The notes below the pieces were generated by a model that saw only the letters and a list, made by a program, of their open reading frames with translations, was not told the DNA's origin and searched no databases. From contig NC_089432.1 of assembly GCF_026210795.1 (NCBI RefSeq), positions 4,526,001 through 4,590,000 on the forward strand: a DNA stretch of 64,000 nucleotides, read 5' to 3'. Both the position numbers and the translations under genes were made by a program. Of the stretch, positions 1 through 64,000 are shown piece after piece. The stretch's first letter is position 1; each line of letters begins with the position of its first letter. Source of the DNA: Rhizophagus irregularis. Taxonomy: Eukaryota > Glomeromycota > Glomeromycetes > Glomerales > Glomeraceae.

Positions 1-508
1 GTCAGAATTTGTGACTCGGGATTTTATTTCAACGGGATTTGGGTTTGTCAGGATTTTGGTGTCGGGATTGTAGACTGTCGATTTTATGGATGTCAGGAAA
101 ACCCGATTATCATAACATTAGTGTTCGCATTTACAAATATTCAAAAACTAAAATAGTCAAATAAAAAATTTCGCTAGTAAACAAATATGCAATGGGAATT
201 GTTTGAATAAACTTTATCTGGAATGAGTTATACCACATACAGTCTATACAGTCTGACATTTTACTCTGATAAATAATTTTATATTTTTCTATCATTAGAT
301 TACATGGAAATAAACTAATTTATGCGAAAATATATTTATTTGAAAATCAATTTTCTATGTACATACAGTGTATAATTAAAAAAATGGTTTATATTCTATT
401 ATTTATTAATTAATCCGGATGAAATTTCTATTTTACTTGTATGTCAATAAAGTCAATAAAATATATCCTAATAAAAAATCAATAAAATATTAATTATACA
501 TATAAACA
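1..508. other. Left-edge flank, 3' of gene 1
   Basis: No gene seen. Bases 1-110 carry a degenerate T/G-rich repeat of TCGGGATTT-like and TGTCAGGATTTT-like words ending in AACCCGATTATCA. It looks like the end of a repeat cut by the window edge. The rest is AT-rich 3' flank of the minus-strand gene at 509. Confidence 0.4.
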
Positions 509-2519
509 TTATAAAATTTCTGCTAATTTATTTTGAGCATCTTGATCTCCTTGTTCTGCACATTTTTCATACCAGTAAATTGCTTGATTAATATCTTTCA
601 CATCTTCTTCATTTTCATACATAAAAGCAAGATTATATTGAGCTATTCTATATCCTAAATTTGCTGACTCTTTATATAATTCAAATGCTTTTTGTTTATT
701 AATAATAGTTCCAATTCCAATATCATAACAATAACCTAGATTATTTATTCCACTTGCACTACCGAAATCTGCAGCCTTCTGATATAATTCAAATGCCTTG
801 TGTTTATCAAAACTAGTTCCAATTCCATCTTCATAACAATTTGCTAAACCATTTATTCCGTATGGATTATCTAAATTTGCAGCCTTTTGATATGATTCAA
901 ATGCTTTTTGTTTATTATTGATTTCAATCCCTAAACGACTAAAATCTCCAAGTAAAACAAGAGAATTTGAATTAGTTTGATTATTTAACAACCAATAATA
1001 AATTTCTTGTGAATTAATATTACAATAATTAAGATAATTGAGGACTTCCTGCTTTTCTCTTTCTCTTTCTATATTATCAATAAGAACAACTATTTCGTCA
1101 ACCACTATACTAAAATCATCTTCGTTCAATAACATTGGAGGTTCTATTTCTTTATTATTTATTCTAATAAAATTTTGAATAATTTGAGATAATTTGATAC
1201 CATGTGACAAATTATTGAGTGCTTGTTCACTTGATAATTGATTTGAAATAATTGATTTTAATTTAACAATAACTTCATTGATAATTGGACGATTATTCGG
1301 TTCGTCATTCCAACAATCTAAAAAAATAAATACATATACGGTTCATAATAAATCAATATAGTAAAATTATGTATGTGAGATTAAATTATATTTACCAGTA
1401 TAAATTTTTATATAATCTTCAGGGGTATTAACGACAGGTTTTTCTCTAAGTCCCTGTAAAATTCTCAAATCCAAACCAATATTTGATATATCGGTTGGTT
1501 CATTACAAAAAGGTGGTTGACCACTAGATATTTCCCATAACAGTACGCCAATGCTATAAATATTGCTCTTTTTATTTAATGAGTATGATTGTGTTTGGTG
1601 ATTATTGATTCTTTTTTGTTCAATTAATTTTGGATCAACATAAGCAATCATATCAAATAATTTTGATTGAATATTAGATAATTCTTCGCTTCTTTTTGAT
1701 AATCTAAAGTCTGTTAATTTGGCAATACCTTGATGAACTAAAACATTGTTCGAGTGCTATAATTATATATGTGATAAATAAAACAATTAAGTTAATAATG
1801 TGTGACAGATAGTGGCTCATTATATGAGATAAGTTAATTACCAGATTATGATGTACAATTCCTTTATCATGTAAATATGATACAGCACTAGCTAGTTGAA
1901 GTGCAATATTTAATTTATTGCTCCAATCTAGACTATCAAAATGTTCTTTTAAATAGTTTCGTAGGGTACCACTGTCAGCGTATTCCATTACTAACAAATA
2001 TTTTTTTGAATTATCATCTTGGTTTTCTTTTAAGAAAGAAAAAAAAAATAATGGAATAATGGATATTAGAAATATAAAATAATATGAATTCTCTTAAGAA
2101 AAACAATAACTAAATATTTTTCATACTTATAGTAATACCACAAAAGCGAATAATATTTTCATGAAAATTCATTTCATATAGAAGTTTAAGCTAAACCACG
2201 AATAGAATTTTTAAATTAGGAAAATAAAATATCATAAAGGACTAAATTTATTTTATACAAATAATATAATTACTTCATTAACAGTTTCTTTGACTGTGAC
2301 ATTGTTTATATTAGAAAAAGATTTCAACGTTAAATATTTATTAGAACCTTTCCAGTTTGCACGACAAACTTTTTCAAAACTTCCAAAACCAATTTCTTGA
2401 ATATTTCTAAAATGGTTGTATTCGTAATATTTAAAGTAATTTTTTGAAATAGCATCCTCAATCCAATTAATCTGCTCATCTGAATTTTTAGTGACTTTAA
2501 TTTCAATGTTATTAGACAT
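509..2519 (-). CDS. Gene 1: TKL pseudokinase-Sel1 repeat protein, 5 exons, 554 aa
   Basis: Exons (minus): 2274-2519, 2127-2190, 1842-2026, 1396-1756, 509-1317. All junctions are GT..AG, keep frame, and match the other family members. The start is the MSNNIEIKV methionine shared with genes 2 and 3. Residues 1-40 hold the family leader (NWIEDAI, YYEYNHF). The kinase fold runs about 41-290, with glycine loop GFGSFEKV and lysine K66 (LTLK). The catalytic HRD is HHN (162-164) and DFG is DFR (181-183), so both aspartate/glycine signatures are damaged and catalysis is unlikely. CWNDEPNNRP marks the C-lobe end in exon 5. A linker and about four Sel1 repeats (AFELYQKAA, YNLAFMYE) follow; Sel1 repeats form alpha-solenoid protein-binding scaffolds. 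Probable role: pseudokinase scaffold (inference). It is the most diverged of the three HHN copies. Confidence 0.85.
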
Positions 2520-2549
2520 TGTTAAGTACAAAAAAAAAAGAAAAAGAAT

Positions 2550-2662
2550 TTGCAAGTAACGCCATTCTTATAAATGTAATGCAGTAACCTGTCGATCATT
2601 TGTCATTGAACAATCGGATCACAAAAGATCGGCACTAATGTTACTTCAGCAGGCCAGAATTA
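2550..2662 (-). promoter_or_regulatory. Conserved upstream block of gene 1 (class I)
   Basis: This block is shared with 6550-6675 and 10231-10343 at the same distance from ATG. Common words in plus-strand order are TTTGCAA, GTAACGCCAT, GTCGATCATTT, AGATCGGCACTAATGTTA and GGCCAGAATTATA. The surrounding DNA is much less conserved, so this is probably the core promoter and 5' UTR. TSS not known. Confidence 0.55.
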
Positions 2663-4611
2663 TATAAATTACCCACTATATAAATGACTTTATACAGTAC
2701 AAAAGTATTATCATAATTGATTAAATCCGTTAAATTTATACTACTTATACAAAGAACCTGTTTTTTAAAAATATCTAATCGTCTGATTAAAATTTATATT
2801 TATTATTTTTTTCCTCGTAATAAATCTTTTTCTATTAGATCAACATAAATTTTATCTTTACTTGACCTTCCGTCAATTTTACTTTTCTTAATAAAGGAAT
2901 AAAATATGTAAAAATCAAAAGACTTAAAAATAATAATTTACTTTAGCTATTCTCAACGGCCTCTTTTTATTTGATATAAGAAATATCATCTAAAATTTCG
3001 AAAAAAATTAGTTTAAATTCTAGAACAAATATAAAGTACATAAATATCTCATAATTAATATTTAAATTTTGGTACAATTTAACCATTTAATAAATTTAAT
3101 GAAAATTGAAATAATCAAATTACAATTATGCCAATGGTGAGCATCCTTTAAAATTATTTAATTGCCAATCCATCTAAGATCAGCACTTGATGATTACATA
3201 ATGCAAGCTATCTTTTTAATATACCAAGTACACAACTTTATTACATATTCATTACATACTAACTATCAACTGATCGCATTTATTTTTATGCCCTATACTA
3301 TACGTCACCATTCAATTCGAGTTTTCCAACATTTTATAAGTAAAAACTTTTTAAAAAATTCAATGACTATTTTATTATAGTTTTCTGTATGTGTTTATGA
3401 ATTTTTTTGGTATAAAGACGTTTTAATAATTTTAGTGTTTCTTAATCATGCAAAAAACGCAAACATTTGATCACGTGTCTGAGTTTTTTCGGAATAAAAA
3501 ATCATTTATCGGAATTTTATCCAGAATTTTTTTTACAGGGAAAATAAGGCCACATTTGACGCAAGTACAATGTAACCAACTTTTTTCAATAGTAGGTTTT
3601 TCATATAATTATGATACGATTTTTACAGAATATAACGTTTGTGCATATGCATGCAAAACACCCATTTTTAGTATGTACACAGGAAATCTCGATAAATCAG
3701 ATTAGTTGGTTCCAGTAAAAATATCCGATATATCAAGACATCCGATATATCGAAAAAATCTCGCTAAACCGGATTTATATAAAATATACGAAAAATCCGA
3801 AATATTAAGATATCACGTGATTTTTCGTTCAAAATTTTAAAATTCGAAAACGAGCGAAAGATATCCGATATATCAAAAAAGCTTCTTATACCGGATTTTA
3901 TATGAAAAAGTATGTTAGGATCCGGCATATCAAAATATATATACAGCTATTTCCAAACTTTGATTAAAATATTAAAAAAAAAAGAATGGTAAAATTGTAT
4001 GCAATATTTGTAAAGAATTTCGGTATAAAATGATTAATTTTGATTATGGTCAAAATTAACCATTTCAGCTGGAATTAAGCATTTTTTTAAAATTACAATA
4101 ATATAAAGCTATACTAAAATAAAAAGGATACATTAACGCCAAATTTGGAAAGTTCAATATATCAAGATTTTTTTGACATAACTAATATAGAATCAAATCC
4201 GACTTATGAAATATCGCGACTTTACTAATAAAATCCGGTATATCGCGATTGTTTTAATATGACAGATTTGGTTCTGGGAGAAAAATCCGAAATAATACCA
4301 AATCCGGTTTATCGAAGATCGATTTATCGCGATCGCCTGTGTATAATGATAGTGACGATCTTAGACGATCGGTGATTAAAGAAAACTGTTATTTTTACTT
4401 GAATGATAAATACAACTTGGTATACCAGTTATTATAAAGAGTATTTTCTTTATATCTGATAAATTATTTGGCAATTGAATACTAACAAATAATTGTTTAT
4501 TAATTATAATGCATATTATTTTAGTAAATGTTAAAACATTCAGTTATAATAATCAGAGTATAAATCAATGAAACTATTTAATAAGAATTCCAAAAATTAT
4601 CAAATATATCA
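2663..4611. other. Intergenic DNA between genes 1 and 2
   Basis: No gene is supported. It is paralogous to the gene 2-3 interval: around 3058-3190 matches around 7505-7680, and both contain GCATGCAAAACA and GTTATTATAAAGAG. The extra length is the transposon at 3678-4341. Short ORFs at 3162-3380 and 3448-3705 are not conserved in the sister interval. Confidence 0.5.
3678..4341. mobile_element. pogo/Tc1-like non-autonomous element (MITE), 664 bp
   Basis: The left end is CACAGGAAATCTCGATAAAT and the right end, reverse complemented, is CACAGGCGATCGCGATAAAT. TA flanks both ends (3676-3677 and 4342-4343), as expected for a TA-targeting transposase. The interior is filled with CCGATATATC / CCGGTTTATC words. 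It has no ORF, so it would need a transposase in trans. The sister interval around 7980-8010 lacks it. A relative lies at 57952-58421: both contain ATCTTCGATAAACC followed by a GATTTGG word. Confidence 0.7.
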
Positions 4612-6520
4612 TTATTCCTCTAATAGTGCTTCCAACTTATATTGAGCGTCTTGATCTCCTTGTTCTGCACATTTTTTATACCAATATACTGCTTGGTTTA
4701 TATCTTTTACGCTACCATATCCATTTTCATACATATAAGCAAGATTATATTGAGCTATTTTATAACCTAATTTTGCAGCCTTTCGATATAATTCAAATGC
4801 CTTTTGTTTATTGAGATTTGTCCCATTTCCGACTTCATAACAATATGCTAAACTACTAATTCCATATGCATTTCCTAAATTTGAAGCCTTTTGATATAAT
4901 TCAAATGCCTTTTGTTTATCAATATTTACTTCAATTTTTAAACTAATAAAATCTCCAAGTAAAACAATAGAATTTGAACTAGTCTGATTATATAATAACC
5001 AATTATAAATTTGTCGTGGAGTAATGTCATGATTATTAAGGTATTTAAGAATTTCTTCCTTACCACTTTCTTGTTCTATAAAATTATTATAAAGAAGAAT
5101 AATCAAATCATCAACTATTAAGTGAAAATCATCCTCATTCAATGACATTGATGGTTCTATTTCCTTTATACTTATCTTACTAAAATTTTTATTAAGTTGA
5201 AATAATTCTTCATGTAATGAATTATTATTAAGCGGTTGTTCATCTGATAATTTATTTAAAATAAGCGCATTTAATTTAGCAATAACTTCATTGATAATCG
5301 AACGATTATCTGGTTCATGATTCCAACAATCTAGAAATATATAAAGTACATACAGTATATAAATAAATAATTAATCAATACCATAATATTGTATATAAAT
5401 TTAAATTATATTAATTATATTTACCAATATAAATTTTTACATAATCTTCAGGGGTATTAGCGACAGGTTTTTCTCTAAGCCCCTGTAAAATTTTCAAATC
5501 CAAACCAATATTTGATATATCAGATGGTTCATTACAAAAAGGTGGTCGACCACTAGATATTTCCCATAAGAGTACACCAACGCTATAAATATTACTCTTT
5601 TTATTTAATGAGTATGATTGTGTTTGGTGATTATTGCTTCTTTTTTGTTCAAATAATTTTGGATCAATATAAGCAACCATGCCAAAGAAATTTGATTGAA
5701 GATTGGATGATTCTTCAATTCTTTTTGATAATCCAAAATCTGTTAATTTGATGATCCCTTGATGAACTAATACATTGTTCGAGTGCTTTAATTACATGTG
5801 AAAAATAAAAAAAAAAATTAAAGCAAATAAATTATACACTATTCATAATAGAAAATAAATTAATTACCAGATTATGATGCACAATTCCTTTATCATGTAA
5901 ATATGATACGGCACGAGCTAATTGAAGTGCAAGGCTTAACTTATTGTTCCAATCTAGACTATCAAAATTTTCTTTTAAATAGTTTCGAAGTGTACCATTA
6001 TCGGCATATTCCATCACTAACAAACAATTTTTTGAATCATCATCTTGATTTTCTTTTAAAAGAAAAAGAAAAAATAATATTAGAAATATAAAATAATATT
6101 TTTATTTTATTTAAAAAAAGTCATACCTATAGTAATACCATAAAAGAGAATAATATTTTCATGAAAATCCATTTCATATTGATGTTTAACCTAAATTATG
6201 AATAAGAATTTCAAATTAAAAATGCAAAATATTATAAATATAAAAATTAATATTGTAAATAAAAAAATGATTACTTCATTAACTATTTCTTTGACTGTTA
6301 CATTGTTGATATTAGAAAAAGATTTCAACACTAAATATTTATGAGAATCATTCCAGTTTGCACGATAAACTTTTTTAAAACTTCCGAAGCCAATTTCTTG
6401 AATATTTCTGAAATGGTTGTATTCGTAATATTTAAAGTAACTTTTTGAAATAGTATCTTCAATCCAATTAACCTGCTCATCTGAATTTTCAGTAACTTTA
6501 GGTTCGATGTTATTAGACAT
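4612..6520 (-). CDS. Gene 2: TKL pseudokinase-Sel1 repeat protein, 5 exons, 524 aa
   Basis: Exons (minus): 6275-6520, 6127-6190, 5868-6052, 5425-5785, 4612-5330. Exon lengths match gene 1 except the last. Starts at MSNNIEPKV; the open frame upstream of it is promoter and UTR. Glycine loop GFGSFKKV and lysine K66 are present. HRD is HHN (162-164) while DFG is intact (181-183). The activation segment reads YIDPKLF and the C-lobe CWNHEPDNRS. The Sel1 region has about three repeats, one fewer than genes 1 and 3, matching its 30-amino-acid-shorter length. An intact fold with one lost catalytic aspartate suggests a pseudokinase or a kinase with non-canonical chemistry (inference). Confidence 0.87.
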
Positions 6521-6549
6521 TGTTAAGTACAAAAAAAAAAGAAAAAAAA

Positions 6550-6675
6550 ATTGCAAATGGTAACGCCATTCTTGCAGTAATAGTACTTTAAATAGTAACC
6601 GTCGATCATTTTTCATTGCACAAAAGACACAGAAGATCGGCACTATTGTTATTATCTCGTCAGGCCAGAGTTATA
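6550..6675 (-). promoter_or_regulatory. Conserved upstream block of gene 2 (class I)
   Basis: It contains GCAAATGGTAACGCCATTCT, GTCGATCATTT, AGATCGGCACTATTGTTA and GGCCAGAGTTATA. GGTAACGCCATT is part of an imperfect dyad (AATGGTAACGCCATT). Same order and distance from ATG as in genes 1 and 3. Confidence 0.55.
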
Positions 6676-6692
6676 ATTGACATTATACAGAT

Positions 6693-6751
6693 ATATATGT
6701 TGTGCGTCAGGTGTCGATTTGCGTCAGATGACAGCTGACGCACAACATATA
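6693..6751. repeat. Perfect 18-base-arm hairpin (mini foldback)
   Basis: Left arm ATATATGTTGTGCGTCAG (6693-6710) and right arm CTGACGCACAACATATAT (6734-6751) are exact reverse complements around a 23-base loop with a second GCGTCAG. It sits just upstream of the gene 2 promoter block and is absent from the corresponding places of genes 1 and 3. A very small MITE or a cruciform-forming site. Confidence 0.6.
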
Positions 6752-6753
6752 TA

Positions 6754-8206
6754 CAAATTTATACCATACATTGTTATACGAATAACCTGTTTCTAAACGT
6801 TAACCATCTGTTTGCTGATTCGCTTATTATTTTTTTTTAATGGATCTTTTTCTGCTTGATCACCTCTTTATTAATGATTTTCATTATCTTTTGATTTTTT
6901 ACATAATCTTTTATATTTTACTCCTCTATTGATATTCATTTTATGTTCTGAGAAGAAAAGTAAAGTCTAAATAACAAAAATCTACTTTAACTGCGAAACC
7001 TTAAGGATTTTAAAATTACCAATAAAGAATCCTTAAAGGATTTTTTATATTATATTTTAAAAAATTATAAACCTATATTTTTATTATTATTTTAATGAAT
7101 AAATAAATAACCAAAATAAAACGGGAACGGAAGTGACTAGCAATTCGCCACATTAAAGTTTGGCAGCATTAAGGGTTTCAACACTACAATAGTGTTAGAG
7201 CATAGGAACAGAAGTGACTGGAGACGAAGTAAATAGAATATTAATGTTCACTACTTTATTTTCTATGTTCTAGAATTTAAATTAGAAATAATTGATGTCA
7301 ATGACTGTCTCATTATGGAATCCTTATGGGTGTTAAAAAAATTAGTGTCATATTAATGCACACTTTGTATACCAATCAAAATATTAAATTTAATAGACAA
7401 ACATTCTTTTATGTATGAAGCATTCAAATTAGATCATAACATAAAAATCACTGAAATATTATACACTTACAATGGAAGTACCGAAGTACTATGAATATCC
7501 AATAATTACTAATATTTAAATTTTGTTACAGTTTATTCATTTAATAAATTTATTATAATAATTTAGAAAATTTAAAGTAACCAAATGAAAATTTAAAGTT
7601 ATTTTACTATAGTTATGGAATATGCAAATGGGTTTCTTTTTGAAACTATTCATCTAAAATCTGCAGCACTATTACGAAATTTGTATGATTATACAGTGTA
7701 AACTCTCTTTTTGCTATATCAAATGTACAATTTTTTTGCTTATTCTATTTATGAATTTTATGATATTTAAATGTTTTAGTAATTTAATGTTACCAATCAT
7801 GAAAAAACACAATTATGTCTGGACGCGAGTACAATGTAAACAATTTTTTTACAATAGCAAATTTTCGATTTTTTTAGTTTATTCTTTTTCCTTAGATTTT
7901 TATATATACGGTATGATTTTTACATAATATAAACAAGTTTATACAGTTATAGTGTTTGTGTATTTGCATGCAAAACATTAAATTTCACTCATTTTTAATA
8001 TAATGTCTTTGTTTATCAAAGTAAAGTAAAAATTTTCTTTAATCATTGATCCGTCTAACTTGGTATATCAGTTATTATAAAGAGTTTGATAGTTATTTAA
8101 TATACAATTGTTATTAATTATAATGCATATTACTTTAAATAGTAAATGTCAAAACATTAGTTATTATAATCAAAGTATGGCAAAAAATCAGCATTAAATA
8201 TATGCA
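6754..8206. other. Intergenic DNA between genes 2 and 3
   Basis: No gene seen. Around 7130-7260 there is a patch with two GGAAC-GAAGTGACT words and an ACACTACAATAGTGT dyad, missing from the sister interval and possibly a small insertion. From about 7400 it is paralogous to 2940-3675 and 4375-4600, and retains the empty site of the 3678-4341 element. Confidence 0.45.
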
Positions 8207-10197
8207 TTATTCTAATAGTTCTTCTAACTTAAATTGAGCATCATAATCTCCTTGTTCTGCACATTTTTTATACCAATAAATTGCTTGGTTTATATCTTCT
8301 ACAACTCCATCTCCATTTTCATACATAAAAGCAAGATTATATTGAGCTATTTTATAACCTAAATTTGCAGCTTTTTGATATAATTCAAATGCCTTTTGTT
8401 TATTAACACTAGTTCCATTTCCGACTTCATAACAATATGCCAAGTTATTTATTCCACTTAAAATACCAAAATTTCCAGCTTTTTGATATAATTCAAATGC
8501 TTTTTGTTTATCAACATAAGTTCCAGCTCCAACTTCATAACAACTTGCTAAACTACTAATTCCAAATGCATTTCCTAAATTTGCAGCCTTTTGATATATC
8601 TCAAATGCCTTTTGTTTATCAACATTTACTTCAATTCCTAAACTAAGAAAATCTCCTAGTAAAACAACAGAATTTGAATTAGTCTGATTATATAACAACC
8701 AATTATAAATTTGTTGTGGAGTAATGTCATGATCACTAAGGTAATCAAGAACTTCTTCCTTTCCACTTTCTTGTTCTACATTATCAAGAAGAATAACTAA
8801 ATCATCAACCACTATTTGAAAATCATTCTCATTCAATGACATTGATGGTTCTATTTCTTTTATACTTATTTTATTAAATTTTTGAATAAGTTGAAATAAT
8901 TCTTCATGTAATGAAGGTTGTTTACTTGACAATTTATTTAAAATTATTACATTTAATTTAGCAATAACTTCACTAATAATCGGACGATTGTCTGGTTCAT
9001 GATTCCAACAATCTGAAAAGACATGAAGTACATATATAAATAAATAATTAAAAAATACAATAAATAATTTAAATAATATTTACCAATATAAATTTTTGCA
9101 TAATCTATAGGAGTATTAGCGACGGGTTTTTCTCTAAGACCATGTAAAATTTTCAAATCCAAACATGTATCAGATGGTTCATTGCAAAAAGGTGACTGAC
9201 CACTAGATATTTCCCACAAGAGTACACCAATGCTATAAATATTACTCTTTTTGTTTAATAAGTATAATGATGCTTGGTGATTATTGATTCTTTTTTGTTC
9301 GAATAATTTTGGATCAATATAAGCAACCATGTCAAAGAAATTTGATTGAAGATTGGATGATTCTTTAATTCTTTTTGATAATCCAAAATCTGTTAATTTG
9401 ATAATCCCTTGATGAACTAATACATTGTTCGAGTGCTTTAATTAAATGTGAAAATTAAAAAGAAAAAATTAAATTAAAGTAATAAATTATACACTACTTA
9501 TGATATAATATAAATTAATTACCAAATTATGATGCACAATTTCTTTTTCATGTAAATATGATACGGCACGAGCTAATTGAAGTGCAATATTTAACTTATT
9601 GTCCCAATTTAAACTATCAAAATGTTCTTTTAAATAGTTTCGAAGTGTACCATTATCGGCATATTCCATTACTAACAAATAATTTTTTGAATCATCATCT
9701 TGGTTTTCTACTAAAAGAAAAAAAAGAATAACATTAGAGATATGAAATAAATTTTTTTTTTCTTAAAAAAAAGTCAATAACTAATAATTATCATACTTAT
9801 AGTAATACCACAAAAGCGAATAATATTTTCATGGAAATCCATTTCATATTGACGTTTAAGCTAAATCATGAATAAGAATTTTTAAATTAGGGAACGCAAT
9901 ATATCATAAATATAAAAATTAATATTGAAAATACAGTATAAAAATGATTACTTCATTAACGATTTCTTTGGTTGTGACATTATTGATATTAGAAAAAGAT
10001 TTTAACGTTAAAGGATTACGAGAATCTTTCCAGTTTGCACGATAAACTTTTTTAAAATTCCCGAAACCAATTTCTTGGATATTTCTGAAATGGTTGTATT
10101 CGTAATATTTAAAGTAATTTTTTAAAATAGCATCTTCAATCCAATTAACCCGTTCGTCTGAATTTTCAGTGACTTTAATTTCGATGTTATTAGACAT
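8207..10197 (-). CDS. Gene 3: TKL pseudokinase-Sel1 repeat protein, 5 exons, 550 aa
   Basis: Exons (minus): 9952-10197, 9797-9860, 9523-9707, 9084-9435, 8207-9012. Exon 4 is 9 bases shorter than in genes 1 and 2 (three residues lost after NEPSD). The glycine loop is GFGNFKKV with K66; HRD is replaced by HHN (162-164); DFG is intact (181-183). CWNHEPDNRP begins exon 5, followed by a linker and four Sel1 repeats (AFEIYQKAA, AFELYQKAG, AFELYQKAA, YNLAFMYENG). The exon 3 acceptor is a tandem TAGTAG, so 9710 is an alternative start adding one codon. Kinase activity is doubtful; Sel1 scaffold role inferred. Confidence 0.87.
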
Positions 10198-10230
10198 TGT
10201 ATAGCGTAAAAAAGAAAAAAAAAAAAAATT

Positions 10231-10343
10231 TTTGCAAAAATGGTAACGCCATCCCTTATAAACGTAAATATCCGTCGATCATTTCACAAAGGACACAGAA
10301 GATCGACACTAATGTTACTTTCTTTGTCGTCAGCCGGAACTAT
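10231..10343 (-). promoter_or_regulatory. Conserved upstream block of gene 3 (class I)
   Basis: Contains GGTAACGCCATCC, CCGTCGATCATTT, AGATCGACACTAATGTTA and CAGCCGGAACTATA in the same order as upstream of genes 1 and 2. Probable core promoter plus 5' UTR. Confidence 0.5.
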
Positions 10344-11039
10344 ACAAATAACATAATTATTAGTTAAAATCTACAGATCTTTACATTACTACATTGTATA
10401 TAGATTTGTTATCCTAATTATTATCGCCGAAGGGCGAAGGTATGATTTCTGAAAAAAATTAACTAAATGTTCGTTCTTATTTTTGTAGGTCCAGAATTTA
10501 TTATTACTAGATCTGTCAAATTTATACCATATGATATTGTTATGTAACGACCTGTTTCTAAAAGAGTATCTAACCATCTTTCTGTTTAATATTTATTATT
10601 CCTCTTTGTAATAAATCTTTTTCGACTAGATCAGCAGAATTTATTAATAAGTTATGCAATATCTGTTTTACACTTTTACATATAAAAATGACATCATGAA
10701 ACAAATAAAATGTAATAAGATTACCATAGAAATATTATACACAAGTCATTCATTATCTTATAACTAATGAATGTAATTAATTATTTGATAAATTTTTTCA
10801 TATCAGTTAGAAAATTTAAATAATCAAATTGAATGAAAAGCTATTTTAATTAATGAATAAATCAATTATGGTATCCTTTAAACTATTTAAAGAAAACTTC
10901 CAATTGATGTGAATATTTTGATAATTATTTTATTTTGTCTGACAAACTATTTACATATAATTGTTAATACATAGTATTCCAGTAAATATCTAAACGTCAT
11001 TATAACTCAAGTATAGTACATTAATGAAACTATTATTAA

Positions 11040-11590
11040 CATTCTAATAAGAACTCCAAAATCATTAAGCATATTATTACTCCAATTATATTTAGCGCAT
11101 TTTTTAAAACAATAAATTGCTTGTTTTATATCTTTTACAGCTTCTTCTTGTTCATACATATTATAAAATAAAGTATTTATTTTTATACTTTTCTTTGTAC
11201 ATAATTAATTAATATGGTTATTAGTAATAATAGTATGCAAGGCAAAGAAGGGAAATAAGCAAGATTTATATTGGGCTATATACATCACCTAAATTTTCAC
11301 TTTCTGATATACAGTAATTCAAAGTACAATAATTTTCTGAATTATTGATTTGAAATTAATATGAATTTTTCTCATACTTATCTAAAAAAATAAATAATTT
11401 ACTTGTGAGATTTCATTTGGTGCTGAAGTTTAAGTTAGAATTTTAAATCAGAAACGTGTAAATACAAATGATATAATTACTTTATCTAACGATAATTTTC
11501 CAGTTCACAAAAGACTTTTCCGAAACCTCTGTAACCAACTTTTTGAATGATCGAATTTGTAAATTTTAAATGGGTGATATAGATAGACGA
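11040..11590 (-). pseudogene. Gene 4: decayed kinase-Sel1 gene fossil
   Basis: Read on the minus strand, pieces of the family gene appear in order. Around 11590-11480 is exon 1 debris (FGKVFCEL-like, from a GRGFGKVF-like loop). Around 11430-11385 is exon 2 debris (LKLQHQMKSHK, compare LKRQYEMDFHE). Around 11320-11270 is Sel1 debris (FELLYIRK). Around 11160-11095 is MYEQEEAVKDIKQAIYCF. Exons 3 and 4 are missing, stops interrupt, and about 100 unrelated bases (11165-11265) split a Sel1 repeat. It lies where a fourth tandem copy would be expected after genes 1-3. Confidence 0.7.
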
Positions 11591-13680
11591 GAATTCTATA
11601 GATATGTGTGGAAATTTTGACCAAAGAAATCATCTCGAAATAAGTAATAGTGGTAAAAATAAATTAGTAATATTTTTTTAAGCAAAGAAACTCGCATTTT
11701 ATAGTCTAGAATCCTATCTTCATATATTTCATTTATTACTCTGACCACTCGCCAATGGCAATAATAGATCCGATAGTAAAATTATATCTTATGTTCTAAT
11801 GCCACGAAAATTTGCCAGATACGAGATTTTAACATCATCATTCGCTTCATACATTTCATCAAAATCATCAATGATACTATTCCAATTGCTTTTCATAAAT
11901 ACCGTAAGGAAATCGGCAGAAGTTATTATACAGTTAGTAAAAAAATTAATTTATCAGTAAAAAATTTATGCGAAAGAAATGTGTGCTACGAAAAAAAAAA
12001 GATGATTATCTCAAGCAAATGTGATATGACTATTTTTTTTTTGTTGTACAATATAATATATCCCAAGTCATTGGCTGAGTTTACAGTCACATTATTAAAT
12101 TAAAAAAAAAAAGTAAATTAATATTGGTAAAAGAACATATATTGCTATATTTCTATATTTTTGCTTTGGACAGTTAGCTACATGATGTAATCAAGCTTTT
12201 CCAGTCATTGGATATAGTGACACAGATTTACAGATAATAGAGGTATCATAATAAGTGGATAAATGGATAAACTATAATAAACTATATACTGTGTACATTA
12301 TTTATTATTTAAAAATAATTAATATTACTTTTAATATGAATCAATAAAATGTATTTTTTCAAATTTTGGCACGTCAGTGGCAAAATTTATAGCCGATAAC
12401 CTATTATATTTCCCATATTATTACGCGTGTCAGTTATCATCTGATGATATATTTATCGTTATACTATTCAAATGAATATTGCATAAGTAATTTTGTGGTC
12501 GTTATCCGACTACGTGTTGAATGGAAGCTGTGCAGGAAGCGACTTACTAATATCCATTTTGACAACATTTATTTTTGTCACTGCATGTCCGTCAGTCCGT
12601 GTAATAGTTGATCATTTTTATTCTATCTAGAATATCAATGTAAGCCGAGTATAGATATAAATAAACTGACGATTGACTCGTTTGCACATATATTTTTTTT
12701 GATTTATCATATTGTATGGACATAGATAACAGGGTCTTTCACATGAACAAAGATGATTTATGAAAAATAAGATGTAAACAAAATTCGAAACAAAACTTTT
12801 CTTAATATCTTAACATCAAAGGTAGGATAGAATAGCGTGAATCAGAGGATCATTATTTCGCATGTATTTTTTCCTTACTAATTTATTTCAAAATCTTGCA
12901 ATAAATTCGATATTTATACATTTTATGAAAAAATGTTTGAATACATACTGTATTCTCCAAGTATAATTCGTGTTGTCCGTTTCTTTCTTAATATAAAGAA
13001 GTCATCAAAAATTTTTTTCATGGGATCACTGTTGTGAAACAAATTAAGATGTGGAACCCGTCAGATGATGAAACTCAAAAATATTGAGTCAATCATTGAA
13101 AGTGAAAGCATTTGTGAATCAGTTGTCAAGTGAAGGTTTAGACCTTAAAGGCGTGTACTGATGAAAATAGAGATCATGTGTAAAGAGATATGATATTGAT
13201 ATGACTTTAAACTACAGTAAATCTTTTATTATTTATTTTTTTAGCTAATAATAGACTATTGCATAGCTTATTCTAATATAGAAAAGTTAATACTTAATTT
13301 GAGCTTATTACAGTATCGCAAATAATGAAGAATCATGATAGTAAAAGAAATATATTTTAACATACTGTATGTTTACATAAAATCCAAGATTGCAGTTTGC
13401 TGTCATAATTTAAGTTTAGCGTTAAATGACTCATTAGTCGATTATCCAGCTAACGCACTTTATTCCAATAATCTTATTAAATGTCTAACGATACTGAAAT
13501 TTTGCCAATAATAAAGAATCGTGAATTGGTACTTTATTACTTTATCGCAATATTTATCGGAGAATGCTATTGGTCGATATGAGATCATTCTTATAATGAT
13601 AATAAATTAGTATATTAACATGTTGAAAGTATCTGATTTAAAAAAAAGCATGCATCAATTGAATAATATTCACAATCAAT
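11591..13680. other. Intergenic DNA, no gene recognised
   Basis: AT-rich with stops in all frames. From about 13230 it is paralogous to 24290-24600 and 31640-31950 (AATAGA-TATTG-ATAG-TTATTC words), the outer 3' flank of the class II genes. Nothing else recognised. Confidence 0.4.
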
Positions 13681-13689
13681 ATCGTAAAT

Positions 13690-14000
13690 AATTCTTATTA
13701 AAAGACTCTTATTTTTTATAATTTATTAAAATAATTTCTTCTACATAAAAGTTTGAATTTTTTTCGTTTAGATAAAAAAAATGTTCCTCAACATTATCAT
13801 CTTTCACAAGCTTTATCTTTCAAATATACGGTGACTATTTCGTAAGGTAGCACTAAGAGATAAATGTTAATTATTTAAGCCCAATTGATTTTCAGAAAAA
13901 AAAAAAAAATTTTAAATCTTCGAGTTTTATAGTCTTGGCATAACATTATAAAATAAATGGAAATCATATATATAGTTAATTTAATGACCTGCAGAAAAAT
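13690..14000. repeat. Family 3'-flank block, copy at gene 5
   Basis: Contains CATAAAAGTTTGAATTTTTT, ATTTCGTAAGGTAG, CCCAATTGATTTTCAGAAA and a TAGTCTTGGCATAACATT word. Matching blocks lie at 20670-20965, 24840-25120 and 46740-47060, shorter remnants at 49270-49380, and an inverted copy at 60640-60800. It is always 3' of a family gene, so the duplication unit included this flank. Confidence 0.65.
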
Positions 14001-14114
14001 AACTTAAAGTTTTATTTAATAAGAGATTATATAGAGAACTATATTTACTATTTCGTAAAAATAATAAAAAATAATTTAGCGAATTTAATTGATTTATATT
14101 TTACAATTTGTTAA

Positions 14115-15131
14115 TTACAAATTATCAATTTTTTTAAATTTATCTAATTTATGTTGTGCATTTTGAGATCCTTGTTTGGCAGATTTTTTATACCAATAAA
14201 TTGCATTATCTACATCTTTTGTAATTCCTTTTCCGTACTCATACATAATACCAAGATTATATTGTGCTATCATATTTCCCAAATTTGCTGACTTTTGATA
14301 AAATTCAAATGCTTTTTGCTCATCAATATTAGTTCCAATACCTTTTTCATAACAATATCCTAACATTGTTATTCCACCCGAGTATCCTCCTTCAGCTGAT
14401 TGCTTACACAATTCAAAAGCTTTTTCATAATCTTTTTCAACACCAATTCCATCTTCATAACATAGTCCAAGATTACACATAGCTTTTATATTTCCATTAT
14501 TTGCAGCTTTTTCATACCAATAAATAGCTTTTTTTAAATCATTTTTAATTCCTATCCCACTATAATATAAGTAACCAATTTTTAATTGTCCATTAGCAAA
14601 ATCTTCATTAGCCACTTTATCATAATATTTAAACGCTAATTTTTTATTTTTTTTAGTTCCATATCCATATTGATAACATTCACCAACATAAGTTTGTGCT
14701 AATATATGATCTTTTTCTGATGCGCTAATAAATAAATTAAATGCTTTCTCATTATTTTTATTTATTTCAATTCCATGATAATTAAAATATCCAAGTAAAA
14801 AAATTGGATTTGACCCATTTTGATTATTTATTAACCAATTATAAATTTCTTGTGAATTAGTATTTGAGTTATTAAAATATTCAATAACTTGTTCATTAAT
14901 TAATTTTCCTTCAATTCCTTTATTTGTCAATTTAAAAATTAAATCATTTACTTTATCAACTATTATATCAAATCCTTTTTCAAACGAAAGTTTTTCTCGT
15001 TCATTTGTAGTTGTTATAGGATCAATTTCTTTTATATTCATTTTGTCAAAATATTGAAAAAAATGAGATAATTTTTCTTGTAATTCTGAATTATTGGTAC
15101 TTAAAATTTGCATTTTCTTATTATTAGACAT
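14115..15131 (-). CDS. Gene 5: Sel1-repeat protein lacking the kinase domain, 338 aa
   Basis: Single open exon. It starts MSNNKKMQ, the family leader, then jumps straight into the exon 5 linker (ILSTNNSELQ, then IKEIDPI), so the whole kinase domain and most of the leader are absent. About six Sel1 repeats follow (ECYQYGYGTKKN, YLYYSGIGIK, LCYEDGIGVEKDY, YCYEKGIGTNID, IMYEYGKGITKDV with AIYWYKKSA), ending with a helical cap. No signal peptide or membrane segment. Expected to be a soluble alpha-solenoid adaptor. The promoter matches the class II kinase genes, so it may act alongside them (inference). Confidence 0.9.
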   Translation of the reverse strand: MSNNKKMQILSTNNSELQEKLSHFFQYFDKMNIKEIDPITTTNEREKLSFEKGFDIIVDKVNDLIFKLTNKGIEGKLINEQVIEYFNNSNTNSQEIYNWLINNQNGSNPIFLLGYFNYHGIEINKNNEKAFNLFISASEKDHILAQTYVGECYQYGYGTKKNKKLAFKYYDKVANEDFANGQLKIGYLYYSGIGIKNDLKKAIYWYEKAANNGNIKAMCNLGLCYEDGIGVEKDYEKAFELCKQSAEGGYSGGITMLGYCYEKGIGTNIDEQKAFEFYQKSANLGNMIAQYNLGIMYEYGKGITKDVDNAIYWYKKSAKQGSQNAQHKLDKFKKIDNL

Positions 15132-15231
15132 ATTGTAATTGAAAAAGAGTTTTTTTAAAAAAATGATACGATTGAATGTGAGAATGTCAAATGTTAAAAA
15201 AAAAATTTTTTTTTTTTTTTTTTTTTTCTGA

Positions 15232-15320
15232 AACGCCTTTTACGTATTTTATGCGGGTTTTTCTCCGATTGTCACACAGCGCCATCAGTATCACCAAACA
15301 AAAATGGTCTATCATCCGAC
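15232..15320 (-). promoter_or_regulatory. Class II promoter block of gene 5 (partial)
   Basis: Plus-strand order: CGCCTTTTACGTATTTTATG, GTCACACAGCGCCATCAGTA, TCACCAAACAAAAATGG, TCTATCAT. The ACTGCGG direct repeat that ends the block in sister genes is eroded here (TCCGACATTAAACACCGCAA). Confidence 0.6.
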
Positions 15321-16300
15321 ATTAAACACCGCAATTTTGGGAAAAATTATAAATGATCAGAGCTGTGGATTTCCATATTAAGTAATTCCGGCCCATTGCG
15401 AAATTTTTCGGACGCTATTAATGACACTGGGTACTCGCTCTGAAACTTTTTAATAATTAAATTTCTTGAAAATATTATAATTTAAATATTTTAAATAGAA
15501 ACGTTTTCATATGACAAAAGTTTGAAATTTAATCAGCAGCTCACGAATAGTGAATTTGATTTTTTAAATTCTTACAGTATAAATACATAATTATTTTATC
15601 AGAAACTGCAGAAACTGTGATCCTATCATTTAATGATGACATCAAATTTGTCATACTTGCGATTTTTGTGATCTAATAAACAACTTAAGATGAGCGATAT
15701 TTTGATTGTGTTTCACGAACTTTAAATTTGTGTTGCCAACTGCCAAGTATGGATTTTCTATAAACAAAATTTGAAATTTAAACCTTTAAGGTAATCATCG
15801 CTGAAATATTTAATAAATATTTTGATTACAAGGATACAATGTACATCGGTAATTATGAATATACTGTAAAATTTGTTAAGTCTTCTTCGATCCTATAAAA
15901 AAATGTTCAGAAATAATACAAAATAGAGTACAGTATACATAAAATGTCTATAGAATGTCTATATTGGACTCGGATTTTTTTTGTACATTTTTATATAGTG
16001 AGCCCTTTTTGCATATTTTCTATATATTTTATAAACATGATATTTTACATTTAATGATACTGTATATTTTACATTTATTTTACGTAAAAAATCATATCAC
16101 CTTTAAATAAATCTTAATATTTATATAAATGTTATTAAAATAAATTTATGTAAGCTTTTTATTTTTAATAGTATTCGATGAAAAAATATGAAAAAAATTG
16201 ATGCCAGTTAACGATCCTTAAAATTGAGATTGATTTAATGAATTCGTTCAGAGTTATCATCAAATGAATTATAACTCAAACTTGATATTTTATATGGCTT
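15321..16300. other. Intergenic DNA upstream of gene 5
   Basis: No gene recognised. AT-rich; a weak resemblance around 15540-15640 to intron 1/exon 1 of the kinase genes is too decayed to call. Confidence 0.35.
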
Positions 16301-16304
16301 AATA

Positions 16305-16490
16305 AGACCCCGGAAAAGTCTCATATAGGTGAGAATTTACCATTAGATTTAAGCGTCTCTTTCAGGGCCAGAATTATAATAATGTCAGTCAGTATCTAAA
16401 GAAGGAATAGTTTTCTGACTAGAATTGTCAAAATTATCCATAAAAAAGAATGATCTACATAATTATTATCTACGCGAAGATTTTTTTTTA
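16305..16490. mobile_element. Degenerate copy of the 30044-30265 MITE family
   Basis: Starts AAGACCCCGG and shares with 30044-30265 the words CAGGGCCAGAATTAT, ATGTCAGTCAGTATCTAAA, TTATCCATAAAA and GATCTACATAATTATT. The ends are too worn to define a target duplication. Confidence 0.55.
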
Positions 16491-16493
16491 CAT

Positions 16494-18065
16494 ACTAGGC
16501 GTAACCCGTCGCTTTGCGCCGGGGATTATACTTGCCCACCAAGTAAGAGACTAATAATAACACACTTACATTTTAATTGTCATGCAGTGTGAATAGGTTT
16601 ATTAGTTTTTACTATAATAATAATGGCATTAGTAGGGAATAAATGTAATAAATCACATAATTTATATGATTATACAAATAACAATGAATTATGTGTAAGT
16701 GTTATACAGTATATGAAATATTATTATTAAATGCAAATTTTATTTATCACACGGAATAAAATGTTGCAGTGCTGTGAAATTTACAAATTCATTACAAAAA
16801 CAATTTTGTATAAGTAGTTTATTGTTATATTGTTATAAAAAAAATCATTTTTTTTTATCTTAAAAAATTCTATTGTAGCATTAAAAAAAATTACATCCTC
16901 TGTTAAAAAAAAATACATATATATTGTTACTATATCTCAAAGAAATTCATTATAGCAATCTATTGTTATAAAAAAAAAAATATCTCACTAATTAATATGA
17001 AAAAAAAAAATTCCCAGAAAAAAAATTAATGACGATCTAATGTCATGAAAAAAAAATTCCCCATAAAAATTAATATAGTGATCTATCATCACGAAAAAAA
17101 AATATTTGTACAAAAAGTAAATAAATAAGTAATATGTTAGCCTATTATTGAGCTTGATACAACTTAAAAAATAACAATATTATTGATAATAAGAATCGGG
17201 GGCGCCGCAACATCGATCCGATCACCGATCCAAACCTAAATGGCGAAAGAATGCATTCGGGAAAAGAAAAATGCAGTTTGAGAGAAAAAAGCCAAACCGA
17301 AAAAAGAAAAAGGGAAAAAATTTTTTTTGGATTTGAAAAAAGGCCAACCGAAAAAAAAATAATAAAAATTCGAAAAAATAAAAAACGAAAAAAAAAATTG
17401 AAGGAACAAGGAGAAAAATCGGGTTGAAAAAAGAAACCGAAAAGGAATAAGAAAAGAAAAAAGAAAGAAAAAATAAAAAAAAAATTCGAAAGAAAAAGAA
17501 AGAAAAATTGGGGTTAAAAGAAAAAGGATAAAGAAAGAAATCGGTTTAGAAAGGGAAATTTTCGAAAAAAAGGACGATAATTCGGTCCAAAATGACCGAA
17601 AAAAAAATTCAAAAAAAATTATTAATACGGTCTAAAAAAAGACCAAAAAAAAAAAATAATATAAAAAGAAATCGGTCTTAAAAGACCGAAACAATATTTC
17701 GGTTTTGGAAAAAAAACCAAATCTAAATGGGGAAAAAAAAAGACAAAAAAAAATTTCGGTTTAGAAAAAAAAACCAAACCGAAAAAGAAAGAGAAAAAAA
17801 AAGGAAAAGAAAAAGGTGTTTCGAAAGAAAAAAAAGAAATTTGAAAAAAAGGAAACAACCGAAAGTAAAGATCGGTTCAAGAAAAAAAAACGAAAATTAA
17901 AAAAAGGGGAGCCAAATGATTTAGATCGGTCGGAAAAAATAAATATTTGAAAAAAAAAATTTCATTGGATTAGATGTATAACATGACTTGCCGATCAAGT
18001 TGGTCTTAACTATGGATCAACAATTCAAAATTAATTTATACAGGCTAATCTAAACGTTAGTCACA
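16494..18065. mobile_element. Repeat element with GC hairpin head and purine-rich body
   Basis: The head ACTAGGCGTAACCCGTCGCT continues into TTGCGCCGGGG; CCCGTCGC-TTT-GCGCCGGG is a near-perfect hairpin. The tail TTTATACAGGCTAATCTAAA recurs at the end of the 27977-29954 insertion, whose head ACTAGCTGTCATCCGTTGCT is also related. The body has runs of A and a long purine-rich C-poor tract at 17230-17950 (AAACCGAAAAAG-like). No protein. Class not assigned. Confidence 0.5.
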
Positions 18066-18069
18066 CCAT

Positions 18070-20660
18070 TATATGGATTGGGGTAGTATCGATAGTTTAT
18101 CGTTTCAAGCATATAGTGTATTTATTGTAAATTCACCAATTTATCTTCAAATTAAAGGCGAGTTATTGATTTTTATCAGTTAGTTATGCTTTCAGATCCT
18201 AGGTTTCTGAGTTCTGAATTTTCAGTTTCAGTTTTTAGTTAAATTCATTTCAGTATCAAATGTATTTATTATTACTGTTTCACTTAATCGAACAATAATG
18301 AATTAATTAAAATATTAAAAAAACGTGTGCTGTTGCTTCTGTTGATGCTTAAATTTTTTTATAACAAAAATATGTTATGTGCAGGTGATGTGTAGATGTT
18401 CATTGATACTTATATATAAATTTACTATATATAATAATGTTGACAAAATTTAATGTAGAATAAAATATTGAAAGTAATGAATTTAATACAAAATTTACAT
18501 ATCTGTAAAAACTTAAAATTTCTAAGAAAATTTATTTGATAATAAAATATTTGGAACCTTTATATATAAATCCGAATAAATATAAAATCAAATATAATTA
18601 TACTTGATAACCTAACTCATTTGTCTCCTTTGAATTTATTAAATCAAAGGAAATCTTAATAAATTTTAGATCTGTAAATTTAAAGTATTTGAAGATATTA
18701 GATATATTATATAACAATCCACTTCCATTTTAAGATCTAAATTTAACTAATTTCAATCCATAAGATTAATAATTACGAACCTAGTAGAAAATCTGAGGAG
18801 TACGCAATGGAAGCAGGTTATCGTAAGTTTAAAAAAGTATAATTCATATTGTAATTAATATTATTCTGGAAATCATTTGAAGATTAAAATTAGACTTTCC
18901 TGATTGTGATACTATTGTGATAAAATAAAAAAATATAATCAGACAAAACAAACTGTCCAAATATAAATTAAAAATATGCAACAGCAGTATTTTCAAAAAA
19001 ATATGAAGCTCGGGAGAAATTAGAAAATATTTTCATCGGGTGTCAATACTTGGAAGCAATAGATATAGATGGGAAAATTATGGATATACTGTATATTGTG
19101 ATAAATTCCTGGATTTGTTGATTAAATTAACACCACTCACTCTTTATACAACATTCACATTAATCGATTTAGGTATTTTAATAAGAATCTTTAAAACGTT
19201 TTTAATAATTAGAATAGTAAAGATGAAATTCATATCATCGTTTTTATGGAAGTGCATAATTTTATTGAAGAATACAAAATAGAAGGTATAATTTAGTTTA
19301 ATTATTATGATTATGATTTTGGAATCATGAAATTACATGGCTAGAGTGTATGAAATATATAGATAATTTTACTTGATATAATTCCATATTTTCCATATTC
19401 CATCCACTGTTTTATACTTTAGAAATTTAATATCTAAAATTGCTTGTGATCATTTCAATTTTCAATTTAATGATTCACAGCACGTTTTTTATGATGTATG
19501 TATGGACTTAAATATTATTTATTCGTATGATAATAAATAAATTTATTATAATTATAAAATAAAAAATAATTATATTGTCAATAAAAAGAAAAAATTTTTT
19601 TTACAGATAATAATAAAACATTGCAAGTTGAAATTTTACGTAAGTCAAAATTTAGACTTTATTTTTCACCTATAAAGGGGAATTGAGATATAGTAAAAAA
19701 TCATAGTATTTATTGTGCAATTAGCATAATCTCTTTTTTATATAAACAGTTATATCACATAACAAATCCTTTCCGAAATTATTCCTCACGTCTTCTTGTA
19801 CTACTACCTCTTCTTGTGTTGAAGTAAACGTACTCTATCTAAAAAAATTGAAAACATTAGAATTAATCTGATAAAGAAACCAAAGAACTCTTTGGTCTTT
19901 TGAACTACACTTCTGCACCTTACTGTCCAAATCAGTTTTCTTAAGGACCTCAACAAAGCGAGATCAATGTTAAATTGAATGTGACTCAAAACTAAATTGT
20001 TGATATGAAAGATATTCATGCTACTCCAATAGGAATTTAAGCATATTAGTAATTTTCTATTTTCCAGTTGTGCAACATCAATATCTATAGGCATTGGACC
20101 TAAATAGCCCATAGATGTCACTTCGAATTGTCCTCAGTCATTATAAAAGTAATATAAATTGTTTAATTAGCGAGACTTCACCTATAAAAATTTTTGGTAC
20201 AATTTCATTGGTAATTATGAAAACAATATTAATTAAAAAATTAGTTAAAAAAATTTCTTTGTTAATATTAGGCAGCTATTATAATTTTTCACATGATTTC
20301 GTATTTTGTAAGATATTGTATATAACTTTTTTTTTTTATTAAATAAAATTAAAAATGTTAGAGTAAATAGTCATTTATAATAAAATCAACAGCGTATAAT
20401 AAGAGAAAATATTAAGTAATTATTATTTTCTTTATCTCTTACCATTTTCGACTAATTATTCATAATGACAAAGAATCGATAAACAAGTAATAATTTTTAG
20501 GTACTTATTAATAAAAGCATTAAGTAAAGTTAATATTTCAACAAATTGAGGTAATAAAAAGACTATTAACGGATAATTAAAATAATTAAGAAAATTCGTA
20601 AAATACTTTTACAGTCACGGAAAACTATTAGCTGTGATGATAAATCAAAATGATATTTAA
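18070..20660. other. Intergenic DNA, no gene recognised
   Basis: Contains only short ORFs (19040-19282 plus, 19804-20121 minus) with no motif recognised. Both lie in AT-rich DNA without support from duplicated copies. Around 20400-20660 it grades into family 3' flank. Confidence 0.35.
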
Positions 20661-20669
20661 TAATCAATA

Positions 20670-20965
20670 TTGTAAAACAAAAATTCTAATTTCTAGTCTT
20701 TATAATTTCATCATTGAAATATTTCTTTTACATAAATTTTAAAATTTTTTGCTTTAGATAAAGTATTATATTAGTACTATCCTCTTTCATGATCTTTTCT
20801 TATATATGATTACTATTTCGTAAGGTAGTAGTACTGAGAGGAAGAGTTAATTGTTTTAAGTCCAATTAATTTTTGAAAAAAAAAAATATTTCAATCTCTG
20901 AGTTCATAGTCCCAGGATGACATTTTAAAAACTAAAAGGAAAATTATATATGGTTAATTTAATCA
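20670..20965. repeat. Family 3'-flank block, copy at gene 6
   Basis: Shares ATTTCGTAAGGTAG, TTTAAGTCCAATTAATTTTT and AGTTCATAGTCCCAGGATGA with the blocks 3' of genes 5, 7 and 10. Confidence 0.65.
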
Positions 20966-21084
20966 TAACAAAAAAAATGCTTACTATAAAAATCATTAAA
21001 ATTTTATTTAATAAGTCATTTTATTTATTATATAGAGTAGTATATTTATTATTTTATAAATTAAAAAATGTTGCAATTTATTGA

Positions 21085-22077
21085 TTACAAATTATTAATT
21101 TTTTTGAAGTAATTTAACTTATGTCGTGCATTTTGATATCCTTGTTCGGCAGATTTTTCATACCAATAAATTGCTTTATCAATATCTTTTGTAATTCCTC
21201 TTCCAAATTCATACATAATACCAAAATTGTATTGTGCTAACATATTTCCCAAATTTGCTGATTTTTGATATAATTCAAATGCTCTTTCCTGATCAATTTT
21301 AGTTCCAATACCTTTTTCATAACAATATCCTAACATTGTTATTCCACCTGAATATCCTGCTTCAGCTGATTTCTTACACAATTCAAAAGCTTTATTATAA
21401 TCTATTTCAACACCAATTCCTTTTAAATAACACTTGCCAAGATTTGACATTGCCATCATATTTCCATTATTTGCAGCTTTTTCATAATAATAAATAGCCA
21501 TTTTTATATCCCTTTTAATGCCTATTCCATTATAATATAAGTAACCAATTTTTAATTGTCCATTTGCAAAATTTTTATTAACCACTTTTTCATAATATTT
21601 AAAAGCTAATTTTTCATTTCTTATAATTCCATATCCATATTGATAACATTCACCAACATAAGTTTGTGCTAATACATGATCTTTTTCTGATGCATCAATA
21701 AATAAATTAAATGCTTTCTTATTATTTTTACTTGTTTCAATTCCAAAATAATTAAAATATCCAAGTAAAAAAATGGAATTTGAACTATTTTGATTATTTG
21801 ATAACCAATAATAAATTTCTTGTGAATTAGTATTATAACTATTAAAACATTCAATAACTAGTTCATTTATTAATTTTCTTTCAATACCTCTATTTGATAA
21901 ATTAAAAATTAAATCATTTACTTTATCAATTACTATGTCTAATCCTTTTTCAAACAAAAGTTTCTCTCGTTCATTTGACACTGTTATAGGATCAATTTCT
22001 TTTATATTTATTTTGTCAAAATAAGTATTCCATTCATTCGTATTTTCGGTATTTTGCATTTTCTTATTATCAAACAT
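21085..22077 (-). CDS. Gene 6: Sel1-repeat protein lacking the kinase domain, 330 aa
   Basis: Single exon. The open frame extends upstream to 22275, but that extension crosses the conserved promoter block. MFDNKKMQNTENTNEW at 22077 aligns with the MSDN start of every paralog and is chosen. After NEW the protein jumps to NTYFDKINIKEIDPI, so the kinase and part of the linker are gone; the break differs from those of genes 5 and 10. About six Sel1 repeats follow (ECYQYGYGIIRN, YLYYNGIGIKRD, KCYLKGIGVEIDY, YCYEKGIGTKID, IMYEFGRGITKDI) with the [12 protein letters not shown] cap. Soluble adaptor by family knowledge. Confidence 0.88.
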   Translation of the reverse strand: MFDNKKMQNTENTNEWNTYFDKINIKEIDPITVSNEREKLLFEKGLDIVIDKVNDLIFNLSNRGIERKLINELVIECFNSYNTNSQEIYYWLSNNQNSSNSIFLLGYFNYFGIETSKNNKKAFNLFIDASEKDHVLAQTYVGECYQYGYGIIRNEKLAFKYYEKVVNKNFANGQLKIGYLYYNGIGIKRDIKMAIYYYEKAANNGNMMAMSNLGKCYLKGIGVEIDYNKAFELCKKSAEAGYSGGITMLGYCYEKGIGTKIDQERAFELYQKSANLGNMLAQYNFGIMYEFGRGITKDIDKAIYWYEKSAEQGYQNARHKLNYFKKINNL

Positions 22078-22170
22078 ATTGAATAATAATAATAATTGAC
22101 GATTAAACGTCAAAGTTGTAAAAAAAAAATTTTTTTTTTCATAACCCCTTTTTAAGATCGTCCTCCGACT

Positions 22171-22240
22171 GTTACACAGCGCCATCAATATCACCAAAAC
22201 AAAAAAGCCGTCCATCATAAGCCGCAGTACCACAGTAATG
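22171..22240 (-). promoter_or_regulatory. Class II promoter block of gene 6
   Basis: Plus-strand order: GTTACACAGCGCCATCAATA, TCACCAAAACAAAAAA, GTCCATCATAAGCCGCAGTA and CCACAGTAATG. Nearly the same as at gene 7, together with about 50 flanking bases (TGATTTTTGGAAGTTACACA). Confidence 0.65.
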
Positions 22241-23397
22241 CCTTCGCGATCATGTGATTTTTGGAAGTTACACATGCCGGTTACATGTGATTTCGGATAA
22301 TCATTTCCTGTAGAATTGTAAGATCTTTAAAATTTTATTTGTAAAAAAAAATAAAGTTTTGAACCAATATTCGGTGCAATATTTTGAATTTATGTTCTTT
22401 ATATTTTTAATATACGGTAATTATTCCCAATGCATCATATTTTTATTACGAGTTATTGGCAATTTGGCATAACTTGACAATTGCACTATAATATCATTCA
22501 TTTTAATATTTGAAAGAACATTCTTTAACCACAAATGTTGTAACGTCGTATTAGCTTACTATTATGTGACTCTTCTTTTAAATGAGTTTATAAAAAAGGA
22601 TATAGTGAAGAGAAAGAAAAAAAAAATATAATTGATAATTTGTCTAATTTGATTAAAATGAGATCGATTAGCGGCGTTTATTCACTAACACGTGCGTGAA
22701 AGTGTTCGGAGACAAATAATGCGTGACAATTAAGATTTCACATACTCAAAAAAAATTCGTCAATATCATAAACAGTGAAATTCGAAGGGAGTGACATGTG
22801 ATGAATTAAACCATGATCATGTATGTAATCACAATTTTTGTCGGTGCGACTGGCCCAATAAATTTTTTTTAGCATTGAAAAATTGTCAAAAAGTTATATT
22901 TTAAGAAATAATTCGGTGTTTTCAGCTCTTATGAAAATGGTTTTATGGAAATGGTATCTATTATTACTATGTAAAACCTCCCTAATTTTTACAATGTATG
23001 TGATTTTTTTTAATTCACTTAGAACTGCGCATACACAATTAAAAATTATCGATATCTAAATTAAGAAAATTCAATTTTATTAGAATTTAGCGAACTTTAT
23101 GAATTAGTTTTTTGTTTGGCTAATAACAAGAAGTAAAAATTAAGATTCATTGATATAAAAAGTTTTTTTTATTACAATTACTTTTCAAAAATAATATGAT
23201 AATACTCTTATTATTATAAGAATATGGCAACAGTTTAATTATCTTTATAAATTCCTAATACTTACTTTCCTTTTTTTTAAATATAAATATTTCTTTAAAC
23301 TAAATCATAGATAGAATTTAATTTAGAAACATGATATGTCATAAAAAATATACTGTGCATGTAATAGTTATTTCACAAGGAACTGTGATTCTGACTC
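22241..23397. other. Upstream flank of gene 6, paralogous to gene 7 upstream DNA
   Basis: 22250-22425 matches 27850-27976 and 22410-22830 matches 29955-30600, so the gene 7 copy is split by two insertions. Empty sites are visible here: ACTATAAT once at 22485-22492, and TTTTTAATATACGGTAATTA around 22405. 23290-23390 resembles the intron 1/exon 2 border of the kinase genes. No ORF supported. Confidence 0.55.
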
Positions 23398-23745
23398 TAG
23401 AGTTTGGAATCGATTAAGACGGTTAATCGATTAAGGTATCTCAAAAATCGGTTAATCGATTAAAATTATTCAAACCATAATTCTGGTCAAATTATCTAAT
23501 GCGGCCCAGAGCTGTAAATTTTTGGTCACGTGTTCTCTGAACTTGGACGAATTTGTATTAATTTTTTAATAATCATAATAATAAAATAAGACTTTCCTAA
23601 AACTAAATGTATGATCAAAAGTAATTTGGTGCAATCTGCGGCCAAAAAAAAAAAAATTTAATGTATTTAATATTAATCGATTATTAATCGATTAGGGCCC
23701 TTGGTTAATCGATTTAAGGTTTTTTTGGTCGGTTCCAATCTCTAG
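23398..23745. mobile_element. hAT-like MITE, 348 bp, 7-base target duplication
   Basis: Inverted ends TAGAGTTTGGAATCGATT and, reverse complemented, CTAGAGATTGGAACCGACC. The flanks duplicate CTGACTC (23391-23397 and 23746-23752). Subterminal GGTTAATCGATTA words repeat at both sides. The paralogous stretch near 30960-31040 runs through without it. It has no ORF; ends of the YARNG type suggest hAT. Confidence 0.72.
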
Positions 23746-23945
23746 CTGACTCAATAACTTATATCATGATTCCGTACCATAAAGCCTTTTAATATACTTA
23801 TTTGAACTAATAATGATAAAATTTATTCCAATATTGATAGACTACTTACCCATCTTTTTAAATAAATAGTATCACCCGTAAGAATATATCTAGAAAAAAA
23901 ATCAAGAATTTTAATTAGGAACCGTGTGGAATAAAAATTATATAA

Positions 23946-24062
23946 TTACTCCATCAATAATCTATAGCTGAAGTTAAAAAGATTTTAATGCCTAGCTTTC
24001 ATAATAGACTTCTCCAGAACAATTTTTTTGAATATTGCTAAAATGACTTTGAATTACTTATG
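23946..24062 (-). pseudogene. Kinase exon 1 fossil
   Basis: Close relative of 31186-31375: both keep words such as CTCCATCAATAATCTA, AAAGATTTTAATGCCTA and TTTTTTTGAATATTGCTAAA, which correspond to the exon 1 end, the ALKSF lysine region and the FSNIQ segment. Stops and indels remove the frame. Confidence 0.55.
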
Positions 24063-24839
24063 ATTTTAGGTTTATTGACAATAACCTATAAAAACCAGTT
24101 GTAGAAGCATTCGAATGTAAAGAGATTTTTTGCAAGAAACAATTTTTTTGTTAAGACGTCTTATGGTTTATTTATTTATAAATAATGATGTCATTAAATT
24201 ATAATGATGCATGAACAGTAGTTTTCAATCATATCATAGTATTTATAAACTCTATGCTATATTTTACGAAAGTTTTATTTCATTTCATTTTACTGATTTT
24301 TGATTTTTTTTTAACTAAAAATAGAATATTGTATAATTTATTCAGATTTCAGATATAGAAACTTTACAACCTTAATTTGTACTCAGTTGTTGCAATATCA
24401 CTTATAATAAAAGAAAAACAATGAATATTGAATTTTAATGCATGGTTTATAAAATTTTCGGTATCCAAAGTTTGTGGTTATTAACTTTAAGTGATTATAA
24501 TTTAGGTTAACATTAAACTGAAGTCTATTAGTCGATTATCTCATTATCTATTTATTCAGTAATTTATGATGAGCGAATAAAAATGCCCAACGATATTATG
24601 TTCGCTGAAATTTTGCCAATGGTAAAGACTTGTTAAAAAATATCATATGTTATTTCAATATCATGTTGTAGAATGCTATTAACTTGTATTTAAGATAGAG
24701 AAAAATGAAAATTTACATCTAAATATTTTGTAATTTAGACTACTAGCAAAGATAATAAAGTATAGTGGATAATATTAGCGATTTGAAATTACAATTTAAG
24801 GAAAAGTGTCATTTTTGAATAATGTTTACAATTAGTAAA

Positions 24840-25120
24840 TATAATACACATAATTTATGATAAAAATATTTTCAACTTGATAATAAATTTCATATTTTAT
24901 TTAAAGAAAAAGAGTTGCCTTAATACTATTATCTCTCATGTTCTTTTCTTACATATATACAATAATTTCATAAGACAATATTGAGAAATAATCTAGTATT
25001 TTTTAAGTTCAATTAATTTTTCAGAAAGAAAATAAGTAATTTCAAATCCTCGTGAATTTTATAATCTTAGAATAACATTTTAATTTAAAAGGAAACAAAT
25101 ATATCAAGTTAATAATAAAA
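24840..25120. repeat. Family 3'-flank block, copy at gene 7
   Basis: Shares TTTAAGTTCAATTAATTTTT, a TAATCTTAGAATAACATTTT word and AAAAGGAAAC-AATATAT with the other 3' flanks. The gene 8 copy lacks about 620 bases here: 24605 joins 25222 in the paralogous sequence at 31950. Confidence 0.6.
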
Positions 25121-25392
25121 AAAATGTCTATCTATAAAAAGGATAAGAATAAATTTCAATTAGATATTTATTTAAATCATATTTTGCTACAATTAATTTT
25201 TTTTTGTTACATTAATTCATCATTGTTTCACATGTAAATTTATGAATTTTTAATATATAAATTGTTACAAAAAATGATGAAATTTTATATATTTTTAGAG
25301 TACTATTTTTTACTAATAAACTTAACAAAAGTAATTGATTTAATTGAATTACATTTTATAACGTAATAAAATGAGAATTTATAACTTAGTTA

Positions 25393-27668
25393 TCATATAT
25401 TTTTTCGAAGTATTTCTAATCTATTCTTTGCATCTTGACCTCCTTGTTCGGCAGATTTTTCATACCAATAAATTGCTTTGTCTATATCTTTTGTAATTCC
25501 ACTTCCATTTTCATACGTAACACCAAGATTATATTGTGCTACCATATTTCCTAAATCTGCTGATTTTTGGTATAATTCAAATGTTTTTCGCACATCAATT
25601 TCAATTCCAATACCATTAAAATAACAATATCCTAACATTGTTATTCCATTTGAATATCCTCCTTCAGCTGATTGCTTGAACAATTTAAAAGCTTTATTAT
25701 AGTCTTTTTTAACATCATCGCCGTCTTTATAATAATGACCAAGATTATACATAGCTACTATATTTCCATTATTTGCAGCTTTTTCATACCAGTAAAAAGC
25801 CTTTTTTACATCTTTTTTAATACCTATTCCAATGCCATAAAAACGACCAATCTCTAATTGCCCTTGTGACAAATTTTTATTAGCCAATTTTTTATAATAT
25901 TCAAAAGCTAATTTTTTATTTTTTGTAGTTCCATTACCATATTCATAACAATTCCCAACAAAATATTGCGCAAGTATATGATTTTTTTCTGATGCATTAA
26001 TAAATAACTTAAATGATTTCTCAGCATATATACTTGTCCCAATTCCCCTAAGATTGAAATATGCAAGTAAAAAAATGGAATTTGAACTATTTTGATTATT
26101 AGATAACCAATTATAAATTTCTTGCAAATTAGTATTACTATTGTTAAAATATTCAATAAATTGCTTTTCAACTAATTTCCATTCAAACCCTTTATTTAAT
26201 AATTTAAAAATTAAATCATTTGTTTCATTAACTATACTGTTGAAATCTATTTCAGTTGAAAGTTTCTCTTGCTTATTTGACTCTGCTATAGTATCAATTT
26301 CTTTTGTATCCATTTTATTAAAATTATGAATAAGTCGAGATAATTCTCCCTGTGATTCTGAATTATTAATACTTGAAGGGACCTCATTAAATTCATGATT
26401 GTTAGATAATTGAGGAGTTTCTTTTAACCAATCAACTACTTGAAATATAGTTGGACGATTATTTGGCTCACCATCCCAACATTCTAAAAGAAGACAAAAT
26501 ACAACTTAAGATTGACTAAAATAACTTCAAATATATAATTAAAATTAAAAATTTTTTACTTACTAGTATAAATTTTTATATATTTATCGGGTGTATCAGG
26601 AACAACTGTTTCTCTAAGACCTTGTGAAATTTCCAAAATTAAACTAACATCATAATGTTCACCATCAGCATAAAAAGGAGGCTGTCCACTTGATAATTCC
26701 CATAATAATACTCCAATACTGTAAACATCACTTTTTTCGTTTAATGAATACATTTGGTTATTGTTATTTCTTCTCCTGCTAAAACTTTTTGGATCAACAT
26801 AAGGAATCATCCCAAATAATTTGGATTGAACATTAGATGATGCCCCGATTCTTTTTGATAACCCAAAATCTGCTAATTTGATCGTGTTTTGATGGACTAA
26901 TATATTGCCAGAGTGCTATTAAAAATGTAAGTAAAGCAAATATATAATTGATGTGAATAATAAAAATAGATTACTACCAACGATGTAAAATAATAATAAA
27001 TAGATTACCAAGTCACGATGGACAACGCCCTCAATATGTAAGTATGATACAGCGCTGGATAACTGGTACGCCATAAGGTGCTTATCATTCCAAGTAAGTG
27101 TACTAAAGGTATTCTTCAAATAGTTTCGAAGACTACCACCGTCTGCATATTCCATTACTAGCATATAATTAATACCGTTATCATGGTTTTCTGAAAATAA
27201 AAAAAAAAACATTAAAAATGTACTTTATGAAGAAAATTCAAAATATTACATTTAAAATTATTATAATACCTGATTCAAATTTAGTTATTCCATGACAACG
27301 TATTATATTATCATGAAGGTCAACTTCACGTTGAATTTTTAACTAAATAAAAAAATTCAAATTTTAAATAAATTAGACTAATAAAACAAAGAATAAAAAA
27401 AAATTATTATATAATAAGTTACCTCACGAACAATTTCTTTCACAGTGATGTTGTCAAGACTAAAAAAAGATTTTAATGCTAAATGTTTTTCTAAATTTTT
27501 CCAATTTGCACGGTATACTTTTCCAAAACCTCCAACACCAATTTGTTGAAAGTTACTAAATTGGTTGTATTCGTAAAATTTTAAGTGCTCTTTGGCGATA
27601 GCTTCATCAATCCAATTAATCCATTCATTCGAATTTTCAGAGTTTTGCATTTGCTTATTATCAGACAT
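25393..27668 (-). CDS. Gene 7: TKL protein kinase-Sel1 repeat protein, 5 exons, 647 aa
   Basis: Exons (minus): 27423-27668, 27270-27342, 27009-27190, 26564-26915, 25393-26483. It starts MSDNKQMQ; the longer upstream frame runs through the promoter. The glycine loop is GVGGFGKV (44-51), with lysine K66 (LALK), catalytic HRD (164-166; intron 3 falls right after HRDL), then HSGN and DFG at 183-185. Activation segment PYVDPKSF; C-lobe [10 protein letters not shown]. All catalytic residues are present, so it is probably an active Ser/Thr or dual-specific TKL kinase (family knowledge). The linker is shorter than in gene 8, without the ITKTDI stretch. About six Sel1 repeats end in [12 protein letters not shown]. 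Confidence 0.9.
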
Positions 27669-27770
27669 ATTGAATAATAATAATAATTGACGATTAAACG
27701 TCAAAGCTGTAAAAAAATTTTTTTTTATAACGAAAATGATGACCCCTTTTTTTAAGACCATCCTTTGATT

Positions 27771-27838
27771 GTCACACAGCGCCATCAGTATCACCAAACA
27801 GAAAGGCTGTCCATCATAAGCCGCAGTACCACAGTAAC
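27771..27838 (-). promoter_or_regulatory. Class II promoter block of gene 7
   Basis: Plus-strand order: GTCACACAGCGCCATCAGTA, TCACCAAACAGAAAGG, GTCCATCATAAGCCGCAGTA and CCACAGTAACG. About 100 bases from ATG. Confidence 0.65.
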
Positions 27839-27976
27839 GCCTTCGCGATCATGTGATTTTTGGAAGTTACACAGGCCGGTTACATGTAATTTCGGATAAT
27901 CATTTTCGGTAGAATTTTGAACCAATATTCGGTGCATTATTTTAACTTCATGTTCTTTATATTTTTAATATAATTA

Positions 27977-29954
27977 CTAGCTGTCATCCGTTGCTTCGCA
28001 CCGGGACCAATGAGTTTTTTTAAATAGAAAGATTTAGTATTATAATGTAATACTAAGTAATTAAAGAAGTTTTTTGTTTATAATAATTAGGAATTTAATA
28101 TTGTAATAATTACGTAACAAAAAGTATGTATTAAATTATATTTATAATATTAGAATGATATAAATAATAAATTATTTTTAGAATAATGTAGCTATTTATA
28201 TTAATGATTTGATGTTTGAGTGTAGAGTGAAATTCGGATTAATTAGGAATTGTGAAAAAATAATTATCAATAAAAATTGATTAATTTTTTAGAAGTATTT
28301 TTGAAAAAACTTTAATATTATGAAAATACTACAAATATTAATTAATTATTTCTTATTATTTTTAAACTTATAATCAACTTAGGAAAAATATTTGAACATT
28401 TAAATGTATTAGAAATCTGTTCATTTCATTTATTATCATTCTTTTGATACTCATTTTATTCGATAAATTATTAATTTAACTAAACCATTTGAATTAAAAT
28501 TTTTAATCAAAAATCTGGTGATTATTTAGAGAATTTTGGGTATGGATTTGGTTATAATAGTCTATTATTAAATCAACAATTTCTTCAATTTATTTAATTA
28601 TAAAATATAGCAAAAATATCAATTTTTTTTTGATTTTTATGAATTTGAAAATCAAACTATTTATCCAGCGTTCAATTTAATTGAAAATCTTAATCATCTT
28701 TCTACATGTTATTATTGATTTTTTTAGAAAAAATTAAAAGAAAAAAAAAATTAAAAATAAATTTGGGGGAAAGAAAAAGGATACGAAAAAAAAAATATTT
28801 TTAGTTTAGGAAAAAAAATTAAACCTAAACAGGAAAAGAATGAGAAAAAACAAATTTTCGGTTTGAAAAAAAAACTAAACCGAAAGAAGAAAGGAAGAAA
28901 AATTTTTTTTCAGTTTGAAGGTAAAATGAAATTGTATTAGTTAATGGATTGGAATGTACACGGATAAATAGATCAGGTGGAGGTATGTCACGGGTTTTAA
29001 TTATATGGCATGGATTTCAAATTACACAATTCAAATTATTATGCAGAGACTAATCCAAACGTCAGACAAATTTTTAAGTCATATAGTTTTTTAGTTATAT
29101 AGATTTATCAAAAAATTTATTGATTTAATTACAAAATATCTATATAATTGAAAACAATCTCACAAAAAAAATTCGTTAATATTAAAAAAATTTCACAAAT
29201 TTATTAGTCGGAAATAATATTGAAAAAATCAAACAAAAAAAGTTCTCACTAAATCGAAAAAAAAATCTCAATAATCAAAAAAAGTTCTCTAAAAAAAAAT
29301 TTTCACACGAATTTATTAGTTAGAAACAATATCATTGACTAAAAAAAATCTCACAAAAAGCCATAGGACATAGTTCTATAGTCTTGACCAAACCAAAAAA
29401 AAAGAATAGACTATTTTTTGGGTTAAAAAAAAATCCAAAATTTTGATAAATTCCGATTAAAAAAAAAATCCCCTGAAAAAAAATCCAATAAGAATAAAAA
29501 AATTTTGGTTAAGTTAACCAAAAGAAACAATAATGATAAAAAGAGGGATAAAAAAATTAATAAAAAAAAGACTAAAAAGGTAGTTTCGGTTTTTTGGTAT
29601 AAACTGAAAAAAATTATTATTATAGAAATGGTTCGTGGTAACTAAAATAGCGGAAATGACCACAAATAATTGCATATACTTTTTTTTGTTAGTATTAATC
29701 CATCAGAATAAAAAAAAAAAAATACAGTTAAAATTTTAATTAACTGTAAATGTATTAGTTTAAAGATTTGTTATCGTACTCAGTTAATTATGATATAATT
29801 ATGATATGATAATTACGAAATAGATCGAACGCACACTTTTCAATGTTACACAATTCAAATTATTTATACAGGGTAATCTAAATATGACAAAATTTTTTTA
29901 ATATAATTAACAATTCTAATTATTTATACAGGGTAATCTAAATATGACAAAATT
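27977..29954. mobile_element. Composite 2-kb insertion with 15-base target duplication
   Basis: TTTTTAATATAATTA flanks both ends (27962-27976 and 29955-29969). The gene 6 upstream copy has one uninterrupted diverged site near 22405. The head CTAGCTGTCATCCGTTGCTT resembles 16494. Tail-like sequence occurs at 29037-29068 (CAGAGACTAATCCAAACGTC) and again at 29861-29900, so two elements may be joined. The final 60 bases are tandemly duplicated (lines at 29821 and 29881). Purine-rich tracts at 28740-28920 and 29390-29720; no ORF. Confidence 0.6.
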
Positions 29955-29969
29955 TTTTTAATATAATTA

Positions 29970-30043
29970 TTCCCAATACATCGTATTTTTATTACGAGTT
30001 ATTGGCAATTTGGCATATCTTGACGATTTTTTAGCACTATAAT
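29970..30043. other. Gene 7 upstream DNA between two insertions
   Basis: Matches 22420-22492 (TTTTTATTACGAGTTATTGG) and ends in the ACTATAAT target duplication. Confidence 0.55.
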
Positions 30044-30265
30044 AGGACCCCGAGCTATATATATAGAGGTAAGGTGCAGCCAAAAAAAAATTACTATTAG
30101 CTCTACGCATTTTTTCAGGGCCGGAATTATGATAATGCCAGTCAGCGTCTAAAAAAGGAAATAAAATCCGGCCGGAATTATCTATAAAAGGAAAGATCTA
30201 CATGATTATTTTGGTCAATTCTACGCAAACCCTTACCCTACCTTTTTATGTATAGCTCGGGTCCT
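30044..30265. mobile_element. hAT-like MITE, 222 bp, 8-base target duplication
   Basis: Ends AGGACCCCGAGCTATA and, reverse complemented, AGGACCCGAGCTATA. ACTATAAT is duplicated exactly (30036-30043 and 30266-30273) and occurs once at the paralogous empty site 22485-22492. No ORF. Decayed relatives at 16305-16490 and, inverted, 56340-56402. Confidence 0.8.
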
Positions 30266-30273
30266 ACTATAAT

Positions 30274-31185
30274 ATCATTACTCATTTTAAAATTTGAAAG
30301 AACATTCTTTAACCACAAATGTAGTAACGTCGTATTGGCTTATTATGTGACTCTTCTTTTAAATATGAGTTTATAAAAAAGGATATAGTGAAAAGAAAGG
30401 AAAATAAACATAATTGAAAATTTATCTAATTTGATTAAAATAAGATCGATTACCGACACATGTAACCGATCGCTCCCGCGTTATTCACTAACACGTGAAA
30501 GTGTTCGGAGACAAATAATGCGTGACAATTAAGATTCACCTACCCAAAAAAAAATTCGTCAATATCATAACAATGAAATTCGAAGGGGAGTGACGCATGA
30601 TAACTGTAAGTCACGAAAATGGTTGAAAAAGTTCACTTATTGTTTTACTAGTTTACTATATCAAAATTAACATATAATAGACAAATTTCTTTGGCAGATT
30701 AACCGAATAAAGCAAATTTTAATCTTAAAGTTTGTAAGTGTTCTTAAGAACCAGTCTATAATTGTTAAAATTAATGTTACATTGTGTTACATATAACTGA
30801 AATTTTCGATTTTGACAAAATTTAGGTCGACATTATGAATTTGAATTTCTTTTTTTTAAAAATAATTTAATATCAAATATTTCTTTAAACTAAATCATAG
30901 ATAAAATTTAATTTAGGAACATGATATGTCATAAAAGATATACTGTGTATGTAATAGTTATTTCACAAGCAACTGTGAATATCAATGGTACATAACTCTG
31001 TGAAATGACTTTATATCGTGGTTTCGTAATATAATAATATACTTATTTGACTAATAATGATAGAATTTATTCCAATATTGATAGACTATTTACCTATCTT
31101 TTTAAATAAATATCACCCGTGAGAATATCAAGAAAAAAAAATCAAGAATTTTAATTAGGAACCGTGGAATAAAAATAATTTATTT
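30274..31185. other. Paralogous intergenic DNA between genes 7 and 8
   Basis: 30299-30600 matches 22504-22800 and 30850-31180 matches 23270-23940 minus its MITE. No gene supported. Confidence 0.5.
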
Positions 31186-31375
31186 ACTCCATCAATAATC
31201 TAAGTATAGTTGAAGTGTAAAAGATTTTAATGCCTAATTTTCATAATAGATTCTCTGAAACCTCCAGAATATTTTTTTGAATATTGCTAAAATGACTGTA
31301 TTCATAATACAGTACTAATAAAGTAATCCTTTGTACTAGTTTCATCAATACTCAAATTAATACACCCATCCGAAC
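31186..31375 (-). pseudogene. Kinase exon 1 fossil
   Basis: The minus strand reads NSDGCINLSIDETSTKDYF, then YYEYSHFSNIQ, clearly the leader of the pseudokinase genes (NSDEQVNWIEDAI, YYEYNHFRNIQ). Frame breaks follow, then SENLL and LGIKIFYTSTILRLLME debris. No start codon context, and only exon 1 survives. Confidence 0.65.
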
Positions 31376-32098
31376 TGAATTACCTATGATTTTAGGTTTA
31401 GTATTATTGTCAATAACCTACTATAAAAACCAGTTGTAGCAGACATCATTCGAATGTAAACAGATTTTTTGCAAGAAACAATTTTTTGTTAAGATGTCTT
31501 ATGGTTTATTTATTTATAAAGAATGATGTCATTAAATTGTAATGATGCATGAACAGTATCAGAGTATTTATAATGTGATTTTAATATAACCTTATGTTAT
31601 ATTTTACGAAAGTTTCATTTCATTTCAATTTTACTGATTTTTATTTTATTTTTATTTTTTAACTAAAAATAGAATATTGTATAGCTTATTCAGATTTCAG
31701 ATATAGAAATTTTGCATGTACTTGTTACAACATCGCAAACAATACCACTTATAATAAAAGAAAACCAAAAAATATTGAATTATAATGCATGTTTTATAAA
31801 ATATTCATTATCCAAAGATTGTGGTTATTAACTTTAGTGATTATAATTTAGGTTAACATTAAAACTGTAGTCTTATTAGTCGATTATCAGATAATCAATT
31901 TATTCAGTAATTTATGATTAGCGAATAAAAATGCCCAACGATATTGTGTTCGCTGAATCATTGTTTCACAAGTAAATTTATGAATTTTTAATATATAAAA
32001 ATGATGAAATTTTATATATTTTAGAGTGTTTTTTTTTAACAAAAGTACTGCTGATTTACATTTTACAACTTAATAAATGAGAATTTATACTTTAGTTA

Positions 32099-34404
32099 TC
32101 ATGATTTATTTTTTCGAAGTAATTCTAATTTATTCTTTGCATTTTGATATCCTTGTTTGGCAGATTTTTTATACCAATAATTTGCTTTATCCTTATTTTT
32201 TATAATTCCTTTTCCAAATTCATACATAAGACCAAGATTATATTGTGCTAACATATCTCCCAAATTTGCTGATTTTTGATAAAACTCAAATGCTTTTTGC
32301 ATATTAATTTTAGTTCCAATACCATTTTCATAACAATATCCTAACATCATTATTCCATCTAAATATTCTCCCTCAGCTGATTGTTTAAACAATTCAAAAG
32401 CTTTATTTTCATCTTCTTTAACACCCATTCCATTTCTATAACAATTACCAAGATTATGCATAGCTATTATATTTCCATTATTTTTAGCTTTTTCATACCA
32501 ATAAAAAGCCTTTTTTAGACTTTTTTTAACGCCTATTCCATTTTCATAAAAATAACCAATTTGTGTTTGTCCACGCGAAAGACTTTTATTAGCTGACTTT
32601 TTATAATATTCAAAAGCTAATTTTTCATTTTTTGCAGTTCCATTACCATATTCATAACAATTCCCAACAAAATATTGTGCAAGTATATGATTTTTTTCTG
32701 ACGCATTAATAAATAAATTAAATGCTTTCTCATTATTTTTGCTAATTTCAATTCCCTTATAATCGAAATATCCAAGTAAAAAAATGGAATCTAAATTATT
32801 TTGATTTTGATTATTTAATAACCAATTATAAATTTCTTGCAAATTAATATTGTGATTATTAAAATAATCAATAACATTATCTTCTAATAACTGCCAGTCA
32901 ACTCCTTTATTTAATAATTTAAAAATTAAATCATTTACTTCATAAACTATACTATTAAAATCTATTTCAGTTGATAGTTTCTCTTGCTTATATGACTCTG
33001 CTATAGCATAAATTTCTTTTGTACTCATTTTATTAAAATAATTAATAAGTCGGGATAATTCTCCTTGGGATTCTGAATTATTAATACTTGAAGGGATCTT
33101 ATCAAATTCTTTATTGTTTGATAATTGAGGATTTTCTATTATTATATCGGTTTTTGTAACGATTACTTTTAACCAATCAACCACTTGAAATATAGTTGGA
33201 CGATTATTTGGCTCACCATCCCAACATTCTAAAAAGAAGACAAAATACAACTTAAGATTAACTAAAATAACTTCAAATATATAATTAAAATTAAAAATTT
33301 TTTACTTACTAGTATAAATTTTTATATATTCATCGGGTGTATCAGGAACAACTGTTTCTCTAAGACCTTGTGAAATTTCCAAAATTAAACTAACATCATA
33401 ATGTTCACCATCAGCATAAAAAGGAGGCTGTCCACTTGATAATTCCCATAATAATACTCCAATACTGTAAACATCACTTTTTTCGTTTAATGAATACATT
33501 TGGTTATTATTACTATTTCTTCTTCTGTTAAAACTTTTTGGATCAACATAAGGAACCATACCAAATAATTTGGATTGAAAATTGGATGATGCCCCAATTC
33601 TTTTTGATAACCCAAAATCTGCCAATTTGATCGTGTTTTGATGGACTAATATATTGCTTGAATGCTATTAAAAATGTAAAAATTAAATAAGTAAAGTAAA
33701 TATAACACTACAAACAATAAAAAATAATAATAAATAGATTACCAAGTCACGATGGACAACCCCCTCAACATGCAAGTATGATACAGCGCTGGATAACTGG
33801 TACGCCATAAGGTACTTATCATTCCAAGTAAGTTTACTAAAGTTATTCTTCAAATAGTTTCGAAGACTGCCACCGTCTGCATATTCCATTACCAGCATAT
33901 AATTAATAACGTTACCATGATGGTTTTCTGAAAATAAAAAAAAACATTAAAAATGTACTTTATGAGGAAATTAAAAATATCACATTTAAAATTATTATAA
34001 TACCTGGTTCAAGTTTTGTTATTCCATGACAACGTATAATATTATCATGAAGGTCAACTTTACGTTGAATTTTCAACTAAATAAATAAATTTAAATTTTT
34101 AAATATAATACGCTAATAAAATCAGAGAATAAAAAAAAATTATTATATATTAAGTTACCTCACGAACAATTTCTTTCACAGTGATGTTGTCAAGACTAAA
34201 AAAAGATTTTAATGCTAAATGTTTTTCTAAGTTTTTCCAATTTGCACGGTATACTATTCCAAAACTTCCAACACCAATTTGTTGAAAGTTACTAAATTGG
34301 TTGTATTCGTAAAATTTTAAGTGCTCTTTGACGATAGCTTCTTCAACCCAGTTAATCCATTCATTCGTATTTTCGGAGTTTTGCTTTTGCTTATTATCAG
34401 ACAT
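32099..34404 (-). CDS. Gene 8: TKL protein kinase-Sel1 repeat protein, 5 exons, 662 aa
   Basis: Exons (minus): 34159-34404, 34004-34076, 33743-33927, 33310-33664, 32099-33228. Starts MSDNKQKQ. Glycine loop GVGSFGIV, lysine K66, HRD 165-167, HSSN then DFG at 184-186, PYVDPKSF and [10 protein letters not shown]: a complete catalytic set. The linker keeps [14 protein letters not shown], the piece that reappears near the N-terminus of genes 10, 12 and 13. About six Sel1 repeats ([60 protein letters not shown]). Exon 3 has one extra codon (ENHHGN against ENHDN in gene 7). Very similar to gene 7. Confidence 0.9.
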
Positions 34405-34510
34405 ATTGAATAATAATTGACAGAAAAGTTTTTAAAACAAAACGATTGAACGTTAAAGTTGCAAAAAATTTTATTTGTGTAACCAAGTAACGCCTTTTTA
34501 TGCAGATTAT

Positions 34511-34577
34511 TCACCACAGTATCACCAAACAAAATTACAAAAAATGTCTATCATTAGCCGCAGTACCGCAGTAATGA
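34511..34577 (-). promoter_or_regulatory. Class II promoter block of gene 8
   Basis: Contains TCACCACAGTATCACCAAAC, GTCTATCATTAGCCGCAGTA and CCGCAGTAATG. The GTCACACAGCGC half is shortened to TTCACCACAG relative to sister genes. Confidence 0.6.
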
Positions 34578-36126
34578 AATAATATTAATATTGAAACAAG
34601 TTATATTTTTAACAAATGAATATATATATTTTCAGTTTTTATGAAAGTTGTTATATTAAACGTTATTCGGCACTTAATAAAATTTTACAACGTACAGTAT
34701 GTGAATTTTTCATTACACATCCCTTCTGAATGTTGAACCTACAAAAAAAGAATAAAAAGAACGTTAAAATTAAGTATACTGACGACAATCTCAAATTATT
34801 AATCATAAACGCCCTATTTGCTTATTAAAAGTAATATGGCAAAGGATCTAAGTCATGATCAAAAATATTCAATAAATTATATAACAATAAATTATAAAAT
34901 CAACATTATTTTTACTAACATGTTACTAGTACGATGGGCTTAGTTGGCTTTTTCTTTTTTTTTTGTTTTTATATAGTACTTTTTCACAATATAATATATA
35001 GAGTTTTTTTTTTTGCAAGTAACGCGCATTTTAGTAATTATAGTGATTTTACAGGTAAATTACAACTATCCATGAAAATAACACTACTATGAATTAATAG
35101 GTTGTTCTATCTACTAACCCGTCAAAAGACGGAAGTAGGCACCTACTAATTTGTTCTATCTATTTACTATCTATTTGCTAATCTAAACCGATGCTATGTC
35201 TACTTCGTCGATTGAGATACAAATGTTAAAAAGGAAAAATAAATTACATTTTTGAAAACTATAAAAAACAAAACTAAATCATATTCCAATCTATTTCGAT
35301 ACTAGTAAACTATAATTTATATGAATATTTAAATCCTATACCTGTTCCCAAAATTAAAATAAAATCCAATTTTACTTTTCCCAGAAAGGTTTGTTTTATT
35401 AAATGATATCGCTATCGTTATCCCTCGTTTTGTATAGGCGGATTTTTTCTCGGACGGTTTTACTTATACCGACGTTTGATAAATAGTTTTTCTGATAAAA
35501 TGTAATATCACGTGTTGTTTCGGATAAACATTGATCCGGGCAGTTCAAAGATCTTTCCATTTCGTGATTGTGTTGCCGCCGATTTTTTCGGTTTTGATTT
35601 TTTCTTTGTTTGAGTTGAAACATCCTAACTAATTTTGTTAAAGATTCTTTTCCAAATTAATAATAGTTTCCTCATTCATTTTTTTGGCACAATTTTATTC
35701 GTTCTTTTTCTATTACTTCAGTTTCCAAATGCATAATTTTTCTTTCAGCTCACATGATACCGAATCATCGTTGCTGCGGCGTTCGCTAGGAAGAAAATTT
35801 GTGAGAAACTTCGGAATAAGAAGGTGCCAACAAAATATGATTCTAAATTTCGTGTTATTCCTGCTTTGTGGTACATAAGCTTTGGGTCCCAGTATTTTGG
35901 CTTCTAGTTCTGTATAATCATCTACGTTAAATTATTTACATTAAAAACTTTTCTTTCAGACCTGTAAACTCATTATAGAGAAGTCGTATATCCTTTCCTT
36001 CATTAAAACCATGTCTGATGACATTTTTGTATATAGTTTTGTATATAGTTTTTATATAAAAAATTGTTTTTCTTCCGCTAAAAATTTTGTTCAGAAGATC
36101 GGCAGGAAAAGATTTTTTTTTATATC
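34578..36126. other. Upstream DNA of gene 8 with a 1.4-kb insert
   Basis: 34600-34980 matches the gene 11 upstream DNA (about 52000-52260) and, inverted, 57540-57860. From about 35000 to 36480 the sequence is absent from both copies, so it is an insertion. Its composition is more mixed and it has short ORFs (35399-35623 minus, 35684-35878 plus) with no recognisable domain. Confidence 0.45.
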
Positions 36127-36473
36127 TAGAGTTCCAATCCGCGGATTAATTGATAGACACGTTTCGGCAATTACTATATACGTGTTTAATCAATCATAGA
36201 AATCCTTAGCCTATATCCCGATACACGATATAGTAAATTTAAAATTTCTTCAAATATAGAAAAAGAGATAAATTTAATTCGGATTGAAAATCCATCCGAC
36301 GCAATGAAAATTCAAATTAGATTTCCTCTTTTTTAATTTTAAGCAAACTTTCTAATTTTGTTATTACTCATATATATATTAAGATATAGTCTTAGTATAT
36401 CTCAAAAAAAATCTTTGCCATCATTATATATAATTTCCGAAATATATCCGTCAATCTACGAATTGGAACTCTA
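36127..36473. mobile_element. hAT-like MITE, 347 bp
   Basis: Ends TAGAGTTCCAATCCGCGGAT and, reverse complemented, TAGAGTTCCAATTCGTAGAT. The flanking octamers TTTATATC and ATAATATC match at most positions, consistent with an old 8-base target duplication. The TAGAGTT start resembles the 23398-23745 element. No ORF. Confidence 0.6.
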
Positions 36474-36489
36474 ATAATATCGCCTGTTT

Positions 36490-38500
36490 CCTTCACTATC
36501 TTGAACTTTTCTGATCTTCCTTTACAAATATAGAGTCATGCTGATGTGCTCATTTTTTAATATTCAAATGCAGTTATGCAGATTACCGACTTTCAATTTT
36601 ATATTAATTCAGTATTAAAAAAGAGTACTAGTACTTTGATCACCATTAAAATAACTATATAGGAATATTTACAAGAAATCCTTTTTAAAAAATTTCATTA
36701 TCAAAAATTTGAAATTTTCCATGCTACTTAGACTTTTGCAGAATAATATTGAAATATAGATTTTATAATTTAGTGGCTCTTTAATTTTTACGATAAATTC
36801 TTTTTAGCTATACTTTAGGATTATAAAAAAGGGTTCAACACTAGTGTTAATGCCATATCATTGCAAAAGAGCTGAAATCATTCGAAAGTAATTTATTTAC
36901 GAAAATGGTCAATTTATGCAGCAATCTTTATTTACTTAATTGTTAAGTTTGAACTTGTGGTTTCGTAGTAATGTTGCTCATTTCTAAAGACAAGTATGAT
37001 TACGTATATATTATGTGAATTCCAAAAAAGAAATATTTATTCTTTAATAGAAAAATTGCTTATTAGTGATCGAATATGCTAACAACGATGCCCTTCAAGT
37101 AAAATATTTAGGACTTTGCTTAAAATCACAAATAATTTAGCGTACAAGTTCGTTGGCTTTTACCCACACCTCTACATCCACACTCATGTACCCACACATA
37201 CCGCAACATCAAAACCTGTACACCAGTACCTCCACACTAAGAAAGCTTCCGTGAAATATTTAAAAATAATAGATGATGTAAAATGATTTCATTTTATAAA
37301 TGTTAATTTAAGGTGTAATATGTAAAACTTGTTGATTTGATGCAATTTTTAATTGCTGTAAACCTAGTAAGAAGAAAGTTTGTCTGAGAGGGTAGGATAG
37401 ACCTTTAACATTAAGTAAATTTAAAAGTTCATGATAAGGCAGGAAAAAAAGCTAAGTTATGAATCAGAAGGAACAATAATTATGATATTTAGCATTTAAT
37501 AAATTTTTGATCAATTTTAATCAACTGGAAAGTCTAAAAATTACGTACACGTGTTAAAAAAGCCTTTTTTCAGCCAAACAAATTTTACAAGAATTGAGAT
37601 GAAATAATAATATTTCTAATTCATAAAATTGCTAATACAACATTAAATTGTATTATGGTATATAATAAGTGGTTTAAATTTTAGTAAATAAATTAGTATA
37701 TAATTGACACCATAATAATTTTAAATGAAATAATATTAGGTTTACGATCATAAAATAAATTATGATAAATTTAAAAAATTACAAAATTAAACAGTAAAGG
37801 TGAATTAGTTGTTAAAAAAAACACCTCAGAATATAAAATTCAAGCATAAAACAAGAATAATGAAATTAATATACGGGCAAAGTGATATAATTTCATAATC
37901 AATATTGAGATTGAATGAAAATGTATATTACATAATAAGTAAAGCATTTGTATATAATCTTGATTTTTTATATGATATATAAAACAATTAGCAATAGAGT
38001 TAGTTAATCATAAAAATATAAGTAATTAGTAATTTCTAAGTGTTAAAAGGATGAATGAAAATAAAGAGATAAACGTAATAAATACGATCATTGATAGACG
38101 GTTTGAAATATAAAAACTAGTATCATGCGAAAAGTAATAAGACAGGAATTAGAAGAAAATAAAATAACAATATAAAAAAATATATAGATAACACAATGAT
38201 TTAAACGGGTAGCAATAGTAAAAATATGTAATCAAAAATGTATTATAAAATATAGTAAGATAAAACCATAATGAAATTTAGCATTGCACATAGGTCATAG
38301 AAGATATAGTTAAATTAATTATGATATTTCTCCAATTATATAATTTCTTATAAGTCAATATATAAAAAAATACGTCATTAATATGGGTGGCAAGTATAGA
38401 TAGGCCAGTTTAAAATTACTTTGAATAATTTTGTCAATATCTACTAAAATATTCATGTTAATAAATCATGTGATGACAAATTCAACAACTAACTGATCTG
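36490..38500. repeat. Segmental duplication shared with 53880-55800 and 56400-57460
   Basis: Shared landmarks: CTTTTCTGATCTTCCTTTAC near 36510 (inverted near 57440), a CCCACAC-rich stretch at 37160-37240 (also 54010-54070 and, inverted, 56515-56600), and CAGCCAA-CAAATTTTACAAGAATTGA near 37575 (also 54690). No coding sequence recognised. Confidence 0.5.
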
Positions 38501-38586
38501 GGCTTATATATATTATTTCTCCATCTTCATTAAGTATGGATTATGGTTCTATTTTCTAAATAAGTTAACTTTCACTTTGTAACATA

Positions 38587-38652
38587 TCATTACTGCGGCA
38601 CTGCGGCTAAAAAAATCAAGTGGTTGACAACTTTTTGTTTGTGGCACTGTAC
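38587..38652 (+). promoter_or_regulatory. Class II promoter block of gene 9 (diverged)
   Basis: Reads CATTACTGCGGCACTGCGGC, then TTTTTGTTTGTGGCACTGT. The direct repeat ACTGCGGcACTGCGG is intact, but the GATACTGATGGCGC core is reduced. About 120 bases before ATG. Confidence 0.55.
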
Positions 38653-38768
38653 GACTATCGGGAATTAAATTGCATAAAAAAATGCTAAAAATAGTTTTTT
38701 TTTTTTACAACTTTGAACGTTCAAACTCATCGTTTAAACACTTTTCTGTCAAATTATTACTATTCAAT

Positions 38769-41064
38769 ATGTCTGATATCAAAATGCAAGATATCGAGAA
38801 TAAAAATGAATGGATTAATTGGATTGAAGAAGCCATTCACAAAGAACATATAAAATATTATGAATACAAGGAATTTAATAACTTTCAAGAAATTGGTACC
38901 GGAGGTTTTGGTAAAGTGTACCGTGCAAATTGGAAAAATTTAAATAAATGTTTTGCGGTAAAGTCTTTTTTTAGCCTTGACAATATCACCGTAGAAGAAA
39001 TTATTCGTGAGGTAATTTTTAAATAAAAATTTTTCTTTTTATCATTATAACATTGTTTATTAAAATTTATTTATTAAAATTTGAATTTATTTAGTTAAAA
39101 AATCAACGTGAAGTTGATTATCATGATAATATTATTTGTTGTCATGGAATAACGAAATTTGAGTCAGCAGGTATTATAATGATACTTTAATTAATATAAT
39201 ATACGTATTTTATTCATAAAAAATGCATTTTAATTAATTATTTCTTTTGTTCTTTAGAATATCATGTTAGTAATAATTATATGTTAGTAATGGAATATGC
39301 TAATAATGGCAGTCTTCGAAGTTATTTGGAAAAAAACTTTGGTAAACTTACATGGGATGATAAATATATTATGGCATACCAGTTAGCTTGCGCTGTGTCA
39401 TGCTTACATAATAAAGGGATTGTCCATCGTGACCTGGTAATTTATTTATTTTCTTCAATCATTGTCTATAATATAATATTTGCATTACTAAGTTTATATA
39501 TAACTTTTTAATAGCATTCTGGTAATATATTAGTTCATCAAAACACGATCAAATTGGCGGATTTTGGATTATCAAAAAGAATCGGAGCGTCATCAAATGT
39601 TCAATCCAAAATATTTGGAATGGTTCCTTATGTTGATCCAAAAATTTTTAATAGACGAAGAAATATTAATAATCAAACATCTCAAATTTACTCATTAAAT
39701 GAAAAAAGCGATGTTTACAGTGTTGGCGTATTGTTATGGGAAATATCCAATGGCCAACCTCCCTTTTATGTTGAAGGTGAACGATATGATGTTGGTTTAG
39801 CTTTGGAGATTTTACAAGGTCTTAGAGAAACAGTTGTTCCTGATACACCCGAAAATTATGTAGAAATTTATACTAGTAAGTAAATTTTAATTGTAATTAC
39901 TTAAATATTATTTTTCTAATCTTAAATTACATTTGTTATTTAGAGTGCTGGGATGGTGAACCAGATAATCGTCCAAATATATATCAAGTAGTTGATCGTT
40001 TAAAAGAGATGATTACAAAAACAGATGCAATAGCAAATATTCTTCAATCATTAGACAAACATGAATTTAGCAAGGCTTCTTTAAGTATTAATGGTTTAGA
40101 ATCACAAAGAGAATTATCTCAACTTATTCAAAATTTCAATAAAATTAATACAAAAGAAATTGATCCTATGATAGTTTTAAGTAAACAAGAAAATATTTCA
40201 GCTGAAGAAGATTTTAATAGAATAATTGATGAAATAAATGATTTTATTTATAATTTATCAAATAAAAGAATTGAATGGAAATTAATGAAAGGAAAAGTTA
40301 TTGAATATTTTAATAATTATAACACTTATTCAGAAGAAATATATAATTGGTTATCAAATAATCAAAATAGTCCAAATTCAATTTTTTTATTTGGATATTT
40401 TAATCAGTTTGGAATTGCAACAAGTGAGGATTATAAAAAATCTTTCAATTTATTTATTAATGCATCGGATCAAGATCATATATTAGCACAACATTTTGTT
40501 GCTGATTGTTACCTAAGTGGAACTGGAACTACAAAAAATAAAAAATTAGGTTTTGAATACTATGAAAAAGTAGCCAATAAAAATTTTGCACGTGGACAAT
40601 TAGAAATTGGTTATTGTTATGAAAATGGAATAGGTATTAACATAGATATAAAAAAGGCTATTTATTGGTATGAAAGAGCTGCAAATAATGGAAATATGAT
40701 GGCTATTCATAATCTTTTTGTTCGTTATTTAAGTGGAAATGGTGTTGAAAAAGATCATAACAAAGCATTCGAATTGTCTAAGCAATTAGCTGAAGGAGGA
40801 GATTTGGGTGGAATAACTCTGTTAGGAAATTGTTATTATATTGGTATTGGAACTAAAATTGATAAGCAAAAAGCATTTGAATTATATCAAAATGCTGCAA
40901 ATTTAGGACAAATGATAGCACAACATAATCTGGGTAAGATATATGAAAATGTAGGAGGAATTACAAAAGATATAAACAAAGCAATTTATTGGTATGAAAA
41001 AGCTGCCAAACAAGGACATAAACATTCACAAAATGTATTACTAGAAATACTTCAAAATAAATAA
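38769..41064 (+). CDS. Gene 9: TKL protein kinase-Sel1 repeat protein, 5 exons, 659 aa
   Basis: Exons: 38769-39011, 39095-39170, 39258-39436, 39515-39875, 39944-41064; introns are 83, 87, 78 and 68 bases. Starts [15 protein letters not shown]. Glycine loop IGTGGFGKV (42-50), lysine K65 (AVK), catalytic HRD 163-165, HSGN 167-170, DFG 182-184, PYVDPKIF, then [11 protein letters not shown] at 287. About six Sel1 repeats cover roughly 430-650 ([48 protein letters not shown]), ending [12 protein letters not shown]. The only kinase member on the plus strand here. A complete catalytic set supports activity; substrate unknown. Confidence 0.92.
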
Positions 41065-41655
41065 AATAAATAAATAATTCATTAAAATTCATTAAAAATA
41101 CGAAAAATTAATCATTATTATTTTATTAAATTACAGGATTTTAAACGTGATGATAATGCTTTAAAAACGTAAATAAAAAGTTTATTAAATTAGTACCTAT
41201 TACATAATCATTCTTACACATCATGATCTTTTTTACTTATTAATTTTTATAAATAAAAAATTTATATTTTGTATTTTTTTTTTAATTTTATATATTGTAT
41301 CAACCTTATTTAAATTAGTCATTAAAAGAAAACTGTTAATAAAAAAAAGTGTAATAATTTTTTTTCTTATAAAAAAAAAAATCACAATTAAAGTCATCCC
41401 ATTAACACAACATATATTAGTTATTCTGCAGCCGCCAATGAGCATCTTATAAATACAATAAACTATTGATCAAAAATATCAATAATAATTATGCAATGGT
41501 AGTTTATTTATACTAGCTTAATAAAAAAATATCAGCATGATGAAAAAAGCATGATCCTATTTGGCTGTAGAATAGCAGCAAATAAAATCCACGTTTATCA
41601 TTTTTTGATTTATAGCATCTTTGACTTTTTCTATAACTGTATTCAAGTTATTTAC
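41065..41655. other. 3' flank of gene 9
   Basis: AT-rich, no gene seen. It does not carry the 3'-flank block found behind the other class II genes. Confidence 0.4.
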
Positions 41656-41659
41656 CCTA

Positions 41660-42225
41660 TTTCTCGTTCCTTTTTTTCATATTCTTTGATTTTGTTGTGC
41701 CTCCCGCTACCAGATTTCGAAGTTTGGAATTTTGTTTTCCCATTAAGTAAAATATCCTCTTTATATATTTCAAAAGCTATACTCTCACTTAGTCTTAAAA
41801 GAAGTTCTATTGTTTCCGAGTTTAAAATGTTTTTCGACCAGTACCACCTTTCTTTAGGAAACCAACCGTTTATTGCTCTTAATAACTCTGGCTTCGATTT
41901 CTTATTATGTCATTAAAGTTTTTCGAAAGAATATCTTTAACCTTTTGAAAGGTATTACTACGGTTATAGCAAGGCTCCATTTTTTATACTTTTGCATTAA
42001 CTCTCTAACGCTATTATTGTCTGTCAAATGATAAATCATTGCTTCAAAGGTTACTAATTCCCATTGTCATATGGAGAGAAATCGAATACAAAAATTATAA
42101 ATCTAAATGACATTTTTATATTAAATCAAAATTTGGGTAACCTATATCATACCTATCCTAATTAAGTAATTTACTAATAGCTTCGTGAAATAATTTTCCA
42201 TAAACTTCGTCCTTAAAAACAAGCT
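41660..42225 (-). pseudogene. Decayed gene of unknown family
   Basis: Three adjacent minus-strand open stretches in shifting frames read like one broken protein: VFKDEVYGKLFHEAISKLLN (about 42222-42160), QWELVTFEAMIYHLTDNNSV continuing to KKWSLAITVV (about 42065-41950), and KPELLRAINGWFPKERWYWS continuing through NILNSETIELLLRLSESIAF (41915-41660). The plus-strand ORF 41551-41916 is their antisense. I do not recognise the family. Confidence 0.45.
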
Positions 42226-42239
42226 TTTTTTGAGATCTT

Positions 42240-44456
42240 TAATTTTAATAACAATAAATATATGTAATTTTGCATGAGAAAAAAGCTTTTGTAAGGTTAT
42301 CTTGATAGTTATTCAGATAGATTCTCTACAAAATACAAAAAAGCAGATTTTTAATAAAAAAATTTTTTATTTTGATTCAAGCTCCCTCAGCTAATAATAA
42401 ATATTTTATTGTTTATGACATAATTTTGCAAAGTGAACAACTTTTATTAAGGTAATAGAGCTGGTTATCTAAATAGATTTTTTGGTTATCATTGAGTTCA
42501 ACTAAAATTTCTCTAATTTTTATTAAAAGAACTAAAGATTTTTATTTACTTGTAGAAATCATATATATTTCGAGTAACACATTCGTTTTACACAAAAAAA
42601 ACTACCAATTTCTTGCAAGTTTTTAAAAATTAATTTTGTCCAATAATTTAGTATATATTAATAAAATGTTAAAGCTTACTTAAAACGTTTAAATAAGTAT
42701 TAATGTATTTTATTAAAATTTACTGCTTAAATAATATTTAGTGAATAGTAAAATTATTATGATTAACATATAAAAAAGTAAGTTTTTTTTTGCATTTTAC
42801 AAAAAATTTATCTGAATAATCACCATTATATCCTTAGAAAATCTTTTTCTTTGTGTAAAAATTACATATATTTTCGTTTTTTAGTTATACTTTTGTTTCT
42901 ACTTTTAAAAGGTTCTTCGAAAAAGGCGTGATTTTACTTAAAACGCAAAAGAATAAAATAATTATTAAGAAACCGACAAAATGTATAATGGTCTTATCAA
43001 ATTAGTATGGGCGTAGACGCGTAGTATATTAGATTATGATTACACAATTTCGTTTAAATATCATATGATATGCGACAACTGCGACATCTGAACATTTCAT
43101 GTGCCATAGTATTTTACGAGATGAAAAGAACATGAAATAGGAAAATTTAAACACCGAATAGGAAAAATTAAGAGGGTTAGAGATAAAAAGCTTTTAAATA
43201 TCAAACAGCAAGAGCAGAAATATATTTTACAAGGGATGAAAAAAAAAAATTTAATAATGGCGATTTTTCTACAATACTTAGAGACCTCGAAATTAGATGT
43301 TACGATGGTACGTGGACTCTAAAATAAAGACGAGAAAGGGATAGATTGCAATTAATCAAAGATATAGAACCGGTTAAATTGTAGCCAAAACAAGTAAAAT
43401 CATGCAAAGAAATGAAATCATTATGATCAGTATCATAAATATTGCCAAAAATATATGATAATTACATCTTTTCGTAATGAGAACTTATTGATAAAAGTGA
43501 TAAAAAAAGTTCAAGTTTGAAAAATCAAAGCAATACTAGTTCAAGAAAAAAGAAAAGAAAAGTGTTTTAATTGTATATGTTGTCGAAACTCGGCAATTTT
43601 GGAATAATTTCAGGATTTGACCTTCGGCCAATCATTCCAAAACGAAACTCTAGCCGAAAGTTGAAAGTTGGGCCGAAATTTTCCGGCCGGCATTATGCAT
43701 TTTGGCCCGCATTATAAATTTTGTGTAACATTTTTTCCGTGCTAAGCTTTTATCTGGTGTCACGTGATATATGATTTGGAAAATTGGGCCAGAATTATAA
43801 AATAGTTTCGGACATTGATCTCAAGTTTCTGCCAGAGTTTCGTTTCAGATTTTGGAACTTTCGGATTCAGCCATGTTTTCAGCAAGTTTTGGCTACATGT
43901 ATAGTTTAGTAATATAAAATTCGATTCTCGTTTCAAAATTCAAGTCGTGGATCGAACAATGTTGCGGAATTAGATGATGAAATAGGAGACAACTAATTTT
44001 AATTCTTTCAAATAGTTTACAGGATCCAAATTAACGTATTCTCGTAAATGTAAAAGAGTAAAGTTAATGAAGGCATCAAAGAAGTTAGTGAGATAATATT
44101 ACAAATACAGAGGAAGATATTCAAATATCGATGAAAGACTTAAATACCGTAACCTAAAAATGGGGAGATAGGCAGCCTACCTACAATACCGAACGAGGAA
44201 GAAACAAGAAAATGATCGCAAGAATTAGAAGATACGTTTGCAAGATAATACGGAAAAATCAAAAAAAAAAGAAAATTATGGACAAGGGAGGTAGAAAATT
44301 TGAAAAAAGTCAAAAACATCATAAAATTAAGAAATCAAAAAGTGTTAGCTAAAATAGTCAATAGAAAATTTATGACAATCGCAGTGTACAATAAGGTACT
44401 TCAATTTAAATAGGGTGTCCTCATTTAGTTAATTTAGGTGCATCGGTGGAGAAACC
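42240..44456. other. Intergenic DNA with coding-like scraps
   Basis: No intact gene. 43180-43320 (plus) has a coding-like stretch (AEIYFTRDE and ILRDLEIRCYDGTWTLK). 43960-44400 has lysine/arginine-rich fragments. 43580-43900 is an imperfect inverted repeat around GGCCGAAATTTT with arms containing CGAAACTCTAGCCGAAAGTT and, inverted, CGAAACTCTGGCAGAAACTT, probably a worn MITE. Confidence 0.4.
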
Positions 44457-44494
44457 TTATGGCAAGCCGTTCAAGTCAAAAGTCCGCCGCTATT

Positions 44495-44688
44495 GCAGCA
44501 GGTACCTGTTGCTTTCGTGGCAGGTACCTGCTAGATTTGCAGCAGGTACCTGCTGAATTTGCGGCAGGTATCTGCTGGATTTACGGCAGATACCTGCTAG
44601 AATTGCGGCAGGTACCTGCTAGATTTGCGGCAGGTACCTGCTGAATTAGCGGCAGGTACCTGCTGAACTTGCAGCAGGTACCTGACAG
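44495..44688. repeat. Palindromic minisatellite, left arm, 9 x 22 bases
   Basis: GGTACC (or GGTATC/GATACC) occurs at 44501, 44523, 44545, 44567, 44589, 44611, 44633, 44655 and 44677, exactly 22 bases apart. The unit is GCAGGTACCTGC plus a 10-base spacer such as TAGATTTGCG. The core is a perfect 12-base palindrome. Confidence 0.9.
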
Positions 44689-45875
44689 GTTACAAATATG
44701 GTATTTTATTTTTTCTGGGTCAAAAAGATTTTTTTAATTTCCATTTATAGTAATCTACCGAATTATTGGATCCAAGTTAGTTTATTTCTTTTTTCAGAAG
44801 TGATCTTCATCTCATAATTCGGCCCATTACTTTAAATTTTGCTAAAATTAATGATATATAAGGAATCTATATTAATTATAAATAAATTTTTGAAAAGATC
44901 GTTTAATTGACATTTTACAATAAGCTTAAAAATCAAACTATAAAAGTTATATTATTTATTTTTTATATACTATTATTTTTATTGAAGTTTTGCTTTATAT
45001 ATCATTATTAGTTGAATTTATAAGAGTTATGACAATGGGATTGATATAAAATGAGTCTTTGTCATATTCACACATCTGCTCATAATTGTTTTAGATTTCC
45101 TGCCCAAATTCAAAATAAAAATAAATAGTTTATTTATGATTTTTAGCAAATCAACAGACATTTCTATAAAAAAAATATACATATAATTAGCTATCAATAA
45201 AGTTAAATTTACTGGAGTTGCTTTTTTTTTAAAAAAAAATATTCCCTATATGTAAATTTTTGTTCATTAATTCTTTTAATAGTTTTGCAAAGATTTCATA
45301 ATTTAAAATTTTTTTTCTAAATGATCAGAGATTTCCAGCCATAATCCACATATAAGAAAGTTTTTGTGATATTGGTTTTAAAAGAATAATATTAATGATA
45401 GTGGCATCAATAAATTTAAACCAATATAGTTAAATTGGGTATATAAATAATAATATTCTGGTAGTGTATTTTGTTATACTAATCATTTAATCAAATTGTA
45501 AATTTTAAAATTATTTAAATTGATTTTTATATTGCTCATTTGAATTTAAAAATTTTATAATAATTTATTAGTATTAATTCTTTCATTTATAATTTTTTTA
45601 TACTTAAAAGTTGAGTTTCAAGTTATTTTTTACATTAAACCTTATTTTAAAAAATACTTTGAATTTACAATATAAATTAAAACTATTAAAGATTTTAGTA
45701 TTGATTATACGATTAATTCTAGCCAAATTTATAGTGATGGGCAGAATTATGAGATGAAAATCACTTCTGAAAAAAGAAATAAACTAACTTGGATCCAATA
45801 ATTCGGTAGATTACTATAAATGGAAATCAAAAAAATTTTTTTGACCCAGAAAAAATAAAATACCATATTTGTAAC

Positions 45876-46069
45876 CTGTCAGGTACCTGCTGCAAGTTCA
45901 GCAGGTACCTGCCGCAAATCTAGCAGGTACCTGCCGCAAATCTATCAGGTACCTGCCGCAATTCTAGCAGGTATCTGCTGCAATTCTAGCAGGTACCTGC
46001 CGTGAATCCAGCAGATACCTGCTGCAAATTCAGCAGGTACCTGCCGCAAATCTAGCAGGTACCTGCCGC
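45876..46069. repeat. Palindromic minisatellite, right arm, 9 x 22 bases
   Basis: Core hexamers at 45882, 45904, 45926, 45948, 45970, 45992, 46014, 46036 and 46058, again exactly 22 bases apart. The imperfect units (GGTATC, GATACC) are partly mirrored between arms, so the arms are still largely matched. Confidence 0.9.
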
Positions 46070-46107
46070 AATAGCAGCGGACTTTTGACTTGAACGGCTT
46101 GCCATAA

Positions 46108-46735
46108 AACCTATACCATATAGCGTATAGTCATATAGAACATGTGGTTCGTCCAATTATATACTATATGTACTATGTAGGATTTGAGCTGTTTACGTGT
46201 GTCATGTCACAACGTCACAACGTCACATTCTTTGTATTAAATTTATTAAATTTTTCATTAATTTATACATGACACAGCTAATAAAAATTTAACTCAAATA
46301 TATAAAAAGATTTACTCTTTAACTCAAATGTTTTTATAATAGTATCACTAACTTCTTTTATAGTTATCTGATAATATTATCAGCCCTTTATATTAACTAT
46401 TGAAAGTAATTAAATACTAATTATTCAGATAATAAAATAAAATATACAAAATTATTTATATAGGAATTCAAAAAATTTTAAATTAGTATTTAAATTTTGT
46501 CTAGTGGGATTATGCAATGTATAACGGAAAATTGGTAATGGTTATGATATCTAAATAAGTATTAAAAAGATTTTTAAATTACTAGCCAGTTGAACATCTT
46601 ATTAATAAATAATATGCAACATCATGTTAATAACATCGTAATAAATTATATTAGCATGTTGAAAGTATCAATTGGCTAAAATCTTAATAATGCTAATAAT
46701 GTTTACATTATTAATATAGTAAAAAATTCTTTGAA
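46108..46735. other. Intergenic DNA between the foldback element and the gene 10 3' flank
   Basis: No gene. A small direct repeat CACAACGT occurs at about 46208-46225. Family flank words begin near 46560. Confidence 0.4.
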
Positions 46736-46739
46736 CACA

Positions 46740-47060
46740 TGATTTCAATAAACAAAAAATTCTCATTTTGTTAATATTTATTTTGTAATTCAGTTATAAA
46801 AAGTATTTTTTTTTTACATAAAGTTTTAAATCTTTTTTTGCTTTAGATAAAAAAAGTATGCCTTAATACTACGATCTTATTTTTCATATATATGATTAGT
46901 ATTTCATTATTTCTTAAAGTACTAGTACTGAAGTGTTAATTATTCGGTCCATTTAATTTTCAAGAAAAAATAATAACTTCAAATCTTCATGAATTTCATA
47001 GTTCTAGAATGACATTTTAAATTAAAAGGAAAATTATACATGTAGTTAATTTAATAATAA
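46740..47060. repeat. Family 3'-flank block, copy at gene 10
   Basis: Shares CATAAAGTTTTAAATCTTTT, a GGTCCATTTAATTTTCAAG word and TAGTTCTAGAATGACATTTT with the blocks behind genes 5, 6 and 7. Confidence 0.65.
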
Positions 47061-47208
47061 TAAAAATGCTTGCAGTGAAAAGCTTTATTTGATCTTTTAT
47101 TTATTATATAGTAGATTAATAGTATCTTATAAATTAAAAAATAATGTAGCAAATTTAATTGATTCACATTTCACAATTTAATTAATTTAATTAGAAATTA
47201 TTAATTTT

Positions 47209-48327
47209 TTAAAGCGATTTTATTTTATGTAGTGCATTTTGACATCCTTGGTTGGCAGATTTTTCATACCAATAAATTGCTTGGTCTATATCTTTTGTAA
47301 GTCCTTTTCCATATTCATACATAAGACCAAGATTATATTGTGCTATCATACTTCCTAAATTTGCTGATTTTTGATATAATTCAAATGCTTTTTGATGATC
47401 AATTTCAATTCCAGTACCATTTTCATAACAATATCCTAACATTGTTGTTGCACGAAGATATCCTTCTTCAGCTGATCGTTTAAACAGTTCAAAAGCTTTA
47501 TTATAGTCTTTCTCGACACCTTCTCCATTTAAATAACATTTACCTAAATTATGCATAGCCATTATATTTCCATTATTTGCAGCATTTTCATACCAATGAA
47601 TAGATTTTTTTAAATCTTTTTTAATACCTATTCCATTATAATATAAGTAACCAATTCTTAATTGACCATTTGCAAAATCTTTATTAGCCACTTTTTCATA
47701 ATATTCAAAAGCTAATTTTTCATTTTTTATAGTTCCATATCCATATTGATAACATTCACCAACATAAGTTTGTGCTAATATATGATCTTTTTCTGATGCA
47801 TTAGTAAACAAATTAAATGCTTTCTTATTATTTCTGATTATTTCAATTCCATAATAATTAAGATATCCAAGTAAAAAAATGGAATTTGAAACATTTTGAT
47901 TATTTGATAACCAGGTATAAATTTCTTGTGAATTAACATTATAACTATTAAAATATTCAATAACTCGCTCTTTTGCTACTTTTCCTTCAATTCCTTTATT
48001 TAATAATTTAAAAATTAAATCATTTACTTTATCAATTATTATATCAAAACCTTTTTCAAATGAAAGTTTTTCTCGTTCTTTTGATACTGTTATAGGATCA
48101 ATTTCTTTTATATTTATTTTGTCAAAATGTTGAAAAATTTGAGATAATTTTCCTTGTAATTCTGAATTGTTGGTACTTAAAGTTTCCTCATTAAGTTTTT
48201 TATTGCTTGAAAATTGGGCATTTTCTGCTATATCTGTTTTTGTAATTATAGTTTTTTCTTCATTCCAATTAATCCATTCATTCGTATTCGCATTTTCGGT
48301 GTCTTGCATTTTCTTATTATCAGACAT
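47209..48327 (-). CDS. Gene 10: Sel1-repeat protein lacking the kinase domain, 372 aa
   Basis: Single exon starting MSDNKKMQDTENANTNEWIN. After the leader (NEWINWNEE) it continues KTIITKTDIAENAQFSSNKK, which corresponds to the exon 5 linker of the kinase genes ([14 protein letters not shown] in gene 11). The break therefore removes about 280 residues, from just before the glycine loop to just after CWDGEP. A second linker part (STNNSELQGKLSQIF, IKEIDPITV) and about six Sel1 repeats follow (ECYQYGYGTIKN, YLYYNGIGIKKD, KCYLNGEGVEKDY, YCYENGTGIEID, LMYEYGKGLTKDI). Probable soluble adaptor. Confidence 0.9.
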   Translation of the reverse strand: MSDNKKMQDTENANTNEWINWNEEKTIITKTDIAENAQFSSNKKLNEETLSTNNSELQGKLSQIFQHFDKINIKEIDPITVSKEREKLSFEKGFDIIIDKVNDLIFKLLNKGIEGKVAKERVIEYFNSYNVNSQEIYTWLSNNQNVSNSIFLLGYLNYYGIEIIRNNKKAFNLFTNASEKDHILAQTYVGECYQYGYGTIKNEKLAFEYYEKVANKDFANGQLRIGYLYYNGIGIKKDLKKSIHWYENAANNGNIMAMHNLGKCYLNGEGVEKDYNKAFELFKRSAEEGYLRATTMLGYCYENGTGIEIDHQKAFELYQKSANLGSMIAQYNLGLMYEYGKGLTKDIDQAIYWYEKSANQGCQNALHKIKSL

Positions 48328-48430
48328 ATAGTAATTTACAAGAAAGTTTTAAAAACAATACGATTGAACGTCAAAAGTTTATTTTTTTTTTGTAACGAAA
48401 ACAATCCCTTTTAAGTATTTTATGCAGATT

Positions 48431-48497
48431 GTCACACAGCGCCATCAGTATCACCAAACAAAAAACCGTCTATCATTAGCCGTAGTACCGCAGTAAT
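48431..48497 (-). promoter_or_regulatory. Class II promoter block of gene 10
   Basis: Contains GTCACACAGCGCCATCAGTA, TCACCAAACAAAAAACC, GTCTATCATTAGCCGTAGTA and CCGCAGTAAT. About 104 bases from ATG, preceded by TAAGTATTTTATGCAGATT, which reads GCATAAAATACTTA on the gene strand, a TATA-like word. Confidence 0.7.
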
Positions 48498-48499
48498 AT

Positions 48500-49461
48500 T
48501 GAACAAGTTAAAGGAAAGATTGCTCTTATAAAAGTTGTTTTATGAAAATATTATCTATTATTATATGGTTTGCAGTAATAATTTAACAACACAAACAACA
48601 CATGTGATTTTTATAATTCACTTAGAGCTGCTGCATCATAAGCATAACGCACAATTAATGTTATTATCCGAACCATCTTAACTAAACTTTTTATAGCTCT
48701 CATAAGCTTTATATTAAATTAATACTAGATCATAAACACGTAACTCCCATCTTTCTCTATAAATATATCAAAAAGTACAATATCTTAATAAACTAACATT
48801 ATATATAATAATTTTTATAATAGTAATTCGCATATTTAATAGTATCTGATATTATAAGCAAGCTATATTAAGCTTAATGTGCTAGTAATTATTAGCATAA
48901 CAAATATACAAATGGTGGACTTTAGGCATTATAATATTTGCAATAATTTTACTTACAATATTTCATATGTAATTAATACAATATAACTTGATTTCAAACA
49001 TTTGGTTGATTATAATTATTATGTTCTACAATATTAGTAATAATTGGTTTTAAAGATATTTGAAAAATTGAAATTTTTAATGACAATATAAATTATCATA
49101 TTTTTAAGTTAAAATTTATCACAGTACAAAATAAAACAATAAGGTATAAAAGCATTATTTTAAATCCATCTTTTACTTAGATAGCAAATAAAGATTACCA
49201 ACAAAATATTATACAAGGCTGTCTCAAATTAATAAGTATTAATTTGCAAACCTATATTTTAAATAGTGGTTACGCAATTTATCTTTTTGAAGTTCAATTA
49301 ATTTTTCAGAAAGAAAATAAGTAATTTTAAGTCCTCATGAATTTTATAACATTTTAAATTAATAGAAAATATCTATAGTGGAAGAATGATTGATAAATTT
49401 AATAAAATATTTATTTATTGTATTTTAGAGTACTATATTTACTATATTATAAATTAATAAA
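48500..49461. other. Intergenic DNA between genes 10 and 11
   Basis: No gene. 48720-48900 matches inverted DNA upstream of gene 13 (about 62040-62330, AAGCAAGCTATAT, AAGCTTAAT). 49130-49380 is the inverted counterpart of 60640-60900 behind gene 12 (GGCTGTCTCAAATTAATAA). Confidence 0.5.
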
Positions 49462-51775
49462 TTAGAATTTATTATAAATTATAGACATTTTTTGAAGTAT
49501 TTCTAATTTATTTTGTGCTATTTCATCTCCTTGTTCAGAAGATTTCTCATACCAATATATTGCTTTGTCTATATCTTTTGTAATTCCTATTCCATATTTA
49601 TACATTTAGCTATACTATATTGTGCAGTTTCATCTCCTAAGTTTGCTGATTTTTGATATAATTCAAATGCTTTTTGTTTATTAATATTAGTTCCAATTCC
49701 ATAACTATAGCAATACCCTAACATCGCTAATCCATCTAAATCTCCTTCTTCAGCTAATTGCTTATACAATTTAAAAGCTTCATTATAATCTTTTTCAACA
49801 CCTATTCCATTTTCATAACAAAGGCCAAGATTCCATATAGCAATTATATTTCCATTACTTGCAGCTTTTTCATACCAATAAAAGGCCTTTTTCAAATCTT
49901 TTTTTAATACCTATTCCATGCCCATAAAAATAACCAATTTCTGATTGTCCTCGTGAGAAATTTTTATTAGCCGATTTTTCAAAATATTCAAAAGCTAATT
50001 TTTCATTTTTTATAGTTCCACTAAAATAACAATACCCAGCAAAATATTGTGCAATTATATGATCTTGTTCTGATGCAATAATAAATAAATTAAACGCTCT
50101 CTCCCTATTTTTACTTGTTTCAATTCCCCTATAATAGAAATATCCAAGTAAAAAAATGGAATTTGAATTATTTTGATTATTTAATAACCAATTATAAATT
50201 TCTTGCAAATTAATATTGTGATTATTAAAATAATCAATAACTTGATCTTTTGCTAGCTTCCATCCAATTCCTTTATTATATAATTTAAAAATTAAATCAT
50301 TTATTTCATCAACTATACTATTAAAATTTATTTCACTTGAAAATTTCTCTTGCTTATCTGATTTTACTGTGGTATCAATTTCTTTAGTATTCATTTTATT
50401 AAAATTATTAATAAGTTGAGATAATTCTCCCTGTGATTCTGAATTATTAATACTTGAAGGGGCCTCTTTAAATTTTTGATTTTTTGATACTTGAGGATTT
50501 TCTATTATTATATCTGTTTTTGTAATGATTGCTTTTAACCAATCAACTACTTGAAATATAGTTGGACGATTATCTGGCTCACCATCCCAACATTCTGAAA
50601 AAAGAGAAATATAATTATGATTAATTAAAATATATTCAAATAAATTCGATTATGTAATTAAACTTAAAATTTTACTTACTAGTATAAATTTTTACATATT
50701 TATTGGGTGTATCAGGAACAGCTATTTCTCTATGACCTTGCGAAATGTCATAAATTAGACCAACATCATAATGTTCACCATCAGCATAAAAAGGAGGTTG
50801 TCCACTTGATAATTCCCATAATAATACTCCAATACTGTAAACATCACTTTTTTCATTTAATGAATACATTTGGTTATTATTATTTCTTCTCCTGCTAAAA
50901 CTTTTTGGATCAACATAAGGAACCATACCAAATAATTTTGATTGAAAATTGGACGATGCCCCGATTCTTTTTGATAACCCAAAATCTGCCAATTTGATCA
51001 CGTTTTGATGGACTAATATATTGCTAGAATGCTATTAAAAATGTATGTACAGTATTAAATAAGTAAATATAACACTACAAACAATATAAAATAATAATAA
51101 ATAGATCACCAAATCACGATGGACAACGCCCTCAACATGTAAGCATGACACAGCACTGGCTAACTGGTACGCCATAAGGTACTTATTATTCCAAGTTAAT
51201 TTACTAAAGTTATTCTTCAAATAATTTCGAAGACTACCACCGTCTGCATATTCCATTACTAGCATATAATTAATACCATTATCATGGTTTTCTGAAAATA
51301 AAAAAAAAGCCATTAAAAATGTTTTTATGAAAGGAACTTAATATATTATTTTTAAAATTTTTATAATACCTGATTCAAATTTTGTTATTCCATGACAACG
51401 TATAATATTATCATGAAAGTCAACTTCACGTTGAATTTTCAACTAAATAAATAAATTAAAATTTTGTAATAAATGTAATGGACCAATAAAACAGAATAAG
51501 AAAAAAAAATTTATCGTATATTTAATTACCTCACGAACAATTTCTTTCACAGTGATGTTGTCAAGATTAAAAAAAGATTTTAATGCTAATTGCTTTTCTA
51601 AATTTTTCCAATTTGCACGGTACACTTTTCCAAAACCTCCAGCACCAATTTTTAGAAAGTTACTAAATAGGTTGTATTCGTAAAATTTTAAGTGTTCTTT
51701 GACAATAGCTTCTTCAATCCAATTAATCCATTCATTCGTATTTTCGGAGGTTTGCATTTTCTCATTATCAGACAT
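49462..51775 (-). pseudogene. Gene 11: kinase-Sel1 gene with two frameshifts in the Sel1 region
   Basis: Exons (minus): 51530-51775, 51370-51442, 51110-51291, 50680-51031, 49462-50594. The kinase is complete: GAGGFGKV, K66, HRD 164-166, HSSN, DFG 183-185, [10 protein letters not shown]. In exon 5 a run of seven A near 49905 (six in paralogs) adds a base and stops the frame after KRFEKGLLLV. Sel1 coding continues in the next frame ([13 protein letters not shown] to AQYSIA), and a missing base near 49606 returns it to the first frame ([20 protein letters not shown]) to a stop at 49462. As written it would make a 525-residue kinase with about half its Sel1 repeats. Either an early pseudogene or two homopolymer-type sequencing errors. 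Confidence 0.8.
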
Positions 51776-51868
51776 ATTGAATAATTTACAGAAAGTTTTG
51801 ATTGAACGCTAAGGTTGTAGAAATATTTCATTGAAATAACCCATTTTAAGTATTTCATGCAGAATATT

Positions 51869-51936
51869 GGCGCTCAGTGTTTTAGTATTACCAAACAAAA
51901 AAGTTGCTTATCAGTATCCGCAGTACCGCAGTAGTG
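51869..51936 (-). promoter_or_regulatory. Class II promoter block of gene 11 (diverged)
   Basis: Reads GGCGCTCAGTGTTTTAGTAT, TACCAAACAAAAAAG, TATCAGTATCCGCAGTACCG and CAGTAGTG. The order is kept, but the GTCACACAGCGCC half is scrambled. Confidence 0.55.
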
Positions 51937-51949
51937 AAATAAAATGTTT

Positions 51950-52631
51950 CAGCATTGGAGTATGATATAAAATATTATTTATATTTATCAGTTTTTATGA
52001 AAGTTTTATATTGAAGCGTTATCTGATACTTATTCGTTATGTGATTTGCAGTAAAATTATACAAAGTACAGTTTGTGAATTTTTTATAATCCCTTCTGAA
52101 TTACATAATTTACATATTTTGAATTAAATATATTGACGACGGTCTCAAATTAATAATAATCTTAAACGCCTCATTTTCTTAAAAGTAATATGACAAAGAA
52201 TTTATGTCATGATCACAAATATTCATTAAATAATATAGTAACGAAAATCATGTCATTATTTTACTTAGTCGCGAAAGATTGAATTTTTGCTGATGTGTTA
52301 CTAATTTTCAATGTCCAAGTGTAATTGCAGAATTCCAAGTAGAAAGTTTTGATCCGATTTTCAAAGAAAGTATTCCACATAGTACTTTGATCATCACTAA
52401 AATAACTATATTCAGGAATACTATTACAAGTCAAAAGATTCATTATTAGAATCATTCATTACTGGGTATAAATTTGTAATCACTCATATTGATAAATAAA
52501 AGTAGGAAATGTAGTGCAATCAGTATTCCAATAAACAAATTTGCTTATTTATCTTGTTAATAAAAAAAATTTTGAAATCGCTACTTAGAATTTTTATTGA
52601 TTAATATTTTGTTTTTAACAACAATGATACG
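51950..52631. repeat. Head-to-head duplication arm upstream of gene 11
   Basis: Matches 56990-57860 in inverted orientation and 34600-34960 directly. Landmarks: CTTAAAAGTAATATGACAAA, a GACGACGGTCTCAAAT word, ATTAGAATCATTCATTACTG (inverted near 57210) and AATATTTTGTTTTTAACAAC just before the transposon. Confidence 0.65.
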
Positions 52632-52993
52632 TAGTGCTTCGATCCGGATGAAAACCGTCATCCGGATTACACAAAAAAAAATCCGGATTCTATCCGGATT
52701 GATCCGGATTAATATCCGGGTCAGATAATCCGGATGGAAACCGGAATCCGGATTGGATAAATTTTTTTTGACTGCGGACTAGTTGATGATCCATATAATA
52801 AACATCGAATAGCATTCCAACATATTTATTATCAAAAAATTTTAACAAATATTTTATGAAATTTGGATTAAATTAATATTAATATCAATTTAATTTTTAG
52901 AATTTATGGCTATACTTTGTAACTTTTACAACTTAATTAAACTTTATGTATTAATATTTAATAAAATACAGTATGTGGCTTTGTTAAATAAAC

Positions 52994-53206
52994 ACTATGG
53001 CTTTTATTTAATGAGAATCTGGGCTTTTTTTATGAACTTTATGGCTTTTATTTAATAAGGATCTAGGCTTTTTTAATAAATTTTAAGACTTTTATCTAAT
53101 AAAAATCCAGACTTTTTTAATAAACTCTGGGCTTTTTTAAATAAACTTTATGGCTTTTATTTAATAAGAATCTGGGCTTTTTTAATAAACTTTAAGGAGA
53201 AGAATA
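52994..53206. repeat. Tandem repeat inside the hAT-like element, period about 50 bases
   Basis: About four diverged units of the type ATGGCTTTTATTTAATAAG then a CTGGGCTTTTTTAATAAACTT word. No coding potential. Confidence 0.65.
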
Positions 53207-53425
53207 GTAAATAATTAATTTTTTTATTTTGTATTTTTTTTTCAAATACTCTAACAATTTAGCAAAATTTTTTATTTTTTAAAATTTTTTTTTATCTTCA
53301 TATTTGAATTGAAAAAGGTGTATTTTTTACATTTTTAAAGTTAATAAAATAAAGAACATTTAAATATATTTTACATTTAAAAAAAAACTATTTTACAGTT
53401 CTTTTCTAATTAGTCAGAACTGTTT

Positions 53426-53696
53426 TCGCGCAATAACTCGCTATCCAGTGATCATAAAAATATGATTAATGGATCATTAGAATCCACTCATAGAGAGCTT
53501 TCGAATGGTACCAAAATAACCTTTCTAGCATCAATAGATGGCGAGTTATTCATGTAAATATTTTAAAAATTATCTCATCATCTATCGAAGCTAGAAAGCT
53601 CAATTTAGTACCATTCGAAAGCTCTCGATGCGACGATTCCAATGAGCCATTAATCGTCTTTCTACGATTACTGGATGGCGATATATTGCGTGAATA
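53426..53696. repeat. Nested inverted repeat inside the hAT-like element
   Basis: Arms containing GCAATAACTCGCTATCCAGT and GAGAGCTTTCGAATGGTAC face GTACCATTCGAAAGCTCTC and ACTGGATGGCGATATATTGC, centred near 53560. Probably a smaller foldback element that jumped into the larger one. Confidence 0.6.
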
Positions 53697-53860
53697 TAGT
53701 AAATATATATGAAAACTCATCCGGATTCCGGTTCAAACCGGATATTTTCCATCCGGATCAAAATCCGGGTCAAAATCCGGATATCCGGATAAAAAAAAAA
53801 TCCGGATTCATCCGGATTCATCCGGATGAGACAGAAACGGATCGAAGCACTAATGATACG

Positions 53861-56335
53861 GATTTGGATTTTGTACTTTAGATTTTTATAACGCTCTTTA
53901 ACTTTTACGATAAACTTTTTTAGCTATATATATTTGCATTAAAGTAAAAATATTAAGGAACCTGCTTGAAACTACAAATAATTTAGCGTATCAGTTGGCG
54001 TTACTAAATCTATACCTTCACACCCATACACCCACACATTCCACAATACCATGTTCACACATCTCCACCGTTACCTCTTTCTTCTTCACTCATATATTCT
54101 AAGAAAAAGTGAACATTAATGATTGCTAAACGTTGCTGCTTTATAGACACTTGGATGATTGGTACCTAAGAGCCAAATAACGAAGGTTAATCTTTCATAA
54201 AAAAATCAAGACGGAATTTTAGCCATATCTGTTCAATTAACTTGTGTTAATATATATGTTTTGCTCGGTGAAAAGAGCTATCCTAGTTCCTAGACTCATA
54301 GTAGGTCAACCACTTACATACCAAAAAATCCATACCTATAGTAGTACATCCATATTTTACACTTCCACACTACTTACCCTCGCTTTAAATTCTTGCAATA
54401 AATATAGCTTATATATAGATGTAATATAGGTGTAACATGTAAAATTTATAGGCTTTTGTCAGTTGCTATTTACGCATCTATGCAAGTTTTACTTCCGTAA
54501 AGTTAGTAAGAAAGAAGTTTAATAAACGTTATTGGCTGAGAGGGGAGGATATACCTTTAATATTAAATTGAGTAAGGTAGGTAAAAAATTGAGAATCAAT
54601 AAGAATTACGGTATTTAGTCTTTTTTGTTAAATATGAATAAGTTTAATACGCACATATTAAAAGCACGTCATGGCTTTTTCAGCCAATTAAATTTGCGAG
54701 AATTGACAAACACATGAATAATTTAAAGCTTCAAAGAAGAATAGTAGAAACAATAATATTTTTGAGGCCCATTTAATTATAAATTACTAGTACAATGGAC
54801 ATTAAATTGTATTATTAATATTAAGATTGATTTGAATTTATAGAAAAATTAATATAGTTGGCACTAGAATTTACGGCTATGAAAAAAATTATGATAAATT
54901 TAAACATCACAAATTAAAGGTGAATTAGTTAAAAATATAATATAAAGCTTAAAGCATGAAACAAAGAATTAACAAAAATCTGAAATTAGTACAAAACATT
55001 GTAATTAATAGAATAATATGTTATTAGATGAAATTACGATAAGATATAATCAAATCAAGGAGTTAGATGATAAACATGTTTCACGTGACAAAAAAAACTT
55101 ATGATGTACTTTGATTTTTAAGACATAGATTGGAAAGATACATTGGTATTTATCAAAAATGAGCGTTACTAACTTTATCTGGAATAAATATAGACATTTG
55201 AATCATGTTTGGTTTGTGGAGACAGAAGAAGAAATATAAATAGATACATTATTAGAATTAGTATCTTACGAAAAAGCAGTAGGACTCAGTAGAGTCAATC
55301 AAAAATTATCATAAACCTCTAGTGTCAAAAGGATGAATGGAAATTAAGAGCGATAAACGGAAGGCTTGGTGATTAGAGTATAATTAAATTATATGAAAAT
55401 AAAGAAAAAAAGTAATAAACATGATTATTTATAATTGTTTCAAAAATATAAAAACTCGAATTTAAATAAAAGATGCGAAAAGTAGAAAAAAAGGAAAGGA
55501 TTACCAGAAGGCAGGAAAAAGAACACGACCAAACAATTCAGTTTCAGATAAAGATCATGATGTAGAAGAAATAAAAATTAATTTAAAAAAAGAAATAAGA
55601 AGATTAATTAATAAAAAAGAAATTAAAATAAAAATAACTAATAGATAACACAATAGAAACGGTAGCAAAAGTAAATCATATGGATCTATAAAAAATAGTA
55701 TAAGTATAGCATAAAATATTTAGCAAAAGCATAGTGAATTTTGGTAGAGAGGATATACAGTATATAGTTAAAATATTATATATATTTCTTGAATTTATAA
55801 TTTATTATGGGTCAATATAATAAATTTAATAAAAAAATACGCGCTACCAAAAAAAGATCAAATAATTTTTTCTTTATAATAAACTCTATAAAGAGTAACT
55901 TTTTCCATCAACAAAATCAATAATTTATACTATTTTTAAGGTCAATTACACTCGGAATAATTTACCTCATTACAATAAGTCCAAATATGGTTAAATTATA
56001 ATTTTATTTTCTATTAATTTTTTTCACACATAACATCCATTAACAGAATATTAAGAAGTTTTTAAATAGTTAGTTTGAACATCTGTCAGTAAATAAAATA
56101 AAACATCAGTTCATAAAAAAACACGTGTCATTATTGAGTAATGTTTAAATTAGTATCATAAAAAATTCCTTGATCGCACGATTTTTAAAGTTAATTATTA
56201 AATATTTCTTTTATACGGGGCTTAAAAATAAAAAAATATTTGTCTTAATATTGACATTCTATCGCGATCTTTTCTTTCATAGTTTATAACAATTAAAATT
56301 GCGTAGATGTGCGGATAACAACTGGAAAAAAAATA
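53861..56335. other. Intergenic DNA upstream of gene 11
   Basis: No gene supported. It continues the duplicated unit shared with 36490-38500 (around 54640-55800 matches 37500-38400: GTCAAAAGGATGAATGGAAA, TAGATAACACAATAGAAACG). Short ORFs such as 54244-54429 are not conserved. Confidence 0.45.
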
Positions 56336-56339
56336 ATAG

Positions 56340-56402
56340 TGTAGATCTTGCCTTTAATTCTGGTCAAAAGTTTATTCCCTTTTTTAGATACTGGCTGACA
56401 TT
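56340..56402. mobile_element. Inverted remnant of the 30044-30265 MITE family
   Basis: Reverse complement contains TAATGTCAGCCAGTATCTAA and GATCTACAC, matching 16390-16460 and 30130-30205. Ends missing. Confidence 0.45.
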
Positions 56403-57860
56403 ATCTTAATGAAGAAAGGACTACTCCGACCTGATATTTCAGGGTTCTGTTAAATTTATAAGAAATCTTCTCACATCGGTTATTATTTTCAAATATATTG
56501 CGGAAAAAAAGTGTGTGGAAGTATCGACGAGTGTGCAAGGTTTGGGTGTTACGGGCAGATGTATGAGTGTAGAGGTAGAGGTGTAGGTAAAAGCCAACTA
56601 GCATAATAAATCGATGTTTCGTCACTAATAAATAATTTTTTCTTGAATAAAATGTACTACTAATTTTAATTTTTTTTGAAATTCACACAATATATACGTA
56701 ATCATACTTTATTTGTCTTTAGAAATGAGTAACATCATTATGAAATTACAAGTTTAACCCTGAAAAAATTTTTATTATATATTAGTAATTAATTAAAAAA
56801 AAGATTGCAGAAATGGTCCATGTTCGTAATAAATTACTTTTCGAATGATTTCAATTTATTAATAATGGTGTGGTGTTAACATCAGGATTATATAAAAAGA
56901 TTTTAATATGAAATATGCATGTATAGCTAAATTTATCGTAGAAATTAAAGAGCGTTATAATTTACAAATATCATTAAATGAAAGATCTAAATCCGTATCA
57001 TTGTTCTTATAAACAAAATATTAATCAACAAAAATTCGGAAAATTTCAAATTTTTTTATTATAATAACAAGATAAATAACAAACTCCTTTACTGGAATAC
57101 TGGGTAGTGTATTAACCTTCTTATAACAATGTTTACTTGTTACTCTTTTTCGTATTTCTTCTATCTCTTACTTTATTTATCAAATTGAGTGAGTGATTCC
57201 AAATCCATGTCCAGTAATGATTCTAACAATAAAACTTTTTCACGAAGAATTATTTGAAAATATAATCATTTTAGTGACGATTAAAGTACGTCGGTAGAGT
57301 ACTTTTTAATATTAAATTAAACAAATTGTAAGTTGGATCAAATCTTTTACTTAAAAAAGCTGCATAGCTGCATTTTAATATTAAAAATAAGCACATCAGC
57401 AAGAATTTTATATTTGTAAAATTTGTGAAGGAAGGTCAGAAAAGTTTGAGATAAGTGTAAGAAAGAGATTGATATTTTGCAATTGTAAAAGAAATATATG
57501 AAAACAAAAAAAAAAGATAATTAAAAAAAAGTCAACTAGACCATCGTACTCGGCACCAATTTTTCACGAATAAATAATGACATGATTTTTGTTACTATAC
57601 CATTTAATGACAATTTTGGATAATTACTTAGATCCTTTTTCATATTACTTTTAAGCAAATGAGGTTTTTAAGATTAAGCTGTCGTCAATATACTTGATTC
57701 AAAATATATAAATTATGTAATCCAAAAGGAAAAGAGATGTATAATAAAAAATTCACAACCGTACGTTGTAAAATTTACTGCTAATCAAATAATAATAGAT
57801 AAGTATCAGATAACGTTTCAATATAAAAGCTTTAATAAAATATAGCTTGTTGACACTTTG
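56400..57860. repeat. Head-to-head duplication arm (inverted copy of 51950-54100)
   Basis: Runs opposite to the gene 11 upstream arm; the arms meet around 55.9-56.4 kb. Its empty hAT site is at 56994-57001. The antisense of the CCCACAC-rich stretch lies at 56515-56600. The ORF 56401-56625 is a by-product. Confidence 0.65.
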
Positions 57861-57951
57861 ATGTAAAACTATCAATATTATAGTTGTCAGGATTTTGTGG
57901 TAAACCCATTATTAATATGCAAACTACTATTTATTATAAAAATTATATATA

Positions 57952-58421
57952 CAGTGAAATTCGATAAACAGGATCTTCGATAAACCAGATTTGGGCCTAA
58001 ACCCAGACTTTTTTGCTGGAACAAAATCACATATATTAAAATAGTTTTGATATACCAAAGTTTACTAGTAAAAACTCAATATTCGCTATAATGGATCAAT
58101 TTTCTAACCAGCAATAGTAAAATGATTCGATAAACTTGATCACGTGATCATTATCCAATAAAATTTAAGTAACGTGACGCGGTAAATCTTAAATCTTAAT
58201 TCCGGCCGAAGTTATATATTACTTATATATTCCAATTAAAAATATTTTATATTTTCATGAACTCTATGACTTGAAACTAAGATGAAAAATTAAAATATAG
58301 TGTATAGTAATTTTATTAGCATGAATTTTTTAAAAAAATTCATATAATAGATTTTTATAAATATATCGAAATTTTGATATTTTTAGTGGAACCGATAGAT
58401 CCGGTTTATCGAATTTCACTG
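57952..58421. mobile_element. pogo/Tc1-like MITE, 470 bp
   Basis: Ends CAGTGAAATTCGATAAACAG and, reverse complemented, CAGTGAAATTCGATAAACCG. TA precedes the left end; the right flank is TG, a decayed TA. Shares ATCTTCGATAAACC and GATTTGG with the right arm of 3678-4341. No ORF. Confidence 0.7.
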
Positions 58422-58756
58422 TGTTGTTGGCTCATTAAGATATTGTAATTATTTATGTATTTATAAGTTACATACAGTATTAGAGAGAAAGATGGGAGTT
58501 AGTACGTGATGCAGTTCTATAGTTAACTTTTCCATAAGACAACCTTCATAAGAGCCAAAAATAAAAAATCTTTTCTTAAAAATATAACTTATTGATAATT
58601 CTTCAATATTACTGCAGATTTGCCCTGCGTACCCAAAAAATCCGAAATGGTCGGCATTACAAATTTGGCCGCCATTAAGTGCGCACATGTGACATATAGC
58701 ATGTGACGAATAGGGGTTGATAATATCACGTGATTTTCGTGACGTTTTAAAAATCA

Positions 58757-58780
58757 TTACTGCGGTACTGCGGCTAATGA
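58757..58780 (+). promoter_or_regulatory. Distal half of the gene 12 promoter block
   Basis: Reads TTACTGCGGTACTGCGGCTA then ATGA, the direct repeat found at 62617 upstream of gene 13, but cut off from the rest of the block by a 436-base insertion. Confidence 0.65.
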
Positions 58781-59216
58781 AAACAGGGCGGACATGCTTT
58801 ATATCACTTGCCGATCATTTGCCGATCATATAATTATTCGGTGATATGTTACTTTAAAGCTTCGGCCGAAACCACAGAAGTTAGACCGAAACTTGAAACT
58901 TTTATAGGTTATATATAGCTTAACTGTTTTAAAACTAATAGCTGAACTAATTTTAGGTAATCCACGAGTTATGGCCAAATTAATACTTGAAATTATATTG
59001 ATTTAATTTATGTAATAAATATAAATTTTCAAAACATCATTTCTCAATCAATTCTGCATGAACATGGTTAAATAAAAATTATTTTGGTTTTATACGTTGT
59101 GGAATTTGCAAGAAAAATAGCCCAATAATCATATTTTTTTTATGAGATAATATCGAATAGATAATTGAAATGATCGGCAAAATGATCGGCGATAATGTGA
59201 TAATATGAGGATGTCC
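58781..59216. mobile_element. MITE inserted in the gene 12 promoter block, 8-base target duplication
   Basis: GCTAATGA flanks both ends (58773-58780 and 59217-59224). In gene 13 the same promoter carries this octamer once (62631-62640). The interior ends are imperfect inverted repeats: CGGACATGC and TTGCCGATCATTTGCCGATC on the left, and GATCGGCAAAATGATCGGCG, GATGTCC on the right. No ORF. Confidence 0.68.
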
Positions 59217-59310
59217 GCTAATGATAGATGACTTTTTTGTTTGGTGATACTGATGGCGCTGTGTGACAATCAGAGAAAAATCTGCATAAAATACTTAAAA
59301 AGGGATTATT
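59217..59310 (+). promoter_or_regulatory. Proximal half of the gene 12 promoter block
   Basis: Reads GCTAATGATAGATGAC, TTTGTTTGGTGATACTGATG, GCGCTGTGTGACAATCAGAG, then GCATAAAATACTTAAAAAGG, a probable TATA region about 95 bases before ATG. Confidence 0.68.
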
Positions 59311-59397
59311 TTATTTAAAAAAAAAAAAATTTTTTTACTTTTGACGTTCATTTGTATTATTTAAAAGCATTCCTGTAAATTATTATTATTATTCAAT

Positions 59398-60525
59398 ATG
59401 TCTGATAATAAGAAAAAAATGCAAGACACTGAAAATACGAATACGAGTGAATGGATTAATTGGATTGAAGAAAAAACTATAATTACAAAACCAGATATAG
59501 CAGAAAATACCCAATTCTCAAGTGAGCAAGGATTTAATGAGGAAACTTTAACTACCAATAGTTCAGAATTACAAGGAAAATTATCTCAAATTTTTGACAA
59601 AATAAACATAGAAGAAATTGATCCTATAACAGTGTTAAAAGAAAGAGACAAACTTTTATTTGAAAAAGGGTTTGATATAATAGTTGATGAAGTAAATGAT
59701 TTAATTTTTAAATTATCAACTAAAGGAATTGAATGGAAGTTAATTGAAAAGCAAGTTATTGAGTATTTTAATGAATATAATACCAATTCACAAGAAATTT
59801 ATAATTGGTTATTAAATAATCAAAATAATTCGAATTCCATTTTTTTACTTGGATATTTTAACTACTTTGGAAATGAAATAAGCAAAAATTACGAGAAAGC
59901 ATTTAATTTATTTATTAATGCATCAGAAAAAAATCATATATTAGCACAAATATTTGCTGGTGAATGTTATCAATGTGGAAATGGAACTATAAAAAACGAA
60001 GAATTAGCTTTTGAATATATTGAAAAAGTGGCTAATAAAAATTTTGCAAATGGACAATTAAGAATTGGTTATTTTTACGAAAATGGAATAGGTATTAAAA
60101 AAGATATAAATAATGCTTTTTATTGGTATGAAAAAGCTGCAAATAATGAAAATATAATGGCTATATATAATCTTGGCTATTGTTATAAAAATGGAAAAGG
60201 TGTTAAAGAAGATTATAATAAAGCTTTTGAATTTTTTAAACAATCAGCTGAAGGACAATATTCAAATGGAATATTGATGTTAGGATATTGTTATGAAAAA
60301 GGTATTGGAACTAAAATTGATATGCAAAAAGCATTTGAATTATATCAAAAAACAGCAAATTTAGGAGAAAAGATAGCACAATATAATCTTGGTCTTATGT
60401 ATGAATATGGAAGTGGAATTACAAAAGATATAGACAAAGCAATTTATTGGTATGAAAAATCTGCCAAACAAGGACATCATAAAGCACAATATGGATTAGA
60501 AATTCTACTTCAAAATAATCAATAA
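59398..60525 (+). CDS. Gene 12: Sel1-repeat protein lacking the kinase domain, 375 aa
   Basis: Single exon starting [40 protein letters not shown] shows the same leader-to-linker junction as genes 10 and 13. The linker (TTNSSELQGKLSQIFDKINI, EEIDPITV) is followed by about six Sel1 repeats: [50 protein letters not shown] and [13 protein letters not shown] with [12 protein letters not shown]. Plus strand, as gene 13. Probable soluble adaptor. Its promoter is split by a transposon, so expression may differ from that of gene 13 (inference). Confidence 0.92.
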   Translation: MSDNKKKMQDTENTNTSEWINWIEEKTIITKPDIAENTQFSSEQGFNEETLTTNSSELQGKLSQIFDKINIEEIDPITVLKERDKLLFEKGFDIIVDEVNDLIFKLSTKGIEWKLIEKQVIEYFNEYNTNSQEIYNWLLNNQNNSNSIFLLGYFNYFGNEISKNYEKAFNLFINASEKNHILAQIFAGECYQCGNGTIKNEELAFEYIEKVANKNFANGQLRIGYFYENGIGIKKDINNAFYWYEKAANNENIMAIYNLGYCYKNGKGVKEDYNKAFEFFKQSAEGQYSNGILMLGYCYEKGIGTKIDMQKAFELYQKTANLGEKIAQYNLGLMYEYGSGITKDIDKAIYWYEKSAKQGHHKAQYGLEILLQNNQ

Positions 60526-61080
60526 TCTATAATAAATTTTATTTTTATTAAATTGTAAAACGTAAATCACATTATTTTTTTTCATTTATAAGATAGTAAA
60601 TATATTACTCTAAAATATAATAAATAAATATCTTATTAAATTTATCAATCAATCATTCTTTTATAGATATTTTTCTTTTAATTTTAAAATGTCATTCTAA
60701 GATTATAAATTCATGAGGATTTGAAATTACTTATTTTTTGTCTTAAAAATTATTTGGACTTCAAATAATTTCTTATGAAATAACGGATATCATGCAAATT
60801 AGTATTTATTAATTTGGGACAGCCTTATATAATATTTTGATAGTACACTTTGCTATCTAAGTAAAAGATAGATTTAAAATAATGATACTATAACATATTA
60901 GTAAAGAAATCTCGTCAATCTCATATATTACTTTTAAATACCGTATTGTTTTATTTTTACGCGGTGATAAGTTTTAACCTAAAAATATTATATTGTCATT
61001 AAGAATTTCAATCTTCAAATACTTTTAAATCGATTAATAATGTAATTGTTTAGAAGTATTATTGCAAATGCAATTACACC
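60526..61080. other. 3' flank of gene 12
   Basis: 60640-60800 is the inverted family 3'-flank block (AAAATGTCATTCTAAGATTA, TCATGAGGATTTGAAATTAC). 60810-60890 matches 49150-49240 inverted (TTTGGGACAGCCTTATATAA). No gene. Confidence 0.55.
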
Positions 61081-61082
61081 AT

Positions 61083-62023
61083 CAGGAGATTAAATTATGC
61101 GGATGTTAATGTAGTTTTATCAAATATGGGTAATCCTGAAAATTTACACCTTGAAAAAACTCGTAAATACGCGATATTGTTTAATTTACACTTAAAATAT
61201 AGTATTTGATCATTCGTGTCTAAAATAATTGCATAGATTTTTTATAAACAGAGAAAAATTGTATAAATACATATTTTGAGTATTCTAAATATAAAATAAC
61301 AGTCTAAAATATTTCAACAAATTTTCATCCAAAAAAAAATTGTGTAAATTTACATAAACAAGTAGTTTCGGATATTCACATTCTAAAAAATTGTACAAAC
61401 ATATGATTTTAAGCAATCCATACATAAATACAACAATTCGAAATATTTTGATAAATTTGCGTTTAAAAAAGTAGTGTGGATTTATATAAATAGATAGTTA
61501 CACTATTTTATGATATAAAAAAACATGTAAATATGCAATTTTGCGTAACTTACTCAAAAAGTATGATGATAAATATGAAATATAATAGTGTAAATCAAAA
61601 AAAAAGTTAAATAACATAGTGGTTAAGTTGCGAGATATGATATATAATAAAATAACTCAAGGTAATCAGTTCGATTCCTAATGTAAGCAAAAAAAATAAA
61701 TTAATAAATATAAAAAAATTATGCCGAATAAATAAAAATATTAAGGAAAGAAATAACAAATAAAAGATGAAGGAAAGGAGAAGGGTGAGAAAGAAATAAA
61801 GGGAACAAGAAGAAAAAGAAGAGAATAGAAGAATTTTATTGTGTAATTCCCTTATATTTAATAATACAAAATTTTTTTTATTAAATTAATATAGGAATTC
61901 TCATTATTAAGAATATTTGTGATTTTACACGCCCGTATACCCACGTAGGTGTCGTGAATTTGCGTGATTTTTTACACACGTGTAATTTTGCAAATCTACA
62001 CCCTTTTTAAACTCCTGATGACG
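61083..62023. mobile_element. Putative 0.94-kb insertion with short inverted ends
   Basis: Left end ATCAGGAGATTAAA and right end, reverse complemented, ATCAGGAGTTTAAA. The sequence resumes afterwards with DNA paralogous to 48720-48900. The interior repeats words such as GTAAATTTACA and GTAAATACGCGAT, with a tRNA-like stretch at 61611-61690 and a purine-rich tail (61735-61830). Target duplication not clear. Confidence 0.4.
61611..61690 (+). other. tRNA-like box A / box B pair (SINE head or decayed tRNA)
   Basis: CATAGTGGTTAAGTTG resembles the D-arm box A of Ser/Leu-type tRNAs, and 45 bases later AGTTCGATTCC matches box B (GGTTCGANTCC). The acceptor and anticodon stems do not pair, so a functional tRNA is not claimed. 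AAAAAAATAAATTAATAAAT follows, as behind a retroposed Pol III transcript. Confidence 0.35.
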
Positions 62024-62029
62024 TCCCAC

Positions 62030-62610
62030 CATAAGACCATGATCACGTATATGTTATAAGCAAGCTATATGATTAAGCTTAATATTGTAATAATTGTTAG
62101 TATAATATTATTAAATATGTTAATTAATATTATGAAAACTATATATATAATGTTAATTTATTAGGATATTGCACTTGTTTATATATTTATAAGTTACATA
62201 CTGGCGACATTTTGACATTCTTTAAATAATATGTACATTAATAATTTTGTATAATGGTAATTATAGCTGATATAATAGTACTAAAATCTGTATTAGAGAA
62301 AGATGAGAGTTACGTGTTTTGATCTATTAATTTAATATAAAGCTTATGAAGGATATAAAAAAGTTTAGTTAAGATAGTCATTCTGGCTCCGTTAGATAAT
62401 AATATTAGTTGTGCGTTATGCATAATGATGCACATAATAATGGTCGCTTGTTCCGATGTAATATTAATACAATTTTTAAAATGTGTACACGCAGTTCTAA
62501 ATAAATCATAAAAAATCATGTGCATTGTAAAATTAAGACATTACTACAGATCACATAATTGATTAACGTTTTCATAGAATACAAATCTTTTTTTTAAAAT
62601 ATGACTTGTT
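62030..62610. other. Upstream flank of gene 13
   Basis: Paralogous, inverted, to 48500-48900 upstream of gene 10 (AAGCAAGCTATATGATTAAG, AGAGAAAGATGAGAGTTACG, GATGCACATAATAATG). No gene; the ORF at 62310-62525 has no support. Confidence 0.5.
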
Positions 62611-62710
62611 CAATATTACTGCGGTACTGCGGCTAATGATAGACAGCTATTTGTTTGGTGATACTGATGGCGCTGTGTGACAATCTGCATAAAATACTTA
62701 AAAAGGGATT
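62611..62710 (+). promoter_or_regulatory. Class II promoter block of gene 13 (most complete copy)
   Basis: Reads CAATATTACTGCGGTACTGC, GGCTAATGATAGACAGC, TTTGTTTGGTGATACTGATG, GCGCTGTGTGACAATC and GCATAAAATACTTAAAAAGG. ACTGCGGTACTGCGG is a direct 8-base repeat. The last word is TATA-like, about 90 bases before ATG. Confidence 0.72.
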
Positions 62711-62793
62711 ATTCTCATTAAAAAAAATTTTTTTTTTACAACAATCGTATTATGTTAAAAACTTTCCCGTAAAAATTATTATTATTATTCAAT

Positions 62794-63903
62794 ATGTCTT
62801 CTGATAATAAGACGAATACGAACGAATGGATTAATCGGATTGAAGAAAAAACTATAATTACAAAAACAGATATAGCAGAAAATACCCAATTCTCAAGCGA
62901 GCGAGGACTTAATGAGGAAACTTTATTAACTACCAATATTTCAGAATTACAAGGAAAATTATCTCAAATTTTTGACAAAATAAATATAAAAGAGATTAAT
63001 CCTATAACAGTATCAAAAGAAAGAGAGAAACTTTCATTTGAAAAAGGTTTTGACATAATAGTTGATGAAATAAATGATTTAATTTTTAAATCATTTAATG
63101 AAGGAATTGGAATTGAACCTAAATTATTAAAAAAAAAATTTATTGACCATTTTAATAATTATAATACTAATTCAAAAGAAATTTATAATTGGTTATTAAA
63201 TAATCAAAATAATTCAAATTCCATTTTTTTACTTGGATATTTAAATCGCTTTGGAATTGGAACAAGTAAAAATAATAAGAAAGCATTTAATTTATTTATC
63301 AGTGCATCAGAAAAACATCATTTTTTAGCACAAACTTTTGCTGGTGAATGTTATCAATGTGGAAATGGAATTACAAAAAATGAAAAATTAGCTTTTGATT
63401 ATTTAGAAAAACTTGCTAATAAAAATTTTGCACATGGACAATATAGAATTGGTTATTTTTATGAAAATGGAATAGGTATTAAAAAAGATTTAAAAAAGGC
63501 TTTTCATTATTATGAAAAATCTGCAAATAATGGGAACAAAATGGCTACATATATTCTTGGTTATTGTTATAAAAATGGAAAGGGTGTTGAAAAAGATTAT
63601 AATAAAGCTTTTGAATTATTTAGACAATCAGCTACAGGAGAATATTCAAATGGAATAGTAATGTTAGGATATTGTTATGAAATTGGTATTGGAATTGAAA
63701 TTGATATGCAAAAAGCATTTGAATTATATCAAAAATCAGCGGATTTAGAAAATATGGTAGCACAATATAATCTTGGTGTTATGTATGAAAATGGGAAAGA
63801 AATTACAAAAGATTTAAACAAAGCAATTTATTGGTATAAGAAATCTGCGCAACAAGGATATCAAAAAGCACATTATAGATTAAATTTACTTCAATACCAA
63901 TAA
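62794..63903 (+). CDS. Gene 13: Sel1-repeat protein lacking the kinase domain, 369 aa
   Basis: Single exon starting MSSDNKTNTNEWINRIEEKT; about eight leader residues (KKMQDTEN) are deleted relative to gene 12. The IEE-KTIITKTDIAEN junction and linker (SELQGKLSQIFDKINI) are as in genes 10 and 12. About six Sel1 repeats follow: [50 protein letters not shown] and VMYENGKEITKDL with AIYWYKKSAQQG. It lies head to tail with gene 12 and is its closest relative. Probable soluble adaptor. Confidence 0.92.
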   Translation: MSSDNKTNTNEWINRIEEKTIITKTDIAENTQFSSERGLNEETLLTTNISELQGKLSQIFDKINIKEINPITVSKEREKLSFEKGFDIIVDEINDLIFKSFNEGIGIEPKLLKKKFIDHFNNYNTNSKEIYNWLLNNQNNSNSIFLLGYLNRFGIGTSKNNKKAFNLFISASEKHHFLAQTFAGECYQCGNGITKNEKLAFDYLEKLANKNFAHGQYRIGYFYENGIGIKKDLKKAFHYYEKSANNGNKMATYILGYCYKNGKGVEKDYNKAFELFRQSATGEYSNGIVMLGYCYEIGIGIEIDMQKAFELYQKSADLENMVAQYNLGVMYENGKEITKDLNKAIYWYKKSAQQGYQKAHYRLNLLQYQ

Positions 63904-64000
63904 TTTGTAATAAATTCTATCTTTATTAAATTATAAAATGTAAAAATTAAATTTGCTACATTATTTTTTTTTTTAATTAACAAAATAGTAAATACAGTAC
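63904..64000. other. 3' flank of gene 13, cut by window end
   Basis: AT-rich; shares TTTATTAAATTATAAAATGTA with the start of the gene 12 3' flank. Nothing else seen. Confidence 0.45.

Follow-up and report, generated by a model that had tools for sequence, protein, structure and literature searches.

According to excerpts of the literature, Rhizophagus irregularis has an enlarged kinase complement of 2,533 genes (PMC10234402), and it shares with other Glomeromycotina an expansion of tyrosine-kinase-like and Sel1 families (PMC8647823, PMC6123716, PMC9453076, PMC4219462), so the expansion on which the original prediction drew had already been reported. The excerpted text of PMC8647823 describes these classes as signalling-related, methylated above core genes and overrepresented beside Mutator-like elements, and that of PMC8778642 places the Sel1-bearing homologues of the "MLKL family" (TCDB 1.A.105) exclusively in Glomeromycotina.

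The window analysed here, a stretch of 64,000 nucleotides on contig C4 (C4:4526001-4590000) within a genome of 146.7 Mb and 32 contigs, contains 12 genes of one such family, spanning positions 509-63903. Seven are kinase-Sel1 genes (K1-K7) and five are Sel1-only genes (S1-S5), modelled as follows:

509..2519, minus strand: K1, pseudokinase-Sel1, 5 exons, 554 aa, HHN loop, DFR for DFG
4612..6520, minus strand: K2, pseudokinase-Sel1, 5 exons, 524 aa, HHN loop
8207..10197, minus strand: K3, pseudokinase-Sel1, 5 exons, 550 aa, HHN loop
14115..15131, minus strand: S1, Sel1-only, 1 exon, 338 aa, 8 leader residues remaining
21085..22077, minus strand: S2, Sel1-only, 1 exon, 330 aa, leader shortened to about 16 residues
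25393..27668, minus strand: K4, kinase-Sel1, 5 exons, 647 aa, HRD loop
32099..34404, minus strand: K5, kinase-Sel1, 5 exons, 662 aa, HRD loop
38769..41064, plus strand: K6, kinase-Sel1, 5 exons, 659 aa, HRD loop
47209..48327, minus strand: S3, Sel1-only, 1 exon, 372 aa, leader retained
49870..51775, minus strand: K7, HRD kinase whose Sel1 part is frameshifted, 5 exons, 525 aa up to its first stop
49590..49910, minus strand: rest of the Sel1 part of K7, out of frame
59398..60525, plus strand: S4, Sel1-only, 1 exon, 375 aa, leader retained
62794..63903, plus strand: S5, Sel1-only, 1 exon, 369 aa, leader retained

In the predicted gene models, K1-K7 have four GT-AG introns at matching places, while S1-S5 are uninterrupted. 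A kinase domain followed by Sel1 repeats was recognised by Pfam in K1, K3 and K4 and by alignment in K2 and K5-K7, and Pfam found Sel1 alone in S1-S5 (8 of the 12 proteins were scanned). The catalytic loop reads VHRDL in K4-K7 and VHHNL in K1-K3, and the Sel1 part of K7 loses its frame and regains it further on. The seven kinase-type and five Sel1-only genes of the original prediction were thus recovered by loops, Pfam and alignment, and its single paralogous family was borne out: identity reaches 94% between the kinase parts of K4 and K5 and the intron places are held in common, which excludes chance as the source of the likeness. Its further statement that every recognised gene belongs to the family holds with a qualification. 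Among the non-family open reading frames (59 of 60 searched, at least 60 aa and past a low-complexity filter), the one Sel1 match (E 2.7e-29) is by its letters the out-of-frame K7 remainder, and the other ten listed family matches reach only E 0.00068-0.049. The leader, said to be kept in the Sel1-only genes, is retained in S3-S5 (about 20-25 residues) and only in part in S1 and S2.

Two short sequences upstream of the genes tie the kinase and Sel1-only forms together. All six window matches to a 24-mer (0-1 mismatch) precede S1-S5 and K4, and all eight matches to a 17-mer precede K4-K7 and S2-S5 on the strand of the gene, with none expected in shuffles for either sequence:

15275..15298, minus strand: 24-mer before S1, where the 17-mer was not found
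22175..22236, minus strand: 24-mer and 17-mer before S2
27775..27835, minus strand: 24-mer and 17-mer before K4
34556..34572, minus strand: 17-mer before K5
38592..38608, plus strand: 17-mer before K6
48435..48494, minus strand: 24-mer and 17-mer before S3
51916..51932, minus strand: 17-mer before K7
58759..58775, plus strand: 17-mer before S4
59240..59263, plus strand: 24-mer before S4
62618..62677, plus strand: 17-mer and 24-mer before S5

At S4, an insert with inverted-repeat ends separates the 17-mer from the 24-mer. Genome-wide, the element has 31 copies with at most one mismatch, of which 20 are located 90-200 bp ahead of a family ATG on the same strand and 11 are not, as judged against an ATG list of 30 leader matches and 14 Sel1-only or pseudokinase starts that covers part of the family. 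Exclusivity of the element to the family was ruled out, as copies on C11, C21 and at C4:4335 kb lie in a common repeat where no family gene was seen. Another copy is located on C4 at 5000287. The element can serve as a sequence tag for finding members that are possibly co-regulated.

The mix of forms, originally described as local, belongs to something larger, for among the matches listed the kinase-Sel1 expansion on C4 reaches megabase scale and the window takes in one section of it. The genome family lists cover 150 of 10777, 109 of 2547, 150 of 2054 and 150 of 2895 candidates, so the family size they give is a lower bound. Similarly, a census of loop patterns returned 166 HRD matches (places listed in part) against 3 in the reversed control and 10 HHN matches against 5, figures that are not family counts because the pattern demands Val before His and misses Ile or Leu forms (L010, L012, L015, L016, L017 and L019).

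The pseudokinases stand apart from this arrangement. In K1-K3 the catalytic Asp of HRD is replaced and the third G-loop glycine is missing, and inspection by eye finds the beta3 Lys, the alpha-C Glu and the Asn of the loop still in place, and in K2 and K3 also DFG. Together with L008 they form a clade with support of 100/99 and 100/100, they carry fewer Sel1 repeats, their 5' flank is unlike that of the other genes, and neither the 24-mer nor the 17-mer was found upstream of them in the window search. They are a divergent clade and not, as the original prediction had them, dead versions of neighbouring kinases. The three forms therefore resolve into one kinase and Sel1-only set with a neighbouring pseudokinase clade, and the proposed single signalling set is backed at most for K4-K7 and S1-S5.

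The Sel1-only genes are most simply read as kinase genes minus an internal block. In a tree of 52 Sel1 parts, which includes K7 only up to its first stop, as does the kinase tree, the 11 Sel1-only rows nest inside kinase-Sel1 rows, with 3 label changes at fewest; none of 500 shuffles, whose mean was 10.1, needed so few. This nesting and the common upstream sequence place the Sel1-only genes in the kinase family, and the separate old lineage that would have contradicted the original prediction was not found within the R. irregularis genome. The junction of S1-S5 falls in the interior of exons 1 and 5, away from the exon ends, and the sequence upstream of them also precedes K4, which points to loss of an internal block from kinase genes. 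The linker after the junction is present in 9 of the 11 rows and looks alike in those. An ancestral Sel1-only state with later kinase insertion could draw on the general abundance of Sel1-only proteins in Glomeromycotina and on the kinase group K4, K5, K7 and L011, which adjoins three Sel1-only rows in the Sel1 tree; however, it is very improbable, as under midpoint rooting the deep branches are family kinases with Sel1-only rows nested among them, the kinase and Sel1 trees agree on K1-K3 with L008, on K4, K5, K7 and L011, and on K6, L013, L014 and L018, and the junction lies mid-exon in genes whose kinase part has four introns at fixed places. Retrocopying of alternatively spliced kinase mRNAs would account for the single exons, but the position of the junction inside exons and the sharing of upstream DNA, probably beyond the transcript start, leave it hardly any credence.

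Within the block-loss reading, a single origin is compatible with the tree and not demonstrated by it, one clade of Sel1-only rows being not rejected (AU p 0.294). The 3 label changes of the free Sel1 tree make at least two losses, or exchange between copies, possible, and the different junction of L033, a kinase-less gene on C2, suggests a second kinase loss. Direct repeats at the deletion ends were not significant in local alignments of leader against tail in seven genes (between 58 and 733 of 1000 triplet-shuffled controls did as well), so repeat-mediated deletion is not claimed.

By codon models, purifying selection acts on each of the three forms. The kinase domains of K1-K3, three genes only, have an omega of 0.272 (lnL -1545.8 free, -1565.9 at omega 1, a gain of 20.2; kappa was fixed at its free estimate in all omega-1 fits). 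For 18 other kinase domains, 13 with HRD and five with HHN, HCD or HHD, omega is 0.229 (-4981.0 and -5172.8); these 18 of the 36 tree rows besides K1-K3 comprise K4-K7 and 15 chosen loci less L035, which was too short. The Sel1 models cover 29 rows, set apart from K1-K3, K7, L006S, L008, L015, L017 and L021-L034, and yield 0.259 for ten Sel1-only genes (-4556.6 and -4638.5) and 0.239 for 19 kinase genes (-8564.8 and -8752.3). The Sel1 parts of K1-K3 by themselves give 0.201 and those of K4-K6 give 0.287. Since the pseudokinase (0.27) and Sel1-only (0.26) values lie near those of kinase genes (0.23-0.24), both altered forms appear to be maintained. NG86 ratios of 0.39-0.81, far above the codon model, had suggested that constraint on the Sel1 parts may be relaxed, which the codon model did not bear out; the latter is trusted over NG86 because third-position GC in these parts is very low, although constraint may still be somewhat relaxed. 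The kinase tree, of 39 rows, has a median end branch of 0.089 and the Sel1 tree one of 0.26, indicating that the kinase part changes more slowly than the Sel1 part beside it.

The explanation tentatively preferred, though we stop short of calling it probable, is that the Sel1-only proteins are maintained competitors or scaffolds of the kinases and that K1-K3 are non-catalytic forms. On the simplest reading of the sequence, kinase genes lost the block between the middle of exon 1 and the middle of exon 5. What remained were single-exon genes that retain their start codon, the upstream sequence and the Sel1 repeats; these multiplied, and S1 and S2 gave up more of the leader without a shift of frame. 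K1-K3, a divergent clade apart from these, lost the catalytic Asp and, in the G-loop, the third glycine. Should the Sel1 part be what contacts a partner or ligand, with the kinase doing the signalling, the Sel1-only proteins, which plausibly share the control of the kinases, could occupy those partners and send no signal, and K1-K3 could have a role that needs no catalysis, perhaps through nucleotide binding, allostery or scaffolding.

That these genes are instead transient, roleless products of a fast array shedding truncated and mutated copies is rather doubtful. Such debris does exist, including the frameshifted K7, a broken copy close to K3 (L007 on C14), the stop-split L006S and the remnants L041 and L044, and the NG86 ratios would fit it. 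However, 10 of the 11 Sel1-only genes among the matches listed have an open frame, the leader losses of S1 and S2 are in frame, and the omegas of the Sel1-only genes and K1-K3 kinase domains are far from 1 by likelihood. Separate jobs for the Sel1-only and HHN forms, such as an adaptor for another client or weak residual kinase activity, with neither competition nor scaffolding, would suit the residues retained in K1-K3, their distinct 5' flank and the fast change of the Sel1 part, but nothing positive points to another client, and we regard this as quite unlikely. Extending the preferred competitor or scaffold reading, recurrent in-frame kinase loss, at least in the C4 set and L033, might supply a Sel1-only reservoir run from the upstream element of the kinases and so give a chromosome-scale sensor array its own tier of decoys or scaffolds, with the fast Sel1 part as recognition surface; this is unlikely as it stands. 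Active-looking, kinase-less and pseudokinase paralogues, two of these forms with common upstream sequence, provide concrete genes for testing whether the kinase expansion operates as a sensor system that carries its own decoys.

The published R. irregularis expansions match the window family in domains, fungus and high copy number; in their excerpted text the domains are treated as gene classes, with no kinase-less derivatives sharing upstream sequence and no C4 array, and a literature search for a Sel1-only set with shared upstream sequence did not find one. SEL1L/HRD3 and bacterial Sel1-repeat proteins have Sel1 repeats in common with S1-S5, in which, unlike SEL1L/HRD3, inspection by eye showed neither a membrane stretch nor a hydrophobic signal at the N-terminus; sequence matches of S4 in the PDB include 6ok3, 4bwr and 8ket. 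The best kinase model for K1, K3 and K4 is PF07714, and the K4 kinase part matches PDB entries of EGFR and ABL, which we take to be TK, and of MAP3K20, CTR1, LIMK1 and ROCO4, presumably TKL. Expansions of pseudokinases in fungi, accompanied by domain shuffling, were reportedly described in a 2019 study and proposed there to serve plant-fungal interaction; K1-K3 may be comparable. MLKL proper carries an N-terminal four-helix bundle, a helical executioner domain, before its pseudokinase; the Pfam kinase match in K1, K3 and K4 starts at residue 38-41, which leaves too little room for such a bundle and separates these three from MLKL proper. The "MLKL family" homologues of Glomeromycotina, as excerpted, combine a kinase-like domain with Sel1 repeats as the window genes do, and that set probably includes the window family.

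The genes recognised in the window fall into two forms: seven kinase-Sel1 genes (K1-K7), each with five exons and matching intron places in the spliced models, and five single-exon genes (S1-S5) that keep the Sel1 part and the leader (shortened in S1 and S2) and lack the kinase.

Family genes in the window (window positions, strand, model)
K1: 2519-509, minus strand, five-exon spliced model
K2: 6520-4612, minus strand, five-exon spliced model
K3: 10197-8207, minus strand, five-exon spliced model
S1: 15131-14115, minus strand, single-exon model
S2: 22077-21085, minus strand, single-exon model
K4: 27668-25393, minus strand, five-exon spliced model
K5: 34404-32099, minus strand, five-exon spliced model
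K6: 38769-41064, plus strand, five-exon spliced model
S3: 48327-47209, minus strand, single-exon model
K7: 51775-49870, minus strand, five-exon spliced model
S4: 59398-60525, plus strand, single-exon model
S5: 62794-63903, plus strand, single-exon model

Pfam scanning of eight of the 12 proteins returned kinase plus Sel1 for K1, K3 and K4, and Sel1 without kinase for S1-S5. Together, the genes take up 20,062 of the window's 64,000 bases; a tRNA scan of the window (bacterial settings) found none, and an Rfam scan gave 0 matches. Among the non-family ORFs (59 of 60 scanned), only one had a strong Sel1 match and is, by its letters, the remainder of K7; a short ORF at 11010-11204 (minus strand) resembles a decayed Sel1 end by eye, while Sel1 was listed in the scan for a single ORF. 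Additionally, an inverted repeat made up of short GCAGGTACCTGC-type sub-repeats occupies 44457-46107; its two arms, 402 nt each and 92% complementary, are separated by 847 nt, and it resembles a non-autonomous DNA transposon. GC content is 23-27%. In the whole genome (146,748,485 bases, 32 contigs), a search with S4 listed at least 124 matches, of which at least 91 by hand count lie on C4, the contig on which the window occupies 4526001-4590000, all those listed there at 1.56-5.51 Mb; C4 also holds the majority of matches listed in the leader and exon searches.

In K4-K7 the HRD and DFG motifs are intact, as are the beta3 Lys and all three glycines of the G-loop, while K1-K3 carry an HHN loop and have lost the third G-loop glycine (GFGSFE, GFGSFK, GFGNFK), with DFR additionally in K1. 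L008, adjoining the window on the outside, has an HHD loop, lacks the G-loop glycines and is sister to K1-K3 in both trees (kinase 100/100, Sel1 100/99), which suggests that Arg was lost earlier than Asp in this line. HHN also occurs in L009 (C4:5029 kb), placed away from K1-K3 in the 39-row kinase tree, whose catalytic loops are HRD in 28 rows, HHD or HCD in seven and HHN in four. A broken copy close in sequence to K3 (L007, C14:602200-605300; 95% in exon 3) indicates that duplication has also moved the pseudokinase clade to another contig.

Both forms are under coding constraint. In GY+F3X4 codon models, omega was 0.272 for the kinase domain of the three genes K1-K3, 0.229 across a further 18 kinase domains (13 with HRD and five with variant loops), 0.259 for the Sel1 parts of ten Sel1-only genes and 0.239 for those of 19 kinase genes, all four fits beating omega 1 by 20 to 192 lnL units. 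NG86 agreed for the kinase (0.26-0.37 within K1-K3) and gave higher values than the codon models for Sel1 parts (0.39-0.81), which we take to be inflated because third-position GC, 0.19-0.26 up to the kinase end of each kinase gene, steps down to a very low 0.09-0.14 after it. Sel1 parts evolve faster than the kinase, since the median end branch is 0.26 in the Sel1 tree (52 rows) versus 0.089 in the kinase tree. The kinase-Sel1 linker of L017 and L048 contains short tandem peptide repeats (SSKQEDLPTAI; KSRSISSVNKSESQNS).

By alignment, S3-S5 join the leader (..NEWINWIEE) directly to the post-kinase linker (..KTIITKTDIAEN..), within what are exon 1 and exon 5 of kinase genes; S1 and S2 have lost more leader, in frame. 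Five further Sel1-only genes with open frames (L001-L005) lie at C4:4.60-4.70 Mb, and one carrying a stop (L006S) at C4:4.41 Mb. According to the Sel1 tree, the 11 Sel1-only rows are nested within kinase-Sel1 rows, with a minimum of 3 label changes versus a shuffled mean of 10.1. Forcing them into one clade costs 11.7 lnL units (AU p 0.294), so that a single origin is allowed by the tree rather than demonstrated. L033 (C2), kinase-less with the leader-linker join at a different place and sister to kinase gene L023 (100/98), is probably a second kinase loss.

The two forms also have alignable 5' flanks and share upstream DNA. A 17-mer (ACTGCGGTACTGCGGCT, up to 3 mismatches) occurs eight times in the window, versus none expected, once before each of K4-K7 and S2-S5, and 141-161 bp from the ATG in seven; that of S4 is 621 bp away because an insert with inverted-repeat ends (58776-59235, GCTAATGA on both sides) separates it from the rest of the element. 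A 24-mer closer to the gene has six copies, before S1-S5 and K4; neither piece was found in the window 5' of K1-K3. Genome-wide, the exact 17-base form TACTGCGGTACTGCGGC gave 13 matches, 11 on C4 (reversed control 0). A 19-base form gave 45 copies at up to 2 mismatches (5 in the reversed control) and 31 at up to 1. Of these 31, 20 have a listed family ATG 90-200 bp downstream on their own strand, and three have one 378-621 bp downstream (S4, L003 and a kinase gene). The other eight lack an ATG in the family list: those on C8 and C29 precede family remnants, those on C11, C21 and at C4:4335 kb lie inside a common repeat with no family gene in 2.7 kb of sequence, those on C10 and C26 have no family gene in the sequence seen around them, and the last is at C4:5000 kb. 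The family's element may have derived from a repeat, or been captured by one, because at L042, L043, L047 and L048 it sits within a longer common repeat. GATGGGCCTCGTATTAA lies 5' of it in L042, L043 and L048.

The best reading would assign binding to the Sel1 part and signalling output to the kinase, with Sel1-only forms acting as non-signalling partners; coding constraint and the common upstream DNA are seen in the sequence, and from there we infer co-expression, binding and effect. A literature search, with subscription papers mostly out of reach, brought up nothing evidently on kinase-less derivatives or the upstream element. Kinase and Sel1 expansion is reported by PMC8647823 and PMC6123716, the former finding expanded classes more methylated and near Mutator-like elements, while PMC9453076 counts Sel1 and kinase motifs and PMC4219462 mentions expanded tyrosine-kinase-like genes. 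PMC10234402 gives 2,533 kinases and refers to Kwon et al. 2019 for pseudokinases, and PMC8778642 describes MLKL-family homologues with Sel1 repeats in Glomeromycotina only.
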